Part shown: in pieces, positions 1-64,000 of the stretch | How the letters are laid out: each line of letters begins with the position of its first letter | How positions within the stretch are numbered: position 1 is the first letter of the stretch | NCBI RefSeq assembly: GCF_003574965.1 | Contig: NZ_CP032317.1 | Location: 3,472,001 to 3,536,000 of the forward strand | Origin: Hymenobacter oligotrophus | GTDB taxonomy: Bacteria > Bacteroidota > Bacteroidia > Cytophagales > Hymenobacteraceae | Reading direction: 5' to 3' | DNA length: 64,000 nucleotides | The notes under the pieces: generated by a model | What the model was told of the DNA's origin: nothing | What the model saw: the letters and a program-made list of their open reading frames with translations, nothing else | Database searches by the model: none | Program-made: the position numbers and the translations under genes

Positions 1-915
1 GGCGGTGCCATGGACTACACGGTGGTTGTTTCGGCTTCGGCCGCTGACCCCGCTCCGATGCAGTTCTTTGCCCCGTTCACGGGTGCTGCCATCGGTGAGT
101 TCTTCCGCGATACGGGTCGTCCGGCTCTGGTTGTGTACGACGACTTGTCGAAGCAAGCTGTGGCTTACCGCGAGGTGTCGCTGCTGCTGCGCCGCCCGCC
201 CGGCCGCGAAGCTTACCCTGGCGACGTATTTTACCTGCACAGCCGTTTGCTCGAGCGTGCCGCTAAAATCAACGCTTCGGACGACATCGCCCGTAACATG
301 AACGACCTGCCCGACAGCCTGCGTGGCCTCGTGAAGGGCGGTGGTTCGCTAACGGCTCTGCCCATCATCGAGACGCAAGCTGGTGACGTATCGGCTTACA
401 TTCCGACGAACGTAATTTCGATTACCGACGGTCAGATCTTCCTCGAAACCAACCTCTTCAACTCGGGCATCCGTCCGGCTATCAACGTAGGTATCTCGGT
501 ATCGCGTGTAGGTGGTTCGGCTCAGATCAAGTCGATGAAGAAAGTGGCTGGTACGCTGAAGCTGGATCAGGCCCAGTTCCGCGAACTGGAAGCTTTCGCC
601 AAGTTCGGCTCGGACCTCGATGCCTCGACCAAGCTCACCATTGAGCGTGGCCGCCGCAACCTCGAAATCCTGAAGCAGCCGCAGTTCTCGCCGGTAAAAG
701 TTGAAGACCAAGTAGCTATCATCTATGCTGCTACCAACGGTCTGCTCGACGCCATCCCGGTAAACCGCGTACGCGAGTTCGAGAAGGAGTTTACGCAGGT
801 GATGAACACCCGTCATGCCGACGTGCTGGCTGGCCTGAAGGCCGGTAAGCTCGACGATACCATTACGGGCACCATCCGCCAGGTGATCAAAGACCTGTCG
901 GCTTCTTACAAGTAG
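1..915 (+). CDS. atpA: ATP synthase F1 subunit alpha, C-terminal part (5' truncated by window)
   Basis: The last 304 residues of the regulatory/catalytic alpha subunit of F1 ATP synthase, on the cytoplasmic face of the inner membrane. The frame is open from base 1, so the gene starts upstream; the P-loop region is outside the window. Visible family landmarks are [27 protein letters not shown] near the start, then [11 protein letters not shown] and the arginine-finger segment GISVSRVGG. The end ([13 protein letters not shown]) looks complete. It is followed at 102 bp by atpG, so this is the usual alpha-gamma order. No CCTAGG motif occurs in it, unlike most genes here. Identification is secure. 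Confidence 0.97.
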
Positions 916-920
916 TAATT

Positions 921-1007
921 AGTTGTCAGTTGTCAGTTGTTGGTTGTCAGTGTGGGGTAGTTCGACTACCCTGCACACACTGACAACTGATAACGGGCAA
1001 CTGACAA
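921..1007. repeat. Period-7 inverted-repeat element between atpA and atpG
   Basis: The spacer is made of degenerate TTGTCAG heptamers on the left (921-954) and their complement on the right (976-1007), around a small hairpin (955-961 with 965-971, loop TCG). GTTGTCAGTGTG at 943-954 pairs perfectly with 976-987. The element lies inside an operon and fills nearly all the space between the atpA stop and the atpG start. Confidence 0.8.
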
Positions 1008-1017
1008 CTCTTTTCAT

Positions 1018-1911
1018 ATGGCAAGCTTAAAAGAAGTCCGGGGCCGCATTCAGTCGGTAAGCTCGACGCAGCAAATCACCAAAGCCATGAAAATGGTGGC
1101 GGCAGCAAAGCTGCGCCGCGCGCAGGACAACATCATGCGCATGCGCCCCTACGCGCAACGCCTGAACAGCATCTTGGCTAATTTGTCGCAAGGCAATGCA
1201 GAGGACAGCGTGACCGGCGAATACGGCGTGGTACGCGAAGTGCGCCGCGTGCTGATCATTGCTGTTACGTCGGATCGTGGCTTGGCTGGTGCTTTCAACA
1301 GCAACATCTTCAAGGCTACGAACGCGCTGATTCAGGAACGCTACGCCGACCTGGCTGCCGCCGGCAACGTACGCGTGATGGCCATTGGCCGCAAAGCGCA
1401 CGATTACTTCGGCCGCCGTGGCCTGTTGGTGGGCAACCATACCAACGTATTCACGAACCTGTCGTTCGACACGGTGCGCGTGGCTGCTGAAGAGGCTATG
1501 GATGCTTTCCGGGCCGGGCAGTATGATCAGGTAGTGCTGGTGTACAACGAGTTTAAGAACGTGGCGACGCAGATTATCCGTACGGAGCAACTGTTGCCCA
1601 TTCTGCCGCCCGAAGCACCCGCCAACGCCGCTACCACCTCGAACCTGGACTACATTTTTGAGCCCAGCAAAGAGGAAATCGTGCTGACTTTGATTCCGAC
1701 GTCGCTGAAAATCCAGCTCTACAAAGCGGTGCTCGAAAGCAACGCTTCGGAACACGGTGCCCGCATGACGGCCATGGACAAGGCCACCGAAAACGCCGGC
1801 GAGTTGCTGAAAGCGCTAAAGCTAACCTACAACCGCGGCCGCCAAGCCGCCATCACGAACGAGATTCTCGAAATCGTGGGTGGTGCCGAAGCCTTGGCTG
1901 CCAGCCGCTAA
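1018..1911 (+). CDS. atpG: ATP synthase F1 subunit gamma
   Basis: 297-residue gamma subunit, the central rotor shaft of F1 ATP synthase that couples c-ring rotation to catalysis. The N-terminus ASLKEVRGRIQSV...QITKAMKMVAAAKLRRAQ and the C-terminus MTAMDKATENAGELLKAL...NRGRQAAITNEILEIVGGA are the two conserved helices that form the coiled-coil shaft. The length is normal for the family (about 290). The ATG at 1018 follows the repeat element that separates it from atpA. A strong terminator follows at 1932, so atpG is the last gene of this transcription unit. Confidence 0.97.
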   Translation: MASLKEVRGRIQSVSSTQQITKAMKMVAAAKLRRAQDNIMRMRPYAQRLNSILANLSQGNAEDSVTGEYGVVREVRRVLIIAVTSDRGLAGAFNSNIFKATNALIQERYADLAAAGNVRVMAIGRKAHDYFGRRGLLVGNHTNVFTNLSFDTVRVAAEEAMDAFRAGQYDQVVLVYNEFKNVATQIIRTEQLLPILPPEAPANAATTSNLDYIFEPSKEEIVLTLIPTSLKIQLYKAVLESNASEHGARMTAMDKATENAGELLKALKLTYNRGRQAAITNEILEIVGGAEALAASR

Positions 1912-1931
1912 ACCACAGGCTCAGACCTAGG

Positions 1932-1963
1932 AAAAGCCTGCCCCAGCCGGGGCAGGCTTTTTT
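1932..1963 (+). terminator. Intrinsic terminator after atpG
   Basis: Perfect 13-bp stem AAAAGCCTGCCCC / GGGGCAGGCTTTT with a 4-nt AGCC loop, followed by T residues. It lies 20 bp after the atpG stop and can also serve the convergent HAD gene. Confidence 0.9.
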
Positions 1964-2006
1964 GTTGATAGGCACCTAGGGCGTTGCCAAGGCAACCGGG
2001 CAGGCG

Positions 2007-2735
2007 CTACAGCTTGGCGTAGTTGCGCTCGGCAATGTGCTTGCCGGGCTTGGGCGTGTAAGGGTTTTGCTCCACGAGCGCCAACACGCGCTCGGGGGTA
2101 AGCTGGGTAAAGTCTTTCATGACGTGCATCGGCGCCTGAAACTTGTTGGCGCTTATGCTGGTGCTCAGGCAAATGCAGCGCATTTTGGCTTTGTAAGCGG
2201 CTTGCTCGCCCAGCACGGCATCCTCGAATACCACGCAGCGCTCCGGCGCAACGCCCAGCTGCCGGGCGCACTCGCTGAAGGTATCGGCGTGAGGTTTGCC
2301 GCGCTGCACATCGGCTTTGCCCACCACCACATCGAAGAAGCGGCGCAGGTTGAGGTGGTCGATGATATAGCCGATGGTTTCGGGGGCCGAGCCGGTACCT
2401 AGGGCTAGTTTGAAGCCGGCCGCGCGGGCTGCCTGCAAAAAGCCAGTGAGGCCGGCGGTTTCCTGGCGTTTGTCCCAGTAGAGCACGCGGTACAGAAACT
2501 CGCGGCGGTCGGCGTAGGTCTTGAGTTCCTTTTCGGGTACGGGGTTGCGGTATACGGTTTTGAGGATGTTGGTAGCCGGCATACCGTTCAGGCGCTGCAG
2601 CAACCCGAGGGCATTGGTTTGCAGGCCCAACTCGCGAAATAGCAGTTGAAAAGCTTTGGCTTGGTAGCGGGTGTTATCAATGAGGACGCCGTCCATATCG
2701 AAAATGAGGGCGCATTCGGAAGCACGGAGGGGCAT
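2007..2735 (-). CDS. HAD superfamily hydrolase, beta-phosphoglucomutase-like
   Basis: 242-residue cytoplasmic phosphatase or phosphomutase of the haloacid dehalogenase family. Motif I is FDMDGVLID (nucleophile Asp13, acid/base Asp15). A helical cap follows, then motif II (ALGTGSAPE), the motif III lysine in RGKPHADTF and motif IV VFEDAVLG. This order and the cap type fit subfamily IA (PGMB, phosphonatase, Gph). The substrate cannot be read from sequence. It is a single gene, convergent with atpG and divergent from pafA. Confidence 0.85.
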   Translation of the reverse strand: MPLRASECALIFDMDGVLIDNTRYQAKAFQLLFRELGLQTNALGLLQRLNGMPATNILKTVYRNPVPEKELKTYADRREFLYRVLYWDKRQETAGLTGFLQAARAAGFKLALGTGSAPETIGYIIDHLNLRRFFDVVVGKADVQRGKPHADTFSECARQLGVAPERCVVFEDAVLGEQAAYKAKMRCICLSTSISANKFQAPMHVMKDFTQLTPERVLALVEQNPYTPKPGKHIAERNYAKL

Positions 2736-2839
2736 AAAGCTAACTAGCAGTAGGAGTGAGGTAACCAGAGCGCGGCTGTGTGCGTGTACGAGAAGTTAGC
2801 TACCTAAGCTGCCATAGCCGGGCTTGGGCATTTGCCTGT

Positions 2840-2847
2840 TACCTTTG
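2840..2847 (+). promoter_or_regulatory. Bacteroidota -7 promoter element of pafA
   Basis: TACCTTTG matches the Bacteroidota primary sigma -7 consensus TAnnTTTG, 51 bp before the pafA ATG. I do not see a well-spaced -33 TTTG. Confidence 0.5.
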
Positions 2848-2898
2848 CGGCCGCAAACTTGGCCGGAGCCATGCCAGGCTACCAGCCCGCGTTTTTTT

Positions 2899-4620
2899 AT
2901 GCGAAACACTCTCTTGACTGGACTGCTGGCCGCGGCCACCTTGCTAGGTGGCCAGGCGCCGGCCATGGCGCAGAAGCCCAAAGCCGTACCTAGGCCCAAG
3001 CTGGTGGTCGGCATTGTGGTCGACCAAATGCGTTACGACTACTTGTACCGCTACTGGAACAAGTACGGCAACGACGGCTTCAAACGCCTGCTCGGGGAGG
3101 GTTTCAGCTACGAGAACACCCACTACAACTACGTGCCCACGTACACCGGGCCGGGCCACGCCAGCATTTACACCGGCACCACGCCCTCGGTGCACGGCAT
3201 TGTGGGCAACAACTGGTTTGTGCGCGAGGCCGGCAAAGGCACGTACGTAACCGACGACAAAAGCGTGCAGGCCGTGGGCGGCTCTCCGGCCGCGGGGCAA
3301 CAGTCGCCGCGCAACATGCTCACCACCACCATTACCGACGAGCTGCGCCTGGCCACAAACTTCGGCAGCAAGGTAATTGGCGTGTGCATCAAAGACCGGG
3401 GCTCGGTGCTGCCGGCCGGGCACGCAGCTTCGGCGGCGTACTGGTTCGATAACAGCAACGGCGCCTTCATCACGAGCACCTTTTACACCCAGCAACTGCC
3501 CGAGTGGGTGCAGCAGTTTAACCAGCGCAAACTGGCCGAACAGTACCTGGGCAAGCCTTGGGAAACGCTGCTGCCCATTACCGAATACACCGAAAGCACC
3601 GCCGACGACGTGCCGTGGGAAAACACGTTTCGGGGCGAAGCCAAACCCGTATTCCCGCACAATTTGCCAGCCTTGAGCGGCGTGGCTCCGGCCGATGTGC
3701 GCAAAACCATGCAGGCCGCCGGCGAAAAGGTGCCCAGCACCAACCTCGACCTCATCCGTACAACGCCTTTTGGCAACACGCTCACGCTGGATTTTGCGCT
3801 GGAAGCCTTGCGGGCCGAAAACATGGGTAAAGGCGACCAAACCGATTTCTTGGCGCTGAGTTTTTCCTCGACGGACTACGTGGGCCACCACTTTGGTACC
3901 AATGCTATCGAAACGGAGGATACCTACCTGCGCCTCGACCGCGACATTGCCCGCCTGCTGGCGTACCTCGACAAAAACATCGGCAAAGGCCAGTCGTTGG
4001 TGTTTCTGTCGGCCGACCACGGCGCGGCGCACTCCACGGAGTTCTTGCGCAGCCAGCGCCTGCCCGGCAACGGCGTGGGCGTTACGCTGATGCGCGACTC
4101 GTTGCAGCGCGAACTGGCGCGCCGCTTCGGGCCGGGCCAGTGGGTGCTGAGCTACGAAAACCAGCAGGTGTACCTCAACCGGCCACTACTGGCGCAAAAG
4201 AAAATCGACCTGTACCAGATGCAGCAGGAAGTGGCGGGCATCATGACGCAGTTTGCCGGCGTTACGCGCGCCATAACAGCCACCGACCTCGAAAAATCGC
4301 ACTGGGAAAGCGGCATGCTGATGTACCTCGAGAACGGATACTTCCCGAAGCGCAGCGGCGACGTGATGGTGGTGCTGGCCCCGGGCTGGCTGGAGGCCTA
4401 CGGCTACCCCGTGGTAAAGGGCACCACGCACGGCTCGTCGGGCGCATACGATACGCACGTACCTTTGCTGTTCTGGGGGTGGCGCGTGCCGCGCGGCGAA
4501 TCGGCCCACCCGGCGCGCATTACCGATATTGCACCCACCTTGGCGCGCTTCCTGCACATACAGGAGCCCAATGGCTGCACCGGCCAACCCTTGCAGGAGG
4601 TGCTCCGCAAGAAGAAATAA
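2899..4620 (+). CDS. pafA: Alkaline phosphatase PafA-type (type I phosphodiesterase superfamily)
   Basis: 573-residue exported phosphate monoesterase that releases phosphate from organic esters. The ATG at 2899 was chosen because it begins a signal peptide ([18 protein letters not shown]...AMAQ); upstream in-frame starts lack one. The metal ligand Asp42 is in VVDQMRYDY. The nucleophile Thr83 is in [12 protein letters not shown], followed by the Asn of [19 protein letters not shown] carries the Lys/Arg pair typical of PafA. Further ligands are in [15 protein letters not shown] and [12 protein letters not shown]. Length fits the family. It stands alone between a HAD gene and ppa. Confidence 0.9.
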
Positions 4621-4711
4621 GCTCAGCCTTTCGGCTGCTACTCTCGTACAAACTCATCCTTTACCCGGCGGAGGCTGCTTTTGTTGGCCCGTCATACTCT
4701 CATCATTTGCA

Positions 4712-5299
4712 ATGGCTCACTCTCACTCCACTACGCATTTCAACCCCTGGCACGATGTAAACTACGGTTCCAAAGCGCCGCAGACCGTAAACGCCATCAT
4801 CGAAATTCCGAAGGGTTCAAAGGGTAAGTACGAGCTCGACAAAGACAGCGGCCTGCTGAAGCTCGACCGCGTGCTGTTTTCGGCTGTGCACTACCCGGCT
4901 GCTTATGGCTTTATTCCGCAAACCTACTGCGACGACAAAGACCCCCTCGACGTGCTGGTGCTGTGCTCGGTTGACGTGGTGCCGATGTGCCTGATTGAGG
5001 CCAAGGTGATTGGCGTGATGCAGATGATCGACAACAACGAGGAGGACGACAAAATCATTGCCGTAGCTGCCAACGACGTGTCGATGAACCACTACAACGA
5101 TATTTCGGAGCTGCCCCCGCACACCCTGCTCGAAATGCGCCGCTTTTTTGAGGATTACAAAGCCCTCGAAAACAAGCAGGTGGTAGTAGAAAAATTCATG
5201 GGCCGCGAAGAGGCATACAAGATTGTGCAGGACAGCTTGCGCCTGTACGACGAAACCTTCCGCCACAAAAACCACCAAGCCCAGCTTTCTATGCTCTAG
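4712..5299 (+). CDS. ppa: Inorganic pyrophosphatase, family I
   Basis: 195-residue soluble pyrophosphatase, which hydrolyses PPi to phosphate and so drives biosynthetic reactions. The family signature DDKDPLD is at residues 74-80, with metal-binding Asps. [12 protein letters not shown] and [11 protein letters not shown] are the other conserved active-site segments. The ATG at 4712 gives the usual N-terminus; an in-frame extension upstream overlaps pafA and is not conserved-looking. A CCTAGG site starts 3 bp after the stop and a strong hairpin follows. Confidence 0.95.
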
Positions 5300-5331
5300 G
5301 CCCTAGGTGCCGTTGGCTTAGCGGCGCTGTG

Positions 5332-5380
5332 CCAGCAAAAAGCCCCTGTCCCCGTCCGGGGGGCAGGGGCTTTTTGCTGG
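5332..5380. terminator. Bidirectional-type terminator after ppa
   Basis: A perfect 17-bp stem (5332-5348 with 5364-5380, outer part CCAGCAAAAAGCCCCTG) with a further C/G-rich inner pairing. The A-tract in the left arm mirrors the T-tract in the right arm, so it could work in both directions. Confidence 0.85.
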
Positions 5381-5453
5381 CTGTTGGGGTTTAGGTATCA
5401 CATTTTTGGCCGCGGGGGCGTACACGCTTTCAGACGTTCCTTTCCGGCTCTTC

Positions 5454-6137
5454 ATGACGCAACAAACTCCCCGCAGCCCACTTGGGCGCTTTCTGTACCA
5501 AAATGGCCTGTCGCTTACGGTTGGCATGCTCACGCTGATTACGCTGGTGGGCCAAACCCTAACCGGCCACCACGACTACAACGACGAGCTGCAGCAGCTA
5601 AACCGACCCGCGCTGAGCCTGAGCGAGTACGTAACCTCGGGCCACTGGCTGGAGGCCACGTTTGAAAACTGGGAAAGCGAGTTCCTGCAGATGGCTCTGT
5701 ACGTTCTGCTGACCGTGAAGCTGCGCCAGAAAGGCTCGGCCGAATCGAAAAAACTCGACGAAGAAGAGGAAGTGGACCGCGAGCCAAACCCCTACGACGA
5801 CGACGCCCCGTGGCCCGTGAAACAGGGCGGCGCGGTGCTGTGGCTTTACAAACATTCGCTGAGTTTGGCTTTTCTGGTGCTGTTTATGGCGTCGTTCTTC
5901 CTGCACGCCGTGGGCGGCTCCGAGGTTTACAACATCGAGCAGCAAGCCCACGGCCAGCCCACAGTGGATGTGTGGGGTTACTTGGGCACGGCACGCTTCT
6001 GGTTCGAATCGTTTCAGAACTGGCAGAGCGAGTTTCTGAGCATTGTTTCGATCGTGGTGCTGACGATCTGGCTGCGGCAGTACGGCTCGCCTGAGTCGAA
6101 ACCGGTAGACGCGCCGCACAGCGAAACGGGCAAGTAG
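5454..6137 (+). CDS. DUF6766 family membrane protein with internal duplication
   Basis: 227-residue integral membrane protein that I place in DUF6766; function unknown. It is two copies of one unit. LYQNGLSLTVGMLTL (from residue 14) matches LYKHSLSLAFLVLF (from 131). FENWESEFLQ...LRQKGSAESK (about 70-99) matches FQNWQSEFLS...LRQYGSPESK (about 187-216). Each unit has two predicted membrane helices, and an acidic linker (DEEEEVDREPNPYDDD) joins them. The start at 5454 (MTQQTPRS) is preferred over an upstream in-frame ATG at 5406. Confidence 0.7.
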   Translation: MTQQTPRSPLGRFLYQNGLSLTVGMLTLITLVGQTLTGHHDYNDELQQLNRPALSLSEYVTSGHWLEATFENWESEFLQMALYVLLTVKLRQKGSAESKKLDEEEEVDREPNPYDDDAPWPVKQGGAVLWLYKHSLSLAFLVLFMASFFLHAVGGSEVYNIEQQAHGQPTVDVWGYLGTARFWFESFQNWQSEFLSIVSIVVLTIWLRQYGSPESKPVDAPHSETGK

Positions 6138-6212
6138 CGCCGGGCCAGCAGCGGCTAACAGCCCCAGCGAACGTATTTTGCGCCTTTAACCGCTCAGTTG
6201 CTGCTCGCCGCA

Positions 6213-7136
6213 ATGCCTCCTCAACACGCCGCCGCGCCGTCGTCATCTGCCCTGGGGTACCGGCGGCCATGGTTTTGGGCTGTGACCGATGCGGTGCTGT
6301 ACGGCAACGGGCTGGTAGCGGCCGCAGCCGCGATTTTGGTAATGGCCTCGGGTCGGTACTGGCAGCAAGCGCTGCCGCTTTCGGTGCCGGCGCTGGTGTT
6401 GGCTGCCACGATGTTTGTGTACAATCTCAACGGAGCCCGGCGCCACAACCTACGCCTGCCGCCCCACGTGCCGGCCCGCCGCCGCTGGATTGTGCAGCAC
6501 CGCCCGTTGCTGCTGTCGGTGGTGTTGGCCTCGGCGGCTGTGGTAGTGGCCTTGTATCTTACAAGCCCCTTTATCGAGCGGCTAACGTGGTTTCTGGGGC
6601 ACTTGGCATTGCTGTCGTTGGCGTACTCGTGGCCGGTGCTGCCGGGGCGCGACGGCGGCCGCCGCCGGGGCCTGCGCGACATTCCGGGGCTGAAAACGCT
6701 GCTGATCGGCTACGTTTGGAGCGCCGTTACGGTATGGCTGCCGGCGCTTTGCCTGGGCCTCAGTATCGATACTGCGGCCGTTTGGCTGCTGTTTGGGCGC
6801 CGCTTTTTCTTTATTCTGGCTATTGCGTTGGTGTTCGACCTGCGCGACGTGAGCCGCGACCGGCGCGCGGGCACCGCCACGCTGCCTGTGCTGCTGGGCT
6901 ACGAGCGCGGCCGCTACGTGGCCCTAGGTTGCGTAGTAGCCTCAGCAGCGCTGGTGCTGCCGGGCTTGGCACTTGCGGGGCAAATGGTGCTGGCTGTGCC
7001 TACGCTGCTTACGGCTTTGGTGGTGTGGTTTGCTAATGAAGCCCGCTCCGACTACTACTACGCGCTGCTGGCCGATGGCCTACTGCTGGTGCAGGCCGGG
7101 GCGTTGTTTGTAGCTGCTGCGGGCACTGCCACCTAG
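6213..7136 (+). CDS. UbiA-like prenyltransferase family membrane protein
   Basis: 307-residue polytopic protein resembling UbiA prenyltransferases, which attach isoprenoid chains to aromatic or lipid acceptors. The second Asp motif is clear: FDLRDVSRDRRAGTATLPV. The first motif, normally NDxxDxxxD, appears only as YNLNGARRHN and lacks the aspartates. It may therefore be a divergent or catalytically altered member. The ATG at 6213 was chosen over a TTG 15 bp upstream. Its TAG stop (7134-7136) lies inside a CCTAGG palindrome. Confidence 0.7.
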   Translation: MPPQHAAAPSSSALGYRRPWFWAVTDAVLYGNGLVAAAAAILVMASGRYWQQALPLSVPALVLAATMFVYNLNGARRHNLRLPPHVPARRRWIVQHRPLLLSVVLASAAVVVALYLTSPFIERLTWFLGHLALLSLAYSWPVLPGRDGGRRRGLRDIPGLKTLLIGYVWSAVTVWLPALCLGLSIDTAAVWLLFGRRFFFILAIALVFDLRDVSRDRRAGTATLPVLLGYERGRYVALGCVVASAALVLPGLALAGQMVLAVPTLLTALVVWFANEARSDYYYALLADGLLLVQAGALFVAAAGTAT

Positions 7137-7145
7137 GGCTGCGCT

Positions 7146-8660
7146 TCAGAGCGTACGGGGCGTGGTAAGCTCGTGCAGTGCCCGGCCGATGTAGCGCGGC
7201 AAGTCGCCGGCAATTAGGCCTGCTTGTCCGGTATCGGCTGCGGCCAAATCGGCGGCGCGGCCGTGGGCGTACATGCCGAGCAGCGCAGCATCGAGGGGCC
7301 CTAGGTGCTTGTCGGCCCGCAAAGCCGTGAGCAGCCCCGTGAGCACATCGCCGCTGCCGCCGGTGGCCATGCCGGGGTTGCCGGTGGTGTTGAAATACAG
7401 CTCACCTTCGGGCGTGGCGAGGCAGGAGTAGGCGCCCTTTAATACCACGTAGCAACCGTAGTGCCGGGCAAAGTTGCGCAGCAGCTCCAGGCGGTGGTAA
7501 TCGTTGTGGGCGGGCTGGGTAAGGCGCTCGAACTCTTTGGGGTGCGGCGTTAAAATAGTGTTGGGTGGCAGCAGGTCGAGCAGGCTGCGGTTGGCACCCA
7601 GGAGGTTTAGCGCGTCGGCATCGAGCACCAGCGGCACTTTGGCGGTGCACAGCAGTTCTTCAAGCACAGCGCGGGTATCGTCGTCTTGCCCGATGCCGGG
7701 GCCCATGCCCACAGCGGCGTAAGGTTTTAGCTCGGGCAGGTTGCTGAGGTGAGTTTTGCACTCATCGGGCAGGCACATGGCCTCAGGCACGGTGCTCTGC
7801 AGCACGGCGTAGCCCACAGCGGGCACGCTCACCGTCAGCAGCCCTACGCCGCCGCGCAGGCAGGCGTGCGCCGCCAACACGGCAGCGCCCACTTTGCCGC
7901 GGCTGCCCGCCAGCAACAGTGCGTGCCCAAAAGTACCTTTGTGGGCAAAGGTGGCGCGGGCGGGCAGGCGGCCGGCCAGCAGCGCGGCATCAACCAAGTG
8001 CATAGTGGCCGGCACTTCGGCTAGGTACCTAGGGCTAAGGCCGATGGGCACGGCATGCCATTGCCCTACAAACTCGGCGTTTTGCGGCAGCAGCAGAGCC
8101 AGTTTAGGAAGCTCGAAACAGACGGTATGCCGGGCCTTCACTACGGAGCTGCCAGTGGGCTGCGGCGCATCGGCAAACAAACCCGAGGGCACATCGATGC
8201 TCACCACGCGGGCCCCGGCGGCGTTGAGGTGCTGCACCAAGGCGGCCGCGGTGCCCTCGAGCGGGCGGCTAAGCCCCGTGCCAAACAGCGCATCAACCAC
8301 AACAGTGGCCGGGTCGATAGCCGGAAACTGCCCGAGGTGCCACTCGGTTACGGGTACCTCGGCGGGTACTCGGGCACGGTTCAGCTCCCAATCGGCGGAG
8401 TGCTGCGCGGCGGGCAGCAAGCCTACCTGCACGGAGTAGCCCTGTTGGTGCAGCAGGCGCGCGGCCGCCAAGCCGTCGCCGCCGTTGTTGCCGGGGCCGC
8501 ACAGCACCAATACGGGCGCAGCGGCAGGGGCGAGGCGGGCCTTCAGCCAGGTTGCCAAGGCCGTGGCGGCGCGCTCCATCAGCTCGGCCGAGGCAATGCC
8601 TTCTTCTCGGATGGTGGCCGCATCGGCTTCGCGGGTTTGGGCGGCGGTGAGTAGCTTCAT
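7146..8660 (-). CDS. nnr: Bifunctional NAD(P)H-hydrate epimerase / ADP-dependent dehydratase
   Basis: 504-residue metabolite-repair enzyme. The N-terminal half (YjeF_N, about 1-215) epimerises R to S hydrated NAD(P)H and shows VLCGPGNNGGDG near residues 52-63. The C-terminal half (ribokinase-like, about 230-500) dehydrates the S form with ADP. It shows GMGPGIGQDD, LDADALNLL, LTPHPKEFERL and TGNPGMATGGSGDVLTG, the nucleotide and catalytic loop. Full length for the fused form. It ends 9 bp from the convergent UbiA-like gene and is divergent from msrB. Confidence 0.95.
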   Translation of the reverse strand: MKLLTAAQTREADAATIREEGIASAELMERAATALATWLKARLAPAAAPVLVLCGPGNNGGDGLAAARLLHQQGYSVQVGLLPAAQHSADWELNRARVPAEVPVTEWHLGQFPAIDPATVVVDALFGTGLSRPLEGTAAALVQHLNAAGARVVSIDVPSGLFADAPQPTGSSVVKARHTVCFELPKLALLLPQNAEFVGQWHAVPIGLSPRYLAEVPATMHLVDAALLAGRLPARATFAHKGTFGHALLLAGSRGKVGAAVLAAHACLRGGVGLLTVSVPAVGYAVLQSTVPEAMCLPDECKTHLSNLPELKPYAAVGMGPGIGQDDDTRAVLEELLCTAKVPLVLDADALNLLGANRSLLDLLPPNTILTPHPKEFERLTQPAHNDYHRLELLRNFARHYGCYVVLKGAYSCLATPEGELYFNTTGNPGMATGGSGDVLTGLLTALRADKHLGPLDAALLGMYAHGRAADLAAADTGQAGLIAGDLPRYIGRALHELTTPRTL

Positions 8661-8784
8661 GCCGGTAGCTTACGCAGATTTTGGCGGATGGCCCAACCCT
8701 AGGTGCAGCGGCCGCGCTAAACCGCAGGCAGGGTTAAGCCGTTGCTAGCTATTCTGGTTTTCCTCTGAACCTAACCCCTCTGCC

Positions 8785-9243
8785 ATGACAACCTGGGCCG
8801 ACGTAATTCGCTTTTCCAATAACGGGGTGCCCGCGCCCGAGCGCCGCGTGGAAAAAACCGATGCCGAGTGGCGCGAGCAACTCACCCCCGAGCAGTACCG
8901 CATCACGCGCCAGCACGGCACCGAGCGCGCCTTTACGGGCGAGTACTGCGAGGCGCACGACCCCGGCCTGTACGCCTGCGTGTGCTGCGGCACGCCCTGC
9001 TACGATTCAGGTACTAAGTTCGAATCGGGCACGGGCTGGCCGAGCTTTACCGAGCCGGTGAAAGACAACGTGGTGAAGTACAAGAAGGACAGCAGCTACG
9101 GCATGGTGCGCGTGGAGGTGCTCTGCAACGTGTGCGATGCCCACCAGGGCCACGTGTTTCCCGATGGCCCCGCACCCACCGGCTTGCGCTACTGCATCAA
9201 CTCGGCCGCCGTGAAGCTGGTAGACCAAGAAGCCAACGCCTAG
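8785..9243 (+). CDS. msrB: Peptide-methionine (R)-S-oxide reductase
   Basis: 152-residue cytoplasmic enzyme that repairs methionine-R-sulfoxide in proteins. The structural zinc site is formed by Cys65/Cys68 (ACVCCG) and Cys114/Cys117 ([10 protein letters not shown]). The catalytic Cys137 is in [19 protein letters not shown] is the conserved substrate loop. No fused MsrA domain. Divergent from nnr, convergent with the GNAT gene. Confidence 0.95.
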
Positions 9244-9280
9244 CGGCCAGGGGCACACATCAACTAGGCGTCCGCCGTGC

Positions 9281-9727
9281 TCACGACTGGTTACGATACG
9301 GATCGAGCTTGGCGTTTTCCATGAAGCGTTGCGGGCTGGCCAGGGGCGTAAAGCCAAACTCGGCGTACAGCGAGTGCGCATCGCGCGTGCCCAGCATCCA
9401 ACGGCGCAAGCCTTGTAGCTCGGGGTGCTCGGAAATATGGCGCATCAGCAGCTTGCTGAGGCCTTGGCCGCGGTACTCCTCCAGCACAAACACGTCGCAG
9501 AGGTAGGCAAAGGTGGCTTTGTCGGAAATGATGCGGGCAAACGCCACCTGTTGGCCATCGGCGTTGTACACGCCGAAGCACAACGAGTTGCGGATGGAGC
9601 GCTCCACCAGCTCGCGGCTGATGCCGGGCGCCCAGTACGAGCGGTTGCTGAGAAAATCGTGGATTAGGCCGATGTTGAGGCGGCTGCTATCGGTGGAGAT
9701 GGTAAAGGCGGAAGGCATACGCAGCAT
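9281..9727 (-). CDS. GNAT family N-acetyltransferase
   Basis: 148-residue single-domain acetyltransferase. The acetyl-CoA pyrophosphate loop is EYRGQGLSKLLMRHI, preceded by strand AYLCDVFVLE. The C-terminal YAEFGFTPL is the usual GNAT ending. Substrate unknown. An alternative ATG three codons downstream (9718) would give MPSAFTISTD, equally plausible. The single gene sits between msrB and sdaA. Confidence 0.85.
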   Translation of the reverse strand: MLRMPSAFTISTDSSRLNIGLIHDFLSNRSYWAPGISRELVERSIRNSLCFGVYNADGQQVAFARIISDKATFAYLCDVFVLEEYRGQGLSKLLMRHISEHPELQGLRRWMLGTRDAHSLYAEFGFTPLASPQRFMENAKLDPYRNQS

Positions 9728-9772
9728 GAAGCAAGGGCCTGGTGGGGCCTATTTTGAGCGGAAAGTAAGCGG

Positions 9773-9780
9773 TATCTTTG
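9773..9780 (+). promoter_or_regulatory. -7 promoter element upstream of sdaA
   Basis: TATCTTTG matches TAnnTTTG. A TTTG lies at 9753-9756, but the 16-nt spacer is shorter than usual. It precedes the serine dehydratase ATG by 144 bp. Confidence 0.35.
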
Positions 9781-9924
9781 GAAGCTGTGCTCCGGGGCTG
9801 CGGTAGCCGCCTGCAAGTGCCAGCTGCGAAAAGGCGGCCCCGCCGGCACCCCTTGGTGCGCAACCGCGTTTAGCAACTATTGCCCCCATCTGCCTACTCA
9901 CTGACCCGCTTTTCCCGCATTCAC

Positions 9925-10830
9925 ATGTCGTTGCTTTTCAATGATTTTGCCAGCTGGCAAGCGCACTGCGCCCAAACCGGCGAGGCGCTGTGGCAGCCCG
10001 TACTAACCTACGAAATGGAGCAAAAAGGCCGCTCCGAAGAAGAAATCTGGGACGGGCTGCAGCGCGCCTACGATGTAATGCGCGATGCCGTGCGCACCGG
10101 CCTGAGCGAGGACATGACCTCGCGCTCGGGCATGATCAAGAACGGTGCGAAAAAGGTAGCTGCTTCCCCCGTAACGGTATTGTCGCCCGAGTTTAAAATG
10201 CTCGTAACCCGCGCCCTAGGTGCCAAAGAGGTAAACTCGTGCATGGGCCGGGTGGTGGCCGCGCCTACGGCCGGCGCCTCGGGCATTTTGCCGGGCATCC
10301 TGACGACCACGCAAGAGCTGCACAAGCTCGACGACCGCATCATTCTGGAGGGCTTATTGGTGGCTGCCGGCGTGGCGCTCATCATCGAGCAAAATGCCTC
10401 GTTGGCGGGTGCCGTAGGCGGTTGCCAAGCCGAAACCGGCAGCGCCGCCGCCATGGGCGCCGGCGCCATTGTGTACTGCCTAGGTGGCTCGGTGGAGCAG
10501 GCGTTTGCGGCCGTGGCCATTACCATTCAGTGCATGCTGGGTTTGGTGTGCGACCCGGTGGCGGGCCTCGTGGAGGTGCCCTGCGTGGTGCGCAACGCTT
10601 CGGCCGCGGCCATTGCCTTCTCGTCGGCGCAAATTGCCATTGCCGGTGTCGATCCGGTTATCCCCGTCGACCAATGCGTGCAGGCGCTGGGCGAAGTGGG
10701 CGAAAGCATGGAAACCCGCTACAAGGAAACGGCCCTGGGCGGATTGGCCAACACGCCCCGCGCGCGCCAAATCGAGCAAAAAGTACTGGTACAGGACATC
10801 CAGATTTTGCCCGATCAGCCCGAGGCGTAG
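9925..10830 (+). CDS. sdaAA: L-serine ammonia-lyase (serine dehydratase), iron-sulfur type, alpha chain
   Basis: 301-residue catalytic chain that converts L-serine to pyruvate and ammonia using a 4Fe-4S cluster. Conserved segments are VAAPTAGASGILPG, GGCQAETGSAAAMGAG and CDPVAGLVEVPCVVRNA, which hold cluster cysteines. The ATG at 9925 gives the family N-terminus (MSLLFNDFASW). Only the alpha domain is present. The beta (ACT-like) chain is not adjacent, so it must lie elsewhere or be absent. A terminator follows at 10851. Confidence 0.9.
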   Translation: MSLLFNDFASWQAHCAQTGEALWQPVLTYEMEQKGRSEEEIWDGLQRAYDVMRDAVRTGLSEDMTSRSGMIKNGAKKVAASPVTVLSPEFKMLVTRALGAKEVNSCMGRVVAAPTAGASGILPGILTTTQELHKLDDRIILEGLLVAAGVALIIEQNASLAGAVGGCQAETGSAAAMGAGAIVYCLGGSVEQAFAAVAITIQCMLGLVCDPVAGLVEVPCVVRNASAAAIAFSSAQIAIAGVDPVIPVDQCVQALGEVGESMETRYKETALGGLANTPRARQIEQKVLVQDIQILPDQPEA

Positions 10831-10850
10831 GCCGCTAGCTGCCCTAATAC

Positions 10851-10896
10851 AACAAGCCCCGCCGGTGCTATGCCTGCCGGTGGGGCTTTGTTTTTA
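10851..10896. terminator. Terminator between convergent sdaA and membrane protein gene
   Basis: AAGCCCC and GCCGG on the left pair with CCGG and GGGGCTT on the right around a short loop, followed by GTTTTT on the plus strand. A CCTAGG site lies just beyond. Confidence 0.85.
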
Positions 10897-10914
10897 GTTG
10901 CGCCCTAGGTGCCG

Positions 10915-11967
10915 CTACACGGTTTTTACATCCGGAGCGGTGAGGAGCTTGGCCAAGAAGGTTACGGCCTCTGTGTAGCGGCCGCGCAGGGTATGGTAGC
11001 GGCGCCAGGCCGCGTCCGGGTCGGGGTGCAGCTGCACATTGTGCGCTTGCAAGCATTTGTACGCCTCCAAAAACTCACGGCGGCTGGGCTCTTCAAGGGC
11101 GTCGGTGGGCCCGAGCAATTCGGAGGGCTTGCTGCGGGCGCGTTGCTCAAAAAAGCGGTACACGCGGTTTACAGCCAGGCAGCCGGCTTTAAAGCTAATT
11201 TCGACCTGATTACTGCGCGGCTGATCGACGGCGCTGATAATGAGCGCGGCGGCATCGAGCAAAATGCCGGCCGAGGCAATCCAGGAGCGGCCCGGCTGGG
11301 GCGAGCGAAAAAACGACAGCACCGGCAACGAAGTGTGGGTTTCGTCGATCTGCACAAACCACTCTTCCCAGGCGCGCCACTCGTGGTCGTCGTCGAGCAA
11401 GCTGCCGCCGCGGTTTAGCCACACAATTAGGTTGGTGGCCGAGCTGGGCGCGCCGGCCCGCAGCTCGAGCTGAGCTACCACCAGCTCGCGGCGCGAAAAC
11501 GCCTGGTAAATGGTGGGCAGGTAGGAGATAAGCAGCGTCATCAGCAGCAGGCCCCAGGTAGCCTCGGAGTAGGATAAAAAGGAGCCCACCAAACTGTTGG
11601 CCTCCAGGGAGCCGAGCGTAAGCAGGCTGTTGCTGCTGAGCTTGTAGCAAAAGGCCCACGAGCCTTCGCCCACGGCCCAAAACATGCCCGTGTAGCCGAG
11701 GGCAATTAAGGCCAACCAAGCAATGGGCAGCAGCACCAGCGCCACCGGTGCGTAAAGCGCCAGCACCCAGTCGCGGCGGGCGTAGGTACGGCCTAGGGCT
11801 GCCACCATATAAAACACTAGCCGCACCCCCCGAAACACCCAATTGCTGAGCAGCACCGACTCGTTGCGCGGCATGATGAACGCCCGAATGGCCGCCGACA
11901 GCGTGTACATCACCACCGCGGCGCCTGCCAGCAGCACCGCTCCCCGTAAGGCCCAATCAATCAGCAT
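10915..11967 (-). CDS. Unknown membrane protein, possibly two-TM channel-like
   Basis: 350-residue protein; I do not recognise a named family with confidence. The first ~150 residues contain about four hydrophobic helices. Between the last two lies NSLLTLGSLEANSLVGSFLSY, laid out like the pore loop of two-TM ion channels but without a TVGYG filter. The C-terminal half is soluble and includes a Trp-rich segment (HEWRAWEEWFVQIDETH). The start at 11967 (MLIDWALRG) places the first helix at the N-terminus. Monocistronic on the minus strand, convergent with sdaA. Confidence 0.6.
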   Translation of the reverse strand: MLIDWALRGAVLLAGAAVVMYTLSAAIRAFIMPRNESVLLSNWVFRGVRLVFYMVAALGRTYARRDWVLALYAPVALVLLPIAWLALIALGYTGMFWAVGEGSWAFCYKLSSNSLLTLGSLEANSLVGSFLSYSEATWGLLLMTLLISYLPTIYQAFSRRELVVAQLELRAGAPSSATNLIVWLNRGGSLLDDDHEWRAWEEWFVQIDETHTSLPVLSFFRSPQPGRSWIASAGILLDAAALIISAVDQPRSNQVEISFKAGCLAVNRVYRFFEQRARSKPSELLGPTDALEEPSRREFLEAYKCLQAHNVQLHPDPDAAWRRYHTLRGRYTEAVTFLAKLLTAPDVKTV

Positions 11968-12076
11968 AAAACACCGCCGTATATATTCTGCCGAGGTTGT
12001 ACGGGCCGGCCGGCGGGCGGTTGGCTGCCGCACCCAAAGCGCCTAGGTAACCCGGGCACCGGCGCGGGTCGGCAGG

Positions 12077-13456
12077 CTACGGCTGCCGCTCTTTCCAGAG
12101 TTGCCGAAACGATTTGGGCGCCAGTTGCACGGCTTCGCGGCGCTTGTTCCAGCCGGTTTGGCCCAGCAAGCGGTTTAGCACCCAGCGTTTGGCCGAAAGC
12201 GGGGCCATGCCCCACAGCCAACGGTGCTTCATGCCGTAGAGCCACAGCTTAATGCCGCGCGCTTCGTCGGCGTCGTTGTGGTGCTCGCGCACGGTTTGTT
12301 GGCGGTTGAGCAACAGGATGTTGTGGATGGGAATGCGCACCGGGCACACCGAGGTGCACGCCCCGCACAACGAAGAGGCGTAGCTTAGGTGCTTGTTGTC
12401 TTCGAAGCCGGCTAGGTGCGGCGTAATCACGGAGCCAATGGGGCCGGAGTAGGTAGCCTCGTAGGTGTGGCCGCCGATGTTTTTGTACACGGGGCACACG
12501 TTCAGGCAGGCTCCGCACCGGATGCACTGCAGCGCCTCGCGCTTGTCGGGCTGGGCCAGCAGGTTGGTGCGGCCGTTGTCGAGCAGCACCACGTACATTT
12601 CGTCGGGGCCATCTTTCTCGAGCGGCTGTCGCGGCCCTAGGTACACCGTATTGTATACAGTGAGCTGCTGGCCGGTGCCGCTGGTGCTGAGCAAGGGCCA
12701 AAACAAGTCGAGGTCTTGCAGCGTGGGAATGAGCTTTTCGATGCCTACGATGGCAATGTGCGTGCGCGGAAACGCGGCCGAGAGGCGGGCATTGCCTTCG
12801 TTCTCGGTTACGGCTACGCCGCCCACATCGGCCACCAAAAAGTTGCCGCCCGTAATGCCGATTTCGGCCGAGGTGTACTTGTTGCGCAGCAGTTTGCGCG
12901 CCGTGTACACCAGCTGCTGGGCATCGTCGGTGGGCGCAATCTTCAGGTGCTTCACGAAGATGTCTGCAATGTCCTTCTTGCTCAGGTGCATGGCCGGCGT
13001 TACAATGTGGTAGGGCCGCTCACCATTCAGCTGCACGATGTACTCGCCTAGGTCAGTTTCCACCGATTCAACACCGTTTTTCTCGAGGTAGTCATTCAGG
13101 TGAATTTCCTCCGTGGTCATGCTCTTGGCCTTTACCACGGTGCGGGCCCGGCGGCGCTGCACAATCTTGCCAATTTCAACGAGGGCTTCCTTGGCATCCT
13201 GCGCCCAAATAACCTTGCCGCCGCGCCGGGTGAAGGTCTCCTCCCATTGCAGCAGGTACTGATCGAGGTTGTTGACGATTTGCGCTTTGCGGTACGCAGC
13301 GCGCGAGCGGGCCAGCTCATGGTCGCGGTACCACTCGAGGCCTTGCTGCACGGCCGTGTTGTACTTGCCAATGTTGAACCGGATTTTACGGCGGTGCTCC
13401 AGGTCGAAGGCTTTCGAATCGGAGTCGACCAGGAATTGGGATGCTTTAGTAGTCAT
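12077..13456 (-). CDS. lutB: LutB-like iron-sulfur protein of lactate utilisation
   Basis: 459-residue cytoplasmic protein related to LutB, a subunit of the LutABC system that oxidises L-lactate to pyruvate. The N-terminal LUD region holds GITGGNFLVADVGGVAVTEN. The C-terminal ferredoxin part carries two Cys clusters, CIRCGACLNVCPVY and CGACTSVCPV, for two 4Fe-4S centres. The C-terminal domain shared by LutB proteins (WLYGMKHRWLW...) follows. lutA and lutC are not next to it, which is unusual for the operon. The ATG at 13456 gives MTTKASQFL. Confidence 0.85.
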   Translation of the reverse strand: MTTKASQFLVDSDSKAFDLEHRRKIRFNIGKYNTAVQQGLEWYRDHELARSRAAYRKAQIVNNLDQYLLQWEETFTRRGGKVIWAQDAKEALVEIGKIVQRRRARTVVKAKSMTTEEIHLNDYLEKNGVESVETDLGEYIVQLNGERPYHIVTPAMHLSKKDIADIFVKHLKIAPTDDAQQLVYTARKLLRNKYTSAEIGITGGNFLVADVGGVAVTENEGNARLSAAFPRTHIAIVGIEKLIPTLQDLDLFWPLLSTSGTGQQLTVYNTVYLGPRQPLEKDGPDEMYVVLLDNGRTNLLAQPDKREALQCIRCGACLNVCPVYKNIGGHTYEATYSGPIGSVITPHLAGFEDNKHLSYASSLCGACTSVCPVRIPIHNILLLNRQQTVREHHNDADEARGIKLWLYGMKHRWLWGMAPLSAKRWVLNRLLGQTGWNKRREAVQLAPKSFRQLWKERQP

Positions 13457-13504
13457 GGCAGCACAAATCGGAGCAATCAGCAGCAATTGCGACTATAAAA
13501 ATGC

Positions 13505-13541
13505 GGAAGTCTGCCGAGAGTTCATTTCTCGGCAGACTTCC
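13505..13541 (-). terminator. Terminator downstream of first M28 peptidase
   Basis: Perfect 15-bp stem GGAAGTCTGCCGAGA / TCTCGGCAGACTTCC with a 7-nt loop. Read on the minus strand it is followed by GCATTTTTAT, so it ends transcripts of the 13617-15275 gene. Confidence 0.85.
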
Positions 13542-13616
13542 AGCGGTTAGTTCGCAGTTATCAGGCGCATCTCAGGCGGCGTTTAGTAGCCAACCTCCGC
13601 TTGCCCCAATGGTTAC

Positions 13617-15275
13617 CTAGGGCTTGTTCGAATCAACGACGGGGCGGTTGTCGCGGTTGGCCAGCTCCCAAGCGGTATGGAACACCAAACGGCCGCGCTT
13701 TTCCATCAACGGGAATTCGATTTTCTCCACGTCGTCGGTTAGCTGGTGGTAGTCGGCGTGGTCGCCGGTGGTGTAGAAGATAACCGGAATTTTGTGCCGC
13801 GCGAAGTTGTAGTGGTCGGAGCGGTAGTACACGCGCTCGGGGTCTTTGGGGTCGTTGTAGCGGTAGTCGAGCTCCAGCTGCGTGTACTTCTTGTTCATGT
13901 CCTCGCTGATGGCGTGCAGCTCCGACGAGAGCTTATCCGAACCGACCAAGCACACGTATTGGTCGCCGGGTTTGTGGTTGTCATCGGTGCGGCCTACCAT
14001 GTCCAGGTTCAGGTCGGCAATGGTTTGCGCCAGCGGAAACACCGGGTTATCGGTGTAGAACTCCGACCCAAACAGGCCCTTTTCCTCGCCCGTTACGGCC
14101 AAAAACAAAATGCTGCGGCGCGGGCCGTGCCCTTCGGCCTTTGCCTTGCCAAACGCCTCGGCCAGCTCCAGCACCGATACCGTGCCCGAGCCGTCGTCGT
14201 CGGCGCCGTTGTATACTTTCCCGTCGCGGATGCCTAGGTGGTCGTAGTGAGCCGATAGCACCAGCACCTCGTCTTTTTTGTCGGTGCCTTCGAGGTAGCC
14301 CATCACGTTTTCGGTGGCGAAGGTTTCGGTTTTGCGTGGCGAGCGTACTACCACCTTCGCGGGTTTAAACGAAGCTTTCACCGGCTTGCCAGCCGCGGCT
14401 ACCGCTGCTTGGTATTTGGCCACGCCCTCAGCGTTGCTGCCCAGCAGCTCGTAGCCAGCGGCCGTCGAGATGAAGTACGTAGCGGCCCTAGGCGACTGCA
14501 CCTGCGCTTTGCCCGGGAAGCCCATGCGCGGCTGATTCAGGTAGGGCATAAAGCGCGCAAGGTTCTGGGCAAACTTTTCGGCGTCGGGGTTGATGAAGAA
14601 CACCGAGCGGGCGCCTTTTTGCGTAGCCAGCGCCGACTTAGCCCGCGTATCGAGGCCCCACTTGCTGGGCTTGCCATCGGTGCTTAGCATGGGCTTGCCG
14701 TCCTTGGTTGGTTCGCCGGCCAGCACAATCAGGTCTTTGCCCTTCACATCCAGGCCAGCGTAATCGTTGTAGGCGTCTTGCTCAATGCCGTAGCCCACAA
14801 ACACCGGTTGCAGGGTGGTTTCCTGCGAAAACGGCGAGTCGCTGCTGATGAAGTAGTCTTGCAGCAGTTTGTACTGCTGCTTGCCAATTTGCAGCTTCAT
14901 CTGCTCGGCGGCCCAGTGGTTGCGCTCCAGCGTAAAGTGTTGCAGGTACGGGCTGTCGGAGTTCTGCACCGGGCCGGTTAGCCCCAGAGCGGCAAACTGT
15001 TTAGCGAGGTAGTCGGCGGCCATTTTCTGGCCTTTCTCGCCGGTTTCGCGGCCCTCGTACGCGTCGGAGGCCAGCACCGTCAGGTGCTTGCGCAGGTCCT
15101 CCTGCGTAATCGTGCCAGCGTAGTTTACCGCCCAGTCGGTAGCCGTGGCCGCGGCTTTTTCGGTTTTGGTTTTCGTCTTGACTTTGGTTTTGCTCTGGGC
15201 TAGCGCGTGCGGCGCGCCACCTAGGGCCGCCCAGCCCAAAGCTGCTGCCAAGGCATAGAGTTGAGGTTTGTGCAT
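13617..15275 (-). CDS. M28 family metallopeptidase with PA-like domain (copy 1)
   Basis: 552-residue exported zinc aminopeptidase-like protein. A signal peptide (MHKPQLYALAAALGWAALGG...) is followed by a Lys/Thr-rich linker. A PA-type insert (VFVGYGIEQDAYNDYAGLDV) precedes the catalytic domain. Two-zinc ligands are in SAHYDHLG, GADDDGSGT, TGEEKGLFGS and DMVGRTD, plus a late His in YRSDHYNFA. It is a tandem paralogue of the next gene, most similar in the catalytic core and both ending DSNKP. Its TAG stop is inside CCTAGG. The ATG at 15275 was chosen for the signal peptide. Confidence 0.9.
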   Translation of the reverse strand: MHKPQLYALAAALGWAALGGAPHALAQSKTKVKTKTKTEKAAATATDWAVNYAGTITQEDLRKHLTVLASDAYEGRETGEKGQKMAADYLAKQFAALGLTGPVQNSDSPYLQHFTLERNHWAAEQMKLQIGKQQYKLLQDYFISSDSPFSQETTLQPVFVGYGIEQDAYNDYAGLDVKGKDLIVLAGEPTKDGKPMLSTDGKPSKWGLDTRAKSALATQKGARSVFFINPDAEKFAQNLARFMPYLNQPRMGFPGKAQVQSPRAATYFISTAAGYELLGSNAEGVAKYQAAVAAAGKPVKASFKPAKVVVRSPRKTETFATENVMGYLEGTDKKDEVLVLSAHYDHLGIRDGKVYNGADDDGSGTVSVLELAEAFGKAKAEGHGPRRSILFLAVTGEEKGLFGSEFYTDNPVFPLAQTIADLNLDMVGRTDDNHKPGDQYVCLVGSDKLSSELHAISEDMNKKYTQLELDYRYNDPKDPERVYYRSDHYNFARHKIPVIFYTTGDHADYHQLTDDVEKIEFPLMEKRGRLVFHTAWELANRDNRPVVDSNKP

Positions 15276-15340
15276 AAGGAAATATGGTTGCTGTTGAGAG
15301 ATATTGCTGAGGGCAGCAGGGCAGCGGCGCCTACCAAGTG

Positions 15341-15378
15341 CAACGGCCCGGCCGGTGTAAAACCAGCCGGGCCGTTGT
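15341..15378 (-). terminator. GC-rich hairpin after second M28 peptidase
   Basis: CAACGGCCCGGC (15341-15352) pairs perfectly with GCCGGGCCGTTG. It lies about 100 bp after the stop of the 15482-17179 gene on the minus strand. No clear T-tract, so termination is less certain than the hairpin. Confidence 0.6.
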
Positions 15379-15481
15379 GGTAAGCAGCCGATAACCACGG
15401 CCAAGGTGCTCGGTAGCCAGTGGCGTACTACTATGCTGAGCCTGCCTTGCCCGTTGTCGGTTATCGATTACCCAACGCCAC

Positions 15482-17179
15482 CTAGGGCTTGTTCGAATCG
15501 ACCGCGATGCGGTTGTCGCGGTTTACCAGTTCCCAAGCCGCATGGAACACCACGCGGGCGCGCTTCTCCATCTTCGGGAATTCGATTTTCTCCACCTCGT
15601 CTTTGGCGCCGTGGTAATCGTCGTGCACGCCGTTGAAGAAGAACGCCACCGGAATGCCGTGCTTGGCAAAGTTGTAGTGGTCGGAGCGGTAGTAAAAGCG
15701 GTTCGGGTCGTTCGGGTCGTTGTAGCGGAAGTCGAGGTCCATGGCGCCGTTCTTCTCGTTGGCGGCCAGCACAATCTTGTGCAGCTCCGAGGAGAGCTTA
15801 TCCGAGCCAATCACGTACACGTAGTCGCCCTTGCCTTCATGCTCCTTATCGGTGCGGCCTACCATGTCGATGTTCAGGTCGGCTACGGTTTGCTTCAGCG
15901 GAAACACGGGGTGGTCGGAATAGTACTCCGAGCCCAGCAGGCCCTTTTCTTCGCCCGTTACCGTCAGGAACAAAATGCTGCGGCGCGGGCCGTGGCCCTC
16001 GGCTTTGGCCTTCACGAAAGCTTCGGCCATTTCGAGCACCGATACCGTGCCCGAGCCGTCGTCGTCGGCGCCGTTGTGTACTTCGCCGTTGATGATGCCG
16101 ATGTGGTCGTAGTGGGCCGATACCACAATCAGCTCGTCCTTTTTGTCGGTACCCTCGAGGTAGCCCAACACGTTTTCGGTCGTGAATTTCTCACGCTTTT
16201 TGGGCGCGCTGATGGCAAACTTAGCGGGCTTGAAACTTGCCTTGGCAGGCTTGCCGGCTGCGCTCACGCTCGTTTCGTACTTGCGCACGTTGGCATCGGT
16301 GGTGCCCAGCAGCTTGGCACCTAGGGCCGGCGATACGAAAAACGTAGCGGCGCGCGGTTCCTTCTTGGCATCCACAAAGCTGATGCTCGGGCGGCTCAAG
16401 TAAGGAGCCATGCGAGCAGCCGTTTTGCCAAAGTTGTCGTTGGGGTTGAAGCTTACGAAAAACACCGAGCGGGCGCCCTTTTGCGTAGCCATGGCGGCTT
16501 TGGCGCGGTAGTCGTTGCCCCATTTGCTGGCGGCCCCGTCTTTGCCCAGCAGGGCTTTGCCGTCCTTGGTCGGCTCGCCCATCAGGATGATCAGGTCCTT
16601 GCCCTTCACATCGAGGCCGGTGTAGTCGGAGTAGCCATCTTGCTCGATGCCGTAGCCTGCAAACACCGGCTGCACGGTGGTTTCCTGCTCAAACGGCGAG
16701 CCGCCGTAGGCGTAGAAATCCTCCATCCACTTAAACGTTTGGCCGCCCACCTTCAGGGTAGCGCCGCCGGCCCAGGTGCTGCGCTCCATCGTGAAGTGCT
16801 GCATGTAGGGGTTGTCGGAGTCTTTCACGGGGCCTACCAGGCCCAGCTCCTGAAAGCGCTTGGCCAGGTAGTCGGCGGCCATTTTCTGGCCTTTTTCGCC
16901 GGTTTCGCGGCCCTCGTACGCGTCGGAGGCCAGCACCGTTAGGTGCTTGCGCAAATCGTCCTGCGTTATCGTGCCGGCGTAGGTAGTGGCCAAGTCAGCG
17001 GCGGGGGCAGCGGCGGCGGACGGAGCGGCAGCCGCGGCGGGGGCAGCAGTGGCCGCCGGAGCCTCCGACTTGTGCTTAACCTTCACCTTGCGTTTGCCGC
17101 TGGGTGCATCTTGCGCCGCAGCGGGCCCGGCAACTACCGAAGCAGCCAAAAGCAGCGCGTAAAAAGACTTGTGTGACAT
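15482..17179 (-). CDS. M28 family metallopeptidase with PA-like domain (copy 2)
   Basis: 565-residue exported paralogue of the 13617-15275 gene. The signal peptide (MSHKSFYALLLAASVVAG) is followed by an Ala/Pro-rich linker instead of the Lys/Thr linker of copy 1. The blocks YAGTITQ.DLRKHLTVLASD, AYEGRETGEKGQKMAADYLA and the zinc motifs SAHYDHIG, GADDDGSGT, TGEEKGLLGS and DMVGRTD are almost identical between copies. The duplication probably happened in place. The TAG stop is inside CCTAGG. The ATG at 17179 is preferred over one 15 bp upstream. Confidence 0.9.
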   Translation of the reverse strand: MSHKSFYALLLAASVVAGPAAAQDAPSGKRKVKVKHKSEAPAATAAPAAAAAPSAAAAPAADLATTYAGTITQDDLRKHLTVLASDAYEGRETGEKGQKMAADYLAKRFQELGLVGPVKDSDNPYMQHFTMERSTWAGGATLKVGGQTFKWMEDFYAYGGSPFEQETTVQPVFAGYGIEQDGYSDYTGLDVKGKDLIILMGEPTKDGKALLGKDGAASKWGNDYRAKAAMATQKGARSVFFVSFNPNDNFGKTAARMAPYLSRPSISFVDAKKEPRAATFFVSPALGAKLLGTTDANVRKYETSVSAAGKPAKASFKPAKFAISAPKKREKFTTENVLGYLEGTDKKDELIVVSAHYDHIGIINGEVHNGADDDGSGTVSVLEMAEAFVKAKAEGHGPRRSILFLTVTGEEKGLLGSEYYSDHPVFPLKQTVADLNIDMVGRTDKEHEGKGDYVYVIGSDKLSSELHKIVLAANEKNGAMDLDFRYNDPNDPNRFYYRSDHYNFAKHGIPVAFFFNGVHDDYHGAKDEVEKIEFPKMEKRARVVFHAAWELVNRDNRIAVDSNKP

Positions 17180-17300
17180 AGGCAGACAGCGCACCGCGCT
17201 GCTTGTGGGAAAAGGGTGAGTGAATTAAGGAGTGAATCAGAAGTTTGCGAAGCAAAGACGCTCGGCTAACCGCAAGGTTGCCCGGCCCTAGGTGCTTTCG

Positions 17301-17780
17301 TTAAGCTCGCACAATCAGGACCGTAGCGTAGGCGGCCACCCCCTCTTGCCGGCCCACAAAGCCCAGCTTTTCGGTGGTGGTGGCTTTGATGGAGATGTCG
17401 TCTTCCGGAATGCCCATCACCTCGGCCAGTACGCGCTGCATGGCGGGGATGTGCGGGTTCACCTTGGGCCGCTCCAGGCAAATCGTCGAGTCGATGTTGC
17501 CTACCTCGTAGCCCCGCTCGCGCAGCAGGCGCATCACCTCGGCCAGCAGGCGCTTCGAGTCGATGCCCTTGTATTGCGGGTCGGTGTCGGGAAAGTGAAA
17601 GCCGATGTCGCGCAGGTTGGCCGCGCCCAGCAGCGCGTCGCAAATAACATGGATGAGCACATCGGCGTCGGAATGACCTAGGGCGCCGTGGGTGTGTTCG
17701 ATCTGAATGCCGCCGAGCCAAAAAGGGAGGCCTTCGCGGAGCTGGTGCACGTCGTAGCCGAAGCCGGTGCGAATTCTCAT
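17301..17780 (-). CDS. ispF: 2-C-methyl-D-erythritol 2,4-cyclodiphosphate synthase
   Basis: 159-residue enzyme of the MEP isoprenoid pathway that makes 2-C-methyl-D-erythritol 2,4-cyclodiphosphate with release of CMP. Metal ligands Asp10 and His12 are in GYDVHQL and His44 in DADVLIHVICDALLGA. The loop HSDADVL and the C-terminal IKATTTEKLGFVGR are diagnostic. The ATG at 17780 gives the standard N-terminus; upstream in-frame codons are unrelated. A TACCTTGG sequence on the minus strand (17818-17811) is a plausible -7 box. Divergent from tetR. Confidence 0.96.
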   Translation of the reverse strand: MRIRTGFGYDVHQLREGLPFWLGGIQIEHTHGALGHSDADVLIHVICDALLGAANLRDIGFHFPDTDPQYKGIDSKRLLAEVMRLLRERGYEVGNIDSTICLERPKVNPHIPAMQRVLAEVMGIPEDDISIKATTTEKLGFVGRQEGVAAYATVLIVRA

Positions 17781-17960
17781 GTGAGCAGGCAATATGGTAA
17801 AAAAGCGACTCCAAGGTACGGAGCCGGGAGCGTACCGCCGAGCCAAGCCGTAGAGCGCGGCTACAGCAAAAAAATAGCCGCGCCGGTAAAGTAAAACCCG
17901 GTCGGCCGCGTCGGCCTCGGCAAGGCACCCGACCAATCCAGAATAATAGCGAAAAAATAA

Positions 17961-17990
17961 TGGAAACTTTGGGTTCACTTAAAGTTTCCA
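17961..17990. promoter_or_regulatory. Perfect inverted repeat, probable TetR operator
   Basis: TGGAAACTTT, 10-bp spacer, AAAGTTTCCA: perfect 10-bp arms. It sits over the -33 and spacer region of the tetR promoter, where binding would block polymerase. Typical layout for an autoregulated TetR-family repressor that also controls the downstream efflux genes. Confidence 0.75.
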
Positions 17991-18001
17991 TTGTACCTTT
18001 G
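17968..18001 (+). promoter_or_regulatory. Promoter of tetR-efflux operon
   Basis: TTTG (17968-17971) and TACCTTTG (17994-18001) separated by 22 nt, the Bacteroidota -33/-7 arrangement. The GTG start lies only 4 nt after the -7 box, so the transcript is probably leaderless or nearly so. Confidence 0.7.
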
Positions 18002-18005
18002 CGAC

Positions 18006-18641
18006 GTGAGTACGGAAATCAAGGATCGGATTCTGCAGGCGGCAGTTGAGCTGTTCATGCGCAACGGCATCCGCAGTGTTTCAATGGATGACATTGCCGC
18101 GCAGCTCGGCATGTCGAAGAAAACGCTCTACAAGTGGTTCGATAACAAAGACCAGATTGTGCTGGCTACCATGCAGCAGCACCTGGGCCACGAAGAATCG
18201 ACCTGCGAGCTGGTGTTTGCCACCGGCAGCAACGCCCTGGAGGAGATGTTCAACCTGATGCAGTGGCACAAGCAAATGCTCTCGACGGTGCACCCGAGCA
18301 TTTTTCATGAGCTGCAGAAGTACTACCCCGAGGCGTGGGCGCTGTTCGAGGAGCACAAGAACACGTTCATCCTCACCAAAATCGTCGACAACCTGCGCCG
18401 CGGCATCGGGGAAGGCTTGTTTCGCGCCGACCTCGACGTGGAGGTGTTGGCGCGCCTGCGCCTGGCCGAAATCGAGTTGATGTTCGACGGACGCGTGTTT
18501 CCGCCGCGGCAATTTGAGCTGCAGCGCCTGCACCTAGCCACCGTCGAGCACTACCTCTACGGCATCTGTACCGTCAAGGGGCACCGCCTCATCAACCAGT
18601 ACCGCCAGGTAACGGAAGAAGTCGAAGAAGAAACGAAGTAA
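18006..18641 (+). CDS. TetR/AcrR family transcriptional regulator
   Basis: 211-residue repressor. The N-terminal helix-turn-helix is in IRSVSMDDIAAQLGMSKKTLYKWFDNKDQIV (here split: DIAAQLGMSKKTLYKWF is the core). The C-terminal ligand domain is variable. The start is GTG at 18006 (M-STEIKDRIL); an in-frame TTG upstream would lie inside the promoter. It heads a four-gene operon with outer-membrane channel, adaptor and RND permease, 33 bp before the channel gene. A perfect inverted repeat in its promoter suggests autoregulation. Confidence 0.9.
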   Translation: MSTEIKDRILQAAVELFMRNGIRSVSMDDIAAQLGMSKKTLYKWFDNKDQIVLATMQQHLGHEESTCELVFATGSNALEEMFNLMQWHKQMLSTVHPSIFHELQKYYPEAWALFEEHKNTFILTKIVDNLRRGIGEGLFRADLDVEVLARLRLAEIELMFDGRVFPPRQFELQRLHLATVEHYLYGICTVKGHRLINQYRQVTEEVEEETK

Positions 18642-18674
18642 GTCTCTCGCTCTCAACTCCTATACCATCTCGCA

Positions 18675-20195
18675 ATGAAAAAAGCGTTTCGCCTACTGCT
18701 GCTTGTAGCGGCACCGGGCTTTCTGGGGATGCCCACGCTCTCGGCGCAAACTCCCTCCACGGGGCAGCCGGTGGCCACCAGCACCCCCATGGCTTTAAGC
18801 TTGCAGCAGGCCATTAATTATGCGTTGCAGAACAAATCGACCTTGCAAGCCACTCGGATTAACGAGAAGGTAGCGCAGGCGCGGGTAGGAGAAATCCGCT
18901 CGGCGGGTTTGCCGCAAATCAACGGGGCCGTTGCTGTTACCGACAACTTTAAGCTGCAAAAGGCGCTGGTAAGCTTCCCCAACCAGCAAACCGTGCTCAC
19001 GCAAACCGAGGTAAACCAGGCCCAAAACGGGCAGGAGGCGGTACTAACCAGCCGCCAGGGCCCGGCCATTCCGCCGCAGCCGTTCGCCTTTGGCCTGCAG
19101 TGGCAGGGCAACGCCGGCGTGCAGGCTTCGCAGCTGTTGTTCAACGGCTCGTACCTCCTAGGTCTGAAAGCAGCCAAGGTGTACGAGGCCCTGTCGGTGA
19201 AGCAAACGCAGCAAAGCGAAATTGAGGTGATGGAGCAGGTGTCGAAAGCCTACTACAGCACCTTGGTGGCGCGCGAGCGGTTGCAGCTGCTGGCCCGCAA
19301 CGTGCAGCGCCTCGATACTTTGCTGTATCAAACCAAGCAAACGTACAAAGAGGGCTTCGTGGAGAAACTTGACGTGGACCGCCTGCAAGTGCAGGTAAAC
19401 AACCTCAAGATTGAGCAGCAAAACGCCCAGCGCCTCGTGGAGCTAAGCGTGGCCTTGCTAAAGTTCCAGATGGGCCTCGATCAGCGCCAGCCCGTGGAAC
19501 TGACCGATAAACTCGACGGCGCCGTGGTGGATGCCGAAGCCGAGCGCCAGCGCCTGCAAAGCGGCCTTAGCACCGATTTCAACTACAGCAACCGCGTGGA
19601 GTATTCGGTGCTGGAAACCCAGCGCGATTTGGCCGTGCTCGACGTGCGCAACCGCCGCGCGGGCTACCTGCCCTCGCTTAACCTGGTGGGCAGCTACGGC
19701 GTCAACGGTTCCGACCGCACCCTAGGTGGTTTGATGGAATTTCGCGGCACCAACTCCACCAACGAGCAGGGCTTCCGCAACCAAAACTGGTTTGGCTTCG
19801 GCAGCATTGGCCTGCAGCTGCAAATCCCCGTGTTCGACGGCTTCCGCAAGAAATACAGCATCGAGCAGGGCAAACTGGCCTTGGAGCAGGTGAACAAAGG
19901 GTTCACCACGCTGCAGCAAAGCATCGATTTGCAGCGGGCTCAAACCCAGACCACCCTGCAAAACTCTCTCGACGTGCTGGCTAACCAAAAGGCCAACCTC
20001 GAGCTGGCCACCAACGTGGCGCGCGTGGCCAAAATCAAGTTTCAGGAAGGCGTAGGCTCTAACCTGGAGGTGATTACGGCCGAAACCGATTTGCGCCAGG
20101 CCCAAACCAACTACTACGCTGCCTTGTATGATGTGCTGGTAGCGAAAGTAGACTTCAACAAAGCGTCGGGCTCGCTCTCGACGCCGAGCAAATAG
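18675..20195 (+). CDS. TolC family outer membrane efflux protein
   Basis: 506-residue outer-membrane channel of a tripartite efflux pump. A signal peptide (MKKAFRLLLLVAAPGFLG...LSAQ) precedes two repeated OEP halves. Each has the long coiled-coil helices of TolC (QQAINYALQNKSTLQATRIN; later LALEQVNKGFTTLQQSIDL and FQEGVGSNLEVITAETDL). Length is normal. Second gene of the TetR-controlled operon, 112 bp before the adaptor start used here. Confidence 0.9.
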   Translation: MKKAFRLLLLVAAPGFLGMPTLSAQTPSTGQPVATSTPMALSLQQAINYALQNKSTLQATRINEKVAQARVGEIRSAGLPQINGAVAVTDNFKLQKALVSFPNQQTVLTQTEVNQAQNGQEAVLTSRQGPAIPPQPFAFGLQWQGNAGVQASQLLFNGSYLLGLKAAKVYEALSVKQTQQSEIEVMEQVSKAYYSTLVARERLQLLARNVQRLDTLLYQTKQTYKEGFVEKLDVDRLQVQVNNLKIEQQNAQRLVELSVALLKFQMGLDQRQPVELTDKLDGAVVDAEAERQRLQSGLSTDFNYSNRVEYSVLETQRDLAVLDVRNRRAGYLPSLNLVGSYGVNGSDRTLGGLMEFRGTNSTNEQGFRNQNWFGFGSIGLQLQIPVFDGFRKKYSIEQGKLALEQVNKGFTTLQQSIDLQRAQTQTTLQNSLDVLANQKANLELATNVARVAKIKFQEGVGSNLEVITAETDLRQAQTNYYAALYDVLVAKVDFNKASGSLSTPSK

Positions 20196-20307
20196 GGCGG
20201 TTAGCGCCTGATCCTCCATGCAAACGCTCCCCGCGAACACGTCAACCATGAAACGTTCTTTTCAGCAGGCTTTCGCTAACCGCACGCTGTTTTTCGCCAC
20301 TCGTACC

Positions 20308-21441
20308 ATGAAATCAACTACTTCGGCCGCTGCTGTGCTGGCCCTGGCTTTTCTGGCCTCTTGCGGCGGCGAAAAAGATCCGCAGGCCGAGCTGGCCAAG
20401 CTGAAGCAAGACCAGGCCGCCACGCAAGCCAAAATTGCCGAGCTGGAGGCCAAGGGCGGCGCCAAGCCTGCCACGGTAGCCGCCACGCCTGTTTCCGTTA
20501 TCAACGTGCAGCCGGAAAGCTTTACCAGCTACCTCGAGGTGCAGGGCCGCGCCGATTTCGACGAAAATGCCAACGTGTCGCCGCGCGTGCCGGCCGTGAT
20601 TACCGACATCCGCGTGCAGCGCGGCGACCGGGTAAGCCGCGGCCAAGTGCTGGCTACCCAAGATGCCGCCGTGCTCGAATCGGGCATTGCCGAGCTGCGT
20701 ACCCGCCTCGAGCTGGCTCGCACCGTGTTCGAAAAGCAGGACCGCCTCTGGAAACAGCAAATCGGCACCGAGATTCAGTACCTGCAAGCCAAAAACAACT
20801 ACGAAGCCCTGCAGCGCAGCTTGGCTACGCAGCAGCGCCAGCGCGCCATGTACAACGTGGTGGCCCCGTTCAGCGGCGTAGTGGATGATGTGCCCGCCAA
20901 AGTGGGCGAAATGGGCAACCCCGGCATGCCGGTGGTGCGCTTGGTTAGCGGTGCCGGCAACAAGATTGTGGCCGATGTATCGGAAAACTACGCGGCCAAC
21001 ATCAAGGCCGGCGACAAGGCCCTGGTGAGCATCCCCGACCTAGGGGCCGCCGATATTCCTTCGACGGTGCGCACCGTGAGCCGCACCATCAACCCGGCCA
21101 GCCGCACTTTTTCCGTGGAGCTGCGCCTCAACGGTGCGCAAGCCCAGCAGCTGCGACCCAACATGGTGGCTACCGTGCGCATCCAAAACTACAACAAAGC
21201 CCAGGCCACGGTACTGCCCGTTGACTTGGTGCAGCGCGACGAGGAAAACAGCTACGTGTTTGTTATAGAAGACAAAGGCGGGAAGAAGATTGCCGCCAAG
21301 CGCGTGGTGCAAACCGGCGCTACCTACAACGGCAAAATGGAAATCACCGGCGGCCTGAAAGCCAACGACCAAGTGATTTCGGCGGGTTACCAGAACCTCA
21401 ACGAGGGCCAAACGGTGGCCCTTGCCGGCGCAGCCGGGTAA
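20308..21441 (+). CDS. RND efflux periplasmic adaptor (HlyD/AcrA family) lipoprotein
   Basis: 377-residue adaptor linking the inner-membrane RND pump to the TolC-like channel. The ATG at 20308 gives an ideal lipoprotein signal ([19 protein letters not shown], lipidated Cys19). In-frame ATGs at 20218 and 20248 are possible but bury it. After a coiled coil ([20 protein letters not shown]) come the lipoyl-like halves ([38 protein letters not shown]), a hairpin, and beta-barrel and membrane-proximal domains. Operon position between channel and permease. Confidence 0.9.
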
Positions 21442-21531
21442 GCTGGCGGACTGGCGTGGCGCTTAGGCACCTAGGCCTAACCCAGGAGCCGCACCGCCCG
21501 AGATATATCACATCCTAGCTTCTGACTTCTC

Positions 21532-24500
21532 ATGCAGGATATACAAAAAGAGTTTGGGCCCACCAGTTGGTCCATCAACAACAAAACGAGTATATACATC
21601 ATCACGCTGTTGCTGTGCGTGGCGGGTGTGTTTGCCTACATCAAGCTGGGCAAGGAGAAGTTTCCGGACATCGTGATTCCGCGCATTATCGTGGCCACGG
21701 TGTACCCCGGCACTTCGCCAACCGACATCGAGAACCTGGTTACGCGCCAGCTCGAGAAGGAAATCAAGTCGGTGAACGGGGTGAAGAAGATCAACTCGAC
21801 CTCGAACCAGGACTACTGCATCGTGGACGTGGAGTTTAACTCCGGCGTAGACGTGCAGTACGCCAAGCAGCTCATCAAGGACGCCGTTGACAAGGCCCAG
21901 AACGAGCTGCCCAACGACCTGCCCTCGCCGCCTACCGTGCAGGAGGTTAACCTGTCGGAGCTGCCGATTATGCAGATTAACCTGGCCGGCAACCTGCCCG
22001 CCTCGCAGCTCAAAAAACTCGCCGACGACTTCCAGGACAAGATCGAGGCCCTGCCCGAAATCACCCGCGTCGACATCATCGGGGCCCTGGAGCAGCAAGT
22101 GAACGTGGATGTGGACATGTACAAGCTGCGCGCCGCGCGGCTTGGTTTCATGGACATTCAGAATGCCATTGGCCGCGAAAACATTACGATTTCGGGCGGC
22201 TCAATTGACGTAGGCAACCAGAAGCGCGCCGTGCGCGTGGCCGGCCAGTACGCCAACGCCGCCGACATTGCCAACATCCAGGTGAAAAACCTGAGCGGCG
22301 CCGCCGTACGCCTAGGTGACATTGCCACCGTGGAAGATGCCTTCAAGGACCGCGAATCGTACGCGCGCCTCGACGGCAAGCCTTCCATCACGCTGAACGT
22401 CATCAAGCGCCAGGGCGAAAACCTGATCGATGCGTCCGATAAGATCAAGGCGCTGGTCGACGAGTCGAAGAAGACGCTGCCCGGCGACTTGCGCGTGACC
22501 ATCACGGGCGACACCTCCAACGACACCCGCGTAACGCTCCACGACCTGATCAACACCATCATCATCGGCTTCATCCTGGTAACGGTGATTCTGATGTTCT
22601 TCATGGGCACCACCAACGCGCTGTTCGTGGGCTTGTCGGTGCCGATTTCGATGTTCCTGGCCTTTGTGGTGCTGCCCATGTTCGGCTTCGCCCTGAACAT
22701 GATCGTGCTCTTCGCCTTCCTGCTGGCCCTAGGTATCGTGGTCGACGACGCCATTGTGGTAATCGAGAACACGCACCGCATCCTGCACGAGCACCCCAAC
22801 CTGAGCACGGCCAAGGCCGCCAAGTTTGCCGCCGGCGAGGTATTCGTGCCGGTACTGGCCGGTACCCTCACCACCGTGGCGCCGTTTGTGCCGCTAATGT
22901 TCTGGCCAGGCATTGTGGGTAGTTTTATGTTCTACCTGCCCGTCACGCTGATTCTGACGCTGATGTCGTCGCTGATCGTGGCCTTCATCATGAACCCGGT
23001 ATTTGCCGTGTCGTTCATGGAGCGCGAAGACCACCACGCCGAGCACAGCAAACCCAAAGTGACGCGCAACCTGCTGATCTGGACGGCGGTGCTCGTGGGC
23101 TTCGGCATCCTGTTCAACCTCGTGGGTATCGGCGGCCACAGCGCAGCCGAGGCCGAAGGCGCTGCGGCCGTAGCAGCCGGAGCCGAGTCGCCGGGTTTCT
23201 TGAAAGAGCATGGCCACTTCATCGGCAACCTGTCGCTGTTTATTGCGGCCTTCATCTGGCTGAACATCTTCGTGTTCAACAAAGGGATTGCCTGGTTCCA
23301 GACGAAAGCCCTGCCGCGCTTCCAAGACGGCTACGCCAACCTGGTGCGTTGGGCCATTGGCCACCCGGTGCTGGTGATGCTAGGCGTGCTGGTGCTGTTC
23401 ATCGGCTCGTTTGTGGCCGTGGGCATGCGCCAGCCCAAGGTCGACTTCTTTCCGAAAGGCGACCCGAAATTTGTGTACACCTACTTGCGCATGCCGGTGG
23501 GCACCCGCGTAGAGGTAACCGACTCGGTGGCCCGCATTCTCGAAAAGCGCATCTACGGCGTTATCGGGCAGAGCAACCCCGATGTCGAATCGGTGATTAC
23601 CAACGTGGCCATTGGCGCCAACGACCCCGGCGAGGCTTCCGCTACGGGCGTGTCGCAGTCGCACCTGGCCAAAGTGGCGGTGGCTTTCAAGGAGCTGAGC
23701 GAGCGGACGGGCCCGAGCACCCGCACCTACATGGACAAAATCCGGGAGGTGGTAAAGGGCATTCCCGGCACCGAAATTTCGGTTGACCAAGAATCCAGCG
23801 GCCCGCCCACGGGCAAAGAAATTGCCATTGAGGTAGCCGGCGACGACTACCCGCAGCTGGCTGCGCTGTCGAAGGACGTGATTCGCTACATCAACTCGAA
23901 AAACATCGGGGGCATTGAGCAGCTGCGCTCGAACCTGGAAGACCGCAACCCCGAAATTGCCGTGAACATCGACCGTACCCGCGCCAACCGCGAGGGCATC
24001 AGCACGGCGCAGATCGGCATGGAAGTGCGTACCTCTATTTACGGTTCGGAAGCCAGCAAATTCAAGACGCCCGAAGACGAGTACCCCATTCAGGTGCGCT
24101 ACGCCAAGCCCTACCGCGAAGACGTAAACGCCATCCTGAACGCCCCGCTGACCTTCCGCGACGCGACCGGCCAGATGCGCCAAGTGCCGATTTCGTCGGT
24201 GGCCGACGTAAAATACGGTACCACCTACGGCGGCATCAAGCGCAAGGACGTGAAGCGCGTTATCACGATTTCGTCGAACGTGCTTAGCGGCTTTACCGGC
24301 CCCGATGTGGTACGCAACATCGAAACGGCCCTCAAGGCTTACCCCACGCCGGCCGGTTACACCATTAAAATGGGCGGCGCGCAGGAAGACCAGAAGGAAA
24401 CTTCCGACTTCTTGCCTATTGCCGGCCTCGGTGCTTTGGCCCTGATCTTCCTGATTCTGGTGGTGCAGTTCAACTCGTTCAGCAAGCCGGTTATCATCCT

Positions 24501-25047
24501 TTCGGAGGTGCTGTTCTCGATTGCCGGCGTGTTCTGGGGCTTGGCCATTACGGGCATGAACATCAGCATCGTGATGACGGGCGTGGGCATCATCGCGCTG
24601 GCGGGTATCGTGGTGAAAAACGGCATCCTGCTCGTGGAGTTCACCGACATACTGCGCGCCCAAGGCATGCCCATGCGCGAAGCCATTGTGCTGGCCGGCC
24701 GCACCCGCCTGAACCCGGTAATTCTGACGGCCACGGCCGCTACCCTAGGTCTGATTCCGCTGGCTATCGGCCTGAACGTGGACTTCTACGAGATGTTCGC
24801 TGCCTTCGACCCCATGTTCTACATCGGCGGCGAGTCGGTGGTGTTCTGGGGTCCGCTGGCCTGGACGATCATCTTCGGTCTGGTTTTCGCTACGGTAATC
24901 ACCCTGGTGGTGGTGCCGGTGATGTACCTGCTGAGCGAAACCCTGAAGGGCAAGCTTAGCGGCAAAGACCCCGACGCTAGTGTGCCGCAGGAAGTTGATG
25001 CCGAGGAGGTATCGGCTGCCACGCCCGCGATTCTGGCCGAGTACTAA
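21532..25047 (+). CDS. RND efflux permease (AcrB/MexF-type)
   Basis: 1171-residue inner-membrane proton-driven exporter. The proton-relay Asp405/Asp406 are in TM4 (LGIVVDDAIVVIEN) and Lys1029 in TM10 (LAGIVVKNGILLVEFTD). Porter-domain signatures include YPGTSPTDIENLVT near the start. About 90 extra residues between TM6 and TM7 (about 495-590) contain two further hydrophobic segments flanking an Ala/Glu-rich loop, not seen in AcrB. Last gene of the operon. Substrate unknown; the HAE group is more likely than heavy metals. Confidence 0.92.
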   Translation: MQDIQKEFGPTSWSINNKTSIYIITLLLCVAGVFAYIKLGKEKFPDIVIPRIIVATVYPGTSPTDIENLVTRQLEKEIKSVNGVKKINSTSNQDYCIVDVEFNSGVDVQYAKQLIKDAVDKAQNELPNDLPSPPTVQEVNLSELPIMQINLAGNLPASQLKKLADDFQDKIEALPEITRVDIIGALEQQVNVDVDMYKLRAARLGFMDIQNAIGRENITISGGSIDVGNQKRAVRVAGQYANAADIANIQVKNLSGAAVRLGDIATVEDAFKDRESYARLDGKPSITLNVIKRQGENLIDASDKIKALVDESKKTLPGDLRVTITGDTSNDTRVTLHDLINTIIIGFILVTVILMFFMGTTNALFVGLSVPISMFLAFVVLPMFGFALNMIVLFAFLLALGIVVDDAIVVIENTHRILHEHPNLSTAKAAKFAAGEVFVPVLAGTLTTVAPFVPLMFWPGIVGSFMFYLPVTLILTLMSSLIVAFIMNPVFAVSFMEREDHHAEHSKPKVTRNLLIWTAVLVGFGILFNLVGIGGHSAAEAEGAAAVAAGAESPGFLKEHGHFIGNLSLFIAAFIWLNIFVFNKGIAWFQTKALPRFQDGYANLVRWAIGHPVLVMLGVLVLFIGSFVAVGMRQPKVDFFPKGDPKFVYTYLRMPVGTRVEVTDSVARILEKRIYGVIGQSNPDVESVITNVAIGANDPGEASATGVSQSHLAKVAVAFKELSERTGPSTRTYMDKIREVVKGIPGTEISVDQESSGPPTGKEIAIEVAGDDYPQLAALSKDVIRYINSKNIGGIEQLRSNLEDRNPEIAVNIDRTRANREGISTAQIGMEVRTSIYGSEASKFKTPEDEYPIQVRYAKPYREDVNAILNAPLTFRDATGQMRQVPISSVADVKYGTTYGGIKRKDVKRVITISSNVLSGFTGPDVVRNIETALKAYPTPAGYTIKMGGAQEDQKETSDFLPIAGLGALALIFLILVVQFNSFSKPVIILSEVLFSIAGVFWGLAITGMNISIVMTGVGIIALAGIVVKNGILLVEFTDILRAQGMPMREAIVLAGRTRLNPVILTATAATLGLIPLAIGLNVDFYEMFAAFDPMFYIGGESVVFWGPLAWTIIFGLVFATVITLVVVPVMYLLSETLKGKLSGKDPDASVPQEVDAEEVSAATPAILAEY

Positions 25048-25168
25048 CTGCTAGGCTTGCAACCTTTTGCGCCTGAAATGGCTCCGACATATGGCCGCTC
25101 GGCCGTACGTCGGAGCCGAACCGGGCAATCTTCTTTACCTCTTTCCGTTCTTTTCGTCGTTTCACGCC

Positions 25169-25441
25169 ATGTTAACCCGAACGACTACCGCCGCCCCCGC
25201 CAGCATCGAACAACAAGTGCTGCGCATCATCAGCAAGCGTAAAGCCATCAAGCCGAACCGCCTGCGTGTATCCAGCAACCTCAGCCGCGAACTCGGTTTC
25301 GATACGGTTGACGTGGTAGACATCATCTTGGAACTCGAACGTCGCTTCCACATCACCATTCCCGACGAAGTGCCGCTGAACACCGTGCGCGACTTTGTGC
25401 GCTACGTGGCCTCGCACCTAGGGGGCTCCAAAGCCCAATAG
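25169..25441 (+). CDS. Acyl carrier protein-like protein lacking the attachment serine
   Basis: 90-residue protein with the ACP fold sequence: helix I (SIEQQVLRIISKRK), the attachment loop NLSRELGFDTVDVVDIILELE, and the late acidic helix (HITIPDEVPLNTVRDFVRYV). In ACPs the motif is DSL with Ser carrying 4'-phosphopantetheine; here it is D-Thr46-V. It therefore probably cannot be modified normally. The start at 25169 was chosen over one 102 bp upstream. Follows the RND operon by 121 bp and ends in front of a 64-bp palindrome. Confidence 0.75.
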   Translation: MLTRTTTAAPASIEQQVLRIISKRKAIKPNRLRVSSNLSRELGFDTVDVVDIILELERRFHITIPDEVPLNTVRDFVRYVASHLGGSKAQ

Positions 25442-25457
25442 CACCCCGCGCACCTAG

Positions 25458-25521
25458 GGTTCCTTTACGCAACAGGCCCGCATACCTCCGGAGGTATGCG
25501 GGCCTGTTGCGTAAAGGAACC
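25458..25521. terminator. 64-bp perfect palindrome between convergent genes
   Basis: Bases 25458-25489 are the exact reverse complement of 25490-25521, with no spacer. The outer part reads GGTTCCTTTACGCAACAGG and the centre ACCTCCGGAGGT. It lies between the ACP-like gene and the convergent DUF1232 gene, overlapping a CCTAGG at its left end, and probably works as a bidirectional terminator. Confidence 0.85.
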
Positions 25522-25532
25522 TGCTGACTGGC

Positions 25533-26315
25533 TTAACGTACGTTGCCGCCGGTATCGCCGCCACGCATGCCACCGCTTTTGGGGTCGCGGCTGCCGGCCG
25601 TGCTGGCGCCCTCTACGTTGGGGTTGGGCTTAATGTCGAGGTCGGGGTGGTGGGCGTTGGTTACGCTGCCCTCGGGGTAGGCTTCGCTTACCTGGTTGGC
25701 TGGGTCGGGCTGCGAGCCGCCCGGTAAATCGGCACGGCCGGCGCGCTTCGCCGACTCAGGGTTTTCCACAAACGAGCCGCTGGTTACGCTGTGCTCGGCT
25801 TTCTCGAGGTGCTGGGCCGCGGCGGCCGTGCCCGATAGGGGTTGGTCGGTGGCGGCTTTTTCGGCGCCTAGGTTGCTGCCGGCGGCCAAGGGCTGGGCGC
25901 GCGTACGCTCCCATTCTTCAAACTTGTCCATTTCGTTTTTGAGGGTGCTGGTAAACCATGCCAACAAGGCCACATCATCAAGCAAGCCGACCACCGGAAT
26001 GAAGTCGGGCACGAGGTCAATCGGGCTCATGAAATAGATGAGCACCGCCACGGCCCCAAGCACGGTAGGCGTGGGCACGCCGTGGTATTCGCCCGAAGCG
26101 GCCGAGCGCACCAGTCGGAATAGGGTTTGCAGGCTTTCCCAGGCCTCTTGGGCCAAATGGCCGAGCTCTTTTTTCTCGCTGGCTTTGTGGTAAGCGTCGC
26201 TGAGCAGTTGCTTAATGCGCAACGGCTGGCGCAAGTAGCTTTCTGCTTTGCTCAAGAAACCTTTGAACAAGGGCGACGAGGCAACTTGCTCGCCTTTGGG
26301 TTGATTAATAGCCAT
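25533..26315 (-). CDS. DUF1232 (YkvA-like) membrane-associated protein
   Basis: 260-residue protein. Residues about 85-135 form the DUF1232 domain with its signature YFMSPIDLVPDFIPVVGLLDD, a short membrane-associated helical hairpin of unknown function. The last 110 residues are low-complexity and probably disordered, rich in Ala, Gly, Asp and Pro (ending GGMRGGDTGGNVR). The conserved MAINQPKGEQ start is at 26315. Single gene. Confidence 0.85.
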   Translation of the reverse strand: MAINQPKGEQVASSPLFKGFLSKAESYLRQPLRIKQLLSDAYHKASEKKELGHLAQEAWESLQTLFRLVRSAASGEYHGVPTPTVLGAVAVLIYFMSPIDLVPDFIPVVGLLDDVALLAWFTSTLKNEMDKFEEWERTRAQPLAAGSNLGAEKAATDQPLSGTAAAAQHLEKAEHSVTSGSFVENPESAKRAGRADLPGGSQPDPANQVSEAYPEGSVTNAHHPDLDIKPNPNVEGASTAGSRDPKSGGMRGGDTGGNVR

Positions 26316-26434
26316 ACAGCTAGGCGGTGAAGAGAGAATAATGGCGCAGCAGCGCAGGCAGTACCGGCGCTGGTTGCCGTTCTAATACTACTTCGGGGCA
26401 AAATAGTTATTCAGCAGCATTCCGGCAGGCAAAC

Positions 26435-26467
26435 AAAAAGCCCCTGCCGGTGGGGCAAGGGCTTTTT
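26435..26467. terminator. Terminator downstream of NlpC/P60 gene
   Basis: AAAAAGCCC pairs with GGGCTTTTT, with an inner TGCC/GGCA pairing. A-tract and T-tract are symmetric, so it can act on either strand; it sits 23 bp after the NlpC stop. Confidence 0.8.
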
Positions 26468-26489
26468 TAAAGAGCAGCGCAGCGTTGGG

Positions 26490-27089
26490 CTAGTTGCGGT
26501 TCACGCGGCCGGCCGCGTAGAAGTTGCGCTGGTAGTAGGGTTGCTGCAGCGAGCTTACCATTACACCGCCGTTGGTAGCCGAGTGGGCAAACTTGCCGTC
26601 TTTCAGGTAGATGCCTACGTGGTAGATGGGTTGGCCGGGGCCGCGGCGGAAAAACACCAAGTCGCCGGTTTGCATCTCGTCCTTGCTTACGCGCTTCACG
26701 TGGTTGAACATGGAGCGTGAGCTGTGCACCAGGCTGATGCCGTATACTTCCTTGAACACGCGGGTTACAAAGCCCGAGCAATCGGTGCCGCTTTTGCTGT
26801 TGCTGCCAAAGCGGTAAGGCGTGCCCAACCACTCGGTAATGGTGCGCAGCAAGCTGGCGTTGTCGTCGTAGCTGGCCTTGATGCCAAGGGCTTGCGAGTA
26901 GTAGCCAACGTTCAGCGAATCGCGGAAAGAGGCTGGGTTATCACCTTCGGGAAACGAAAAAAACGAGGCCTCGGCAATGGGGGCAGGGCCACCGGCTACC
27001 GAAGCAGCTTTCCCGTTGGGCACGTAATCAAAGAAAAAAGAAAGAGCCAGTGAAACAGCGGCGAGGCAACACAAAAGGGTATTCTTCAT
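26490..27089 (-). CDS. NlpC/P60 family peptidoglycan endopeptidase
   Basis: 199-residue exported cysteine peptidase of the cell wall. A hydrophobic N-terminal signal (MKNTLLCCLAAVSLALSFFF) precedes the catalytic domain. The nucleophile Cys104 is in GTDCSGFVTRVF, His157 in YHVGIYL and the third residue His169 in KFAHSAT. GTPYRFGSNSKSG before the Cys is typical. It probably cleaves D-gamma-glutamyl-meso-DAP or related bonds. Monocistronic, with its own terminator. Confidence 0.92.
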   Translation of the reverse strand: MKNTLLCCLAAVSLALSFFFDYVPNGKAASVAGGPAPIAEASFFSFPEGDNPASFRDSLNVGYYSQALGIKASYDDNASLLRTITEWLGTPYRFGSNSKSGTDCSGFVTRVFKEVYGISLVHSSRSMFNHVKRVSKDEMQTGDLVFFRRGPGQPIYHVGIYLKDGKFAHSATNGGVMVSSLQQPYYQRNFYAAGRVNRN

Positions 27090-27373
27090 TGTCCGTCGTG
27101 TGGGGTTTGGTTCCGCTCCCGAGCGGCGACCCTTACGGGCCAGGTGGCGTACTTTTCTTCTCTAAGACAGTTGTTTGAGAAGGTGATAAAAACAGTTCGT
27201 TGAACTCCGGTTCGGATAAGTTATATCTTCCCCGATATCGTAAAAATAGGGCTCAACCAGAAGACGTACAAGCTTTTAAGCTAAAAGTGGCGTATTTTCC
27301 TGGTAATGTTCTATTGTTAGTCTCTTCGAAACTCGACATAGCCACCTAACCTTTAGGCAATTAGCTCGTATAG
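27090..27373. other. AT-richer divergent intergenic region
   Basis: 284 bp between the NlpC gene (minus) and the HExxH gene (plus), visibly richer in A and T than the surroundings. It must hold both promoters. TATCTTCC is a weak -7 candidate. I see no gene, RNA or strong repeat in it. Confidence 0.5.
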
Positions 27374-27808
27374 ATGCCCGCTTTTTCGATGACTGCCCCC
27401 AACCTGCCTCGCATAATTGAGAACTCGCCGTTGGCGCGCATTGCCCGCTGGAAGCTGGGGCAAACGAACGTGGCCATGGTGCTGGGCCGCAGCATACACC
27501 TGAGCGGCGTAACGCGCGCCGATTTTCTGCGCGATGCCTCGTGGGTGGCACACGAGCTTTGCCACATCCGGCAAGTGCAGGAGCATGGCCTAATGGGCTT
27601 TCTGTGGAAATACTTGGTCGAGTCGGCTCGGGTGGGCTACTATGCCAATCGTTTTGAGGTAGAAGCCCGCGAGGCCGGCCGCCGCGACGCCGCGCAGGTG
27701 GCCGTGTGGCTCGGGATAGCGCCCCCGCAGGGCCATGGTCGCGGCGGTGCAGAGCCAAGCCAGCCTTCGGCCACGGCGGCGGATGCCCGGCCCGATACGG
27801 TGGCCTGA
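27374..27808 (+). CDS. HExxH motif protein, possible small zinc metallopeptidase-like
   Basis: 144-residue protein of uncertain family, resembling the DUF4157-type domain. It carries HELCH at residues 60-64 (DASWVAHELCHIRQVQEHG), the HExxH zinc motif. A downstream FEVEAREAG (about 94-102) could supply the third ligand Glu. The C-terminal tail is Pro/Ala-rich and probably disordered. No signal peptide. The start may instead be the ATG at 27389 (MTAPNLPRI). Activity is not established. Stands alone. Confidence 0.6.
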   Translation: MPAFSMTAPNLPRIIENSPLARIARWKLGQTNVAMVLGRSIHLSGVTRADFLRDASWVAHELCHIRQVQEHGLMGFLWKYLVESARVGYYANRFEVEAREAGRRDAAQVAVWLGIAPPQGHGRGGAEPSQPSATAADARPDTVA

Positions 27809-27953
27809 TACCCTAGGTGGCAGCCACAGGCGTACGGCTGGGCAGCAAACCAATCAAATGTTTGAAACCCCGGAGGTAGATTTTACGAATAGTTGCGTGT
27901 AACTGAGGCTGGTAACTCCAGCCGATGGTTTAACCACACTAAACATCGCAACC

Positions 27954-28223
27954 ATGGCTACGCAAAACACCTCCAATAACACCGACTTCCTGGGCACCGC
28001 CAATAGCTCGTCGCGCCCTGGCCAGCAAGAAAACAGCGCCAACCCGGCTGCTTCGCAAAAAGGCAACATGATCGGTGGCCTGAACAATACCCTGAAAAAC
28101 TTCGGCGACTCGGCCGCGGGCCAGCTGAACAAGCTGAGCACCACCCAAAAAGTAATGGGTGGCCTGGCCCTGGCTGCTGGCATTAGCTGGCTAAGCAAGG
28201 CTATGAACAAGCGCAGCGCCTAA
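27954..28223 (+). CDS. Small hypothetical protein with C-terminal hydrophobic helix
   Basis: 89-residue protein of no family I recognise. The first half is polar and low-complexity (Asn, Ser, Gln, Thr). Then comes an amphipathic region (GGLNNTLKNFGDSAAGQLNKL) and a hydrophobic segment (KVMGGLALAAGISWL) ending in a basic tail. Codon use is like its neighbours and a strong terminator follows the stop, so it is probably a real gene. A membrane-associated stress-type role is only a guess. Confidence 0.65.
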   Translation: MATQNTSNNTDFLGTANSSSRPGQQENSANPAASQKGNMIGGLNNTLKNFGDSAAGQLNKLSTTQKVMGGLALAAGISWLSKAMNKRSA

Positions 28224-28249
28224 GCTGGGCAGTGCCCGTAAATGGCAAT

Positions 28250-28293
28250 AAACAAAAGGCCCCGTTTCCGAGAGGAAACGGGGCCTTTTGTTT
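28250..28293. terminator. Strong terminator between small CDS and tRNA-Thr
   Basis: Perfect 20-bp stem (28250-28269 with 28274-28293; outer part AAACAAAAGGCCCCG) with a 4-nt GAGA loop and symmetric A/T tracts. It serves the plus-strand small CDS and the minus-strand tRNA, whose 3' end is 5 bp away. Confidence 0.9.
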
Positions 28294-28297
28294 GCAG

Positions 28298-28370
28298 AGC
28301 CTGCTATTGGACTCGAACCAACGACCTGCTCATTACGAATGAGCTGCTCTACCAACTGAGCTAAGCAGGC
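28298..28370 (-). tRNA. tRNA-Thr (anticodon CGT)
   Basis: A full cloverleaf on the minus strand. The acceptor stem is GCCTGCT/AGCAGGC, the D arm GCTC...GAGC, the anticodon stem GCTCA/TGAGC with loop TTCGTAA (anticodon CGT, reads ACG), and the T arm GTTGG TTCGAGT CCAAT. The discriminator is T. The 3' CCA is not encoded and must be added after transcription. Length 73 nt including the discriminator. Confidence 0.95.
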
Positions 28371-28534
28371 ATTTACCGGGCGCAAGCCGTAGCTGTCGTT
28401 CGGGGCTGCAAATATAAACACGTGGTTTTACTCCAAGCAATCGGTGGGCAAAAAAAACCTCGCAACCCCGGCTTGGCCCTTGCGTTTGGCCTGATGAACA
28501 ACCTCGTGTCTTCCTCCACTGAACCCTTTTGTTT

Positions 28535-28996
28535 ATGGCCGCCTCCGCTTCCGATGATTTCGCGCACGCTTTAATCAGTGGCCTGAGCGGCTCGGTGGTG
28601 CTTACGCTGGTGCACCAAGCAGCCCGCCAAGCAACGCCCGATGCGCCGCGCATGGACATTTTGGGCATGCGCGGGCTGCGCAAAATCCTGTCGGCGGCCG
28701 ACGCACCCCAGCCCGATCACAAAACGGCATACAATATCACCATGGCCGGCGACTTGCTCGTGAACGGGCTGTACTACAGTTTGGTAGGCACGGGCTCCGA
28801 TGCTTGGCTGCGCGGCGCCGCCCTAGGTGTGGCGGCCGGGGTGGGGGGCGTGCTGCTGCCCGGCCCCATGGGCTTGGGCAACGGGCCCAGCAACCGCACC
28901 CCGCAAACGCAGCTCATGACGGTGGCCTGGTACACCCTAGGTGGTTTGGCCGCGGCAGGCATGTCGCGGTTGTGGAGCCGGTTGGGCAAGCAATAA
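28535..28996 (+). CDS. Hypothetical membrane protein
   Basis: 153-residue protein that I cannot assign to a family. It has about four hydrophobic stretches: SGLSGSVVLTLVHQAA, GDLLVNGLYYSLVG, AALGVAAGVGGVLLPGPMGL and a C-terminal WYTLGGLAAAGMSRLW. GPMGLG and the paired Gly-rich helices suggest a small integral membrane protein. The ATG at 28535 was chosen over a TTG two codons earlier. Two CCTAGG sites lie in frame as ALG and TLG. Single gene before fkbM. Confidence 0.65.
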   Translation: MAASASDDFAHALISGLSGSVVLTLVHQAARQATPDAPRMDILGMRGLRKILSAADAPQPDHKTAYNITMAGDLLVNGLYYSLVGTGSDAWLRGAALGVAAGVGGVLLPGPMGLGNGPSNRTPQTQLMTVAWYTLGGLAAAGMSRLWSRLGKQ

Positions 28997-29052
28997 CAAC
29001 TGCCTTTCAGCGGTGGATTCGCCCAGGCGCCGCTAGTTGGTGGTGCTAAGCT

Positions 29053-29060
29053 TACCTTTG
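29053..29060 (+). promoter_or_regulatory. -7 promoter element of FkbM methyltransferase gene
   Basis: TACCTTTG 7 nt before the ATG at 29068. The predicted start site falls at or next to the start codon, so the message may be leaderless. Confidence 0.5.
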
Positions 29061-29067
29061 CCCCGCA

Positions 29068-29838
29068 ATGAAAGCACTGCGCAAACTGTTGGTTGGCACG
29101 CTGGGCTTCGAGCGCTACATCCGCCTGGCCAGCCACGTGTATTTGCGGCTGGTGGCACTGGGGTGGGGGCGCGCGAAGTACCCCGAGCTGTTTTTTCTGG
29201 AAAAGCTGGTGAAGCCCGGCAACGTGTGCCTCGATATCGGCGCCAACTTGGGCTACTACTCCGTGGCCTTGTCGCGGTTGGTGGGGCCGCAGGGCAAGGT
29301 GTTGGCCGTGGAGCCGGTGCCGCTGTTTCAACAAATCTGGCAAGACAACGTGCAGCTCAGCGGCTTCGATAACCTGCTGCTGTTGCCCTACGCCCTAGGT
29401 GGCAAGAACGCCGTGGTAAAAATGGGCACGCCTGCTCGCAACGGACTGCTGCACCACGGCATGACCAAAGTAACTGACAGCAGCCCCAGCGAGCAGTACG
29501 GCCAGTACTACAACGTGGAAATGCGCGTGCCCGACGAGTTGCTGGCCGATTTCGAACGACTCGACTTTATTAAGTGCGACGTCGAAGGCTTCGAGTACGA
29601 AGTATTTCGGCACATGCAGAATACGCTGCGGCGGCACCGGCCCGTTATTCAAACTGAGCTGAACGGCCTTGAGAACCGCCAGCGCGTGGCTGGCTTGCTG
29701 GCCGACTTGGGATACCGCCCGTACGTGCTGGAAACCAAGGATGCTGCGCCTAGGTTAGTACCTTGTCCGGCCGAGGTGCTTGCTGCGCCAGCCGACCGCG
29801 ACTTTTACTTTCAACCCGACTACCCCGCCGACCGCTAA
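29068..29838 (+). CDS. FkbM family SAM-dependent methyltransferase
   Basis: 256-residue enzyme with a Rossmann methyltransferase domain of the FkbM type, which O-methylates sugars or secondary metabolites. SAM motif I is CLDIGANLGYYSVALSRLVG and motif II is VLAVEPVP. FIKCDVEGFEYEVF is the FkbM signature late in the domain. Substrate unknown. The stop overlaps the next start (TAATG), so the DUF4834 gene is translationally coupled to it. Confidence 0.88.
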   Translation: MKALRKLLVGTLGFERYIRLASHVYLRLVALGWGRAKYPELFFLEKLVKPGNVCLDIGANLGYYSVALSRLVGPQGKVLAVEPVPLFQQIWQDNVQLSGFDNLLLLPYALGGKNAVVKMGTPARNGLLHHGMTKVTDSSPSEQYGQYYNVEMRVPDELLADFERLDFIKCDVEGFEYEVFRHMQNTLRRHRPVIQTELNGLENRQRVAGLLADLGYRPYVLETKDAAPRLVPCPAEVLAAPADRDFYFQPDYPADR

Positions 29839-30131
29839 TGTTCATCAACTTCCTGCTCATCACTTTCCTCGTGGCCATGGTGCTGCGGCTGGTGCTGCCC
29901 GCGCTGCTGCGCTGGGCGCTGAGTGCGTTTGTAAAGCGGCAGATGCGCAAAGGCGGCCTGGTGTTCGGGCCCAACGGCAACCCGTTTGCTGCGCCGCCGC
30001 CTTCGGGTGGCCCCAGCCACAGCGGTGCCAACGGGCAAGTACGCGTTGATTACGTGCCTCCAACGGCCAAACGCCAGCCCGATACGAATTTCCGCGGCGG
30101 CGAGTACGTCGAATTCGAGGAAGTGAAATAA
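29838..30131 (+). CDS. DUF4834 family small membrane protein
   Basis: 97-residue protein of a Bacteroidota-specific family of unknown function. One N-terminal membrane helix (MFINFLLITFLVAMVLRLVLP) is followed by a basic segment, a Pro/Gly-rich linker and the conserved C-terminal GGEYVEFEEVK. The ATG at 29838 shares its A with the TAA stop of fkbM (TAATG). Confidence 0.8.
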   Translation: MFINFLLITFLVAMVLRLVLPALLRWALSAFVKRQMRKGGLVFGPNGNPFAAPPPSGGPSHSGANGQVRVDYVPPTAKRQPDTNFRGGEYVEFEEVK

Positions 30132-30142
30132 TCGGACTACCT

Positions 30143-30184
30143 TCGGGCTTGAAGCCCGGCTGGCGCCTGCCGGCCGGGTTTTTT
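30143..30184 (+). terminator. Terminator after DUF4834 gene
   Basis: CCCGGC (30155-30160) pairs with GCCGGG (30173-30178), followed by TTTTTT. A competing upstream pairing (CGGGCTT with AAGCCCG) is also possible. Confidence 0.75.
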
Positions 30185-30269
30185 ACGTTTGTAGGGGTGG
30201 TATGCCACGCGCCCTAGGTGCCGCCGCTTGCCATCCGCCTCACCGCCTACTTACCACCAGCTACCGTAC

Positions 30270-32840
30270 ATGCCCGCTGTCGAATCGACAACGCCAACAG
30301 CACCCTCGTTGGGCCGCCGTTTGCTGCCGCACCTGCTAGCCGTTGCTTTCTTGCTCGTGCTGGCCGTTATGTATTTCTCGCCCATCGTATTTGGGGGCAA
30401 AACCTTGGCCCAGCACGACATCGTGCAGTTCAATGGCAGTGCCCGCGAGGCGCTTACCTACCGCCAGCAAACCGGCGAAGAAGCCCTCTGGACGAACTCC
30501 ATGTTCTCGGGTATGCCCACGTACCTGATCAGTACCCGCTTCCCCGGCGACTTATCGGTGTACCTGAACTACGTGTTTACGGTGGGCTTGCCAGCGGTTG
30601 CCGCTAACCTGTTTGCTGCCCTGTTTTGCGGCTACCTGCTGTTCGCCTTTTTGGGCATGCGGCCGCTGGTGGCGCTGGTGGGTGCTATTGCGCTGGGCTT
30701 TACGAGCTACAACCTCATCATTCTGGCGGCGGGGCACAACTCTAAGTCGTACGCCTTGGCGTATGCGCCGCTGGTGTTGGCGGGCCTGCTGGTTACGTTC
30801 CGGCGGCAGCGGCTGCTGGGGGCGGCGTTGTTTGCCCTAGGTCTCACCATGAACATCAGGGCCAACCACTTGCAAATCACCTACTACTTGCTGCTGCTGG
30901 TATTGGTGTTTGGGGTGGTCGAACTCATTTTTGCGGCCCGCGAAAAGCGCCTGCCCGATTTCTTCCAGCGCACGGCTTTGCTGGCGGTGGGGGCCCTGTT
31001 GGCTGTGGGCGTAAGCTTCGGCCGCCTCTACACCACGGCTACTTACACCAAGTACAGCATCCGGGGCAAATCGGAACTCACGACGCCGGCACCCACTGCG
31101 CCCGGCGAGCAAGCCGCTGCCCCGGCGGCCGATGGCGAAGGCGGCGGCCTCGACCGCGACTATGCCTTCAACTGGAGCTACGGTGTAGGCGAAACGATTA
31201 CGCTGCTTATCCCGAACTACTACGGAGGGGCCTCGCAAGGCAAACTCGACGACGACTCGAACACGGGCAAAGCGCTCAGCGGCCTAGGTGTGCCGCCGGT
31301 GCAACTCGAGCAGTACCTCTCGGGCATGCCCACGTATTGGGGCGACCAACCCATTACCAGCGGGCCCGTGTACATGGGCGCGGTGGTGTGCTTGCTGTTT
31401 GTGTTGGGCCTGTTTGTAGGCGACCGACGCACGCGCGTTTGGCTGCTGGTGGGCACCATCCTGTCGATAATGCTGGCGTGGGGTAAGAACTTTGCCACCT
31501 TCAACGACCTGATGTTCGACTTCTTTCCGGGCTACAACAAGTTCCGGTCGGTGTCGATGGCGTTGGTTATTGCCCAGCTGGCCATGCCCTTGCTGGCCGT
31601 GCTGGCCTTGGCCCGCGTATTGCGCAACCGCCCCGCAGCGGCAGCACCTGCCGTGCACCCCAAGCTGCCCACAACCCCGGCGGATAGCCCCGAAACCGCC
31701 GAGCTGCGCCGCAAGCTGCTGCTGGCTACCGGCATTACGGCGGGTATTTGCGTGCTGGCGTTCATTTTCGGCCTAGGTGCCGATTTCGCGTCGCCCGTCG
31801 ACAGCCAATTGCAGCAACAAGGCTTCCCCATCGATGCGCTGCGCCAAGACCGCGCGGCCCTCATGCGCGCCGATGTGCTTCGCTCGCTGTTCTTCATCGT
31901 GGCCACGGCCGGGGTGCTGTGGTTCTACCTCAACCGCAAGCTCACCGTATCGGTAGCCGCTGGCATTGTAGCCCTGCTCACGCTCATCGACTTGTGGGCT
32001 GTGGATAAGCGCTACTTGGGCGAAAGCAGCTTTCAGAACGAAACCGTGGCGCAGCAGTTTGTGCCCTCGCGTGCCGACTCGCAAATCCTGGCCGACCCCA
32101 CGCTGCACTACCGCGTGCTCAACCTCAGCAACCCCTTCAACGAGGCCCAAACCTCGTACTTCCACAAAAGCATTGGGGGTTACCACGGGGCCAAGCTGCG
32201 CCGGTATCAGGACCTGATCGAGCGGCAGATTTCGCAAAACAACCCGCGCATCCTGAGCATGCTCAACGCGCGCTACGTCATCACGCAGGATCAGCAAGGG
32301 CAGCCCGTAGCCCAGCGCAACCCCGGCGCTTTGGGCAACGCTTGGTTTGCAAGCGCCATTCAACCTGTGCAGAACGCCGACCAAGAAATGGCCGCGCTCA
32401 GCAATTTCGATCCGGTGAACACGGCCATTGTGGATGTAAGCAAATTCCCGCAAAGCAAAACCAGCTATAACGCTGCCGGCTCGAGCATTACGCTCACGAA
32501 CTACTCGCCCAACGCGCTGAAGTATACCGTGAATGCCGCGCAGGAAGGCTTCGCGGTGTTCTCCGAAATCTACTACCCCGAAGGTTGGAACGCTTACCTC
32601 GATGGCAAGCCTGTGCCGCACGTGCGCGCCAACTACGTGCTGCGCGCTATGCCCGTGCCGGCTGGCCAGCACACCATCGAGTTTAAGTTCGAGCCCAAGG
32701 AGTACGCCGTTGGCAATACGGTGTCGTTGGTGTCGTCGCTGCTGCTGTTTGGGGTGCTGATTGGGGCCGTAGTGTACGCCGTGCGCCGCAAGCCAGTGCC
32801 CGAGCCCGAAGCCGAACGCGATGAGCTGATGGCCGCCTAG
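30270..32840 (+). CDS. YfhO family polytopic membrane protein
   Basis: 856-residue YfhO-type protein (GT-C-like membrane fold), linked in other bacteria to glycosylation of cell-wall or lipid polymers. About 12 hydrophobic helices are followed by a soluble C-terminal domain (NARYVITQDQQGQPV...FSEIYYPEGWNAYLDGKPV) and a last helix. DIVQFNGSAREALTY and NSMFSGMPTYL after the first helix are the catalytic-face loop typical of the family. The ATG at 30270 is preferred over TTG at 30228. The TAG stop lies in CCTAGG. Confidence 0.85.
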   Translation: MPAVESTTPTAPSLGRRLLPHLLAVAFLLVLAVMYFSPIVFGGKTLAQHDIVQFNGSAREALTYRQQTGEEALWTNSMFSGMPTYLISTRFPGDLSVYLNYVFTVGLPAVAANLFAALFCGYLLFAFLGMRPLVALVGAIALGFTSYNLIILAAGHNSKSYALAYAPLVLAGLLVTFRRQRLLGAALFALGLTMNIRANHLQITYYLLLLVLVFGVVELIFAAREKRLPDFFQRTALLAVGALLAVGVSFGRLYTTATYTKYSIRGKSELTTPAPTAPGEQAAAPAADGEGGGLDRDYAFNWSYGVGETITLLIPNYYGGASQGKLDDDSNTGKALSGLGVPPVQLEQYLSGMPTYWGDQPITSGPVYMGAVVCLLFVLGLFVGDRRTRVWLLVGTILSIMLAWGKNFATFNDLMFDFFPGYNKFRSVSMALVIAQLAMPLLAVLALARVLRNRPAAAAPAVHPKLPTTPADSPETAELRRKLLLATGITAGICVLAFIFGLGADFASPVDSQLQQQGFPIDALRQDRAALMRADVLRSLFFIVATAGVLWFYLNRKLTVSVAAGIVALLTLIDLWAVDKRYLGESSFQNETVAQQFVPSRADSQILADPTLHYRVLNLSNPFNEAQTSYFHKSIGGYHGAKLRRYQDLIERQISQNNPRILSMLNARYVITQDQQGQPVAQRNPGALGNAWFASAIQPVQNADQEMAALSNFDPVNTAIVDVSKFPQSKTSYNAAGSSITLTNYSPNALKYTVNAAQEGFAVFSEIYYPEGWNAYLDGKPVPHVRANYVLRAMPVPAGQHTIEFKFEPKEYAVGNTVSLVSSLLLFGVLIGAVVYAVRRKPVPEPEAERDELMAA

Positions 32841-32860
32841 GTAGCGCCAGCTAATTCAGT

Positions 32861-32901
32861 ACACTGCCACTGCTCCGGCCTGGTGCAGTGGCAGTGTTGT
32901 T
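32861..32901 (+). terminator. Terminator after yfhO-like gene
   Basis: Perfect 13-bp stem ACACTGCCACTGC / GCAGTGGCAGTGT with an 11-nt loop, followed by TGTTTTT. Confidence 0.88.
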
Positions 32902-32957
32902 TTTAGCACATGCCACAGCGGCCTAGGTCGGCGGCTTGCGTTTCCTTTGCAGCAGCC

Positions 32958-33893
32958 ATGCCTCAACTAGTGCAGCCGCCTGTTCTGCTCGATTTGCCCG
33001 AGCCCGTTGCCGAGCGCCGCGGCGTGCAGCTGCGCTTGCTGCGCGACGATTTGCTGCACCCCGAGCTGCCGGGCAACAAGTGGCGCAAACTTAAGTACAA
33101 CCTGCTCGAGGCGCAGCACCTAGGGCACCGCACGCTGCTTACGTTTGGGGGTGCCTATTCCAACCACTTGGCCGCGGTGGCCACGGCCGGCCGGCTGCAG
33201 GGCTTCGGCACCATTGGCGTGGTGCGCGGCGAGGCCGCTTCCGAGCTTAGCCCCACGTTGCAGCAGTGCCAGGCCAACGGCATGCAGCTGCGTTTCGTCG
33301 GCCGCGAGGCGTACCGGCAGCGGCACGAGGCTGCCTGGGTTGCCGAGCTGCTGGCGCACCTAGGGCCAGCCTACGTGGTGCCCGAAGGCGGCACCAACAC
33401 CTTGGCTTTGCAGGGCTGCGCCGAACTGATAACGGAGCTCGATGCCGCTGGCGAGGCCTTCGATGCCGTAGCCGTAGCATGCGGTACCGGCGGCACGCTG
33501 GCCGGCTTGCTCGTGGGCCTAGGTGGGCAGCGGCATGCCGTTGGGGTAGCAACCCTGAAAGGCGCCGACTTTCTCCGCCGCGATGTAAACAACCTAACCG
33601 CTGCTGCGGTGGGGCAGGTGTTCAGCAACTGGCACCTGCACACCGGCGCGCACTTTGGCGGCTATGCAAGGTTCTCCGAGCCGCTGCTGGCGTTTATCTA
33701 CCGCTTTTACCAACAGTACCAAGTGGTGCTCGACCCCGTGTACACGGGCAAACTGCTCTACGGCGTGCTGCAGCTGATTGAAGAAGGATATTTTGCCGCG
33801 GGCAGCACCGTGGTGGCCGTACACACCGGTGGCCTGCAGGGTTGGGCCGGGTTTCAGCAGCGCTTCGGCGTGGCGGCGCCGGGTATCGTATAG
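32958..33893 (+). CDS. PLP-dependent enzyme, ACC deaminase / D-cysteine desulfhydrase family
   Basis: 311-residue fold-type II PLP enzyme. The Schiff-base lysine is in GNKWRKLKYNL. The cofactor-binding FGGAYSNHLAAVATAG and VACGTGGTLAGLLVG (phosphate loop) follow, and HTGGLQGW ends the protein, as in DcyD and ACC deaminase. Sequence alone does not separate D-cysteine desulfhydrase from ACC deaminase; in Bacteroidota the former seems more likely. The ATG at 32958 comes 8 nt after TTCCTTTG, a near-consensus -7 box. Confidence 0.88.
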   Translation: MPQLVQPPVLLDLPEPVAERRGVQLRLLRDDLLHPELPGNKWRKLKYNLLEAQHLGHRTLLTFGGAYSNHLAAVATAGRLQGFGTIGVVRGEAASELSPTLQQCQANGMQLRFVGREAYRQRHEAAWVAELLAHLGPAYVVPEGGTNTLALQGCAELITELDAAGEAFDAVAVACGTGGTLAGLLVGLGGQRHAVGVATLKGADFLRRDVNNLTAAAVGQVFSNWHLHTGAHFGGYARFSEPLLAFIYRFYQQYQVVLDPVYTGKLLYGVLQLIEEGYFAAGSTVVAVHTGGLQGWAGFQQRFGVAAPGIV

Positions 33894-33929
33894 CTTAGTA
33901 TTGTCAACTTCGTTTTTCCACGCACGCTC

Positions 33930-34559
33930 ATGATGCTGTTGCTGCGGCGCTTGCTGCCCTTGCTGTTTCTGGTTGCGCTGGGTTGGTTTCTGTGGCGGAA
34001 AGTAGCCCCGAGCCTGCGCGACTTAAACTCCTTGGTGGAGCCCGAGCCGCGTGTAACCGTAACGCACAACACCGTGCTCGAGAAGATTGAGGGCATGGGC
34101 AAGTTAGAACTGGTGCGCTACCGCTTCAAGGACGTGGTGGAGTACCGCAAAAGCACCTACCGTTTTCTGCCCGATGCCAAGGTGGCCCTGATCGTGGCCG
34201 GCGAGGCCATTGGCTGCGTTGATTTGCGCAAAGTAGGTGCCTTGGATGTGGTGTTCGAAGGCGACTCCCTAGTGCGCGTGGCCCTGCCCGCCCCCGAGCT
34301 GTGTACCTGGCGCATCGATCATTCGCAAAGCCGCGTGTACGACACCGAAAATGCCCTGCTGCAAGATGCCGCGCTGGTAGATGAGGGTTATAAGTACGCC
34401 GAGCAGAACGTGCGCCGCGCCGCTTTGCAGTCAGGCATTTTGGCCCAAACCCAGCAAAACGCCGAGCAAATTTTGCGGCCCATGCTCGAAACCCTCACGG
34501 GCCGCCGCGTAGTGCTAACCCAGCAAACCGCGCCGCCGCAGCGCGGCCGCTTGCAGTAG
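33930..34559 (+). CDS. DUF4230 domain protein
   Basis: 209-residue protein with an N-terminal membrane anchor (MMLLLRRLLPLLFLVALGWF) and a DUF4230 domain of unknown function exposed outside the cytoplasm. The domain shows TVLEKIEGMGKLELVRYRF near residue 50 and the late helix NVRRAALQSGILAQTQQNAE. The start may be the second Met (33933). Convergent with recX, with only a CCTAGG-containing gap of 23 bp and no clear terminator. Confidence 0.8.
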   Translation: MMLLLRRLLPLLFLVALGWFLWRKVAPSLRDLNSLVEPEPRVTVTHNTVLEKIEGMGKLELVRYRFKDVVEYRKSTYRFLPDAKVALIVAGEAIGCVDLRKVGALDVVFEGDSLVRVALPAPELCTWRIDHSQSRVYDTENALLQDAALVDEGYKYAEQNVRRAALQSGILAQTQQNAEQILRPMLETLTGRRVVLTQQTAPPQRGRLQ

Positions 34560-34582
34560 CTCCGCGCAGGCTGGGGGTGCCC

Positions 34583-35074
34583 TTAGTCCTCCGCCAATAT
34601 TTCACCTAGGGCGTCCTGAATCAGATCGGCCTCATAGCCTTTTTGCGTGGCGTAAACGCTTAGCTTTTGCCGCCGCTTTAGCGGGTTGCTTTCTTTCTCG
34701 AGGGCGTTCTTCTTTTCGAGCAGCTCGCGCAGGTTTTGGTAGTACTCGTCGCCGTCGATTTCGCTCATGCCGGCCTTGATGCAGAACTCCGAAATACGAC
34801 GCTGCTTCAGCTCCATTCGGATGCGGCGGCGGCCCCATTTCTTGAGCCGGTACTTGCCGCGCACAAACGAGCGGGCAAAGCGCTCCTCATCGAGCAGCTT
34901 TTCGCGTACCAGCCGAATAATGATTTCGCCGGCTTCGTCTTCGTCGAGGCCGTAGCTGCGCAGCTTGTCTTCTACCTCGCGGTGGCTGCGCTCCTGGTAG
35001 GCGCAGTAAGCGGCTATTTTCTGTAAGGCCTCGCCGGGCGTGTAGGTTTTGCGTTTGCGCGAAGCGTCTTCCAT
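34583..35074 (-). CDS. recX: Regulatory protein RecX
   Basis: 163-residue modulator that binds RecA filaments and limits recombination. Tandem three-helix repeats are visible: ALQKIAAYCAYQERSHREVE, then RLVREKLLDEERFARSFVRG and GRRRIRMELKQRRISE. Length is normal. recA is not adjacent. A promoter-like TATCTTG and a minus-strand terminator lie in the long upstream spacer, so a leader or separate small RNA may precede it. Confidence 0.9.
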   Translation of the reverse strand: MEDASRKRKTYTPGEALQKIAAYCAYQERSHREVEDKLRSYGLDEDEAGEIIIRLVREKLLDEERFARSFVRGKYRLKKWGRRRIRMELKQRRISEFCIKAGMSEIDGDEYYQNLRELLEKKNALEKESNPLKRRQKLSVYATQKGYEADLIQDALGEILAED

Positions 35075-35180
35075 TACTCAGGCAAAATAAGCAGGCCGGT
35101 GCGGCCCCTAGGTACGCTTACGTATAATGCCCGGCACGGGCTACCGCCCTAGGTGCGCAGCCGCCCTTTGGCCGAACTGG

Positions 35181-35218
35181 GCAAAAAAACAGCCGCCGCC
35201 CAGAAGGCGGCGGCTGTT
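35181..35218 (-). terminator. Minus-strand terminator in recX-eamA spacer
   Basis: AACAGCCGCCGCC (35188-35200) pairs with 35206-35218 around CAGAA. The T-tract is only on the minus-strand reading, so it ends a transcript that starts to its right, where no minus-strand gene is annotated. Confidence 0.8.
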
Positions 35219-35292
35219 CGCTCACATAAACAAGTTGAATCCAAAAACGGTAACCAATACTGACGGCAAAGGTTCTTCGATTCAGCTGGGGC
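35185..35292 (-). ncRNA. Possible small RNA or attenuated leader upstream of recX
   Basis: On the minus strand a -7-like TATCTTG (35298-35292) with TTG 23 nt upstream is followed about 70-105 nt later by a perfect 13-bp hairpin and TTTTTTT. Between them, 35236-35241 pairs with 35279-35284 (TGAATC/GATTCA) and 35252-35255 with 35271-35274 (AACC/GGTT), giving a nested fold. No convincing ORF fits. It could be an independent RNA or a terminator-controlled recX leader. Not verified. Confidence 0.35.
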
Positions 35293-35415
35293 AAGATAGC
35301 ACGTTTTGCCCACATTTCGCACAATATTAAGCAATTAAAATACCCGTATAGTGCTGATTTCCGACTTCGCTGATTTGCACAGACCTTTGCGCCCTTGCTC
35401 TTTTTTCTTGGCGCT

Positions 35416-36318
35416 ATGCTATTAAGTCGCGGAGCCCGCTACATGCTTATTTCCACGTTCTGCTTTGCCCTGATGAACGTATGCGTGAAGCTGCTGAAGC
35501 ATTTGCCGGCTATGGAAATTATCCTGTTCCGGTCGGCTATGTCGGTGTTGCTGAGCTACCTAACGTTGCGGGCCCTGCGCATCCGGCCGTGGGGCTCCAA
35601 CCACTTCTTTCTGATAGCCCGTGGCACCACCGGCGCTATGGCCCTGATGCTGTACTTTTTTACGTTGCAGCGCATGCCGTTGGCCACCGCCGTAACGGTG
35701 CAATACCTGGCGCCCATCTTCACGGCTATCATCGGCATCTTCGTGGTGAAGGAGCGGGTGCTGCCCTGGCAGTGGGCGTTTTTCCTGCTCTCGTTTGCGG
35801 GCGTGCTATGGGCCGAAGGCGTAGATACCCGCGTGGAGCCCATGTGGTTGGGGCTGGGCGTGCTGTCGGCGGTATTCTCGGGCTTCAGCTACAACTCCAT
35901 CCGGCGCCTCAAGGGGAAAGAGCACCCGCTGGTGGTGGTGTTTTACTTCCCGATGGTGGCCTTGCCCATCTCGGCTGCCTTTTGCTTGTTCAACTGGCAA
36001 ACCCCGCAAGGGCTCGATTGGCTTTGGCTGGTTCTGACGGGCGTGCTAACGCAAGGTGCGCAGGTGTACATGACGAAAGCCTACCAGGCCGAGCGCCTTG
36101 CTAGCGTAGCCAACCTCAATTACATCGGCATTCTGTACGCCCTAGGTCTGGGTTACGCGTTTTTCGGCGAGGCTTTCCCGCCCGGGGCCTACGTGGGCAT
36201 GGCTCTGGTGCTGGCTGGTGTTTTGCTGAACTCGTGGTACCTAGCCCGGCACGCACGGCACACCCAAGCGCCCACGCCCGAGCCCGATGCCATCGAGGGC
36301 GAGGCCGTACGCACCTAG
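35416..36318 (+). CDS. DMT superfamily EamA transporter
   Basis: 300-residue inner-membrane transporter with ten predicted helices in two EamA repeats, each ending in the family pattern (TVQYLAPIFTAIIGIFVVKERV near residue 105; ANLNYIGILYALGLGYAFFGEA near 240). Function is likely metabolite or drug export; substrate unknown. The ATG at 35416 was chosen; TTG at 35395 and ATG at 35443 are alternatives. It ends 72 bp before the DUF5686 gene start used here. Confidence 0.88.
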   Translation: MLLSRGARYMLISTFCFALMNVCVKLLKHLPAMEIILFRSAMSVLLSYLTLRALRIRPWGSNHFFLIARGTTGAMALMLYFFTLQRMPLATAVTVQYLAPIFTAIIGIFVVKERVLPWQWAFFLLSFAGVLWAEGVDTRVEPMWLGLGVLSAVFSGFSYNSIRRLKGKEHPLVVVFYFPMVALPISAAFCLFNWQTPQGLDWLWLVLTGVLTQGAQVYMTKAYQAERLASVANLNYIGILYALGLGYAFFGEAFPPGAYVGMALVLAGVLLNSWYLARHARHTQAPTPEPDAIEGEAVRT

Positions 36319-36392
36319 CAAAAAGTTGCTTGCCGGGGCAACGCTGGTGCGAAGGCCGCACTCTTAGCAGTATCTTCCCCGCCAAGTGCGTT

Positions 36393-39056
36393 ATGTTGCC
36401 TGCTATGCGTCGTCAGTACCTGGTTTGTTGCTTTTGTCTGTGGTGTGTGTTGCTGGCTCCGTTGGCGCTGAAGGCTGGAATCATCCGCGGGCGCATCACC
36501 GACCCGAAAGGCGAAGTGCTGGCGTTTGCTAACGTGGCCGTGAAGGGCACCAGCACCAGCACGGCCTCCAACGAGCAAGGCAACTACCAGCTGCCGTTGG
36601 CCGCCGGGCGCTACGAGCTGGTGTTTCAATACGTGGGTTTTAAGCCTCACGTAGAGGCGGTGCGCGTGGCGGGCGGCGACACCGCAACGACGCTCAACGT
36701 AACCCTCACGCCCGAAAATTACCAGCTGCGCGAAGTGGTGGTGCGCGCCAAAGACAAAGATCCCGCCTACGCCATTGTGCAGCACGCCATCGACTGGCGC
36801 AGCTACCACCGGCGCGAAGTGGCCGCCTTCACGGCGCGTACCTACATCAAAGCCCTGGCCCGCCTCAATGAAGCGCCTAGCCGCATCCTAGGTTTGTTTA
36901 AGACTGGGCCCGATCTGAAGCCCGGCATCATCTACTTGTCGGAGTCGGTTTCGGAGGTGGCGTTTCGGCAGCCCAACCTGGTGCGCGAGCGAATGATATC
37001 ATCCAAAGTGAGCGGCGACGCCAAGGCGTTTAGTCTGAACCGCGCAGGCGCGGGCCGCGGCCTGAGCTTTTACAACCCTGTACTGAAGCTGTTTTCGGAG
37101 CGCGGGTTTGTGTCGCCCATCGCGCCCAATGCCTTCTTGTTCTACCAATACACCCTCGAGGGCACCACGCAGCAAAACGGCCAAATGGTGCACAAAATCA
37201 GGGTAACGCCGCGCCGCCGCACCGATCCGGTGTTTGCCGGCCACATTTACGTTATTGAGGGCACGTGGCGCTTGCACTCCGTGTCGCTGACGCTGAACAA
37301 GGACGCCCAGCTCGACTACGTCGACGACGTGCGGATCGACCAGATTTTTGCGCCCGCGCCCAACGCGCCCCACGTGTGGCTGTTGCAAACCCAGAAGCTG
37401 ACGGCCAACTACTCGGCGTTCGGCTTTAAGGGCAACGCCTACCTCACGGTGGTGTTCTCGAGCTACCGCGTTACGCCTACCTATGCCAACCGCCCGGTGC
37501 CCACGCAGGCGCCAGCACCCGCTGCCAACGAGCCCGCCCACGCCGAAACCGTAGCCGAGGCCAGGCAGCAGCGCCCCAACGTACGTGCCCTTACGCGGCA
37601 GGTAAAGCGCCAAAGCAAGCGCACCGGAGCCGCCGCCGTCGATTCGCTGGCCCGGCAGGCGGGTGCGCTCGAGGTGGAGCGCATGGGCAAGCACGAGGTG
37701 TTGCGGGTTGAGAAAGGCGTGAACGAGCGCGACAGCGCCTATTGGGCCCAAATTCGCCCGGTGCCGCTTACCGATGAAGAAAAGCGCGACTACCGCGTGA
37801 AGGACAGCACCGAGGTAGTACGCAACTCCAAGCCCTACCAGGATTCGCTCGACCGCATCCGCAACAAGTTCGATGCGAAAAGCTTTATGCTCACGGGCTA
37901 TACCTACAACCAGACGCACCGCAAGGAGCAGTTTTACGTAGCGCCGCTGTTCAATATTCTGCAGTACAGCACCGTTGAGGGCACAATTATAAACCCGCAG
38001 TTTACCTACACGCGCTACACCGACGACCGCCGTCGTTTTTGGCTGACGCCCTCGTTGCGCTACGGTACCGAAGCCCGGCTTTTCAGCCCCTCCTTGGAGC
38101 TGAACTGGCAGCACGACGCCGCGCGCACGGCCCGCCTGCAGGTGGTGGTGGGCCGTACCGTCGAGAATTTCGACCCAAATTCGCAGCTCACGCCGGCCAT
38201 CAACACCTCGTACACGCTGCTGCGCAACCGCAACTTTGCCAAGTACTACCAGCGCCGCGGCGCCGAGGTGGGCTACCTGCGCGAGGTGCTCAACGGGCTT
38301 ACCGCGCGCGGCGCCGTAAGCTACTTCGACCGCCGCGAGCTGCAGAACGCTACCATCGATTTGCTGAACGACATCCCGGGCCGGGCTTTTACGCCCAACC
38401 AGCCCGTGGCGGCCGAGCTGCCGCAAGGCGCTGGCTTTGGGCGCAGCCGCGCCCTAGGTTCCGAAGTGTGGCTGAGCTACCAGCCGGGGCAGCGTTACAT
38501 CAGCCGCCCCGACGGCCGCGTGAACCTGGGCTCGCGGTACCCCACTTTCCGCTTTACCTGGCGGCAGGGCTGGGGCGTCGAGAATTTCAGCGATGTGCGC
38601 TACACCATGCTGGAAGTGGGCGTGCGGCAAAGCCTGAACCTAGGGCTGCTGGGCACCAGCAACTACTACGTGAATGCCGGCGGCTTCCTGGGCAAGCCCG
38701 AGCTGGCCTTTATGGATTACCGCCACTTCTCGGGCAACCTTACGCGCTTTGCGGCTGATTTTTCGCGCTTTCAGCTGCTCGATTACTACCGCTACAGCAC
38801 GCGCCGCACGTTTGTGGAAGCCCACTACGACCACCATTTCAATGGCTTTTTCCTGAACAAGGTACCCGTGCTCAAACGCCTGAAGTGGCAAGAGGTGGGC
38901 ACCGTAAATTACCTGCACACCCCCACCGTTGGCCACTACGTGGAGTTGGGCGTGGGCATCGAGCACGTTTTCAAGTTTCTGCGCGTCGATTACTTCACGG
39001 CGCTGCAGTCGGGGCGCAAGCTCGAGCAAAGCGTGCGCGTTGGGTTTGGGTTCTGA
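36393..39056 (+). CDS. DUF5686 / CarboxypepD_reg-like outer membrane protein
   Basis: 887-residue exported protein. After a signal peptide (MRRQYLVCCFCLWCVLLAPLALKAG) comes a carboxypeptidase regulatory-like beta-sandwich (IIRGRITDPKGEVLAFANVAV...YELVFQYVGF). A large DUF5686 region follows and a C-terminal barrel ends in Phe (SVRVGFGF), as BAM substrates do. Function unknown; the arrangement resembles TonB-system-associated envelope proteins. The start could be 36393 or 36405; in-frame codons further upstream overlap eamA. Confidence 0.85.
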   Translation: MLPAMRRQYLVCCFCLWCVLLAPLALKAGIIRGRITDPKGEVLAFANVAVKGTSTSTASNEQGNYQLPLAAGRYELVFQYVGFKPHVEAVRVAGGDTATTLNVTLTPENYQLREVVVRAKDKDPAYAIVQHAIDWRSYHRREVAAFTARTYIKALARLNEAPSRILGLFKTGPDLKPGIIYLSESVSEVAFRQPNLVRERMISSKVSGDAKAFSLNRAGAGRGLSFYNPVLKLFSERGFVSPIAPNAFLFYQYTLEGTTQQNGQMVHKIRVTPRRRTDPVFAGHIYVIEGTWRLHSVSLTLNKDAQLDYVDDVRIDQIFAPAPNAPHVWLLQTQKLTANYSAFGFKGNAYLTVVFSSYRVTPTYANRPVPTQAPAPAANEPAHAETVAEARQQRPNVRALTRQVKRQSKRTGAAAVDSLARQAGALEVERMGKHEVLRVEKGVNERDSAYWAQIRPVPLTDEEKRDYRVKDSTEVVRNSKPYQDSLDRIRNKFDAKSFMLTGYTYNQTHRKEQFYVAPLFNILQYSTVEGTIINPQFTYTRYTDDRRRFWLTPSLRYGTEARLFSPSLELNWQHDAARTARLQVVVGRTVENFDPNSQLTPAINTSYTLLRNRNFAKYYQRRGAEVGYLREVLNGLTARGAVSYFDRRELQNATIDLLNDIPGRAFTPNQPVAAELPQGAGFGRSRALGSEVWLSYQPGQRYISRPDGRVNLGSRYPTFRFTWRQGWGVENFSDVRYTMLEVGVRQSLNLGLLGTSNYYVNAGGFLGKPELAFMDYRHFSGNLTRFAADFSRFQLLDYYRYSTRRTFVEAHYDHHFNGFFLNKVPVLKRLKWQEVGTVNYLHTPTVGHYVELGVGIEHVFKFLRVDYFTALQSGRKLEQSVRVGFGF

Positions 39057-39067
39057 CGCGTGAGCAC

Positions 39068-40018
39068 CTAGGCCACTCGCGTAGCTTGCTCCGGCTCGGG
39101 CACCGCTTTAGTAGTTGCCGGCTGGCGCTTGGCGGGCCAGTTGTACAGCAACACCGACACCACAATCAGCCCGTAAGCAATTACCTGATTGGCGGTTGCC
39201 GACTCCCCGAAGTACAGAAACGCCAGCAGAAAGCTCACGAGCGGGTTGAGGTACATCAGGATGCCTACCGTGCCCGACGACAAACCACCTAGGGCAAACA
39301 AGTTTAGGAACAGCGGCAGCACCGTAAAGCCGGCGCTCAGTAAGCCTACAATCAGCAGCAGGCGCGTATCGGCAAAACCCGCGAGCGGATCGGCACCTAG
39401 GGGGCCGGCTAGCGGCACCAGCACCGCCGTGGCCAGTAGCAATTGTAAGCCCAGCAGCACCAGCTTATCGTAGTGGCGCAGCACACGTTGGGTGATGAGG
39501 TAGCTGGCATAGCTCAGGGCCACGAGCAAGCTCATGCCTACGGTTTGCAAATTGCCGGTGGCCAGCAAGCCGCAACTAACCAAGCTGATGGCAATGGCCG
39601 CACCTTGCACCGGCCGCAGCCGCTCACCCAACAGCGCCCAGCCCAGCAGCGCCGTGAGGATGGGGCAAAGCAGGTAGGCAAACGAGCCGGCCTGTACGCT
39701 CACGTGGTTGACTACGTAGATGAACAGCAACCAATTGATAGTGAGCAGTATGCCACCTAGGGCCGTGAGGCCCAGCATGCGCCGCCGCTCGGCGGGCACT
39801 GCCATGCGGTATTGCTGCCAGGTTTGCCGCAAGGCATCGCGCCGACCTAGGAGCAAAATGCCAGCCAGCAACAGCAAAGCCAGCAGCACCCGGAAGTACA
39901 AAATCTGACCGCTGGCGTAGCCCGTGAGCAAGCGCAGCGGAATAGGAAAGAAGCCCCAGATAAGGTATGCAGCCAGGGCGGCGGTATGGAAGCGAGATGG
40001 TTTCAACCGGGTAAGCAT
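39068..40018 (-). CDS. EamA/RarD-like DMT transporter
   Basis: 316-residue transporter with ten helices. AAYLIWGFFPIPLRLL and LLTINWLLFIYVVNHVSVQAGSF match the RarD subgroup, whose substrate is unsettled. Four in-frame CCTAGG sites encode Leu-Gly in helices, and a fifth contains its TAG stop. Convergent with the DUF5686 gene with an 11-bp gap. Not obviously related in operon to the other DMT gene at 35416. Confidence 0.85.
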   Translation of the reverse strand: MLTRLKPSRFHTAALAAYLIWGFFPIPLRLLTGYASGQILYFRVLLALLLLAGILLLGRRDALRQTWQQYRMAVPAERRRMLGLTALGGILLTINWLLFIYVVNHVSVQAGSFAYLLCPILTALLGWALLGERLRPVQGAAIAISLVSCGLLATGNLQTVGMSLLVALSYASYLITQRVLRHYDKLVLLGLQLLLATAVLVPLAGPLGADPLAGFADTRLLLIVGLLSAGFTVLPLFLNLFALGGLSSGTVGILMYLNPLVSFLLAFLYFGESATANQVIAYGLIVVSVLLYNWPAKRQPATTKAVPEPEQATRVA

Positions 40019-40154
40019 TTGCGCCTAGGCGGCGGCGCGCTGAAAAAGACCGCAAAGATAACCGGTAGCCGAGGCAATATTCTGACTGCGTGTAAACTAA
40101 AGCGACCAAAGCAGCAGCGCACAGGCGTGGGTGCAATCGGCGCGCGTGTAGCTC

Positions 40155-40162
40155 TACCTTTG
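40155..40162 (+). promoter_or_regulatory. -7 promoter element of murF-alr
   Basis: TACCTTTG 7 nt before the ATG at 40170. Start-site placement predicts a leaderless or very short leader. No -33 TTTG at the right distance. Confidence 0.5.
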
Positions 40163-40169
40163 CGCTGCT

Positions 40170-42671
40170 ATGCTCACCTTCTCACATCTGCCGGCTCTTA
40201 CGGGTGGCACGCTGCTGCAGGCACCTGCCGATGCTGCTGCTCCGGTGCTTCATTTGCTGCTCGATAGCCGCCGTATGGCCCAGGCTGCCGGCACCTTGTT
40301 TGTGGCACTGCGCGGCCCCCACCACGACGGGCACCAGTACGTGCCCGAGCTGTACCAGCGCGGCGTGCGCCTGTTCCTCATCGACAAGGCCGAGATAGTG
40401 CCCGGAGCGCTGGCCAACTACCCCGAAGCGGGCTTTGTGCTGGTGCCCGATAGCTTAGTTGCCTTGCAGCGCATTGCCGCCGAACACCGGGCCAGGTTTG
40501 ATATACCGGTGGTGGGCATTACGGGCTCGAACGGCAAAACCATCGTAAAGGAGTGGCTGGCGCAACTGCTCAGCCCCGACGAGCTCATTTGCCGCTCGCC
40601 GCGCAGCTACAACTCCCAAGTAGGTGTGCCACTGAGCGTGTGGGAGCTGCGACCGGCGCATACGCTGGGTATCTTCGAAGCGGGTATTTCGGAGCGCGGC
40701 GAAATGGCGCGTTTAGCGCGGGTCGTTCAGCCCACCCTAGGTATTTTCACTAACCTTGGCTCGGCACACGACGCCGGGTTTAACTCGCACGCCGAGAAAG
40801 CCGCCGAGAAAATGCAGCTTTTTGCCGGCGTTGATACCTTGTTTTACTGCCGCGACCACACCGAGGTGCACGCAGCAGCCGAACAGCTGCCGGCGCGCGT
40901 GCAACGCTTTAGCTGGTCGCGCCGCAGTGCAACCGATGCCCAAGTGCAGGTGCAGCTGGGGCCTGGTGCCGACCCCCAGCAGCCACTGGCGCAGGTGCAA
41001 TACCTAGGGCAAACGCACACGTTTACGCTGCCTTTTGCCGATGAGCCTTCGGTTGAAAACGCGCTCCACTGCGTAGCCTTGCTGCTCTGGCGCGGGTTGC
41101 CCGCCGCCGAGCTGCAGCGCCGCCTGCTGCGCCTGCAACCCGTGGCCATGCGCCTCGAAATGAAGCAGGCCATTCACGACTGCTACATTCTCGACGACAC
41201 CTACAACAACGACCTGGCCGGCCTCGATTTAGCTTTGGATGCGCTGCGCCGCCAACCGCGCCGTGGCCGCCGCACGCTTATCCTGTCCGATTTGCTCGAA
41301 TCGGGCTTGCCCGCCGCGGAGCTGTATCAGCAGGTGGCCCAACTTGCCCGCCAACACAACGTGCAGCGTTTGCTGGCTGTGGGCTCTGAAATCAGCCAGC
41401 ACCAAGGCTTGCTGCAGGCGGCGGTAGCCGATGCGCAATTTTTCGCCGACACCGATGCGCTGCTCAACTGGTTTCACCCCGACCACTTCCGCCACGAAAC
41501 TATCCTGGTGAAGGGCGCCCGGCGTTTTGGCTTCGAGCAGGTAGTAGCGGCTTTTCAGCGCAAAATTCACGGCACCGTACTCGAGGTAAACCTCGATGCA
41601 TTGGTGCACAACCTTAACTACTACCGCGCCCGGCTGCAGCCCAACACCCGCCTGATGGTGATGGTGAAGGCTTTTGCCTACGGCAGTGGCTCCTACGAAG
41701 TAGCCAACCTGCTCGAGTTTCACCGCGTCGACTACCTAGCCGTGGCCTACACCGACGAAGGCGTGCAGCTGCGCGAGCACGGCATTTCGTTGCCAATCAT
41801 GGTGATGAACCCTTCGCCCGATTCCTTCGCCCTGCTAAGGCAATACCACCTCGAGCCCGAAATCTATTCGTTTGCCCGCCTGCGCGAGTACCTGATGGCC
41901 GCCCAAAGCGGCCCGCTGCCGCCCATCCACCTCAAGCTCGACACTGGCATGCGGCGCTTAGGCTTCGACGAAGCCGACCTCGACGAATTGTTGCCCTTGC
42001 TGCAGCAGCATGCCGGTACGCTGCGCGTAGCCAGCGCCCTCACGCACCTAGCCGGCGCCGACGAGGAGCAGCACAACAGCTTCTCGCACCGGCAGCTAGC
42101 GGCTTTCCAGCGCATGGCTGCTCGCCTCGAAGCAGCCCTAGGTCACGCCGTGATCAAGCACGCCCTGAACTCCCCGGGCATCATGCGCTTTCCGGAAGCT
42201 CAGCTCGATATGGTGCGCCTGGGCATCGGCTTGTACGGCGTCGAAGCTGCTGGCCTCGATCCGGCCGCACTCCGTGCGGTGAGCACCTTGCGCACCACCG
42301 TTTCGCAGCTGAAAACCTTGCCGGCTGGCGAAACCGTGGGCTACGGCCGCCGCGGCGAAGCCGCCGACCACAACCGCCGCATTGCCACGCTGGCCATTGG
42401 CTACGCCGATGGGTACGACCGGCGTTTTTCGCGCGGTGTGGGGGCGGTAATCATCCGGGGCCAGCGCGCACCCATCATCGGCAACGTGTGCATGGATATG
42501 TGCATGGTCGACGTGACGGAGGTGCCCGACGTGCAAGAAGGCGACACGGCCGTAGTGTTCGGCGACGAGTTGCCCCTAAACGAGCTAGCTGCTCGCATCG
42601 GCACCATCCCGTACGAGCTGCTCACCAACGTAAGCGAGCGGGTTAAGCGGGTGTTTATATCGGAACAGTAG
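40170..42671 (+). CDS. murF-alr: Bifunctional MurF ligase / alanine racemase
   Basis: 833-residue fusion characteristic of Bacteroidota. The N-terminal ~450 residues are UDP-MurNAc-tripeptide:D-Ala-D-Ala ligase: ATP loop GITGSNGKTIVKEWL (about 113-127) and YNSQVGVPLSVWELR. The C-terminal ~370 residues are alanine racemase, with PLP lysine Lys500 in MVMVKAFAYGSGS and the catalytic-Tyr region ATLAIGYADGYDRRF. MNPSP and RLGIGLYG are further racemase marks. The fusion makes both D-Ala and its use in one protein. Not a frameshift. Confidence 0.95.
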   Translation: MLTFSHLPALTGGTLLQAPADAAAPVLHLLLDSRRMAQAAGTLFVALRGPHHDGHQYVPELYQRGVRLFLIDKAEIVPGALANYPEAGFVLVPDSLVALQRIAAEHRARFDIPVVGITGSNGKTIVKEWLAQLLSPDELICRSPRSYNSQVGVPLSVWELRPAHTLGIFEAGISERGEMARLARVVQPTLGIFTNLGSAHDAGFNSHAEKAAEKMQLFAGVDTLFYCRDHTEVHAAAEQLPARVQRFSWSRRSATDAQVQVQLGPGADPQQPLAQVQYLGQTHTFTLPFADEPSVENALHCVALLLWRGLPAAELQRRLLRLQPVAMRLEMKQAIHDCYILDDTYNNDLAGLDLALDALRRQPRRGRRTLILSDLLESGLPAAELYQQVAQLARQHNVQRLLAVGSEISQHQGLLQAAVADAQFFADTDALLNWFHPDHFRHETILVKGARRFGFEQVVAAFQRKIHGTVLEVNLDALVHNLNYYRARLQPNTRLMVMVKAFAYGSGSYEVANLLEFHRVDYLAVAYTDEGVQLREHGISLPIMVMNPSPDSFALLRQYHLEPEIYSFARLREYLMAAQSGPLPPIHLKLDTGMRRLGFDEADLDELLPLLQQHAGTLRVASALTHLAGADEEQHNSFSHRQLAAFQRMAARLEAALGHAVIKHALNSPGIMRFPEAQLDMVRLGIGLYGVEAAGLDPAALRAVSTLRTTVSQLKTLPAGETVGYGRRGEAADHNRRIATLAIGYADGYDRRFSRGVGAVIIRGQRAPIIGNVCMDMCMVDVTEVPDVQEGDTAVVFGDELPLNELAARIGTIPYELLTNVSERVKRVFISEQ

Positions 42672-42734
42672 CGCGGGCGGTTCAACACAAAACGAAGAGT
42701 GTGCGTATGCAGGCCCACACTCCCAACCACACCC

Positions 42735-43355
42735 ATGAAAAAACCGATCCTTTCCCTGCTGGCCGGTATGGCCTTGTTCACGGCCTGCAACGACCTTAAT
42801 AAGCCCCAAGCCAAAGACGAACCCCAAGAGGCCACGCAGGATACCGCTGTGGTATACCGCGACGGCAAAACCGCCGCCGACGCCGCAGCTGGTGCCGCCT
42901 CTGCCGTAAACCCCGACAATTGGGACATTGACGCCGACTTGCCCAATGTGCGCTACGAAGAAGTAACCCTGCCCGAGGTAGAAGTGCGCGGCAACGAGCG
43001 TTACAGCGTGTATTCGGTTGATGAAAAAGTGTTTTTTGATACCGACAAAGCCGAGCTGAAGCCGTCGGCTAAAGACGCGCTCAGCCAGATTTCCGCTTCC
43101 ATCGGCAAGCGTTTCGGCAGCAAGGATGTGCGCATCATGGGCTTCACCGATTCGCGCGGCGACAAGAACTACAACAAGGAGCTAAGCGCCAAGCGCGCGG
43201 AAGCCGTGAAAAACTGGATGGTGCAAAACGGCAAGGTTGAGGCCGGGCGCGTAAGCCTAGAGCCGATGGGCGAAGAAGCTCCGGCCGCCTCGAACGCTAC
43301 CGCAGCGGGCCGTCAGCAAAACCGCCGCGTCGAGATTGTGGTGCGCAACAGCTAA
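42735..43355 (+). CDS. OmpA family lipoprotein
   Basis: 206-residue envelope lipoprotein. The signal MKKPILSLLAGMALFTAC ends in a lipobox Cys18. A short acidic linker leads to an OmpA C-terminal domain: VFFDTDKAELKPSAKDAL, GFTDSRGDKNYNKELSAKRA (peptidoglycan DAP-binding Asp and Arg) and GRQQNRRVEIVV. It probably anchors the outer membrane to peptidoglycan. The ATG at 42735 was chosen for the signal. Follows murF-alr by 63 bp, ends before a palindromic terminator. Confidence 0.9.
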   Translation: MKKPILSLLAGMALFTACNDLNKPQAKDEPQEATQDTAVVYRDGKTAADAAAGAASAVNPDNWDIDADLPNVRYEEVTLPEVEVRGNERYSVYSVDEKVFFDTDKAELKPSAKDALSQISASIGKRFGSKDVRIMGFTDSRGDKNYNKELSAKRAEAVKNWMVQNGKVEAGRVSLEPMGEEAPAASNATAAGRQQNRRVEIVVRNS

Positions 43356-43389
43356 TCCGGCGGTTGCCAAACCGCTGCGGCAAACCCGC

Positions 43390-43437
43390 AACAAGCAAAA
43401 GGCCGGCTCCCTGCAGGGAGCCGGCCTTTTGCTTGTT
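43390..43437. terminator. 48-bp perfect palindromic terminator
   Basis: Bases 43390-43413 and 43414-43437 are exact reverse complements with no spacer. The outer part reads AACAAGCAAAAGGCCGGC and the centre CTCCCTGCAGGGAG. It lies between convergent ompA and the CarboxypepD_reg gene; the A and T tracts make it bidirectional. Confidence 0.9.
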
Positions 43438-43485
43438 TACAAACCAACATCGGGCTAAGTCAGCTATGCCAGTTGGTTGTAGCTA

Positions 43486-44385
43486 TTACTTGTATACGTC
43501 TACCTCCGCTTTAATCATAGCGTTGTAGCGCAAGCCCGTGCTGTTCGACATGGTAATCAGGCTCCAGCCTTTGCCCATGGAATACGTCCAGGTGCGGCTT
43601 TCCTTGAACTCGAACGTAGGCTTCATGATCTGGCCGTAAGGCGTGTAGTTATCCATGAAGTTGGTGGTGTAGAACTTGTCGCCCGACACAATCCATTCCA
43701 TGGCCACGAAAAATCCTTCGTCCGGCGCCATGATGTTGTACGGCGTCATGTCGATAGTGAACCAGGAGCCACCGCCCGGAGCCGATACCACCACGTTCTC
43801 GGTGAGCAAGTCGGTGTTGGGAGCGTTGTAGTCGCCGTCGTTTTTGTAGATGCGCACCCGGAACGGTTCTTTCGGGAAGCCGTGCTCACCGATGTAGAAG
43901 GAAACCGTGCGAATCATGCCGAGCTTTTTGCCCTTCTCGTTTTTCACGAAGAAAGCGTATTGGCTGCCGGGCATGCCCTGAATCATGCCCTCGCCGGGCG
44001 TGTTGTTGCGGGCGCCCATGTCGGCGTTTTTCACCTTGCCGGCTTCTACCTTCACTTCCGCCAACACGATGTTGCGCTTGGTAACCTCCACAATGAGGTC
44101 CTCCAGCTTGGCGCCGCGCTTCACGGCCACGGCCTTGCGCACGTAACCTAGGGCTTGGATGATAAGCGAGTCCTGCGCGACTTTCTCCGGCTGTGCCATC
44201 TGAAAGAAACCGTATTCGTTGGTCAACGCACCGGTTTGTTCTTCTTTCAGGCCAATAGAGGCAAAGGGGATGGGCTCTTTGGTTTTGGCGTCAACCACGC
44301 GGCCTGTAATGCGATTATCCTGCGCACTAACCAACTGCGGGAGCAACCAACCTAGCGCAACGAAAAAGAGTAGGCGTTTGAGCAT
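43486..44385 (-). CDS. CarboxypepD_reg-like domain exported protein
   Basis: 299-residue protein with signal peptide (MLKRLLFFVALGWLLPQLVSAQ) and an N-terminal beta-sandwich of the CarboxypepD_reg type (RITGRVVDAKTKEPIPFASI...TNEYGFFQM). The remainder has many aromatic and Gly residues (GGGSWFTIDMTPYNI, NFMDNYTPYGQIM) and is probably a beta-rich surface or periplasmic domain. Function unknown. Monocistronic on the minus strand. Confidence 0.8.
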   Translation of the reverse strand: MLKRLLFFVALGWLLPQLVSAQDNRITGRVVDAKTKEPIPFASIGLKEEQTGALTNEYGFFQMAQPEKVAQDSLIIQALGYVRKAVAVKRGAKLEDLIVEVTKRNIVLAEVKVEAGKVKNADMGARNNTPGEGMIQGMPGSQYAFFVKNEKGKKLGMIRTVSFYIGEHGFPKEPFRVRIYKNDGDYNAPNTDLLTENVVVSAPGGGSWFTIDMTPYNIMAPDEGFFVAMEWIVSGDKFYTTNFMDNYTPYGQIMKPTFEFKESRTWTYSMGKGWSLITMSNSTGLRYNAMIKAEVDVYK

Positions 44386-44513
44386 AAGCGGTGAATTATA
44401 GAATCAAAAATACAAGCAGTTCGGACGGTAACTGCAATCTTCCTTCGAATATTTATAAAAGTGCAATTCAGGCCTAGGTAAGTGCTACCCAGCTAAGACC
44501 TAGGAGCTTTGCT

Positions 44514-44545
44514 TTTGGCGGAAACCTTTGTGGGGCGTACCTTTG
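44514..44545 (+). promoter_or_regulatory. Promoter of feoAB
   Basis: TTTG (44514-44517), 20-nt spacer, TACCTTTG (44538-44545): a full match to the Bacteroidota -33/-7 consensus, 31 nt before the feoA GTG. Two CCTAGG sites (44473, 44499) lie just upstream. No Fur-box-like inverted repeat was recognised. Confidence 0.7.
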
Positions 44546-44576
44546 TTTATAGCTTGTCTAAATAAACGTACCGCCT

Positions 44577-44834
44577 GTGCCCACCCTGTCTGTTGCCTCC
44601 GCTACCACGTCCCGCAGCGTTAAAGATCTGCGCTTGGGCGAGACGGGTACCATCTGCTGCCTCAAAGATCCGGAAATGGCGCTGAAGCTCCTCGAGATGG
44701 GTTGCATACCGGGTACGCAGGTAACGCTCAGCGGGCGGGCGCCGTTGGGCTGCCCCATTACGCTGCACGTCGACGGCGAATACACGCTGTCGTTGCGCGT
44801 GAGCGAGGCGGCTACCATTATGCTCAAGGATTAA
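44577..44834 (+). CDS. feoA: Ferrous iron transport protein A
   Basis: 85-residue cytoplasmic SH3-like protein that assists FeoB. DLRLGETGTICCL, LEMGCIPGTQVTLSGRAPLGCP and YTLSLRVSEAATI match the FeoA core. The start is GTG at 44577; no ATG in frame fits. 11 bp before feoB. Confidence 0.9.
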   Translation: MPTLSVASATTSRSVKDLRLGETGTICCLKDPEMALKLLEMGCIPGTQVTLSGRAPLGCPITLHVDGEYTLSLRVSEAATIMLKD

Positions 44835-44845
44835 CGCTTCGGCGG

Positions 44846-47023
44846 ATGGCGAGTGCGGCAGTATTAACTCCTGACCCCAAGCAGGGTCAGCCAGCAGCAG
44901 TTGCTGCTACCCGATCGGCAACCGAGCGCCACACGCGCATTGCCTTGATCGGCAACCCCAACTCGGGCAAGTCTTCGCTGTTTAACCAGCTTACGGGGCT
45001 CAACCAAAAGGTGGGCAACTTTCCGGGGGTTACCGTCGACCGCAAAACGGGCGTGGCGCAACTCACGGCGCACCACCGCGCCGAGATTGTCGACCTGCCC
45101 GGCACGTATTCGCTTTACCCCAAGAGCCTCGACGAGAAGGTCATCACCGATCTGCTCTACGACCGGGCCTCGAGCGAGTACCCCGACTTTGTAGTGGTGA
45201 CGGCCGACGCTTCGAACCTGAAGCGCAACCTGCTGCTGTTTACGCAGCTCGCCGATTTGCAGCTGCCCATGGTGCTGGCCCTGAACATGATGGACACGGC
45301 CGAACAGCACGGTGTTCAGATTGATGTGGCCGAGTTGCAGCGCCAACTGGGAGTGCCCGTTATTCCGATGAACGCCCGCAAAGGCGTGGGCGTAACGGCG
45401 CTGAAGATTGTGATGGCGCAGGAGCTTGGTGCTCCTGGCCAGACGTTCTACGAACCGACCGACGAACTGCTGCCGATGATCCGGCAGATTCGCTACTACT
45501 TCAACCTGCACAACGATTACTTGGCGCTGCACTACGCGCACCAGTACGAGCGGCTGAAGTTTTTGTCGGCCGATGATAAGGCTTACATCCACGAGCTGCG
45601 TCAGCAATACGGCTTCGATTCGGTAGCCCTGCAAGCGCAGGAAACCATCGACCGGTACGCCCGCATTTCGGAGCTGCTGCTCGATGTGGTGCGCGTAACG
45701 CGGGCCGAGAAGAACGAGTCGTACAGCAACAAGATTGACCGGGTGCTCACGCACAAAGTGTGGGGCTACCTGATTTTTCTCAGCATTCTGTTCCTGCTCT
45801 TCCAGGCCATTTTTGCTTGGGCCGAGCTCCCCATGGACCTTATCGACCAAGGCGTGGCGTGGCTGGGCGGGCAAGTGAAGAGCTTGGGCAAAGGACCGCT
45901 TATTGATTTGCTTTCTGACGGCATTATTGCTGGCCTAGGTGGGGTGCTGATGTTCATTCCGCAGATTGCCCTGCTGTTCGCCTTCATTGCCGTGCTCGAA
46001 GAATCGGGCTACATGGCGCGCGTGACGTTCATGATGGACAAGATCATGCGCAAGTTTGGGCTGAACGGCAAGAGCGTGGTGCCGCTGATTTCGGGCATGG
46101 CCTGCGCCGTGCCGGCCATCATGAGTGCGCGTACGATTGAGAACTGGAAGGACCGCATCATCACCATTTTCGTGGTGCCGCTGATGTCGTGCTCGGCGCG
46201 CATTCCGGTGTACACCGTATTGGTGGCGCTGGTGGTGCCCGAGCGTACCGTCCTAGGTATTTTCAATCTGCAAGGCGTGGCCCTGATGGGGCTGTACCTC
46301 CTAGGGTTTGTATCGGCGGTGCTTTCGGCGTGGGCGCTGAAGACGCTGCTGCGGGCCAAGGAGCGCAGCTTCTTTATCATGGAGTTTCCGGTGTACCGTT
46401 GGCCGCGCTGGAAAAACGTGGGCCTAACCATTGTGGAGAAGGTAAAAGCCTTTGTTTTTCAGGCTGGTAAAATCATCGTGGCCATTTCGGTGCTGCTGTG
46501 GGTACTGGCTTCGTACGGCCCCGGCGACTCACTGGTGCAAGCCGAACAGCAGGCCCGCACCGAAGCCGCTCAGCAGCAGTTTACCCCCGAGCAGACCGAG
46601 AACCTGATTGCCGCTCATAAGCTCGAAAGCTCGTACGCTGGCGTATTCGGCCGCAGCATCGAGCCGGTTGTGCGCCCCTTGGGTTTCGATTGGAAAGTGA
46701 GTATTGCCCTGCTGACCTCGTTTGCCGCCCGCGAGGTATTTGTGGGCACCATCTCCACTATCTACAGCGTGGGGCAAGATGCCGATATGAGCACCGTGCA
46801 GGAAAAGCTGCGCGCCGAAAAAGACGAGTTCGGCCAGCCGTTCTTCACAACTGCCCGGGCCGCTTCGCTGCTGGTGTTTTACGTATTTGCCATGCAGTGT
46901 GTGAGCACCTTGGCCACTACCTACCGCGAAACCAAGGGCTGGACGTGGCCGCTGCTGCAACTCGGATACATGTCGGGCTTGGCCTACGTAATGTCGTTGC
47001 TGGTGTACCAGCTGCTCAAGTAG
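44846..47023 (+). CDS. feoB: Ferrous iron transport protein B
   Basis: 725-residue inner-membrane Fe(II) transporter with an N-terminal GTPase. G1 is GNPNSGKSS (36-44), G2 in FPGVTVDRK, G3 DLPGTYSLYP, and G4 NMMD. The transmembrane part has two Gate motifs with Cys: SGMACAVPAIMSARTI and VPLMSCSARIPVY; FAMQCVSTLAT near the end is also typical. Two in-frame CCTAGG sites lie 42 bp apart (46252 and 46300). The ATG at 44846 follows feoA closely; co-transcribed. Confidence 0.95.
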   Translation: MASAAVLTPDPKQGQPAAVAATRSATERHTRIALIGNPNSGKSSLFNQLTGLNQKVGNFPGVTVDRKTGVAQLTAHHRAEIVDLPGTYSLYPKSLDEKVITDLLYDRASSEYPDFVVVTADASNLKRNLLLFTQLADLQLPMVLALNMMDTAEQHGVQIDVAELQRQLGVPVIPMNARKGVGVTALKIVMAQELGAPGQTFYEPTDELLPMIRQIRYYFNLHNDYLALHYAHQYERLKFLSADDKAYIHELRQQYGFDSVALQAQETIDRYARISELLLDVVRVTRAEKNESYSNKIDRVLTHKVWGYLIFLSILFLLFQAIFAWAELPMDLIDQGVAWLGGQVKSLGKGPLIDLLSDGIIAGLGGVLMFIPQIALLFAFIAVLEESGYMARVTFMMDKIMRKFGLNGKSVVPLISGMACAVPAIMSARTIENWKDRIITIFVVPLMSCSARIPVYTVLVALVVPERTVLGIFNLQGVALMGLYLLGFVSAVLSAWALKTLLRAKERSFFIMEFPVYRWPRWKNVGLTIVEKVKAFVFQAGKIIVAISVLLWVLASYGPGDSLVQAEQQARTEAAQQQFTPEQTENLIAAHKLESSYAGVFGRSIEPVVRPLGFDWKVSIALLTSFAAREVFVGTISTIYSVGQDADMSTVQEKLRAEKDEFGQPFFTTARAASLLVFYVFAMQCVSTLATTYRETKGWTWPLLQLGYMSGLAYVMSLLVYQLLK

Positions 47024-47071
47024 GGGCGCGTTGCAGCCCCGGAGGGTACACGCAACGCCCTAGGTATTAAG

Positions 47072-47114
47072 CAAACAAAAGCCCGAACCGCAGCGCGGTT
47101 CGGGCTTTTGTTTT
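47072..47114. terminator. Bidirectional terminator between feoB and RsmI-like gene
   Basis: AAACAAAAGCCCGAACCG pairs perfectly with 47096-47113, with a tiny loop and symmetric A/T tracts. Serves both convergent genes. A second small hairpin, GGGCGCG-CAA-CGCGCCC (47141-47157), sits at the neighbouring stop codon. Confidence 0.9.
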
Positions 47115-47157
47115 TGTAAGGTCATTATCGTTCAGCAAACGGGCGCGCAACGCGCCC

Positions 47158-47868
47158 CTAGGTGCCGATCAGGAAAACGGCAGGCTGCTTGTGCAGGTCA
47201 GGCAAAGCAGCCTTTTTCCAATTGGCTACGGTGTCGGTGCGCAGGTATTCGTTCGGTGCCGTAAGGTTTGCGGCCACGCACAGGCGGGTGCTGGGCTGCA
47301 ATTGCGCCAGCAAATCCTCGAGCAGTTGCATGTTGCGGTACGGCGTTTCGATGAACAGCTGGGTTTGGTGCTGCGCCAAGGCTTGGCGCTCGAGCTGCTT
47401 GATGGCTGCGGAACGCTTCGGCCGCTCGATGGGCAAATAGCCGTGAAAAGCGAAGCTCTGCCCGTTGAAGCCCGAGCCCATCAGCGCCAGCAACAGCGAA
47501 GACGGCCCCACCAGAGGCACTACCCGAACCCCTGAGCGGTGCGCCTCGCGGGCCAGCGCGGCACCTGGGTCGGCAATGCCGGGGCAGCCCGCCTCGCTGA
47601 TAACGCCCGCGCTGATGCCTTGCTTAACCAGGGGCTCCAACGCCGCGCGCACCTGCGTATCGGTCGAGTCTTTGTCGATAACCGAAATGCGCAGCTCTTC
47701 GATTACCTGCGCCGGGGCCACTTGCTTGATGAAGCGGCGGGCCGTGCGGGCATTCTCAACCAGAAAATACCCTAGGTCGGCTACGCGCTCCGCTATTTGA
47801 GGAGGCAGCACTTGGGCGGCCGTGTCGTCGGCCAGCACCGTCGGAATAAGATAGAGCGTTCCTTTCAA
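47158..47868 (-). CDS. RsmI-like SAM-dependent methyltransferase
   Basis: 236-residue tetrapyrrole-methylase-fold enzyme related to RsmI, which 2'-O-methylates C1402 of 16S rRNA. GTLYLIPTVLADD begins the protein. SEAGCPGIADPGAALAREAH and VVPLVGPSSLLLALMGSGFNGQSFAFHGYLP are the SAM and catalytic loops. At 236 residues it lacks the C-terminal extension of classic RsmI, as seen in Bacteroidota homologues, so the exact target is uncertain. Its TAG stop lies in CCTAGG. Confidence 0.82.
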   Translation of the reverse strand: MKGTLYLIPTVLADDTAAQVLPPQIAERVADLGYFLVENARTARRFIKQVAPAQVIEELRISVIDKDSTDTQVRAALEPLVKQGISAGVISEAGCPGIADPGAALAREAHRSGVRVVPLVGPSSLLLALMGSGFNGQSFAFHGYLPIERPKRSAAIKQLERQALAQHQTQLFIETPYRNMQLLEDLLAQLQPSTRLCVAANLTAPNEYLRTDTVANWKKAALPDLHKQPAVFLIGT

Positions 47869-47900
47869 TTAAGAATTAACAATTAGTAATTAATAATTGG
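47864..47900. repeat. AT-rich period-7 repeat at hydrolase/rsmI-like junction
   Basis: Five AATTANN-type heptamers in a row (AATTAAG, AATTAAC, AATTAGT, AATTAAT, AATTGGC). They fill the gap and encode the last two residues and stop of the hydrolase gene. Much richer in A/T than the surroundings. Confidence 0.8.
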
Positions 47901-48672
47901 CTGACGCAAAGGTCGTTACCAACTCGTATACCTTGTCGGGCGCCTCGGCGTGCACCCAGTGGCCGGCATCTACCACGGTTTCGACCACGGAGTTGGGAAA
48001 CAGCTGCGGAATGTGGTAGAGCTTGTCCTCGGTGCTGATGTAGTCGGATTTGCCCCCGCGGATAAACAAGGTGGGTTTCAGGAAAGGCGTTTCGGCCGTA
48101 ATCTCGGCGCCAATGGCTTCCATCTCGGCGGTAAGCGCCGCCAGGTTGGGGCGCCAGGCGAAGGTGTTGTCGTCGCGGCGGTACAGGTTTTTAAGCAAAA
48201 ACTGGCGCACATCGGGCCATTTGATGTGCTGTGCTAAGGCCTCGTCGGCTTGCTGTCGGTTTTCGAGCTGCGCCAAATTGACGGCTTGCAGGCCAGCCAA
48301 AATATCGTCTTGGTGGCGCATGTCGCTGAAGCGCGGGGCAATATCGAGCACTACCAGCTTGGCCAGTCGCTCGGGGTGGCTGAGGGCCAGGCGCATGGCT
48401 ACTTTGCCGCCCATGCTGTGGCCTAGCAGGGTAATTTGGCTGCCGTCGAGGCCGAGCGTATCGAAAAGCTCCAGCACGTCCTGGGCCATCAGCTCGTAGC
48501 TGTGCTCATCGGAGTGGGGCGAGCGGCCGTGGTTGCGCAGGTCGACGGCAATGACGCAGAATTGCTCAGCCCAGCGGCGCGCTAGGCTTTGCCAGTTATC
48601 GAGAGTCCCGAACAGCCCGTGCAGAATAACAAGCGGGCGGCCCTGGCCTTGTTCGCGGTAATGTAGTTGCAT
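47890..48672 (-). CDS. Alpha/beta hydrolase, YbfF-like esterase
   Basis: 260-residue cytoplasmic esterase. The oxyanion motif is LHGLFGTLDNW, nucleophile Ser in GHSMGG, and the late His in DAGHWVHAEAP. DLRNHGRSPHS is typical of the YbfF group. Substrate unknown. The start at 48672 (MQLHYREQGQG) is preferred; the open frame continues far upstream but overlaps the kinase gene and shows no family similarity. The C-terminal Asn-Tyr and stop come from the repeat element. Confidence 0.85.
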   Translation of the reverse strand: MQLHYREQGQGRPLVILHGLFGTLDNWQSLARRWAEQFCVIAVDLRNHGRSPHSDEHSYELMAQDVLELFDTLGLDGSQITLLGHSMGGKVAMRLALSHPERLAKLVVLDIAPRFSDMRHQDDILAGLQAVNLAQLENRQQADEALAQHIKWPDVRQFLLKNLYRRDDNTFAWRPNLAALTAEMEAIGAEITAETPFLKPTLFIRGGKSDYISTEDKLYHIPQLFPNSVVETVVDAGHWVHAEAPDKVYELVTTFASANY

Positions 48673-48710
48673 AGCGGGCGCAAAGGTCGGAAGCCCGGCG
48701 CACATATCGG

Positions 48711-50624
48711 CTAAACCTGGGTGCGGGGCAACGTGAACTGTACGGTAGTTCCTTGGCCCGGGGTGCTCTTTATGCTCAGCTCGCCGCCTTGCCGCTTGGC
48801 AAAGGCTAAGCACAACGGCAGCCCCAAGCCCGTGCCCGAGCGCGCGCGGCCAATGGTGGGGCGCGGCGCGGTGCAGCGGCCGGGCTCTAGCAGGGCCTGC
48901 ACTTGCTCTTCGGGCATGCCAAAGCCGCTGTCCGAAACGCATATGGCCACCATGCGGTCGTCGGGGGTGAGTACGGCGCCCAGGCGAATGGTGCCGCCCA
49001 CGGGAGTGCACTTCAGGGCGTTGCTCACGAGGTTGCGCAAAATGGTGCGCGTCATGTTGGCATCGGCCCATGCCGTTAGGCCCTCGGCGGCGGCCACGCT
49101 CAGGCTAATTTGGCGCGCTTGGGCGGCGGGGCCGTGCAAGGCTTCCACATCGCGCAGCAGCTCACTTAGTTGCAGCTGCTGGGGCTGAAAGGCAAGCTCG
49201 CCGGTTTGCGTTACGGCCCAATTCAGCAAGTTATCGAGCAAGCTATTGAGGTGCTGAGCCGATTGACGCACCTGCTCGGGCAAGCGGCGCAGGCCTTGTT
49301 CGTCGCCGGTGCGCAGGTAGAAATCGATCAGCTCCGTCACGCCTACAAACGAGGTAACGGGGCCGCGCAAATCGTGGGCTACGATGGAGTAGAGGCGGTC
49401 TTTGCTTGAGGCGAGTTGTTGTGTTTGGGTGTTGGCCTGCTCAAGTGCCGCGTGGTTGGCCGCCAAAGCCCGTTTGCTGCGCCGCAATTGCCACGTAAGC
49501 CCGCCTACGCCCACCAAGCCCAGCACCAACGCGCCCACGGCAATGCGCAGCTCGCGGTTGCGCAGCTGCTGCAACTCGGCGCGCTGGGTAAGCAGGCGAA
49601 TCTGGTTTTCCTTTTCGGCCGACTCGTAGCGCGACTGCAGCGCCGACAGCGTACCGAGGCGGGCCCGGCTGTTGAGGGTATCGTTGAGGGCCTCGTAGCG
49701 CTGCCGCCACTCGTAAGCTTGGCGGTACTGTTGGCGCGCCGCCTGAATGTTGGCCATCAGGTTGTAGCCATCGAGCACGCGCTCCAGAAACCCAATGCGG
49801 CGGCCCTGGCTCAGGGCTTTGCGCGTTAGTTCTTCGGCTTCGTCGAGCTTGTTGGTGAGCAGCAATACCGAGGCCAGCAGCTCCTGTTGGCTGGTTACAA
49901 ACCGCGGGTTGTTGGCCGCCTGGCTGAGCTCCAGTGCTTTGCGTAACAGCCCCTCGGCAATGCTGTAGTTGCCGATTTGCAAATAGTGGGTGCCAAGGTG
50001 CCCTAGGTACATGGCCTCGCCGGCACGGTCGCCGGTGCGGCGCGCCAGTTGCGTGGCCTGGCGGGTGTACTGCATGCCTTTGGGGTGTTGGCCGCGGTAG
50101 AAGAAAAGCCCACCTAGGTTGCCATAAAGCATCAGTTGGGTGCGCACGCTCACGCCGGGCGTGCGAATGCGCGCGAGGGCCTGGCGGTAATTGGCCCAGG
50201 CATTTATGGTGTCGCCGCGCTCGTGATGAATGCTGCCCATGGCAGTGTAGCCGCGCACTATGCCGTCGGAGTTTTGCAGCTCTTGGGCCAGCAACAGGGC
50301 CTCTTGCTGCAGCTTAAGCGCATGGGGGCCGTCGGAGAGGTTTGCGTAGCAACTGCCTAGGTGCAGCAACGCCCGCATTAGCCCGGGTTTATCGTCGAGG
50401 GTGCGGGCCAGCCGTACGGCATCTTCGCCGTAGCGCAGGGCCCGGTTGGGCGAATGGTCGTGCAGGGCGTAGCACAGTTGGCTAAGCACCCGCACCCGGC
50501 TGGTATCGACGGGTAGGGCAGGCAAACGCTCCCGCAACCGGGCCACGCCGAGCGAATCTTGGGCGTGAGCCGCCAGTGTGGCCCACAACCAAAAGCACAT
50601 AAGCCCAGGCAGAAACCGCCCCAT
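48711..50624 (-). CDS. TPR-containing sensor histidine kinase
   Basis: 637-residue membrane kinase. A signal peptide is followed by about six TPR repeats (about 50-310) outside the cytoplasm, a coiled coil, one membrane helix (VGALVLGLVGVGGLTWQL), and cytoplasmic HisKA and HATPase domains. Phospho-acceptor His is in YSIVAHDLRGPV; N box NLVSNALKCTPVGG; G boxes DSGFGMP and GTGLGLPL. No response regulator gene is adjacent, so the partner is unlinked. Three in-frame CCTAGG sites lie in TPR repeats. Confidence 0.9.
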   Translation of the reverse strand: MGRFLPGLMCFWLWATLAAHAQDSLGVARLRERLPALPVDTSRVRVLSQLCYALHDHSPNRALRYGEDAVRLARTLDDKPGLMRALLHLGSCYANLSDGPHALKLQQEALLLAQELQNSDGIVRGYTAMGSIHHERGDTINAWANYRQALARIRTPGVSVRTQLMLYGNLGGLFFYRGQHPKGMQYTRQATQLARRTGDRAGEAMYLGHLGTHYLQIGNYSIAEGLLRKALELSQAANNPRFVTSQQELLASVLLLTNKLDEAEELTRKALSQGRRIGFLERVLDGYNLMANIQAARQQYRQAYEWRQRYEALNDTLNSRARLGTLSALQSRYESAEKENQIRLLTQRAELQQLRNRELRIAVGALVLGLVGVGGLTWQLRRSKRALAANHAALEQANTQTQQLASSKDRLYSIVAHDLRGPVTSFVGVTELIDFYLRTGDEQGLRRLPEQVRQSAQHLNSLLDNLLNWAVTQTGELAFQPQQLQLSELLRDVEALHGPAAQARQISLSVAAAEGLTAWADANMTRTILRNLVSNALKCTPVGGTIRLGAVLTPDDRMVAICVSDSGFGMPEEQVQALLEPGRCTAPRPTIGRARSGTGLGLPLCLAFAKRQGGELSIKSTPGQGTTVQFTLPRTQV

Positions 50625-50708
50625 GCTAACGACAGATTTACGCGGAGGTGGTCGGGAGGATTACCTGGCTAATATAACAACACTTATATGCAGTTTTGCA
50701 ACAAGCAG

Positions 50709-51293
50709 TTACAGCCAGCAAAACCACCGTTCGCGGCGCTGCAAATGCGTGTGGCGCAGAAACTCGGCCACCGGCCCTAGGTTGGTGAGCAGCGAGGTAA
50801 GCGTAAGCACGCGGCCGTCGTGCAGGTGCAGGCGCAGGTACTCGTAGTTGCTCCAAAACACGCGGCGGGTGCGGCACACAGCGTACTCTACCGCGGCAAT
50901 GTCGCGCCGCCCGAAGCTTCGCTGGTAAGGGCCTTCGTACACTTCCAGCACGTTGCGCTTGGGCTCGAACAGCAGCGTGGTGCGGCGGTTGTGGCGGTAG
51001 TATTGCCAGTGCAGTACAAAGCTCGGCAGCGAAAAGCCAAGCACCGCGGCTGCCAGCAGGCACACAAGCACCACCTCCCAACTGCCAACGGGTTTGGCTA
51101 ATGTTTGGGTGATAGGGGGCAGGCCCACGGTGAGCGTGGCCATTGGCCACGTAAGCAAGTATACTCCGCGCCAGTAGTTGGCCTGAAAAACGGTGCGTTT
51201 GCGCCCGAACAGGCGCAAACCCCACTGCAAGACCAGCGCAATCAGCCCAATGCCTACCGCCAACTCCAGCAACGGCCCGAGCACCTTTCGCAT
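50709..51293 (-). CDS. Hypothetical membrane protein coupled to selD
   Basis: 194-residue protein with about three N-terminal helices (VLGPLLELAVGIGLIALVLQW; a second around MATLTVGLPP; VVLVCLLAAAVLGFSLPSFVL). A soluble domain resembling a bacterial PH fold follows (TTLLFEPKRNVLEVYEGPYQRSFGRRDIAAVEY). The start ATG (51293) overlaps the selD stop as TAATG, so it is translationally coupled. A selenium-related role is suggested only by position. Confidence 0.65.
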   Translation of the reverse strand: MRKVLGPLLELAVGIGLIALVLQWGLRLFGRKRTVFQANYWRGVYLLTWPMATLTVGLPPITQTLAKPVGSWEVVLVCLLAAAVLGFSLPSFVLHWQYYRHNRRTTLLFEPKRNVLEVYEGPYQRSFGRRDIAAVEYAVCRTRRVFWSNYEYLRLHLHDGRVLTLTSLLTNLGPVAEFLRHTHLQRRERWFCWL

Positions 51294-52375
51294 TAGCGCA
51301 CCACGATGTACGGCTCGCTGCCTTGGCGGGCGCGGAGCTGGCCAAAAGGCTCGGCCGGCACACCTGCTTCGCGCAGCAACTGCTCCACGGCGGCGCGGCC
51401 CTCGGGCGCTACGCACACCAGCAACCCGCCCGAAGTTTGGGGGTCGCAGAGCCAATGGCGTTGCTCTTCGCTGATGTCGCCGCCAGCGCCCGACACTTTG
51501 TGGCCGTACGAATCCCAGTTGCGGTGCGTGCCGCCGGGTATGGCTTTCTGTTGGCGGTAGGCCTCGGCCGCGGCAATGCGTGGTACTTGCGCAAAGTCGA
51601 TTTCGGCCGTGAGCTGGCTGCCTTCGGCTACTTCGGCCAAATGACCTAGGAGGCCAAAGCCAGTTACGTCGGTCATGGCTTTTACCTGGGGCAGCTTACC
51701 TAGGGGCTCGCCCAGTTTGTTGAGCTGCATCATCTGGCGCGGGGCCAGTTGCGCGTCGGCCTCCGTCAGCAAGCCTTTTTTCTGAGCCGTTGTCAGCATG
51801 CCCACGCCGAGGGGCTTGGTGAGGTACAGCAGGCAGCCTTCGGTGGCCGTGTCGTTGCGCTTCAGGTTCGGAATGTCGACTAAACCACTCACGGCCAGGC
51901 CAAAAATGGGCTCGGGCGAATCGATGCTGTGGCCGCCGGCCAGCGCAATGCCGGCCTCGGCGCACACGCTGCGGCTGCCCTCAATCACGCGCCGGGCCAC
52001 CTCGGGCGGTAGCTTGTCGATGGGCCAGCCCAGTACGGCAATGGCCAGCACCGGGCGCCCGCCCATGGCGTACACATCGGAAATGGCGTTGGCCGAGGCA
52101 ATGCGCCCAAAGTCGTACGCATCGTCGACGATGGGCATGAAAAAATCGGTGGTGCTGATAAGGGCTTGGCCCGTGCCTAGGTCGTACACGGCCGCGTCGT
52201 CGCGGGAGGCGTTGCCCACCAACAGGCGCTCGTGGTGGGGCTGCGGCACGGTGGTGTGCAAAATCTGATCGAGCACCTTTGGAGCGATTTTGCAGCCGCA
52301 ACCCGCGCCGTGGCTGTACTGCGTCAGGCGAACGGCGTCGGCGGAGGTGGAAGGAGCAAGCAAGTCGGGGTTCAT
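51293..52375 (-). CDS. selD: Selenide, water dikinase (selenophosphate synthetase)
   Basis: 360-residue enzyme that makes selenophosphate from selenide and ATP, the selenium donor for selenouridine and selenocysteine. The catalytic Cys26 and Lys29 are in [10 protein letters not shown], matching Cys17/Lys20 of the E. coli enzyme; there is no selenocysteine. [31 protein letters not shown] (split: [15 protein letters not shown]) and [11 protein letters not shown] are diagnostic. The start at 52375 was chosen for this N-terminus. Operon mnmH-VOC-selD-membrane protein. Confidence 0.94.
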
Positions 52376-52420
52376 ATCAAATTGAAAATTAGGGAGCTGC
52401 CGGTACAACTCGCAGCTGGG

Positions 52421-52810
52421 CTATACTTCCCAGACCGCATGTTGCAGCACCACGCGGTAGCCGTCGGGGTCTTCGAAGGTAAGGCCGCGCACATCCCAAT
52501 ACGGGTTGTGGGCAAGTACGGGCACAAACCCAGCGCTTTGCATGCGGGCAGTGGCTTGCTGCCAGGCGGTGGCATCGGGCAGGTAAAACACGAGCAAGTG
52601 CTCGGCCGAAGGAGCCGCTGCGGCTAAGTGGCCGCGCTCGTGCGTAAACTCCAGGTGGTACGGCGCCTGCGGGTGGCCCAGCATCAGACCATCGAACCCG
52701 GCGTGATCTTCAAACGAGCCGAGTACCTCAAAGCCTAGCCCGTCGCGGTAGAAGGGTAGCAGCGCGGCCAAGTTGTTGGTGGGGCGGGCTACGCGCAGCT
52801 TAGGAACCAT
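52421..52810 (-). CDS. VOC family (glyoxalase-like) protein
   Basis: 129-residue single VOC unit: two beta-alpha-beta-beta-beta modules (KLRVARPTNNLAALLPFYRDG; LVFYLPDATAWQQATARM...LTFEDPDGYRVVLQ). Possible metal ligands are Glu in HLEFTHERG and the late residues around VVLQHAVW. Function unknown. It overlaps mnmH by 11 bp and precedes selD by 45 bp, placing it inside the selenium operon. Confidence 0.82.
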   Translation of the reverse strand: MVPKLRVARPTNNLAALLPFYRDGLGFEVLGSFEDHAGFDGLMLGHPQAPYHLEFTHERGHLAAAAPSAEHLLVFYLPDATAWQQATARMQSAGFVPVLAHNPYWDVRGLTFEDPDGYRVVLQHAVWEV

Positions 52811-53864
52811 GTGCAGTAGGTGCAGCCGAAGCGGCCGAAAGTTGGTTGGCGGCAGCTAGCACCAGCTCGGCGTTAACCGTTGGGTCGCAAGTATCGGAGG
52901 GTACCCGCACCAAGGGCACTTTGCCTGCGCGGTCGTCGAGGCCGTGGCGGTACGTTTTGTCGTAGTAGCCAAGGGCAATGTCCACCATCTTTTCCATGTC
53001 GCCGGCGTCGATGGCGGCTAAGGCTTCCTTGGTCATCAGCCCGCCGAGCTTCTTTTGAATGCGCTCAATGGCTTGGCGCAGCAGCTCGGGCGCGTGGCGG
53101 CCGTACTCGTCGGCCAGCTTGCGCGTACGCACCGGGCGCGGAATATCGAGCACGATAAGCGGAGCCTGGCGCAAGTGCTCGTAAAGGGCGCCGGGCAAGG
53201 CCACTGTGCCAATGGTGCGGCTTTCGTCTTCGAGCCACAGCCTAGGTGCCTGGGCTTGTTGGTGAAGTTGCCAGGCCAGCTCGTTCTCGAACTGCTCGGT
53301 GGTGGGCTGCGGCGGTAGGCCAATGGCCCCAAACGCCGAGCCCTTGTGATGCGCCAGCCCCTCCAAGTCGATGGTGGGCTCGTGGTGGTACTGGTTTAGT
53401 ACGTGCAGCACATCGGTTTTGCCCGAGCCGGTAAGGCCACCTAGGGCCAGCAACGGGCGGGGGCGGGCCAGCTCGGCCAGGGCCCAGCGGCGGTAATCTT
53501 TGTAGCCTTTGTCGAGCAGGTGCACCCGAAAACCGGCCAGCTCGAGCAGCCATTGCACCGCCCCTGAGCGCATGCCGCCGCGCCAGCAGTGCAGGCGTAC
53601 CTCCTTGCCGGGGGCCAGCTGTTGGGCTTCGCGTACCAGCTGACTCATTTTCGGCCCGAAGAAATCAAGGCCCAGGAGCACGGCCTTGTCCTGGCTCACG
53701 CGCTTATACGTAGTGCCGATGCGTGCCCGTTCCTCGTCGGAAAAGATGGGGAAACTTACCGCGCCCGGTATGTGCCCCTGGGCGTACTCCAGCGGCGCCC
53801 GCGCATCAAAAATTGGTGCATCGGCAGGGCCAGCCATAAAGTCGGGGAGCAGGAGGCGCGGCAT
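52800..53864 (-). CDS. mnmH: tRNA 2-selenouridine synthase
   Basis: 354-residue enzyme (also called SelU) that replaces sulfur by selenium in 2-thiouridine at tRNA wobble position 34, using selenophosphate. An N-terminal rhodanese domain has catalytic Cys93 in RLHCWRGGMRSGA. A P-loop domain follows with GGLTGSGKTDVL and the conserved LEDESRTIG. Length is normal. First gene of an operon with selD; upstream is the repeat junction to pdxJ. Confidence 0.93.
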   Translation of the reverse strand: MPRLLLPDFMAGPADAPIFDARAPLEYAQGHIPGAVSFPIFSDEERARIGTTYKRVSQDKAVLLGLDFFGPKMSQLVREAQQLAPGKEVRLHCWRGGMRSGAVQWLLELAGFRVHLLDKGYKDYRRWALAELARPRPLLALGGLTGSGKTDVLHVLNQYHHEPTIDLEGLAHHKGSAFGAIGLPPQPTTEQFENELAWQLHQQAQAPRLWLEDESRTIGTVALPGALYEHLRQAPLIVLDIPRPVRTRKLADEYGRHAPELLRQAIERIQKKLGGLMTKEALAAIDAGDMEKMVDIALGYYDKTYRHGLDDRAGKVPLVRVPSDTCDPTVNAELVLAAANQLSAASAAPTAHGS

Positions 53865-53867
53865 TGT

Positions 53868-53958
53868 TGAATGAAGGAAGAAGGTGGAAGGAGGAATGAA
53901 GAATGACGTGAGGGACAGGACTTTAAAAACCTTCCTTCTTCATTCATCATTCTTCTTT
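53868..53958. repeat. Period-7 purine/pyrimidine inverted repeat between pdxJ and mnmH
   Basis: Left arm GAA-rich heptamers (53868-53908), right arm CTT/CAT heptamers (53931-53958), largely complementary. The arms abut the mnmH start and the pdxJ stop, so the element fills the junction completely. Confidence 0.8.
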
Positions 53959-54670
53959 ACAGAAGCTGCCGACGGTAGAGCTGAATGGTGTTTTCGAGCC
54001 CTAGATACAGCGCGTCGCAAATAAGCGCGTGGCCAATGCTTACCTCCTGCAAGGCCGGCAATTGCTGCTTCAGAAAAGCCAGGTTATCGAGGTCGAGGTC
54101 GTGGCCGGCGTTTACGCCCAAGCCGAGCTGCTGGGCCAAGGCTGCGGCCGCGCGGTAAGGTGCCACGGCCGCCTCGCGGTTGTGGCGGTACTGGGTGGCG
54201 TAGGCTTCGGTATACAGCTCGATGCGGTCGGTGCCGGTGCCCACGGCTGCTTTTACCATTTCCAGGTCGGGGTCGAGGAAAATGCTCACGCGGCAGCCCA
54301 AGGCCTTCAGCTCCTGCACAATGCCCCGAAGGTACTCTTGGTGGCATAGCGTATCCCAACCGGCATTGGAGGTAATGGCATCGGGCGCATCGGGCACCAG
54401 TGTTACTTGCTCGGGGCGCACTTCGCGCACCAACTCCAGGAAATCGGGGGTGGGGTTGCCCTCCACGTTCAGCTCGGTGGTCACGATGCCCTTCAGGTCG
54501 CGCACGTCTTGGTACCGAATGTGGCGCTCGTCGGGGCGGGGGTGCACGGTAATGCCCTCTGCGCCAAACCGCTCGCAGTCGCGCGCGGCTTGCAACACAT
54601 CGGGGCGGTTGTGGCCGCGGGCATTCCGCAGGGTGGCTATTTTATTTATGTTTACGCTAAGCTTTGTCAT
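53957..54670 (-). CDS. pdxJ: Pyridoxine 5'-phosphate synthase
   Basis: 237-residue TIM-barrel enzyme, the last step of the DXP-dependent vitamin B6 pathway. [16 protein letters not shown] at the N-terminus, [45 protein letters not shown] and [13 protein letters not shown] are the conserved active-site strands. The ATG at 54670 is normal. The stop lies in the repeat element next to mnmH. Confidence 0.95.
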
Positions 54671-54916
54671 ATCGTGTGGGTGCCCGCTAGCATACGTTGG
54701 GCCGCGGCCAAAGATAGGACGCCGGCCCGGGTGGCGTGCAATGTTGGCGGTGGCCCTAGGTGGTTTGCTGGTTTAGGAAGCGCGGCCACCCAACACCACG
54801 CTGGCCCGGGGCGTATCGGCGGTTGGGCCGCTTGCCGCGCACGTAGCAAACCGGCCCGCGCCCACGGTGTGGCCAAAAGAAGTAATCTTGCACCTCATTT
54901 TTCTGCCGCTTTTGTT

Positions 54917-55378
54917 ATGACGCTGAAAGAACGCATCGACGCCGATATCAAGAAGGCCATGCTGGCCAAAGACAAAGTTCGCCTGACTGCCCTGCGCAGC
55001 ATTAAGTCGCAAATCATGCTAGCCGAAACCGCCGAAGGTTTCCAAGGCAGCCTGACCGCCGACGCCGAGCTGAAGCTCCTCAACAAAGCCGCCAAGCAGC
55101 GCCGCGAAGCCGCCGAGATGTACCAAAAGCAGTTCCGCTCCGACCTCGAGGAGGTAGAGCTGGCCGAACTGGCCATCATCGAAGAGTACCTGCCCGCGCA
55201 GTTGTCGGAGGCCGACCTTACCGAGCGGTTGGTTGAAATTATTGGCCGCGTTGGCGCCACCGGTCCTTCCGACCTAGGCAAAGTAATGGGCGTGGCCGCG
55301 CGCGAGCTGGCCGGCCAAGCCGATGGCCGCGCCATTTCGCAAGAAGTAAACCGCTTGCTCAACAACACGAATTTTTAG
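54917..55378 (+). CDS. GatB/YqeY domain protein
   Basis: 153-residue YqeY-like protein, related to the C-terminal tRNA-binding domain of GatB; role in the cell unclear. TLKERIDADIKKAMLAKDK, ALRSIKSQI, EYLPAQLSEADL and GPSDLGKVMGV match the family. The start at 54917 (MTLKERID) is preceded by TAATCTTG, a possible -7 box. Upstream in-frame codons have no similarity. It is joined to cvpA by a repeat-filled junction. Confidence 0.9.
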   Translation: MTLKERIDADIKKAMLAKDKVRLTALRSIKSQIMLAETAEGFQGSLTADAELKLLNKAAKQRREAAEMYQKQFRSDLEEVELAELAIIEEYLPAQLSEADLTERLVEIIGRVGATGPSDLGKVMGVAARELAGQADGRAISQEVNRLLNNTNF

Positions 55379-55474
55379 GGTCTTGGGGTCTTGGGAGCTT
55401 AGGGGCTTGGCTGACGTTGAGTTGACCATAGCCCCGAACGAGCCCCAAGGCCCTAAGCCCCCAAGACCCCAATT
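55378..55474. repeat. Period-8 inverted repeat between yqeY and cvpA
   Basis: GGTCTTGG-type octamers at 55378-55410 pair with CCCCAAGG-type octamers at 55443-55470; a 26-bp stretch matches with about two mismatches. The element spans exactly from the yqeY stop to the cvpA ATG. Confidence 0.85.
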
Positions 55475-55993
55475 ATGTCCGGCTTCGATTTATTGTTGCT
55501 CGTGCCTTTGGCCGTGGGCGCAGTCAAAGGCTTTCGGCGCGGTATTGTGCTGGAGGTTGCCTCGCTGGTGGCCTTTGTGCTGGGCGTGCTGGGCGGCCTG
55601 AAACTGCTCGGGGCGGCCATTCCGCTGGTGCGCCACTACGTGGGCGAGGCGTTTGGCATGCTGCCGTTGGTGTCGTTTCTGTTGGTGTTTGCCATCATAG
55701 CCTGGGGCGTGCACATGGCCGGCGGGCTGCTGAAAAGCGTGGTACACCTTACGCCCCTAGGCGTGCTCGACAACCTTGTAGGCGGGGCAGCCGGGGCCCT
55801 TAAGTGGGTACTTGGCCTGAGCTTGCTGCTCTACGGCACCGGGCTGGCCGGTTTGCCCATTGCCCAACCGCTCACCCACAACTCGGTGCTGCTGCCCGTG
55901 GTGGCCGAGGCTACGCCGCTGGCCCTGCAAGTGGTGGGCGTGGTGCTGCCGTTTGCCTCCGAGCTGCTTGCCACGCTGCGGAACGTGTTTTAG
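55475..55993 (+). CDS. CvpA family membrane protein
   Basis: 172-residue protein with four hydrophobic helices and the CvpA N-terminus (SGFDLLLLVPLAVGAVKGFRRGIVLEVASL). CvpA family members are linked to colicin V export or envelope stability, with no agreed biochemical role. LVGGAAGALKWVLGLSLLLYG is the typical third helix pair. The ATG at 55475 directly follows the repeat element; a CCTAGG follows the stop. Confidence 0.85.
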   Translation: MSGFDLLLLVPLAVGAVKGFRRGIVLEVASLVAFVLGVLGGLKLLGAAIPLVRHYVGEAFGMLPLVSFLLVFAIIAWGVHMAGGLLKSVVHLTPLGVLDNLVGGAAGALKWVLGLSLLLYGTGLAGLPIAQPLTHNSVLLPVVAEATPLALQVVGVVLPFASELLATLRNVF

Positions 55994-56015
55994 CACCTAG
56001 GGCGTTTGCCTTCCG

Positions 56016-56657
56016 ATGCGCCTGCTGCTGCTCGATAACTTCGATTCCTTTACCTACAACCTGCTCGATTACTTCTGCCAGCTGGGCACCGAAGTAATGG
56101 TGCGCCGCAACGACGTGCCCTTGTCCGAGCTGCTGGCGCTGCCCTTCGATGCGGTGGTGCTGTCGCCGGGGCCGGGTACACCTCGGCAAGCAGGCAACAT
56201 GATGGCTTTGCTCGAGCAAGTGCACCAGCGCGTGCCGGTACTGGGCGTCTGCCTAGGTCATCAGGCCCTAGGCGAGTTTTTCGGGGCCGAACTGGGGCGG
56301 GCCGCGCGGCCCATGCACGGCAAGGTTTCTGAAATGCAGGTGGCGGCAGGGGAGGAGCTGTTTGCCGGCCTGCCCGCGCGCATGCCCGTTACGCGCTACC
56401 ACTCGTTGGTGCTCCGCAATTTGCCGCCAACGCTGGTGCCCTTGGCCTACACCGCCGACGCCGACCACGAGCTGATGGCCTTGCGCCACCACGCGCTGCC
56501 GCTCTACGGCGTGCAGTTTCACCCAGAGGCGCTGCTAACCACCCACGGGCTGGCCATGCTGCGTAATTGGGTACGGATTGCGTATCATTGCACAGGTGTG
56601 GCCACGCAGTTGGCCCCGCCCAAGGCGCTTATTGAGAACGATGGAATTGCAGATTAA
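56016..56657 (+). CDS. Anthranilate/aminodeoxychorismate synthase component II (glutamine amidotransferase)
   Basis: 213-residue class I glutamine amidotransferase that supplies ammonia for anthranilate or para-aminobenzoate synthesis. LLLLDNFDSFTYNL, LSPGPGTP, nucleophile Cys79 in LGVCLGHQALGEFFG, and YGVQFHPEALLT with the catalytic His. TrpG and PabA cannot be separated; no trp gene is adjacent, so a folate role is possible. Overlaps the next gene by 17 bp. Two CCTAGG sites lie 15 bp apart around the catalytic loop. Confidence 0.88.
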   Translation: MRLLLLDNFDSFTYNLLDYFCQLGTEVMVRRNDVPLSELLALPFDAVVLSPGPGTPRQAGNMMALLEQVHQRVPVLGVCLGHQALGEFFGAELGRAARPMHGKVSEMQVAAGEELFAGLPARMPVTRYHSLVLRNLPPTLVPLAYTADADHELMALRHHALPLYGVQFHPEALLTTHGLAMLRNWVRIAYHCTGVATQLAPPKALIENDGIAD

Positions 56658-57423
56658 GCAGCACAGCGGATTCAAATATGTGGATGAGGGCAGCGGCGAG
56701 GTATTGCTGCTGCTGCACGGCTTGTTCGGGGCTCTCAGCAACTGGCAAGGCGTTATCGACGAGTTTGCCCGCGATTATCGCGTTGTCATACCGATGCTGC
56801 CCGTGTACGATATGCCCCTCACGCGGGCCGGCATTACGGGCTTGGTCGAGTTTGTGGAAGGCTTCGTGAAAACCATGGGCCTGAACGAGCCAGCTACCGT
56901 GCTCGGCAACTCTTTGGGCGGCCACGTGGCGCTGGTGTACACCTTGCGCAACTCCGCGCGGGTGCAGCGCCTGGTGCTTACGGGCAGCAGCGGCCTGTTC
57001 GAAGACTCTATGGGCGGCTCCTTCCCGCGCCGCGGCGATTACGCCTACGTGCAGGAGCGCGTGGCCTACACCTTCTACGACCCCAAGGTGGCTACCAAGG
57101 AGCTGGTCGATGAGGTGTTCGATGTTACGAACTCCAATGCCAAGTGCTTGCGCATCATTACCATTGCGCGTTCGGCACAGCGCCACAACCTCACCAAGGA
57201 CCTAGGCCGCATTCAGGTGCCCGTGTTGCTGATCTGGGGCCTCAACGACACCATTACGCCGCCACTTGTAGCCCACGAGTTTCACCGTTTGCTGCCCAAC
57301 TCCGAACTGCACTTCCTCGATCATTGCGGCCACGCCCCCATGATGGAGCGCCCACAGGCGTTTAACCGCCTGTTGCATCAGTTTTTGCAGCAACAAGTGC
57401 CCCAGCCCACCATCGGCGCGTAG
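56641..57423 (+). CDS. Alpha/beta hydrolase
   Basis: 260-residue esterase or lipase-like enzyme. Oxyanion motif LLHGLFGALSNWQG, nucleophile Ser in LGNSLGGHVALVY, acid in WGLNDTITPP and His in LDHCGHAPMMERP. The start at 56641 gives MELQIKQHSG and overlaps the amidotransferase end by 17 bp; operon likely. Substrate unknown. Confidence 0.85.
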   Translation: MELQIKQHSGFKYVDEGSGEVLLLLHGLFGALSNWQGVIDEFARDYRVVIPMLPVYDMPLTRAGITGLVEFVEGFVKTMGLNEPATVLGNSLGGHVALVYTLRNSARVQRLVLTGSSGLFEDSMGGSFPRRGDYAYVQERVAYTFYDPKVATKELVDEVFDVTNSNAKCLRIITIARSAQRHNLTKDLGRIQVPVLLIWGLNDTITPPLVAHEFHRLLPNSELHFLDHCGHAPMMERPQAFNRLLHQFLQQQVPQPTIGA

Positions 57424-57571
57424 TTTGGCGCTGGCCACGCAGCAAAATCGCCGACCGACTCGTAGTTTGGGCTAGCCTGCTGTTGCGGCCCGGCGCCGCG
57501 CCCGCAACCTAGTGCACCGTTTGTCGCTTATACACCAGCGACTAATTTTCCACCGCTTACCCCGGGTTGTC

Positions 57572-58252
57572 ATGCACTCGATGCTCGCCGAAGACCTGCT
57601 GAACCAAATGATTCCGCCGCTGAAGGTATCCGACTCGGCGGGCAAGGCAGCGCGTTGGCTGGAGGAATTCCACGTCGATCAGCTGCCCGTGGTACAAAAC
57701 CGCCAGTACCGGGGCATGGTTACCGAGGCCGACCTAATCGATGTGGCCACCAACCCCGAGCAGCTGCTTGGCAGCGTGGCCTTTGGTTTTGCTGAGGTGC
57801 ACGTGCAGCGCGACCAGCACTTTTACTCCGTGATGGAAATGGCCATCCGCAATAAGGTGCAGCTGGTGCCCGTGCTCGACGACCAACGCGAGTACCTAGG
57901 CGTGGTAACCGTAGGCGATACGCTGGCCGCGTTCGGGCAAATACCCGGCAACGCCGGCGAAAGCGGCATCCTGGTGATGTCGATGGAAGAGCGGGACTAC
58001 TCCTTGAGCCAAATCAGCCGCTACATCGAGGAAAACAACGCCAAAGTGCTCAGCTCGCACGTAGCCGAAGACGAGTCCGATACGCGCCGCATTCGTCTGA
58101 CGCTTAAGTTGAATACCAGCAACATGGGCCGCATTGTGGCTACGCTCGAGCGGTTCGGGTACGTGATAACGGCGCAGTTCAGCGGAGCCGGCGAAATTAC
58201 CGAGGCCGACCAAGAGCGCCTCGATTCGCTGATGCGCTACCTGAGTTTGTAG
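57572..58252 (+). CDS. CBS domain protein
   Basis: 226-residue cytoplasmic regulator-like protein. Two CBS motifs (AEDLLNQMIPPLKVSDSAGK...GMVTEADLIDV; HFYSVMEMAIRNKVQLVPVLD...GVVTVGDTLAAF) form an adenine-nucleotide-binding Bateman module. The C-terminal part resembles an ACT-like domain (RIRLTLKLNTSNMGRIVATLERFGYVI). The start at 57572 was chosen; 57581 (MLAEDLL) is possible. The stop is 3 bp before the GTG of the next gene, so they are likely co-transcribed. Confidence 0.85.
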   Translation: MHSMLAEDLLNQMIPPLKVSDSAGKAARWLEEFHVDQLPVVQNRQYRGMVTEADLIDVATNPEQLLGSVAFGFAEVHVQRDQHFYSVMEMAIRNKVQLVPVLDDQREYLGVVTVGDTLAAFGQIPGNAGESGILVMSMEERDYSLSQISRYIEENNAKVLSSHVAEDESDTRRIRLTLKLNTSNMGRIVATLERFGYVITAQFSGAGEITEADQERLDSLMRYLSL

Positions 58253-58255
58253 CCA

Positions 58256-59743
58256 GTGCGAACAGCCGTAGTTGCCGCCATCCTTTGGATAGCGTTGTGG
58301 GGTGCGGCCACCGCCGCCAAGGTCGGCAACCTCGCTGTACACAACGCTGCTCATGCGGGGCCTCCGCCCGATTCGGTGCGGCGCGTTGCCCTCGATAGCC
58401 TGCTGGCTGCACAGTGCCCCGGCTACTCGGCCGTGCGGGTTGGCCAGGTATTATTCGTCGGCAACGAGGTAACTAAAGAGCACATCTTGCGCGCCGAACT
58501 CGATTTCCGCGAAGGCGACACCCTGCAAGTAGCCGAGTTGGCCTCCCGCCTCGAGCGAAACCGGGCGCGGCTCTACAACCTGCAACTGTTCAACCAAGTA
58601 GCGGCCCAAGTAACCTGCCGCGACGGCGAGCTGATTGTGTTGTTTGGAGTGCAGGAGCGCTGGTACACGTTTCCGGTGCCCATTTTCTCCTTCGCCGACC
58701 GCAACATCCGCTCCTGGCTCGACCGGCCCGACCGCTGGCAGCGCTTCGATTACGGTTTGCACCTCACGCGCTACAATTTTCGGGGACGCAACGAGCAATT
58801 GCTGGGCAACTTGCAGTTTGGATTCAACCGCAAATACGAGCTGTTTTACCTCACGCCTTCCCTAGGTCGATTCCGGCGCATGGGCCTATCGGTAGGGGCT
58901 TCGCTGCTGCAAAGCCGCGCCCTCGACTATGATACCCGCCAAGATCAGCTGCTGGCGCTGCGCACCGACAACGCCTTTCCGGTACAGCGCTGGTACGTAA
59001 CCGGCGGATTGCGCTGGCGCCGCACCGTGCAGCGCCTCACCACGCTCGATGGCTATTATTACCACGAACGCATTTCCGACTCGGTGCAGCGGCGCAACCC
59101 CAATTATTTCCTAGGTGCCCGCCAGCGCGCATTCGTGGATGTGGTGCTGAGCCGCACCCTCAACCAGCGCAACTCGTTTGCCTATCCGCTTAGTGGGTCT
59201 TTTCTGCAGCTTAGCCTCACGCAGCGGTTCTTCGTGGCATCGGCCAGCCCACCCATCACTACGCTTGCCGGCCGCTATGCCCGATACTTCGACCTAGGCA
59301 AGGGCTTTTACTACAGCGCCAGCGGCGAGGCCCGGCTCCGGATAGCCCAGCGCCTGGCCTACGCCGATAGCCGCGCCCTGGGGTACCGCCAGGCCTTGGT
59401 CCGCGGTTACGATTCGTTCGTTGTGGATGGCCGCCACTACGGCGTGGTGCGGCAAGGCCTCTCGTACCGCATCTTCGACGCCGGCCGGCTGAACTTGCCC
59501 ATGCTCAACGACCCGCGCCTGAACCGCGTGCCCCTAGTGCTCTATTTGAATACATTTGCCGATGCGGGGTACGTGGCCGAGCGCTCCGTGCCCGCCACCA
59601 ACCGCTTGCCCAATCAGTTGCTTGCCAGCTTGGGTGTAGGTTTGCACCTGGTAACCTACTACGATCGGGTGTTCACGCTGGAGTACGCCCGAACGCTCAA
59701 TGGCTTTGGCGGTTTCTTTTTCCGCACCGAATTTCCCATTTAA
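58256..59743 (+). CDS. BamA/TamA-like outer membrane protein with one POTRA domain
   Basis: 495-residue Omp85-like protein. After a signal-like N-terminus (GTG start, MRTAVVAAILWIALWGAATA) comes one POTRA domain (VGQVLFVGNEVTKEHILRAEL...ELIVLFGVQERWYTF). A ~350-residue barrel region follows and ends in Ile (FFFRTEFPI). It is shorter than TamA (three POTRAs) and BamA (five). Function is unknown; it may insert or translocate envelope proteins. It lies 3 bp after the CBS gene and 27 bp before nadK. Confidence 0.75.
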   Translation: MRTAVVAAILWIALWGAATAAKVGNLAVHNAAHAGPPPDSVRRVALDSLLAAQCPGYSAVRVGQVLFVGNEVTKEHILRAELDFREGDTLQVAELASRLERNRARLYNLQLFNQVAAQVTCRDGELIVLFGVQERWYTFPVPIFSFADRNIRSWLDRPDRWQRFDYGLHLTRYNFRGRNEQLLGNLQFGFNRKYELFYLTPSLGRFRRMGLSVGASLLQSRALDYDTRQDQLLALRTDNAFPVQRWYVTGGLRWRRTVQRLTTLDGYYYHERISDSVQRRNPNYFLGARQRAFVDVVLSRTLNQRNSFAYPLSGSFLQLSLTQRFFVASASPPITTLAGRYARYFDLGKGFYYSASGEARLRIAQRLAYADSRALGYRQALVRGYDSFVVDGRHYGVVRQGLSYRIFDAGRLNLPMLNDPRLNRVPLVLYLNTFADAGYVAERSVPATNRLPNQLLASLGVGLHLVTYYDRVFTLEYARTLNGFGGFFFRTEFPI

Positions 59744-59770
59744 GCGCCTGTTCAACCTAGGGCCCCACGT

Positions 59771-60661
59771 ATGCGCATTGCCATTCAGGGAAAACCATTC
59801 GAGGCCGATATGGCGCCGCACCTGCAGCAGTTGTTCGATGAGCTAGCTGCTCGTCAGGCTGTTATTGCGGTAGCCGAAACATTTCGCGAGTACCTACAGC
59901 ACCTACGTTTGCCAGAGGGCATCTCCACCTTCCGGCGGGGCGACTCACTGCGCGGAACCGACTTTGTGCTTAGCATTGGCGGCGATGGTACCCTGCTCGA
60001 TACGGTTACCTACGTCGGCAAGCACGAAATTCCCATCCTAGGTATCAACACCGGGCGGTTGGGGTTTTTGTCGACCGTGCCGCCCGACCGCATTCCGCAG
60101 GCCATTGATGCTCTGTTTCGCGGGCACTTCACGCTCGAGCGCCGTAGCCTCATCCATGCCGATACCGACCCGGATGTGTTCGGCGGCCTCGATTTTGGCC
60201 TCAACGAATTCTCCATCCTCAAGCGCGATTCATCGTCGATGATCGTGGTACACACGTACATCGACGGCGAATACCTAAACTCTTATTGGGCCGACGGCCT
60301 GGTGGTTTCAACGCCCACAGGCTCCACGGGCTATTCGTTGAGCTGCGGCGGGCCGGTAATGTTGCCGCAAACCAACAATTTCATCATCGCTCCCGTATGC
60401 CCCCACAACCTGAACGTCCGACCACTCATCGTACCCGATCATAGCATCATCTCGTTCGAAATCGAGGGCCGCAGCAACAACTTCCTGTTGTCGCTCGATT
60501 CGCGTTCCGTAACAGTCGATGCCGGGGTGCAAATAGCGGTCCGACGTGAAAAATTCGACGCAACATTAGTAAAGCTAAACCACGTGAATTTCCTTAGCAC
60601 CCTGCGCAGCAAGCTCAATTGGGGCCTCGATCGACGCAACCCTGCTGGACTATCCATGTAA
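59771..60661 (+). CDS. nadK: NAD kinase
   Basis: 296-residue ATP-dependent NAD kinase that makes NADP. The catalytic GGDGT is at 70-74 (Asp72). GLNEFSILKRDSSSM holds the Asn-Glu that binds NAD. STPTGSTGYSLSCGGPV and PLIVPDHSIISFEI are further conserved loops. Length is normal. Sits in an envelope-gene series that ends in uppS and bamA. Confidence 0.95.
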   Translation: MRIAIQGKPFEADMAPHLQQLFDELAARQAVIAVAETFREYLQHLRLPEGISTFRRGDSLRGTDFVLSIGGDGTLLDTVTYVGKHEIPILGINTGRLGFLSTVPPDRIPQAIDALFRGHFTLERRSLIHADTDPDVFGGLDFGLNEFSILKRDSSSMIVVHTYIDGEYLNSYWADGLVVSTPTGSTGYSLSCGGPVMLPQTNNFIIAPVCPHNLNVRPLIVPDHSIISFEIEGRSNNFLLSLDSRSVTVDAGVQIAVRREKFDATLVKLNHVNFLSTLRSKLNWGLDRRNPAGLSM

Positions 60662-60683
60662 AGCATCGGATTTTTTCTATGAA

Positions 60684-60717
60684 TTGTTTTTAAAACCCAG
60701 AGTGCCTACTACTTTTG
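60684..60717 (+). promoter_or_regulatory. Promoter of DUF6089 gene pair
   Basis: TTG at 60684-60686 and TACTTTTG at 60710-60717 (TAnnTTTG), spacing 23 nt. It is in an AT-rich stretch after nadK, 74 bp before the ATG at 60792. Confidence 0.55.
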
Positions 60718-60791
60718 TTCTTGACTGCAACCGTATCCGCATGGGTACTTGGCTTTCCTAATTCGATATTTCTAACCCCGCTCCACATAGT

Positions 60792-61682
60792 ATGAAGAAA
60801 CTCTTGACTCTCACCCTGACGCTGGTACTGGCGCTGGTGCTGGTAGCCAACCAGGCGAGTGCCCAGCAGTTCAGCAAGCGGAAGCAGTACAACTCGGTAG
60901 GCGTGAGCCTGAACGCGATGAACTATTTCGGTGACATCGTGCCCAAGCCCAGCATCACTAGCTTGCGTTTTGCTGCCACTCGCCCCAACATCGGCCTGAG
61001 CTTTACCCACCGTTTCGCCCCGCGCATTTCGGCCCGTGGTAGCTTGTCGTACGGCCGCATCACCGGCGACGACGCCAAAGCCGCTGATGACACCGATCCG
61101 GACGCTAAGTACCGCTACAACCGTAACATGAACTTCCGCAACGACATTGTGGAATTGTCAGCTGTAGGTATTTTCGATCTGATAGAAAACCGCAACAACT
61201 ACCTCAAGCGTCCGGACTTTGTGCCTTACGTTTTCGGCGGTGTGTCGGTGTTTCACCATAATCCAAAAGGCCAGGATGCAAGCGGCAACTTTGTAGCACT
61301 GCAACCCCTCGGCACCGAAGGACAACGAGTGAATGGCGACGGCACGTACGGCCTGTGGCAGATCTCGATTCCGTTTGGTGGTGGTGTGCGTTACAAACTA
61401 AACAAAAGCTTTGACCTGGGCTTCGAAATCGGCTGGCGCAAAACCTTCACCGATTACCTCGACGACGTAAGCGGTAACTTCGCTCCCGACGCCCAACTGC
61501 TCACCGACCAAGCCAAATACTTTGGCCGTGGCATCACTCGAAGCACTCAAGGCGAATTTGCTCGTTTCAATGAGCCCGGCCAGATGCGTGGCAAGAGCAA
61601 TGAAGACGACTGGTACATCGTTACTGGTTTTTCGCTAAACTACATTCTCGCTCCTCGCGTTAAGAGCCCCAAGTTCCGTTAA
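60792..61682 (+). CDS. DUF6089 family outer membrane protein (copy 1)
   Basis: 296-residue exported protein with signal peptide (MKKLLTLTLTLVLALVLVANQASAQ) and a small beta-barrel pattern of alternating residues: YNSVGVSLNAMNYFGDIVP, ISARGSLSYGRITGDD, VPYVFGGVSVFHHNP, FDLGFEIGWRKTFTDYLDDV. I place it in DUF6089; function unknown. Homologous to the next gene and 38 bp upstream of it. No CCTAGG site. Confidence 0.8.
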   Translation: MKKLLTLTLTLVLALVLVANQASAQQFSKRKQYNSVGVSLNAMNYFGDIVPKPSITSLRFAATRPNIGLSFTHRFAPRISARGSLSYGRITGDDAKAADDTDPDAKYRYNRNMNFRNDIVELSAVGIFDLIENRNNYLKRPDFVPYVFGGVSVFHHNPKGQDASGNFVALQPLGTEGQRVNGDGTYGLWQISIPFGGGVRYKLNKSFDLGFEIGWRKTFTDYLDDVSGNFAPDAQLLTDQAKYFGRGITRSTQGEFARFNEPGQMRGKSNEDDWYIVTGFSLNYILAPRVKSPKFR

Positions 61683-61719
61683 TCAGTCGTTGGCTGCCTG
61701 CCAACGCAGCCTTCTCCTG

Positions 61720-62457
61720 ATGACAAAGACATTCCTCTTCAAAACGCTCCTTGTTTGCTCCGTGCAAGCAGGGGGCGTTTTTTTTGCCCAAAGCGCAACC
61801 GCTCAAAACACCAGCGAAATCGGGTTAGGTCTAGGTGCCCTGAACTACAAAGGCGAATTAGCACCTGAATACCGGCTGCTCAACAATCGGCCAGCTGTAT
61901 CGGCCTTCTACCGAAAGGATATCTCGGCGCCGGTTACCTTGCGCGGCACCGTAACGTACGGATTGATCCGGGGTAACGACGCCGACTTGACGGGAGAAGG
62001 CGGAAACCCGTTGCCACTGCCAGCCTACCGGCAAGCCAACCTGAAGGGTTCGTTGCTCGATGTATCAGCCACTCTCGAATACAACTTCTTCGACTTTCAT
62101 AACCGACGCGACAAGGTCCGTTTCACACCTTATGTGTACACGGGCATTGCTGGTTTTCTAGGCTTTACCCGTTTATCAGGCCCGTTGCCCGGTTTTGATG
62201 AAAAAAGCAACACCCTAGGGCTGGCTATTCCGGCGGGGGTAGGGCTCAAACTGGCGCTGTCGCGGCGTTGGAACCTAGGGCTCGAAACCGGCGCGCGGCG
62301 GGCACTTACCGATTTGCTCGACCACGTTAAAGACCAAAGCCCGGCCGTAGCCAACCGCTTCGATAAGGATTGGTATTATTACTCAGGGGTAAGCGTGTCG
62401 TTTACTTTCTACAAAATCAACTGCCCCGATTCGTACGGCAACAAGCCGCGCCTGTAG
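61720..62457 (+). CDS. DUF6089-like outer membrane protein (copy 2)
   Basis: 245-residue exported barrel protein. Signal peptide MTKTFLFKTLLVCSVQAGG, then EIGLGLGALNYKGELAPEY, TLRGTVTYGLIRGNDAD, FTPYVYTGIAGFLGF and NLGLETGARRALTDLLDHV, parallel to the segments of the upstream gene. Shorter and more diverged copy. The start at 61720 was chosen for the signal peptide. Followed by uppS after 72 bp. Confidence 0.75.
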   Translation: MTKTFLFKTLLVCSVQAGGVFFAQSATAQNTSEIGLGLGALNYKGELAPEYRLLNNRPAVSAFYRKDISAPVTLRGTVTYGLIRGNDADLTGEGGNPLPLPAYRQANLKGSLLDVSATLEYNFFDFHNRRDKVRFTPYVYTGIAGFLGFTRLSGPLPGFDEKSNTLGLAIPAGVGLKLALSRRWNLGLETGARRALTDLLDHVKDQSPAVANRFDKDWYYYSGVSVSFTFYKINCPDSYGNKPRL

Positions 62458-62529
62458 CGCTAAGGCACTCAAATCCGGGCGTATGCAACCATTTGCGTAA
62501 CTTGCGGCCTCTTTACGCAAACACTACGC

Positions 62530-63276
62530 ATGTCGGTCCCATCAGCTATAGACCCTTCACGTATCCCCTCTCACGTAGCCGTAATCATGGACGGCAACGG
62601 GCGGTGGGCGAAGAAGCGCGGCGGACTGCGCATCTTCGGGCACCAAAGTGCCATTACCGCTGTTCGCGAGACGGTGGAGGCTGCTGCCGAGCTTGGCGTA
62701 TCGGTCCTGACGCTGTACGCTTTTTCAACCGAAAATTGGGGCCGTCCGAAGCACGAGGTGATGGCCCTGATGCAGTTGTTGGTACACACCATCCGGCAAG
62801 AAACGCCTACGCTGCTGAAAAACAGCATCCGGCTGCAGGCCATTGGCGATACTTCGCAACTACCACAGGCGTGCCAGCGCGAGTTGGCCGAAGCCATGGA
62901 GCTAACTGCCGCCGGAACGCGCACCACTTTGGTGCTGGCCCTTAGCTACAGCGGCCGTTGGGATTTGGCGCAGGCCGCCCGCAAGCTGTCGGTTGATGTG
63001 GCTGCCGGCAAGGTGATGCCCGATGCTGTAACCGAGGATGTGTTAGCTGGTTATTTGGCAACGGCGGGCATGCCCGATCCTGAGCTGCTAATTCGGACCA
63101 GTGGGGAGCAGCGCATCAGCAATTTTTTGCTGTGGCAACTGGCCTACACCGAACTTTATATTACCGAGCTGTTGTGGCCCGATTTCCGCCGCGAACATTT
63201 CTACGAAGCTGTTCTGGCTTACCAAAGCCGCGAACGGCGTTTTGGAAAAACCAGTGAGCAACTGACCGTTTCGTAA
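62530..63276 (+). CDS. uppS: Isoprenyl transferase (undecaprenyl diphosphate synthase)
   Basis: 248-residue cis-prenyltransferase that makes undecaprenyl diphosphate, the lipid carrier for peptidoglycan. HVAVIMDGNGRWAKKRG holds catalytic Asp21. STENWGRPKHEV, ALSYSGRWD and MPDPELLIRTSGEQRISNFL are the other signatures. Immediately upstream of bamA (10 bp), a common Bacteroidota order. Confidence 0.95.
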   Translation: MSVPSAIDPSRIPSHVAVIMDGNGRWAKKRGGLRIFGHQSAITAVRETVEAAAELGVSVLTLYAFSTENWGRPKHEVMALMQLLVHTIRQETPTLLKNSIRLQAIGDTSQLPQACQRELAEAMELTAAGTRTTLVLALSYSGRWDLAQAARKLSVDVAAGKVMPDAVTEDVLAGYLATAGMPDPELLIRTSGEQRISNFLLWQLAYTELYITELLWPDFRREHFYEAVLAYQSRERRFGKTSEQLTVS

Positions 63277-63286
63277 GTTTCCTTCG

Positions 63287-64000
63287 ATGAGTCCTTTCTT
63301 TTTGCGGCTGAGCAGTGTAATGCTGGCCGGGCTGCTGCTAGGGTTGGCCAAGCCGCTTAGCGCACAAACGCAGCCGGCCGGCAGAGCTACCAGCCAAGAG
63401 CCGCAGCGCTACGAAATTGGCGGTATCACCGTCAGCGGAGCCCGTTTTTTGGATGCCAATACGCTGATAGGCCTGACGGGCCTAAAGGTTGGCGACCCTG
63501 TTTCGATACCGGGCGAAGAGCTGGGCCGTGCAATTCGGAAGCTGTGGGACCAAGGCATCCTGGGCGACGTGCAGGTGGTGGTCGACCGCGTTGAGGGCAA
63601 CCGAGTTTTCCTCGATTTTCAGTTGAAGGAACGTCCTCGCCTCTCCAAAATTTTCTTCACGGGCATCAGTAAAACCCAAGCCGACGACCTGCGCAACAAG
63701 ATTAAAATCGTGCGCGGCAAAGTGGTTACGGATGCCTTGCTCAGCAACACGCGCCAAGCCGTTCGGAAATTCTACACCGATAAAGGCTTCATGAACGTGA
63801 AGGTGAACATCGCGCAAGAGGCCGATTCGACGCTGCCGAACAGCGTGGAATTGGTCATCGATGTTGACAAGGGCGATAAAGTTCGCATCTCGGATATTGC
63901 TTTCATCGGGAATGAAGCCATTGCCGATGGCAAGCTGAAAGGCAAGATGAAAAAGACCAAGGAGAAGAAACCTTACAAGTTTCTGAACTCCGGTAAGTTT
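63287..64000 (+). CDS. bamA: Outer membrane assembly factor BamA (3' truncated by window)
   Basis: First 238 residues of BamA, the core of the machine that inserts beta-barrels into the outer membrane. Signal peptide MSPFFLRLSSVMLAGLLLG...LSAQ, then POTRA 1 (YEIGGITVSGARFLDANTLIGL...), POTRA 2 (FLDFQLKERPRLSKIFFTGI...YTDKGFMNVKVNIAQ) and part of POTRA 3 (KVRISDIAFIGNEAIADGKL). Barrel outside the window. ATG at 63287, 10 bp after uppS. Confidence 0.95.
   Translation, partial: MSPFFLRLSSVMLAGLLLGLAKPLSAQTQPAGRATSQEPQRYEIGGITVSGARFLDANTLIGLTGLKVGDPVSIPGEELGRAIRKLWDQGILGDVQVVVDRVEGNRVFLDFQLKERPRLSKIFFTGISKTQADDLRNKIKIVRGKVVTDALLSNTRQAVRKFYTDKGFMNVKVNIAQEADSTLPNSVELVIDVDKGDKVRISDIAFIGNEAIADGKLKGKMKKTKEKKPYKFLNSGKF

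What the first reader, a model, noticed from the sequence alone, without database searches (positions are those of the whole stretch)
1926..62279. CCTAGG behaves as a highly iterated palindrome, like HIP1 of cyanobacteria
About 98 CCTAGG sites occur in 64 kb. A base-composition estimate (assuming about 60% G+C, which I have not measured) gives about 21, and CTAG is normally avoided in bacteria. The sites prefer the context GCCCTAGGTG. Most coding sites read CTA-GGN (Leu-Gly), using a Leu codon that looks uncommon here otherwise, while five or so read Pro-Arg. Sites are absent from atpA, atpG and the uppS-bamA end, which may reflect strong codon selection or chance. HIP1 (GCGATCGC) is the nearest known parallel; I know of no description for this motif.
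Basis: partly seen in the sequence, partly recalled or inferred. Interest (0 to 1): 0.75.

Follow-up and report, generated by a model that had tools for sequence, protein, structure and literature searches.

The report
Chromosome-wide CCTAGG watermark in Hymenobacter relatives
A few related bacteria carry one short DNA word thousands of times, evenly spread over the chromosome and kept by evolution; it may be a tag by which cells recognise their own DNA, but its function is not yet known.

Summary
The window has 98 CCTAGG (12 expected); its genome has 5678, against 67 for the reversed word. It is a sister species of Solirubrum puertoriconensis (Bacteroidota). High counts (1209-8806) occur in 13 of 204 family genomes, in three clades plus a weaker fourth; in a phylum sample of 395 nothing else exceeds 734. 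It is not codon bias: after C and before GG, Leu is CTA in 62% of cases, 5.5% elsewhere, 3-4% in low relatives.

'Palindrome' is only partly right. Here the enriched unit is oriented, CCCTAGGT, best GCCCTAGGTG: 518 of 589 sites carry the T/A flank on exactly one side. Other lineages keep the core and change the flanks. Sites are unusually even, short of close pairs, without strand skew, and rare in the small contigs read. No methylase family tested, nor Vsr, is in all 13 high genomes.

Best reading: a chromosomal watermark kept by fixation bias, perhaps an uptake-like self signal with dialects. Function is untested; the pilus/secretion ATPase family is absent from all 33 genomes searched, against the classical uptake route.

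The parts
1926..62279 (.). 98 CCTAGG core sites, mean gap 646 bp
   Evidence: coordinates; gaps, codon-shuffle control
5300..5309 (+). Example of the full oriented word GCCCTAGGTG; others on + start at 7298, 10213, 10902, 17285, 28820, 29392, 30211, 35146, 54753
1973..1982 (-). Example of the oriented word on the - strand (CACCTAGGGC on +); others start at 7130, 15218, 15479, 16318, 33117, 33357, 34603, 39286, 39754, 53438, 55994
50113..50118 (.). The only window site with both flanks (ACCTAGGT, fully palindromic octamer)
30228..32840 (+). 870-aa YfhO-like membrane protein gene, used as the marker for locating relatives and for the tree; not itself part of the signal

Best explanation
Shown: these chromosomes carry a genome-wide watermark with core CCTAGG and lineage-specific flanks (here CCCTAGGT). 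It arises by point mutation and is over-retained: changes that make a site are over-represented and changes that break its outer bases are under-represented, with similar strength in three species (log odds about 3.3 in coding contexts). Inferred: a sequence-specific DNA-binding protein gives DNA that carries the word an advantage, with diminishing returns when sites lie within one or two hundred bases. The most likely such step is recognition of self DNA in uptake or recombination (as with the DNA uptake sequences of Neisseriaceae and Pasteurellaceae), by machinery without a PilB/PilT-type ATPase. The receptor is not identified, and uptake itself is not shown.
For: CTA in C|Leu|GG context 365/585, 384/582, 316/596 in G000, G007, G005 against 6/158 and 6/210 in low relatives; log odds 3.35, 3.23, 3.28 against -0.23, -0.29. 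Gains CTG>CTA inside the context 14/67 against 172/7006 outside; loss of the outer C (C>T) 1/547 against 92/3749 before CTN other than CTA. Oriented unit: 518/589, 492/573, 490/533 sites with exactly one T/A flank. No strand skew: 281 against 258 in 20 stretches spread round the chromosome. Even spread: variance/mean in 5-kb bins 0.50, 0.68, 0.60, lowest of 290, 276 and 286 hexamers of similar abundance; 37 stretches of 20 kb, ratio 0.43, P 0.001 (20 spread ones alone: 0.43, P 0.015). Pairs under 100 bp fewer than in within-gene permutation in all three (68/76.4, 47/55.8, 57/64.3). Core constant, flanks differ by lineage, as DUS dialects keep CTG (PMC3630211, passages). Rare in probable mobile DNA: 2 sites in the 51 kb read of three small contigs, none inside the type I R-M genes. 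USS lie about 1 per kb and relatively evenly (PMC7811141, passages); uptake sequences show no orientation bias (PMC1939737, section 11 part 1). Riemerella columbina, also Bacteroidota, prefers its own DNA in transformation (PMC7965970, section 16).
Against: PF00437 (PilB/PilT/GspE ATPase), part of the pilus-type machinery of the known uptake-sequence systems, has no hit in any of 33 genomes, high or low. No receptor was found and I know of no uptake data for these species. The core is palindromic, whereas known uptake sequences are described as not palindromic and not as evenly spaced as chromosome-compacting sequences would be (PMC1939737); the strong evenness here fits intracellular selection equally well. 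CTA>CTG loss is only halved (34/547 against 36/297), mainly because of G005 (23/184). One outer-C control is too small to help (C>T before CTA|nonGG 0/81). The close-pair deficit is not significant at every distance (for example under 60 bp in G000 and G005, under 300 bp in G000 and G005). The tree needs four origins of the same core, or many losses.
Confidence: 0.38

Rival explanations
1. Intracellular chromosomal site under weak selection: a nucleoid, repair or replication protein binds CCTAGG with lineage-specific flank preference, and regular coverage (about one site per 0.7 kb) is favoured.
For: Most even hexamer of its abundance class in 5-kb bins; close-pair deficit; similar enrichment in coding and noncoding DNA; rare in the small contigs read.
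Against: Absent from close relatives and from 51 kb of small contigs without obvious cost; no candidate protein found; the same core in four separate clades is unusual for a housekeeping binding site.
Confidence: 0.33
2. Methylation-linked HIP in the sense of Elhai 2015: an orphan methylase for the word together with mismatch repair creates and keeps the sites without selection.
For: Density and palindromic core like HIPs; in G053/G144 and G093 the commonest octamer is palindromic; alternate HIPs in cyanobacteria go with a methylase (PMC4390886, section 3 parts 1-5 of 8).
Against: No one of five DNA-methylase families is in all 13 high genomes; G000 has none of PF00145, PF01555, PF02086, and G007 none of PF00145, PF02086, PF02384, PF07669. 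G000's enzymes found are type I and MmeI-like. Not excluded: other methylase families, or different enzymes with one specificity. The word is clearly asymmetric in the window's clade. Close-pair avoidance is not expected of a site-autonomous process.
Confidence: 0.16
3. Pure mutation bias, for instance C>T hypermutation of CCCAGG to CCTAGG.
For: Nearly all observed gains are this transition: 35 of 39 single-step gains over three lineages, 3.3 times the control rate.
Against: Loss of the outer C is suppressed (1/547 against 92/3749), which a gain-only bias does not give; spacing effects; many sites differ from the low relative G003 at two or more positions.
Confidence: 0.08
4. Chi-like recombination sequence recognised by an AddAB/RecBCD-type enzyme.
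For: Oriented 8-10-mer in this genome.
Against: No strand skew in 20 stretches spread round the chromosome (281 against 258; that Chi is skewed is recalled); density several times that of Chi in E. coli (1008 in 4.64 Mb, PMC1939737 Table 6); rare in relatives.
Confidence: 0.05

Closest known systems
DNA uptake sequences of Neisseriaceae / uptake signal sequences of Pasteurellaceae (DUS, USS)
   Same: About one site per kb, oriented word (in this genome), no strand bias, relatively even spread, conserved core with lineage-specific flanks ('dialects'), higher density in noncoding DNA (papers)
   Different: Palindromic core; Bacteroidota; PilB/PilT/GspE ATPase family not found in 33 genomes; no uptake data; several separate clades of one family
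HIP1 and alternate HIPs of cyanobacteria (Elhai 2015, PMC4390886, section 3 parts 1-5 of 8)
   Same: About 1000-2000 sites per Mb, GC-rich palindromic core, changes of motif between related lineages, extended flanks in some species
   Different: Flanks asymmetric in the window's clade; no methylase family common to the high genomes among those tested; CCTAGG is not among Elhai's alternate HIPs and does not occur in that paper's text
Chi sites
   Same: Oriented overrepresented 8-mer
   Different: No strand skew, much denser than E. coli Chi, lineage-restricted
AvrII-type restriction sites (CCTAGG)
   Same: Same hexamer
   Different: Restriction sites tend to be avoided (recalled), here it is enriched; GCCTAGGC is 0 observed against 151 expected in E. 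coli (PMC1939737 Table 6)

Membership tests
HIP (highly iterated palindrome) | Strong genome-wide excess, about 1000-2000 per Mb | tested here: met
   5678 in 4.19 Mb, 1355 per Mb
HIP (highly iterated palindrome) | Perfect palindrome including extensions | tested here: not met
   Asymmetric flanks in 518/589, 492/573, 490/533 sites. In other lineages the commonest octamer is palindromic: G053/G144 ACCTAGGT 34/63 and 14/38, G093 CCCTAGGG 24/61
HIP (highly iterated palindrome) | Genome encodes a methylase for the word | tested here: inconclusive
   No methylase family common to all 13 high genomes among five Pfam families; the specificity of the type I and MmeI-like enzymes of G000 is unknown and other families were not searched
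HIP (highly iterated palindrome) | One-off deviations concentrate at the outer positions | tested here: inconclusive
   Single-step losses in three lineages concentrate at the centre (CCCAGG 88 of 148), but codon position confounds this and Elhai's measure was genome-wide one-off counts
DUS/USS | About 1 per kb, oriented, no strand bias | tested here: met
DUS/USS | Relatively even spread | tested here: met
DUS/USS | Dialects with a conserved core | tested here: met
   (16-60 kb per genome, 120 kb for the four weaker genomes together)
DUS/USS | Not a palindrome | tested here: inconclusive
   Oriented as a whole in the window's clade, but the core is palindromic and so are the commonest octamers of G053/G144 and G093
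DUS/USS | Type IV pilus or related uptake machinery | tested here: not met
   PF00437 0 of 33 genomes; the control search rings in 14 of 14 known genomes, 13 over the cut-off
DUS/USS | Enhances uptake and transformation | not testable with these tools
   needs an uptake assay
Chi | Skewed towards one replication strand (recalled) | tested here: not met
   281 against 258
Vsr-maintained site | Vsr endonuclease gene present | tested here: not met
   PF03852 absent from G000 and G007; in 3 of 13 high genomes and 8 of 20 others

The most novel reading that the evidence does not exclude
A third, independently evolved family of DNA uptake (self-recognition) sequences, in Bacteroidota, with a CCTAGG core, lineage dialects in the flanks, and a receptor and uptake machine unlike type IV pili; dialect changes would act as sexual barriers between Hymenobacter lineages.
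Probability: 0.3. Interest if true: 0.92.

Novelty: new variant of a known kind. Interest (0 to 1): 0.77.

Why it matters
What highly iterated genome words are for is an open question (HIP1's significance is called little known in PMC4390886). This case adds close relatives that differ about 40-fold in the word, several separate clades with the same core, flank dialects, and no methylase family in common among those tested. That helps to separate 'methylation makes the word' from 'the word is favoured', and makes the cause searchable by comparing complete gene sets of 13 high and 183 low genomes. If it is an uptake signal, it would extend sequence-specific DNA uptake to another phylum and to machinery without pilus ATPases.

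Tried and rejected
Codon bias: rejected by the synonymous-codon shuffle (413 against 44.3 +/- 6.7 in G000; 6 against 10.2 and 6 against 9.0 in low relatives G003 and G006; 60 shuffles each) and by the context test.

Methylase or Vsr tracking the word: six family searches on the same 33 genomes (13 high, 20 others); none tracks it. The MmeI-like gene of G000 (L231) is a long resident (87% identical in G005; 15 core sites in its 10-kb stretch), and weak PF07669 hits in ORFs of similar length occur in low genomes too, so it is not a convincing cause.

Other iterated palindromes in Hymenobacter loci: 83 short loci (5-9 kb) screened. CCTAGG gave the highest ratios; others reached 3-6 times expectation on few copies (for example TGTACA 6 in L036). 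This is too little sequence per genome to exclude other words.

One-mismatch forms in noncoding DNA: forms that keep CTAG (ACTAGG, CCTAGC) are raised over low relatives, as decay products would be; this did not separate selection from drive.

Print record: searches used the word itself and 37, 49, 57 the topic; one search found no held paper with both Hymenobacter and CCTAGG, but one search listed only 20 of 545 papers, and most subscription papers are not held. The HIP1 selection study I looked for by DOI is not held and is not used.

Rows left out: the tree holds 30 of the 33 searched genomes (G157, G116, G132 left out) and 24 of 53 named loci; its printed group statistics ignore the 41 ungrouped rows, so the clades were read from the drawn tree, whose backbone has open forks.

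Full report
The count. The window holds 98 CCTAGG against 11.9 +/- 3.6 in dinucleotide shuffles, and CCTAGG is its most enriched palindromic 6-mer. The genome it lies in (G000, 4.19 Mb) holds 5678, against 67 for the reversed word.

Distribution. Of 204 family genomes, its own included, 13 hold 1209-8806 sites, 8 hold 507-888 and 183 hold fewer than 500. All 13 are on the tree of the marker protein: {G000, G005, G007}, {G053, G059, G144} and {G093, G109, G125} are three well supported clades, {G064, G066, G150, G158} a weaker fourth, each without low members among the 54 rows, with low relatives between them. This is one gene with an uncertain backbone, and four gains or an old state with many losses are both possible. 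In 395 genomes drawn over the phylum, its own included, none besides G000 exceeds 734; in a set of 38 nearer genomes one of another family in the order reaches 807.

Not codon use. In 404 kb of G000, Leu codons after a C and before GG are CTA in 365 of 585 cases and in 684 of 12472 elsewhere; G007 and G005 agree; in the low relatives G003 and G006 it is 6/158 and 6/210. The log odds are 3.35, 3.23, 3.28 against -0.23 and -0.29. Synonymous-codon shuffles give about a tenth of the observed coding sites. Noncoding DNA has 2.8-3.3 sites per kb in the three, 0.04-0.06 in the low two.

Not a palindrome here. The flanks are not independent: in G000 518 of 589 sites have T after or A before on exactly one side, 17 on both, 54 on neither; G007 and G005 are alike. 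In noncoding DNA CCCTAGGT/ACCTAGGG is 3.9-4.9 times expected from independent flanks, ACCTAGGT 0.5-0.9 times and CCCTAGGG 0.08-0.18 times. Oriented by the T, the word reads G-C/G-CCTAGG-T-G-C; GCCCTAGGTG is the commonest 10-mer (100 of 373 oriented noncoding sites of the three genomes). Both orientations are about equally common round the chromosome (281 against 258).

Dialects. In other high genomes the core stays and the flanks change: in G109 and G125 the window's asymmetric pair is commonest (33/107 and 19/34; in G109 the asymmetry is modest), in G093 CCCTAGGG (24/61), in G053 and G144 the palindrome ACCTAGGT (34/63 and 14/38), and in the weaker clade GCCTAGGT or GCCTAGGC (17 and 13 of 50). 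These rest on 20-60 kb per genome (120 kb for the four weaker genomes together).

How it is kept. Across G000, G007 and G005 the core is conserved in 70% and 68% of aligned sites (G000 against G007 and G005), against 49% and 52% for an average hexamer, rank 16 of 1232 and 102 of 1230; in G003 only 2 of 146 aligned sites are CCTAGG. Taking the state shared by two as ancestral, CTG becomes CTA in the motif context in 14 of 67 cases against 172 of 7006 outside, and the outer C is lost to T in 1 of 547 against 92 of 3749 before CTN other than CTA (0 of 81 before CTA without GG, too few to judge). Against a simple selection picture, CTA>CTG loss is only halved (34/547 against 36/297), chiefly from G005 (23/184), where control codons also move towards G. 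Some apparent gains can be double losses; I did not model this.

Spacing. In 5-kb bins CCTAGG is the most evenly spread hexamer of its abundance class in all three genomes (variance/mean 0.50, 0.68, 0.60; rank 1 of 290, 276, 286); in 10- and 20-kb bins it ranks 5, 10, 2 and 2, 35, 15. In 37 stretches of 20 kb the counts run from 18 to 35, ratio 0.43. Pairs closer than 100 bp are fewer than in within-gene permutations in all three (share of 500 permutations as low: 0, 0.008, 0.016), but at other distances the deficit is not always significant. The pair correlation is 0.65-0.77 at 100-200 bp and, below 100 bp, 0.87-0.93 in G000 and G005 and about 0.6 in G007. CTA is used in 61 of 154 opportunities within 60 bp of another site but in about 67% at 250-1000 bp. 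The three genomes share ancestry, so these are not three independent tests.

Mobile DNA. Of G000's small contigs C2-C4 (85 kb, probably plasmids), the 51 kb read holds 2 sites, and the type I restriction genes hold none. If these are acquired DNA, as I infer, the process that writes the word is slow.

Genes sought. PF00145, PF01555, PF02086, PF07669, PF02384 and PF03852 were searched in 33 genomes (13 high, 20 others). PF02086 is in 0 of 13 high; PF00145 in 4; PF01555 in 5; PF07669 and PF02384 in 11 each (G007 lacks both); Vsr in 3. G000's DNA methylases found are a type I system and an MmeI-like enzyme. PF00437 is in 0 of 33, while the control search rings in all 14 known genomes.

Judgement. 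The word is real, extreme and maintained. As a HIP it fails the palindrome test in this genome, and no methylase for it was found, though it works like a HIP in density and saturation. As an uptake sequence it fails on the known machinery and is untested on function, but its genome-level features agree: oriented word, no strand bias, evenness, dialects with a fixed core (PMC3630211 and PMC7811141, passages), rarity in probable mobile DNA. Natural competence exists in Bacteroidota: in Riemerella anatipestifer genes annotated as ComEC, DprA and ComF are essential for it (PMC8459023, passages), and R. columbina prefers its own DNA, with only A/T-rich k-mers listed as candidate words (PMC7965970, section 16). 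I therefore put a self-DNA signal slightly ahead of an intracellular binding site, and both ahead of methylation-driven drift. Papers were seen as named sections or passages only: PMC4390886 section 3 parts 1-5 of 8; PMC1939737 section 10 and section 11 part 1.

Noticed in passing
G000 C1:2000001-2010000 (L231:3398-6958, - strand): A 1186-aa MmeI-like fused methylase-restriction enzyme, 87% identical in G005, in a 10-kb stretch with 15 CCTAGG sites, i.e. a long resident rather than a recent arrival.
   Followed up: partly
Hymenobacter stretches of 52-56% G+C: L242 (G144), L243 (G059), L250 (G139): CTAG as such is several times commoner (114, 94 and 54 in 20, 16 and 20 kb) than in two 62% G+C members (12 and 23 in 20 kb, L248, L249), also where CCTAGG is rare (G139); the usual CTAG avoidance seems relaxed there.
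   Followed up: no
G000 whole genome and window: GGATCC is strongly avoided (67 genome-wide, 0 in the window), and nearly absent in several family genomes (for example 0-1 in G046, G049, G103, G134, G142), as after past restriction pressure.
   Followed up: no
window:40170-42671 +: An 833-aa protein that joins Mur ligase domains to an alanine racemase.
   Followed up: no
33 Hymenobacteraceae genomes: No PF00437 (PilB/PilT/GspE/TadA-type ATPase) match in any of them.
   Followed up: no
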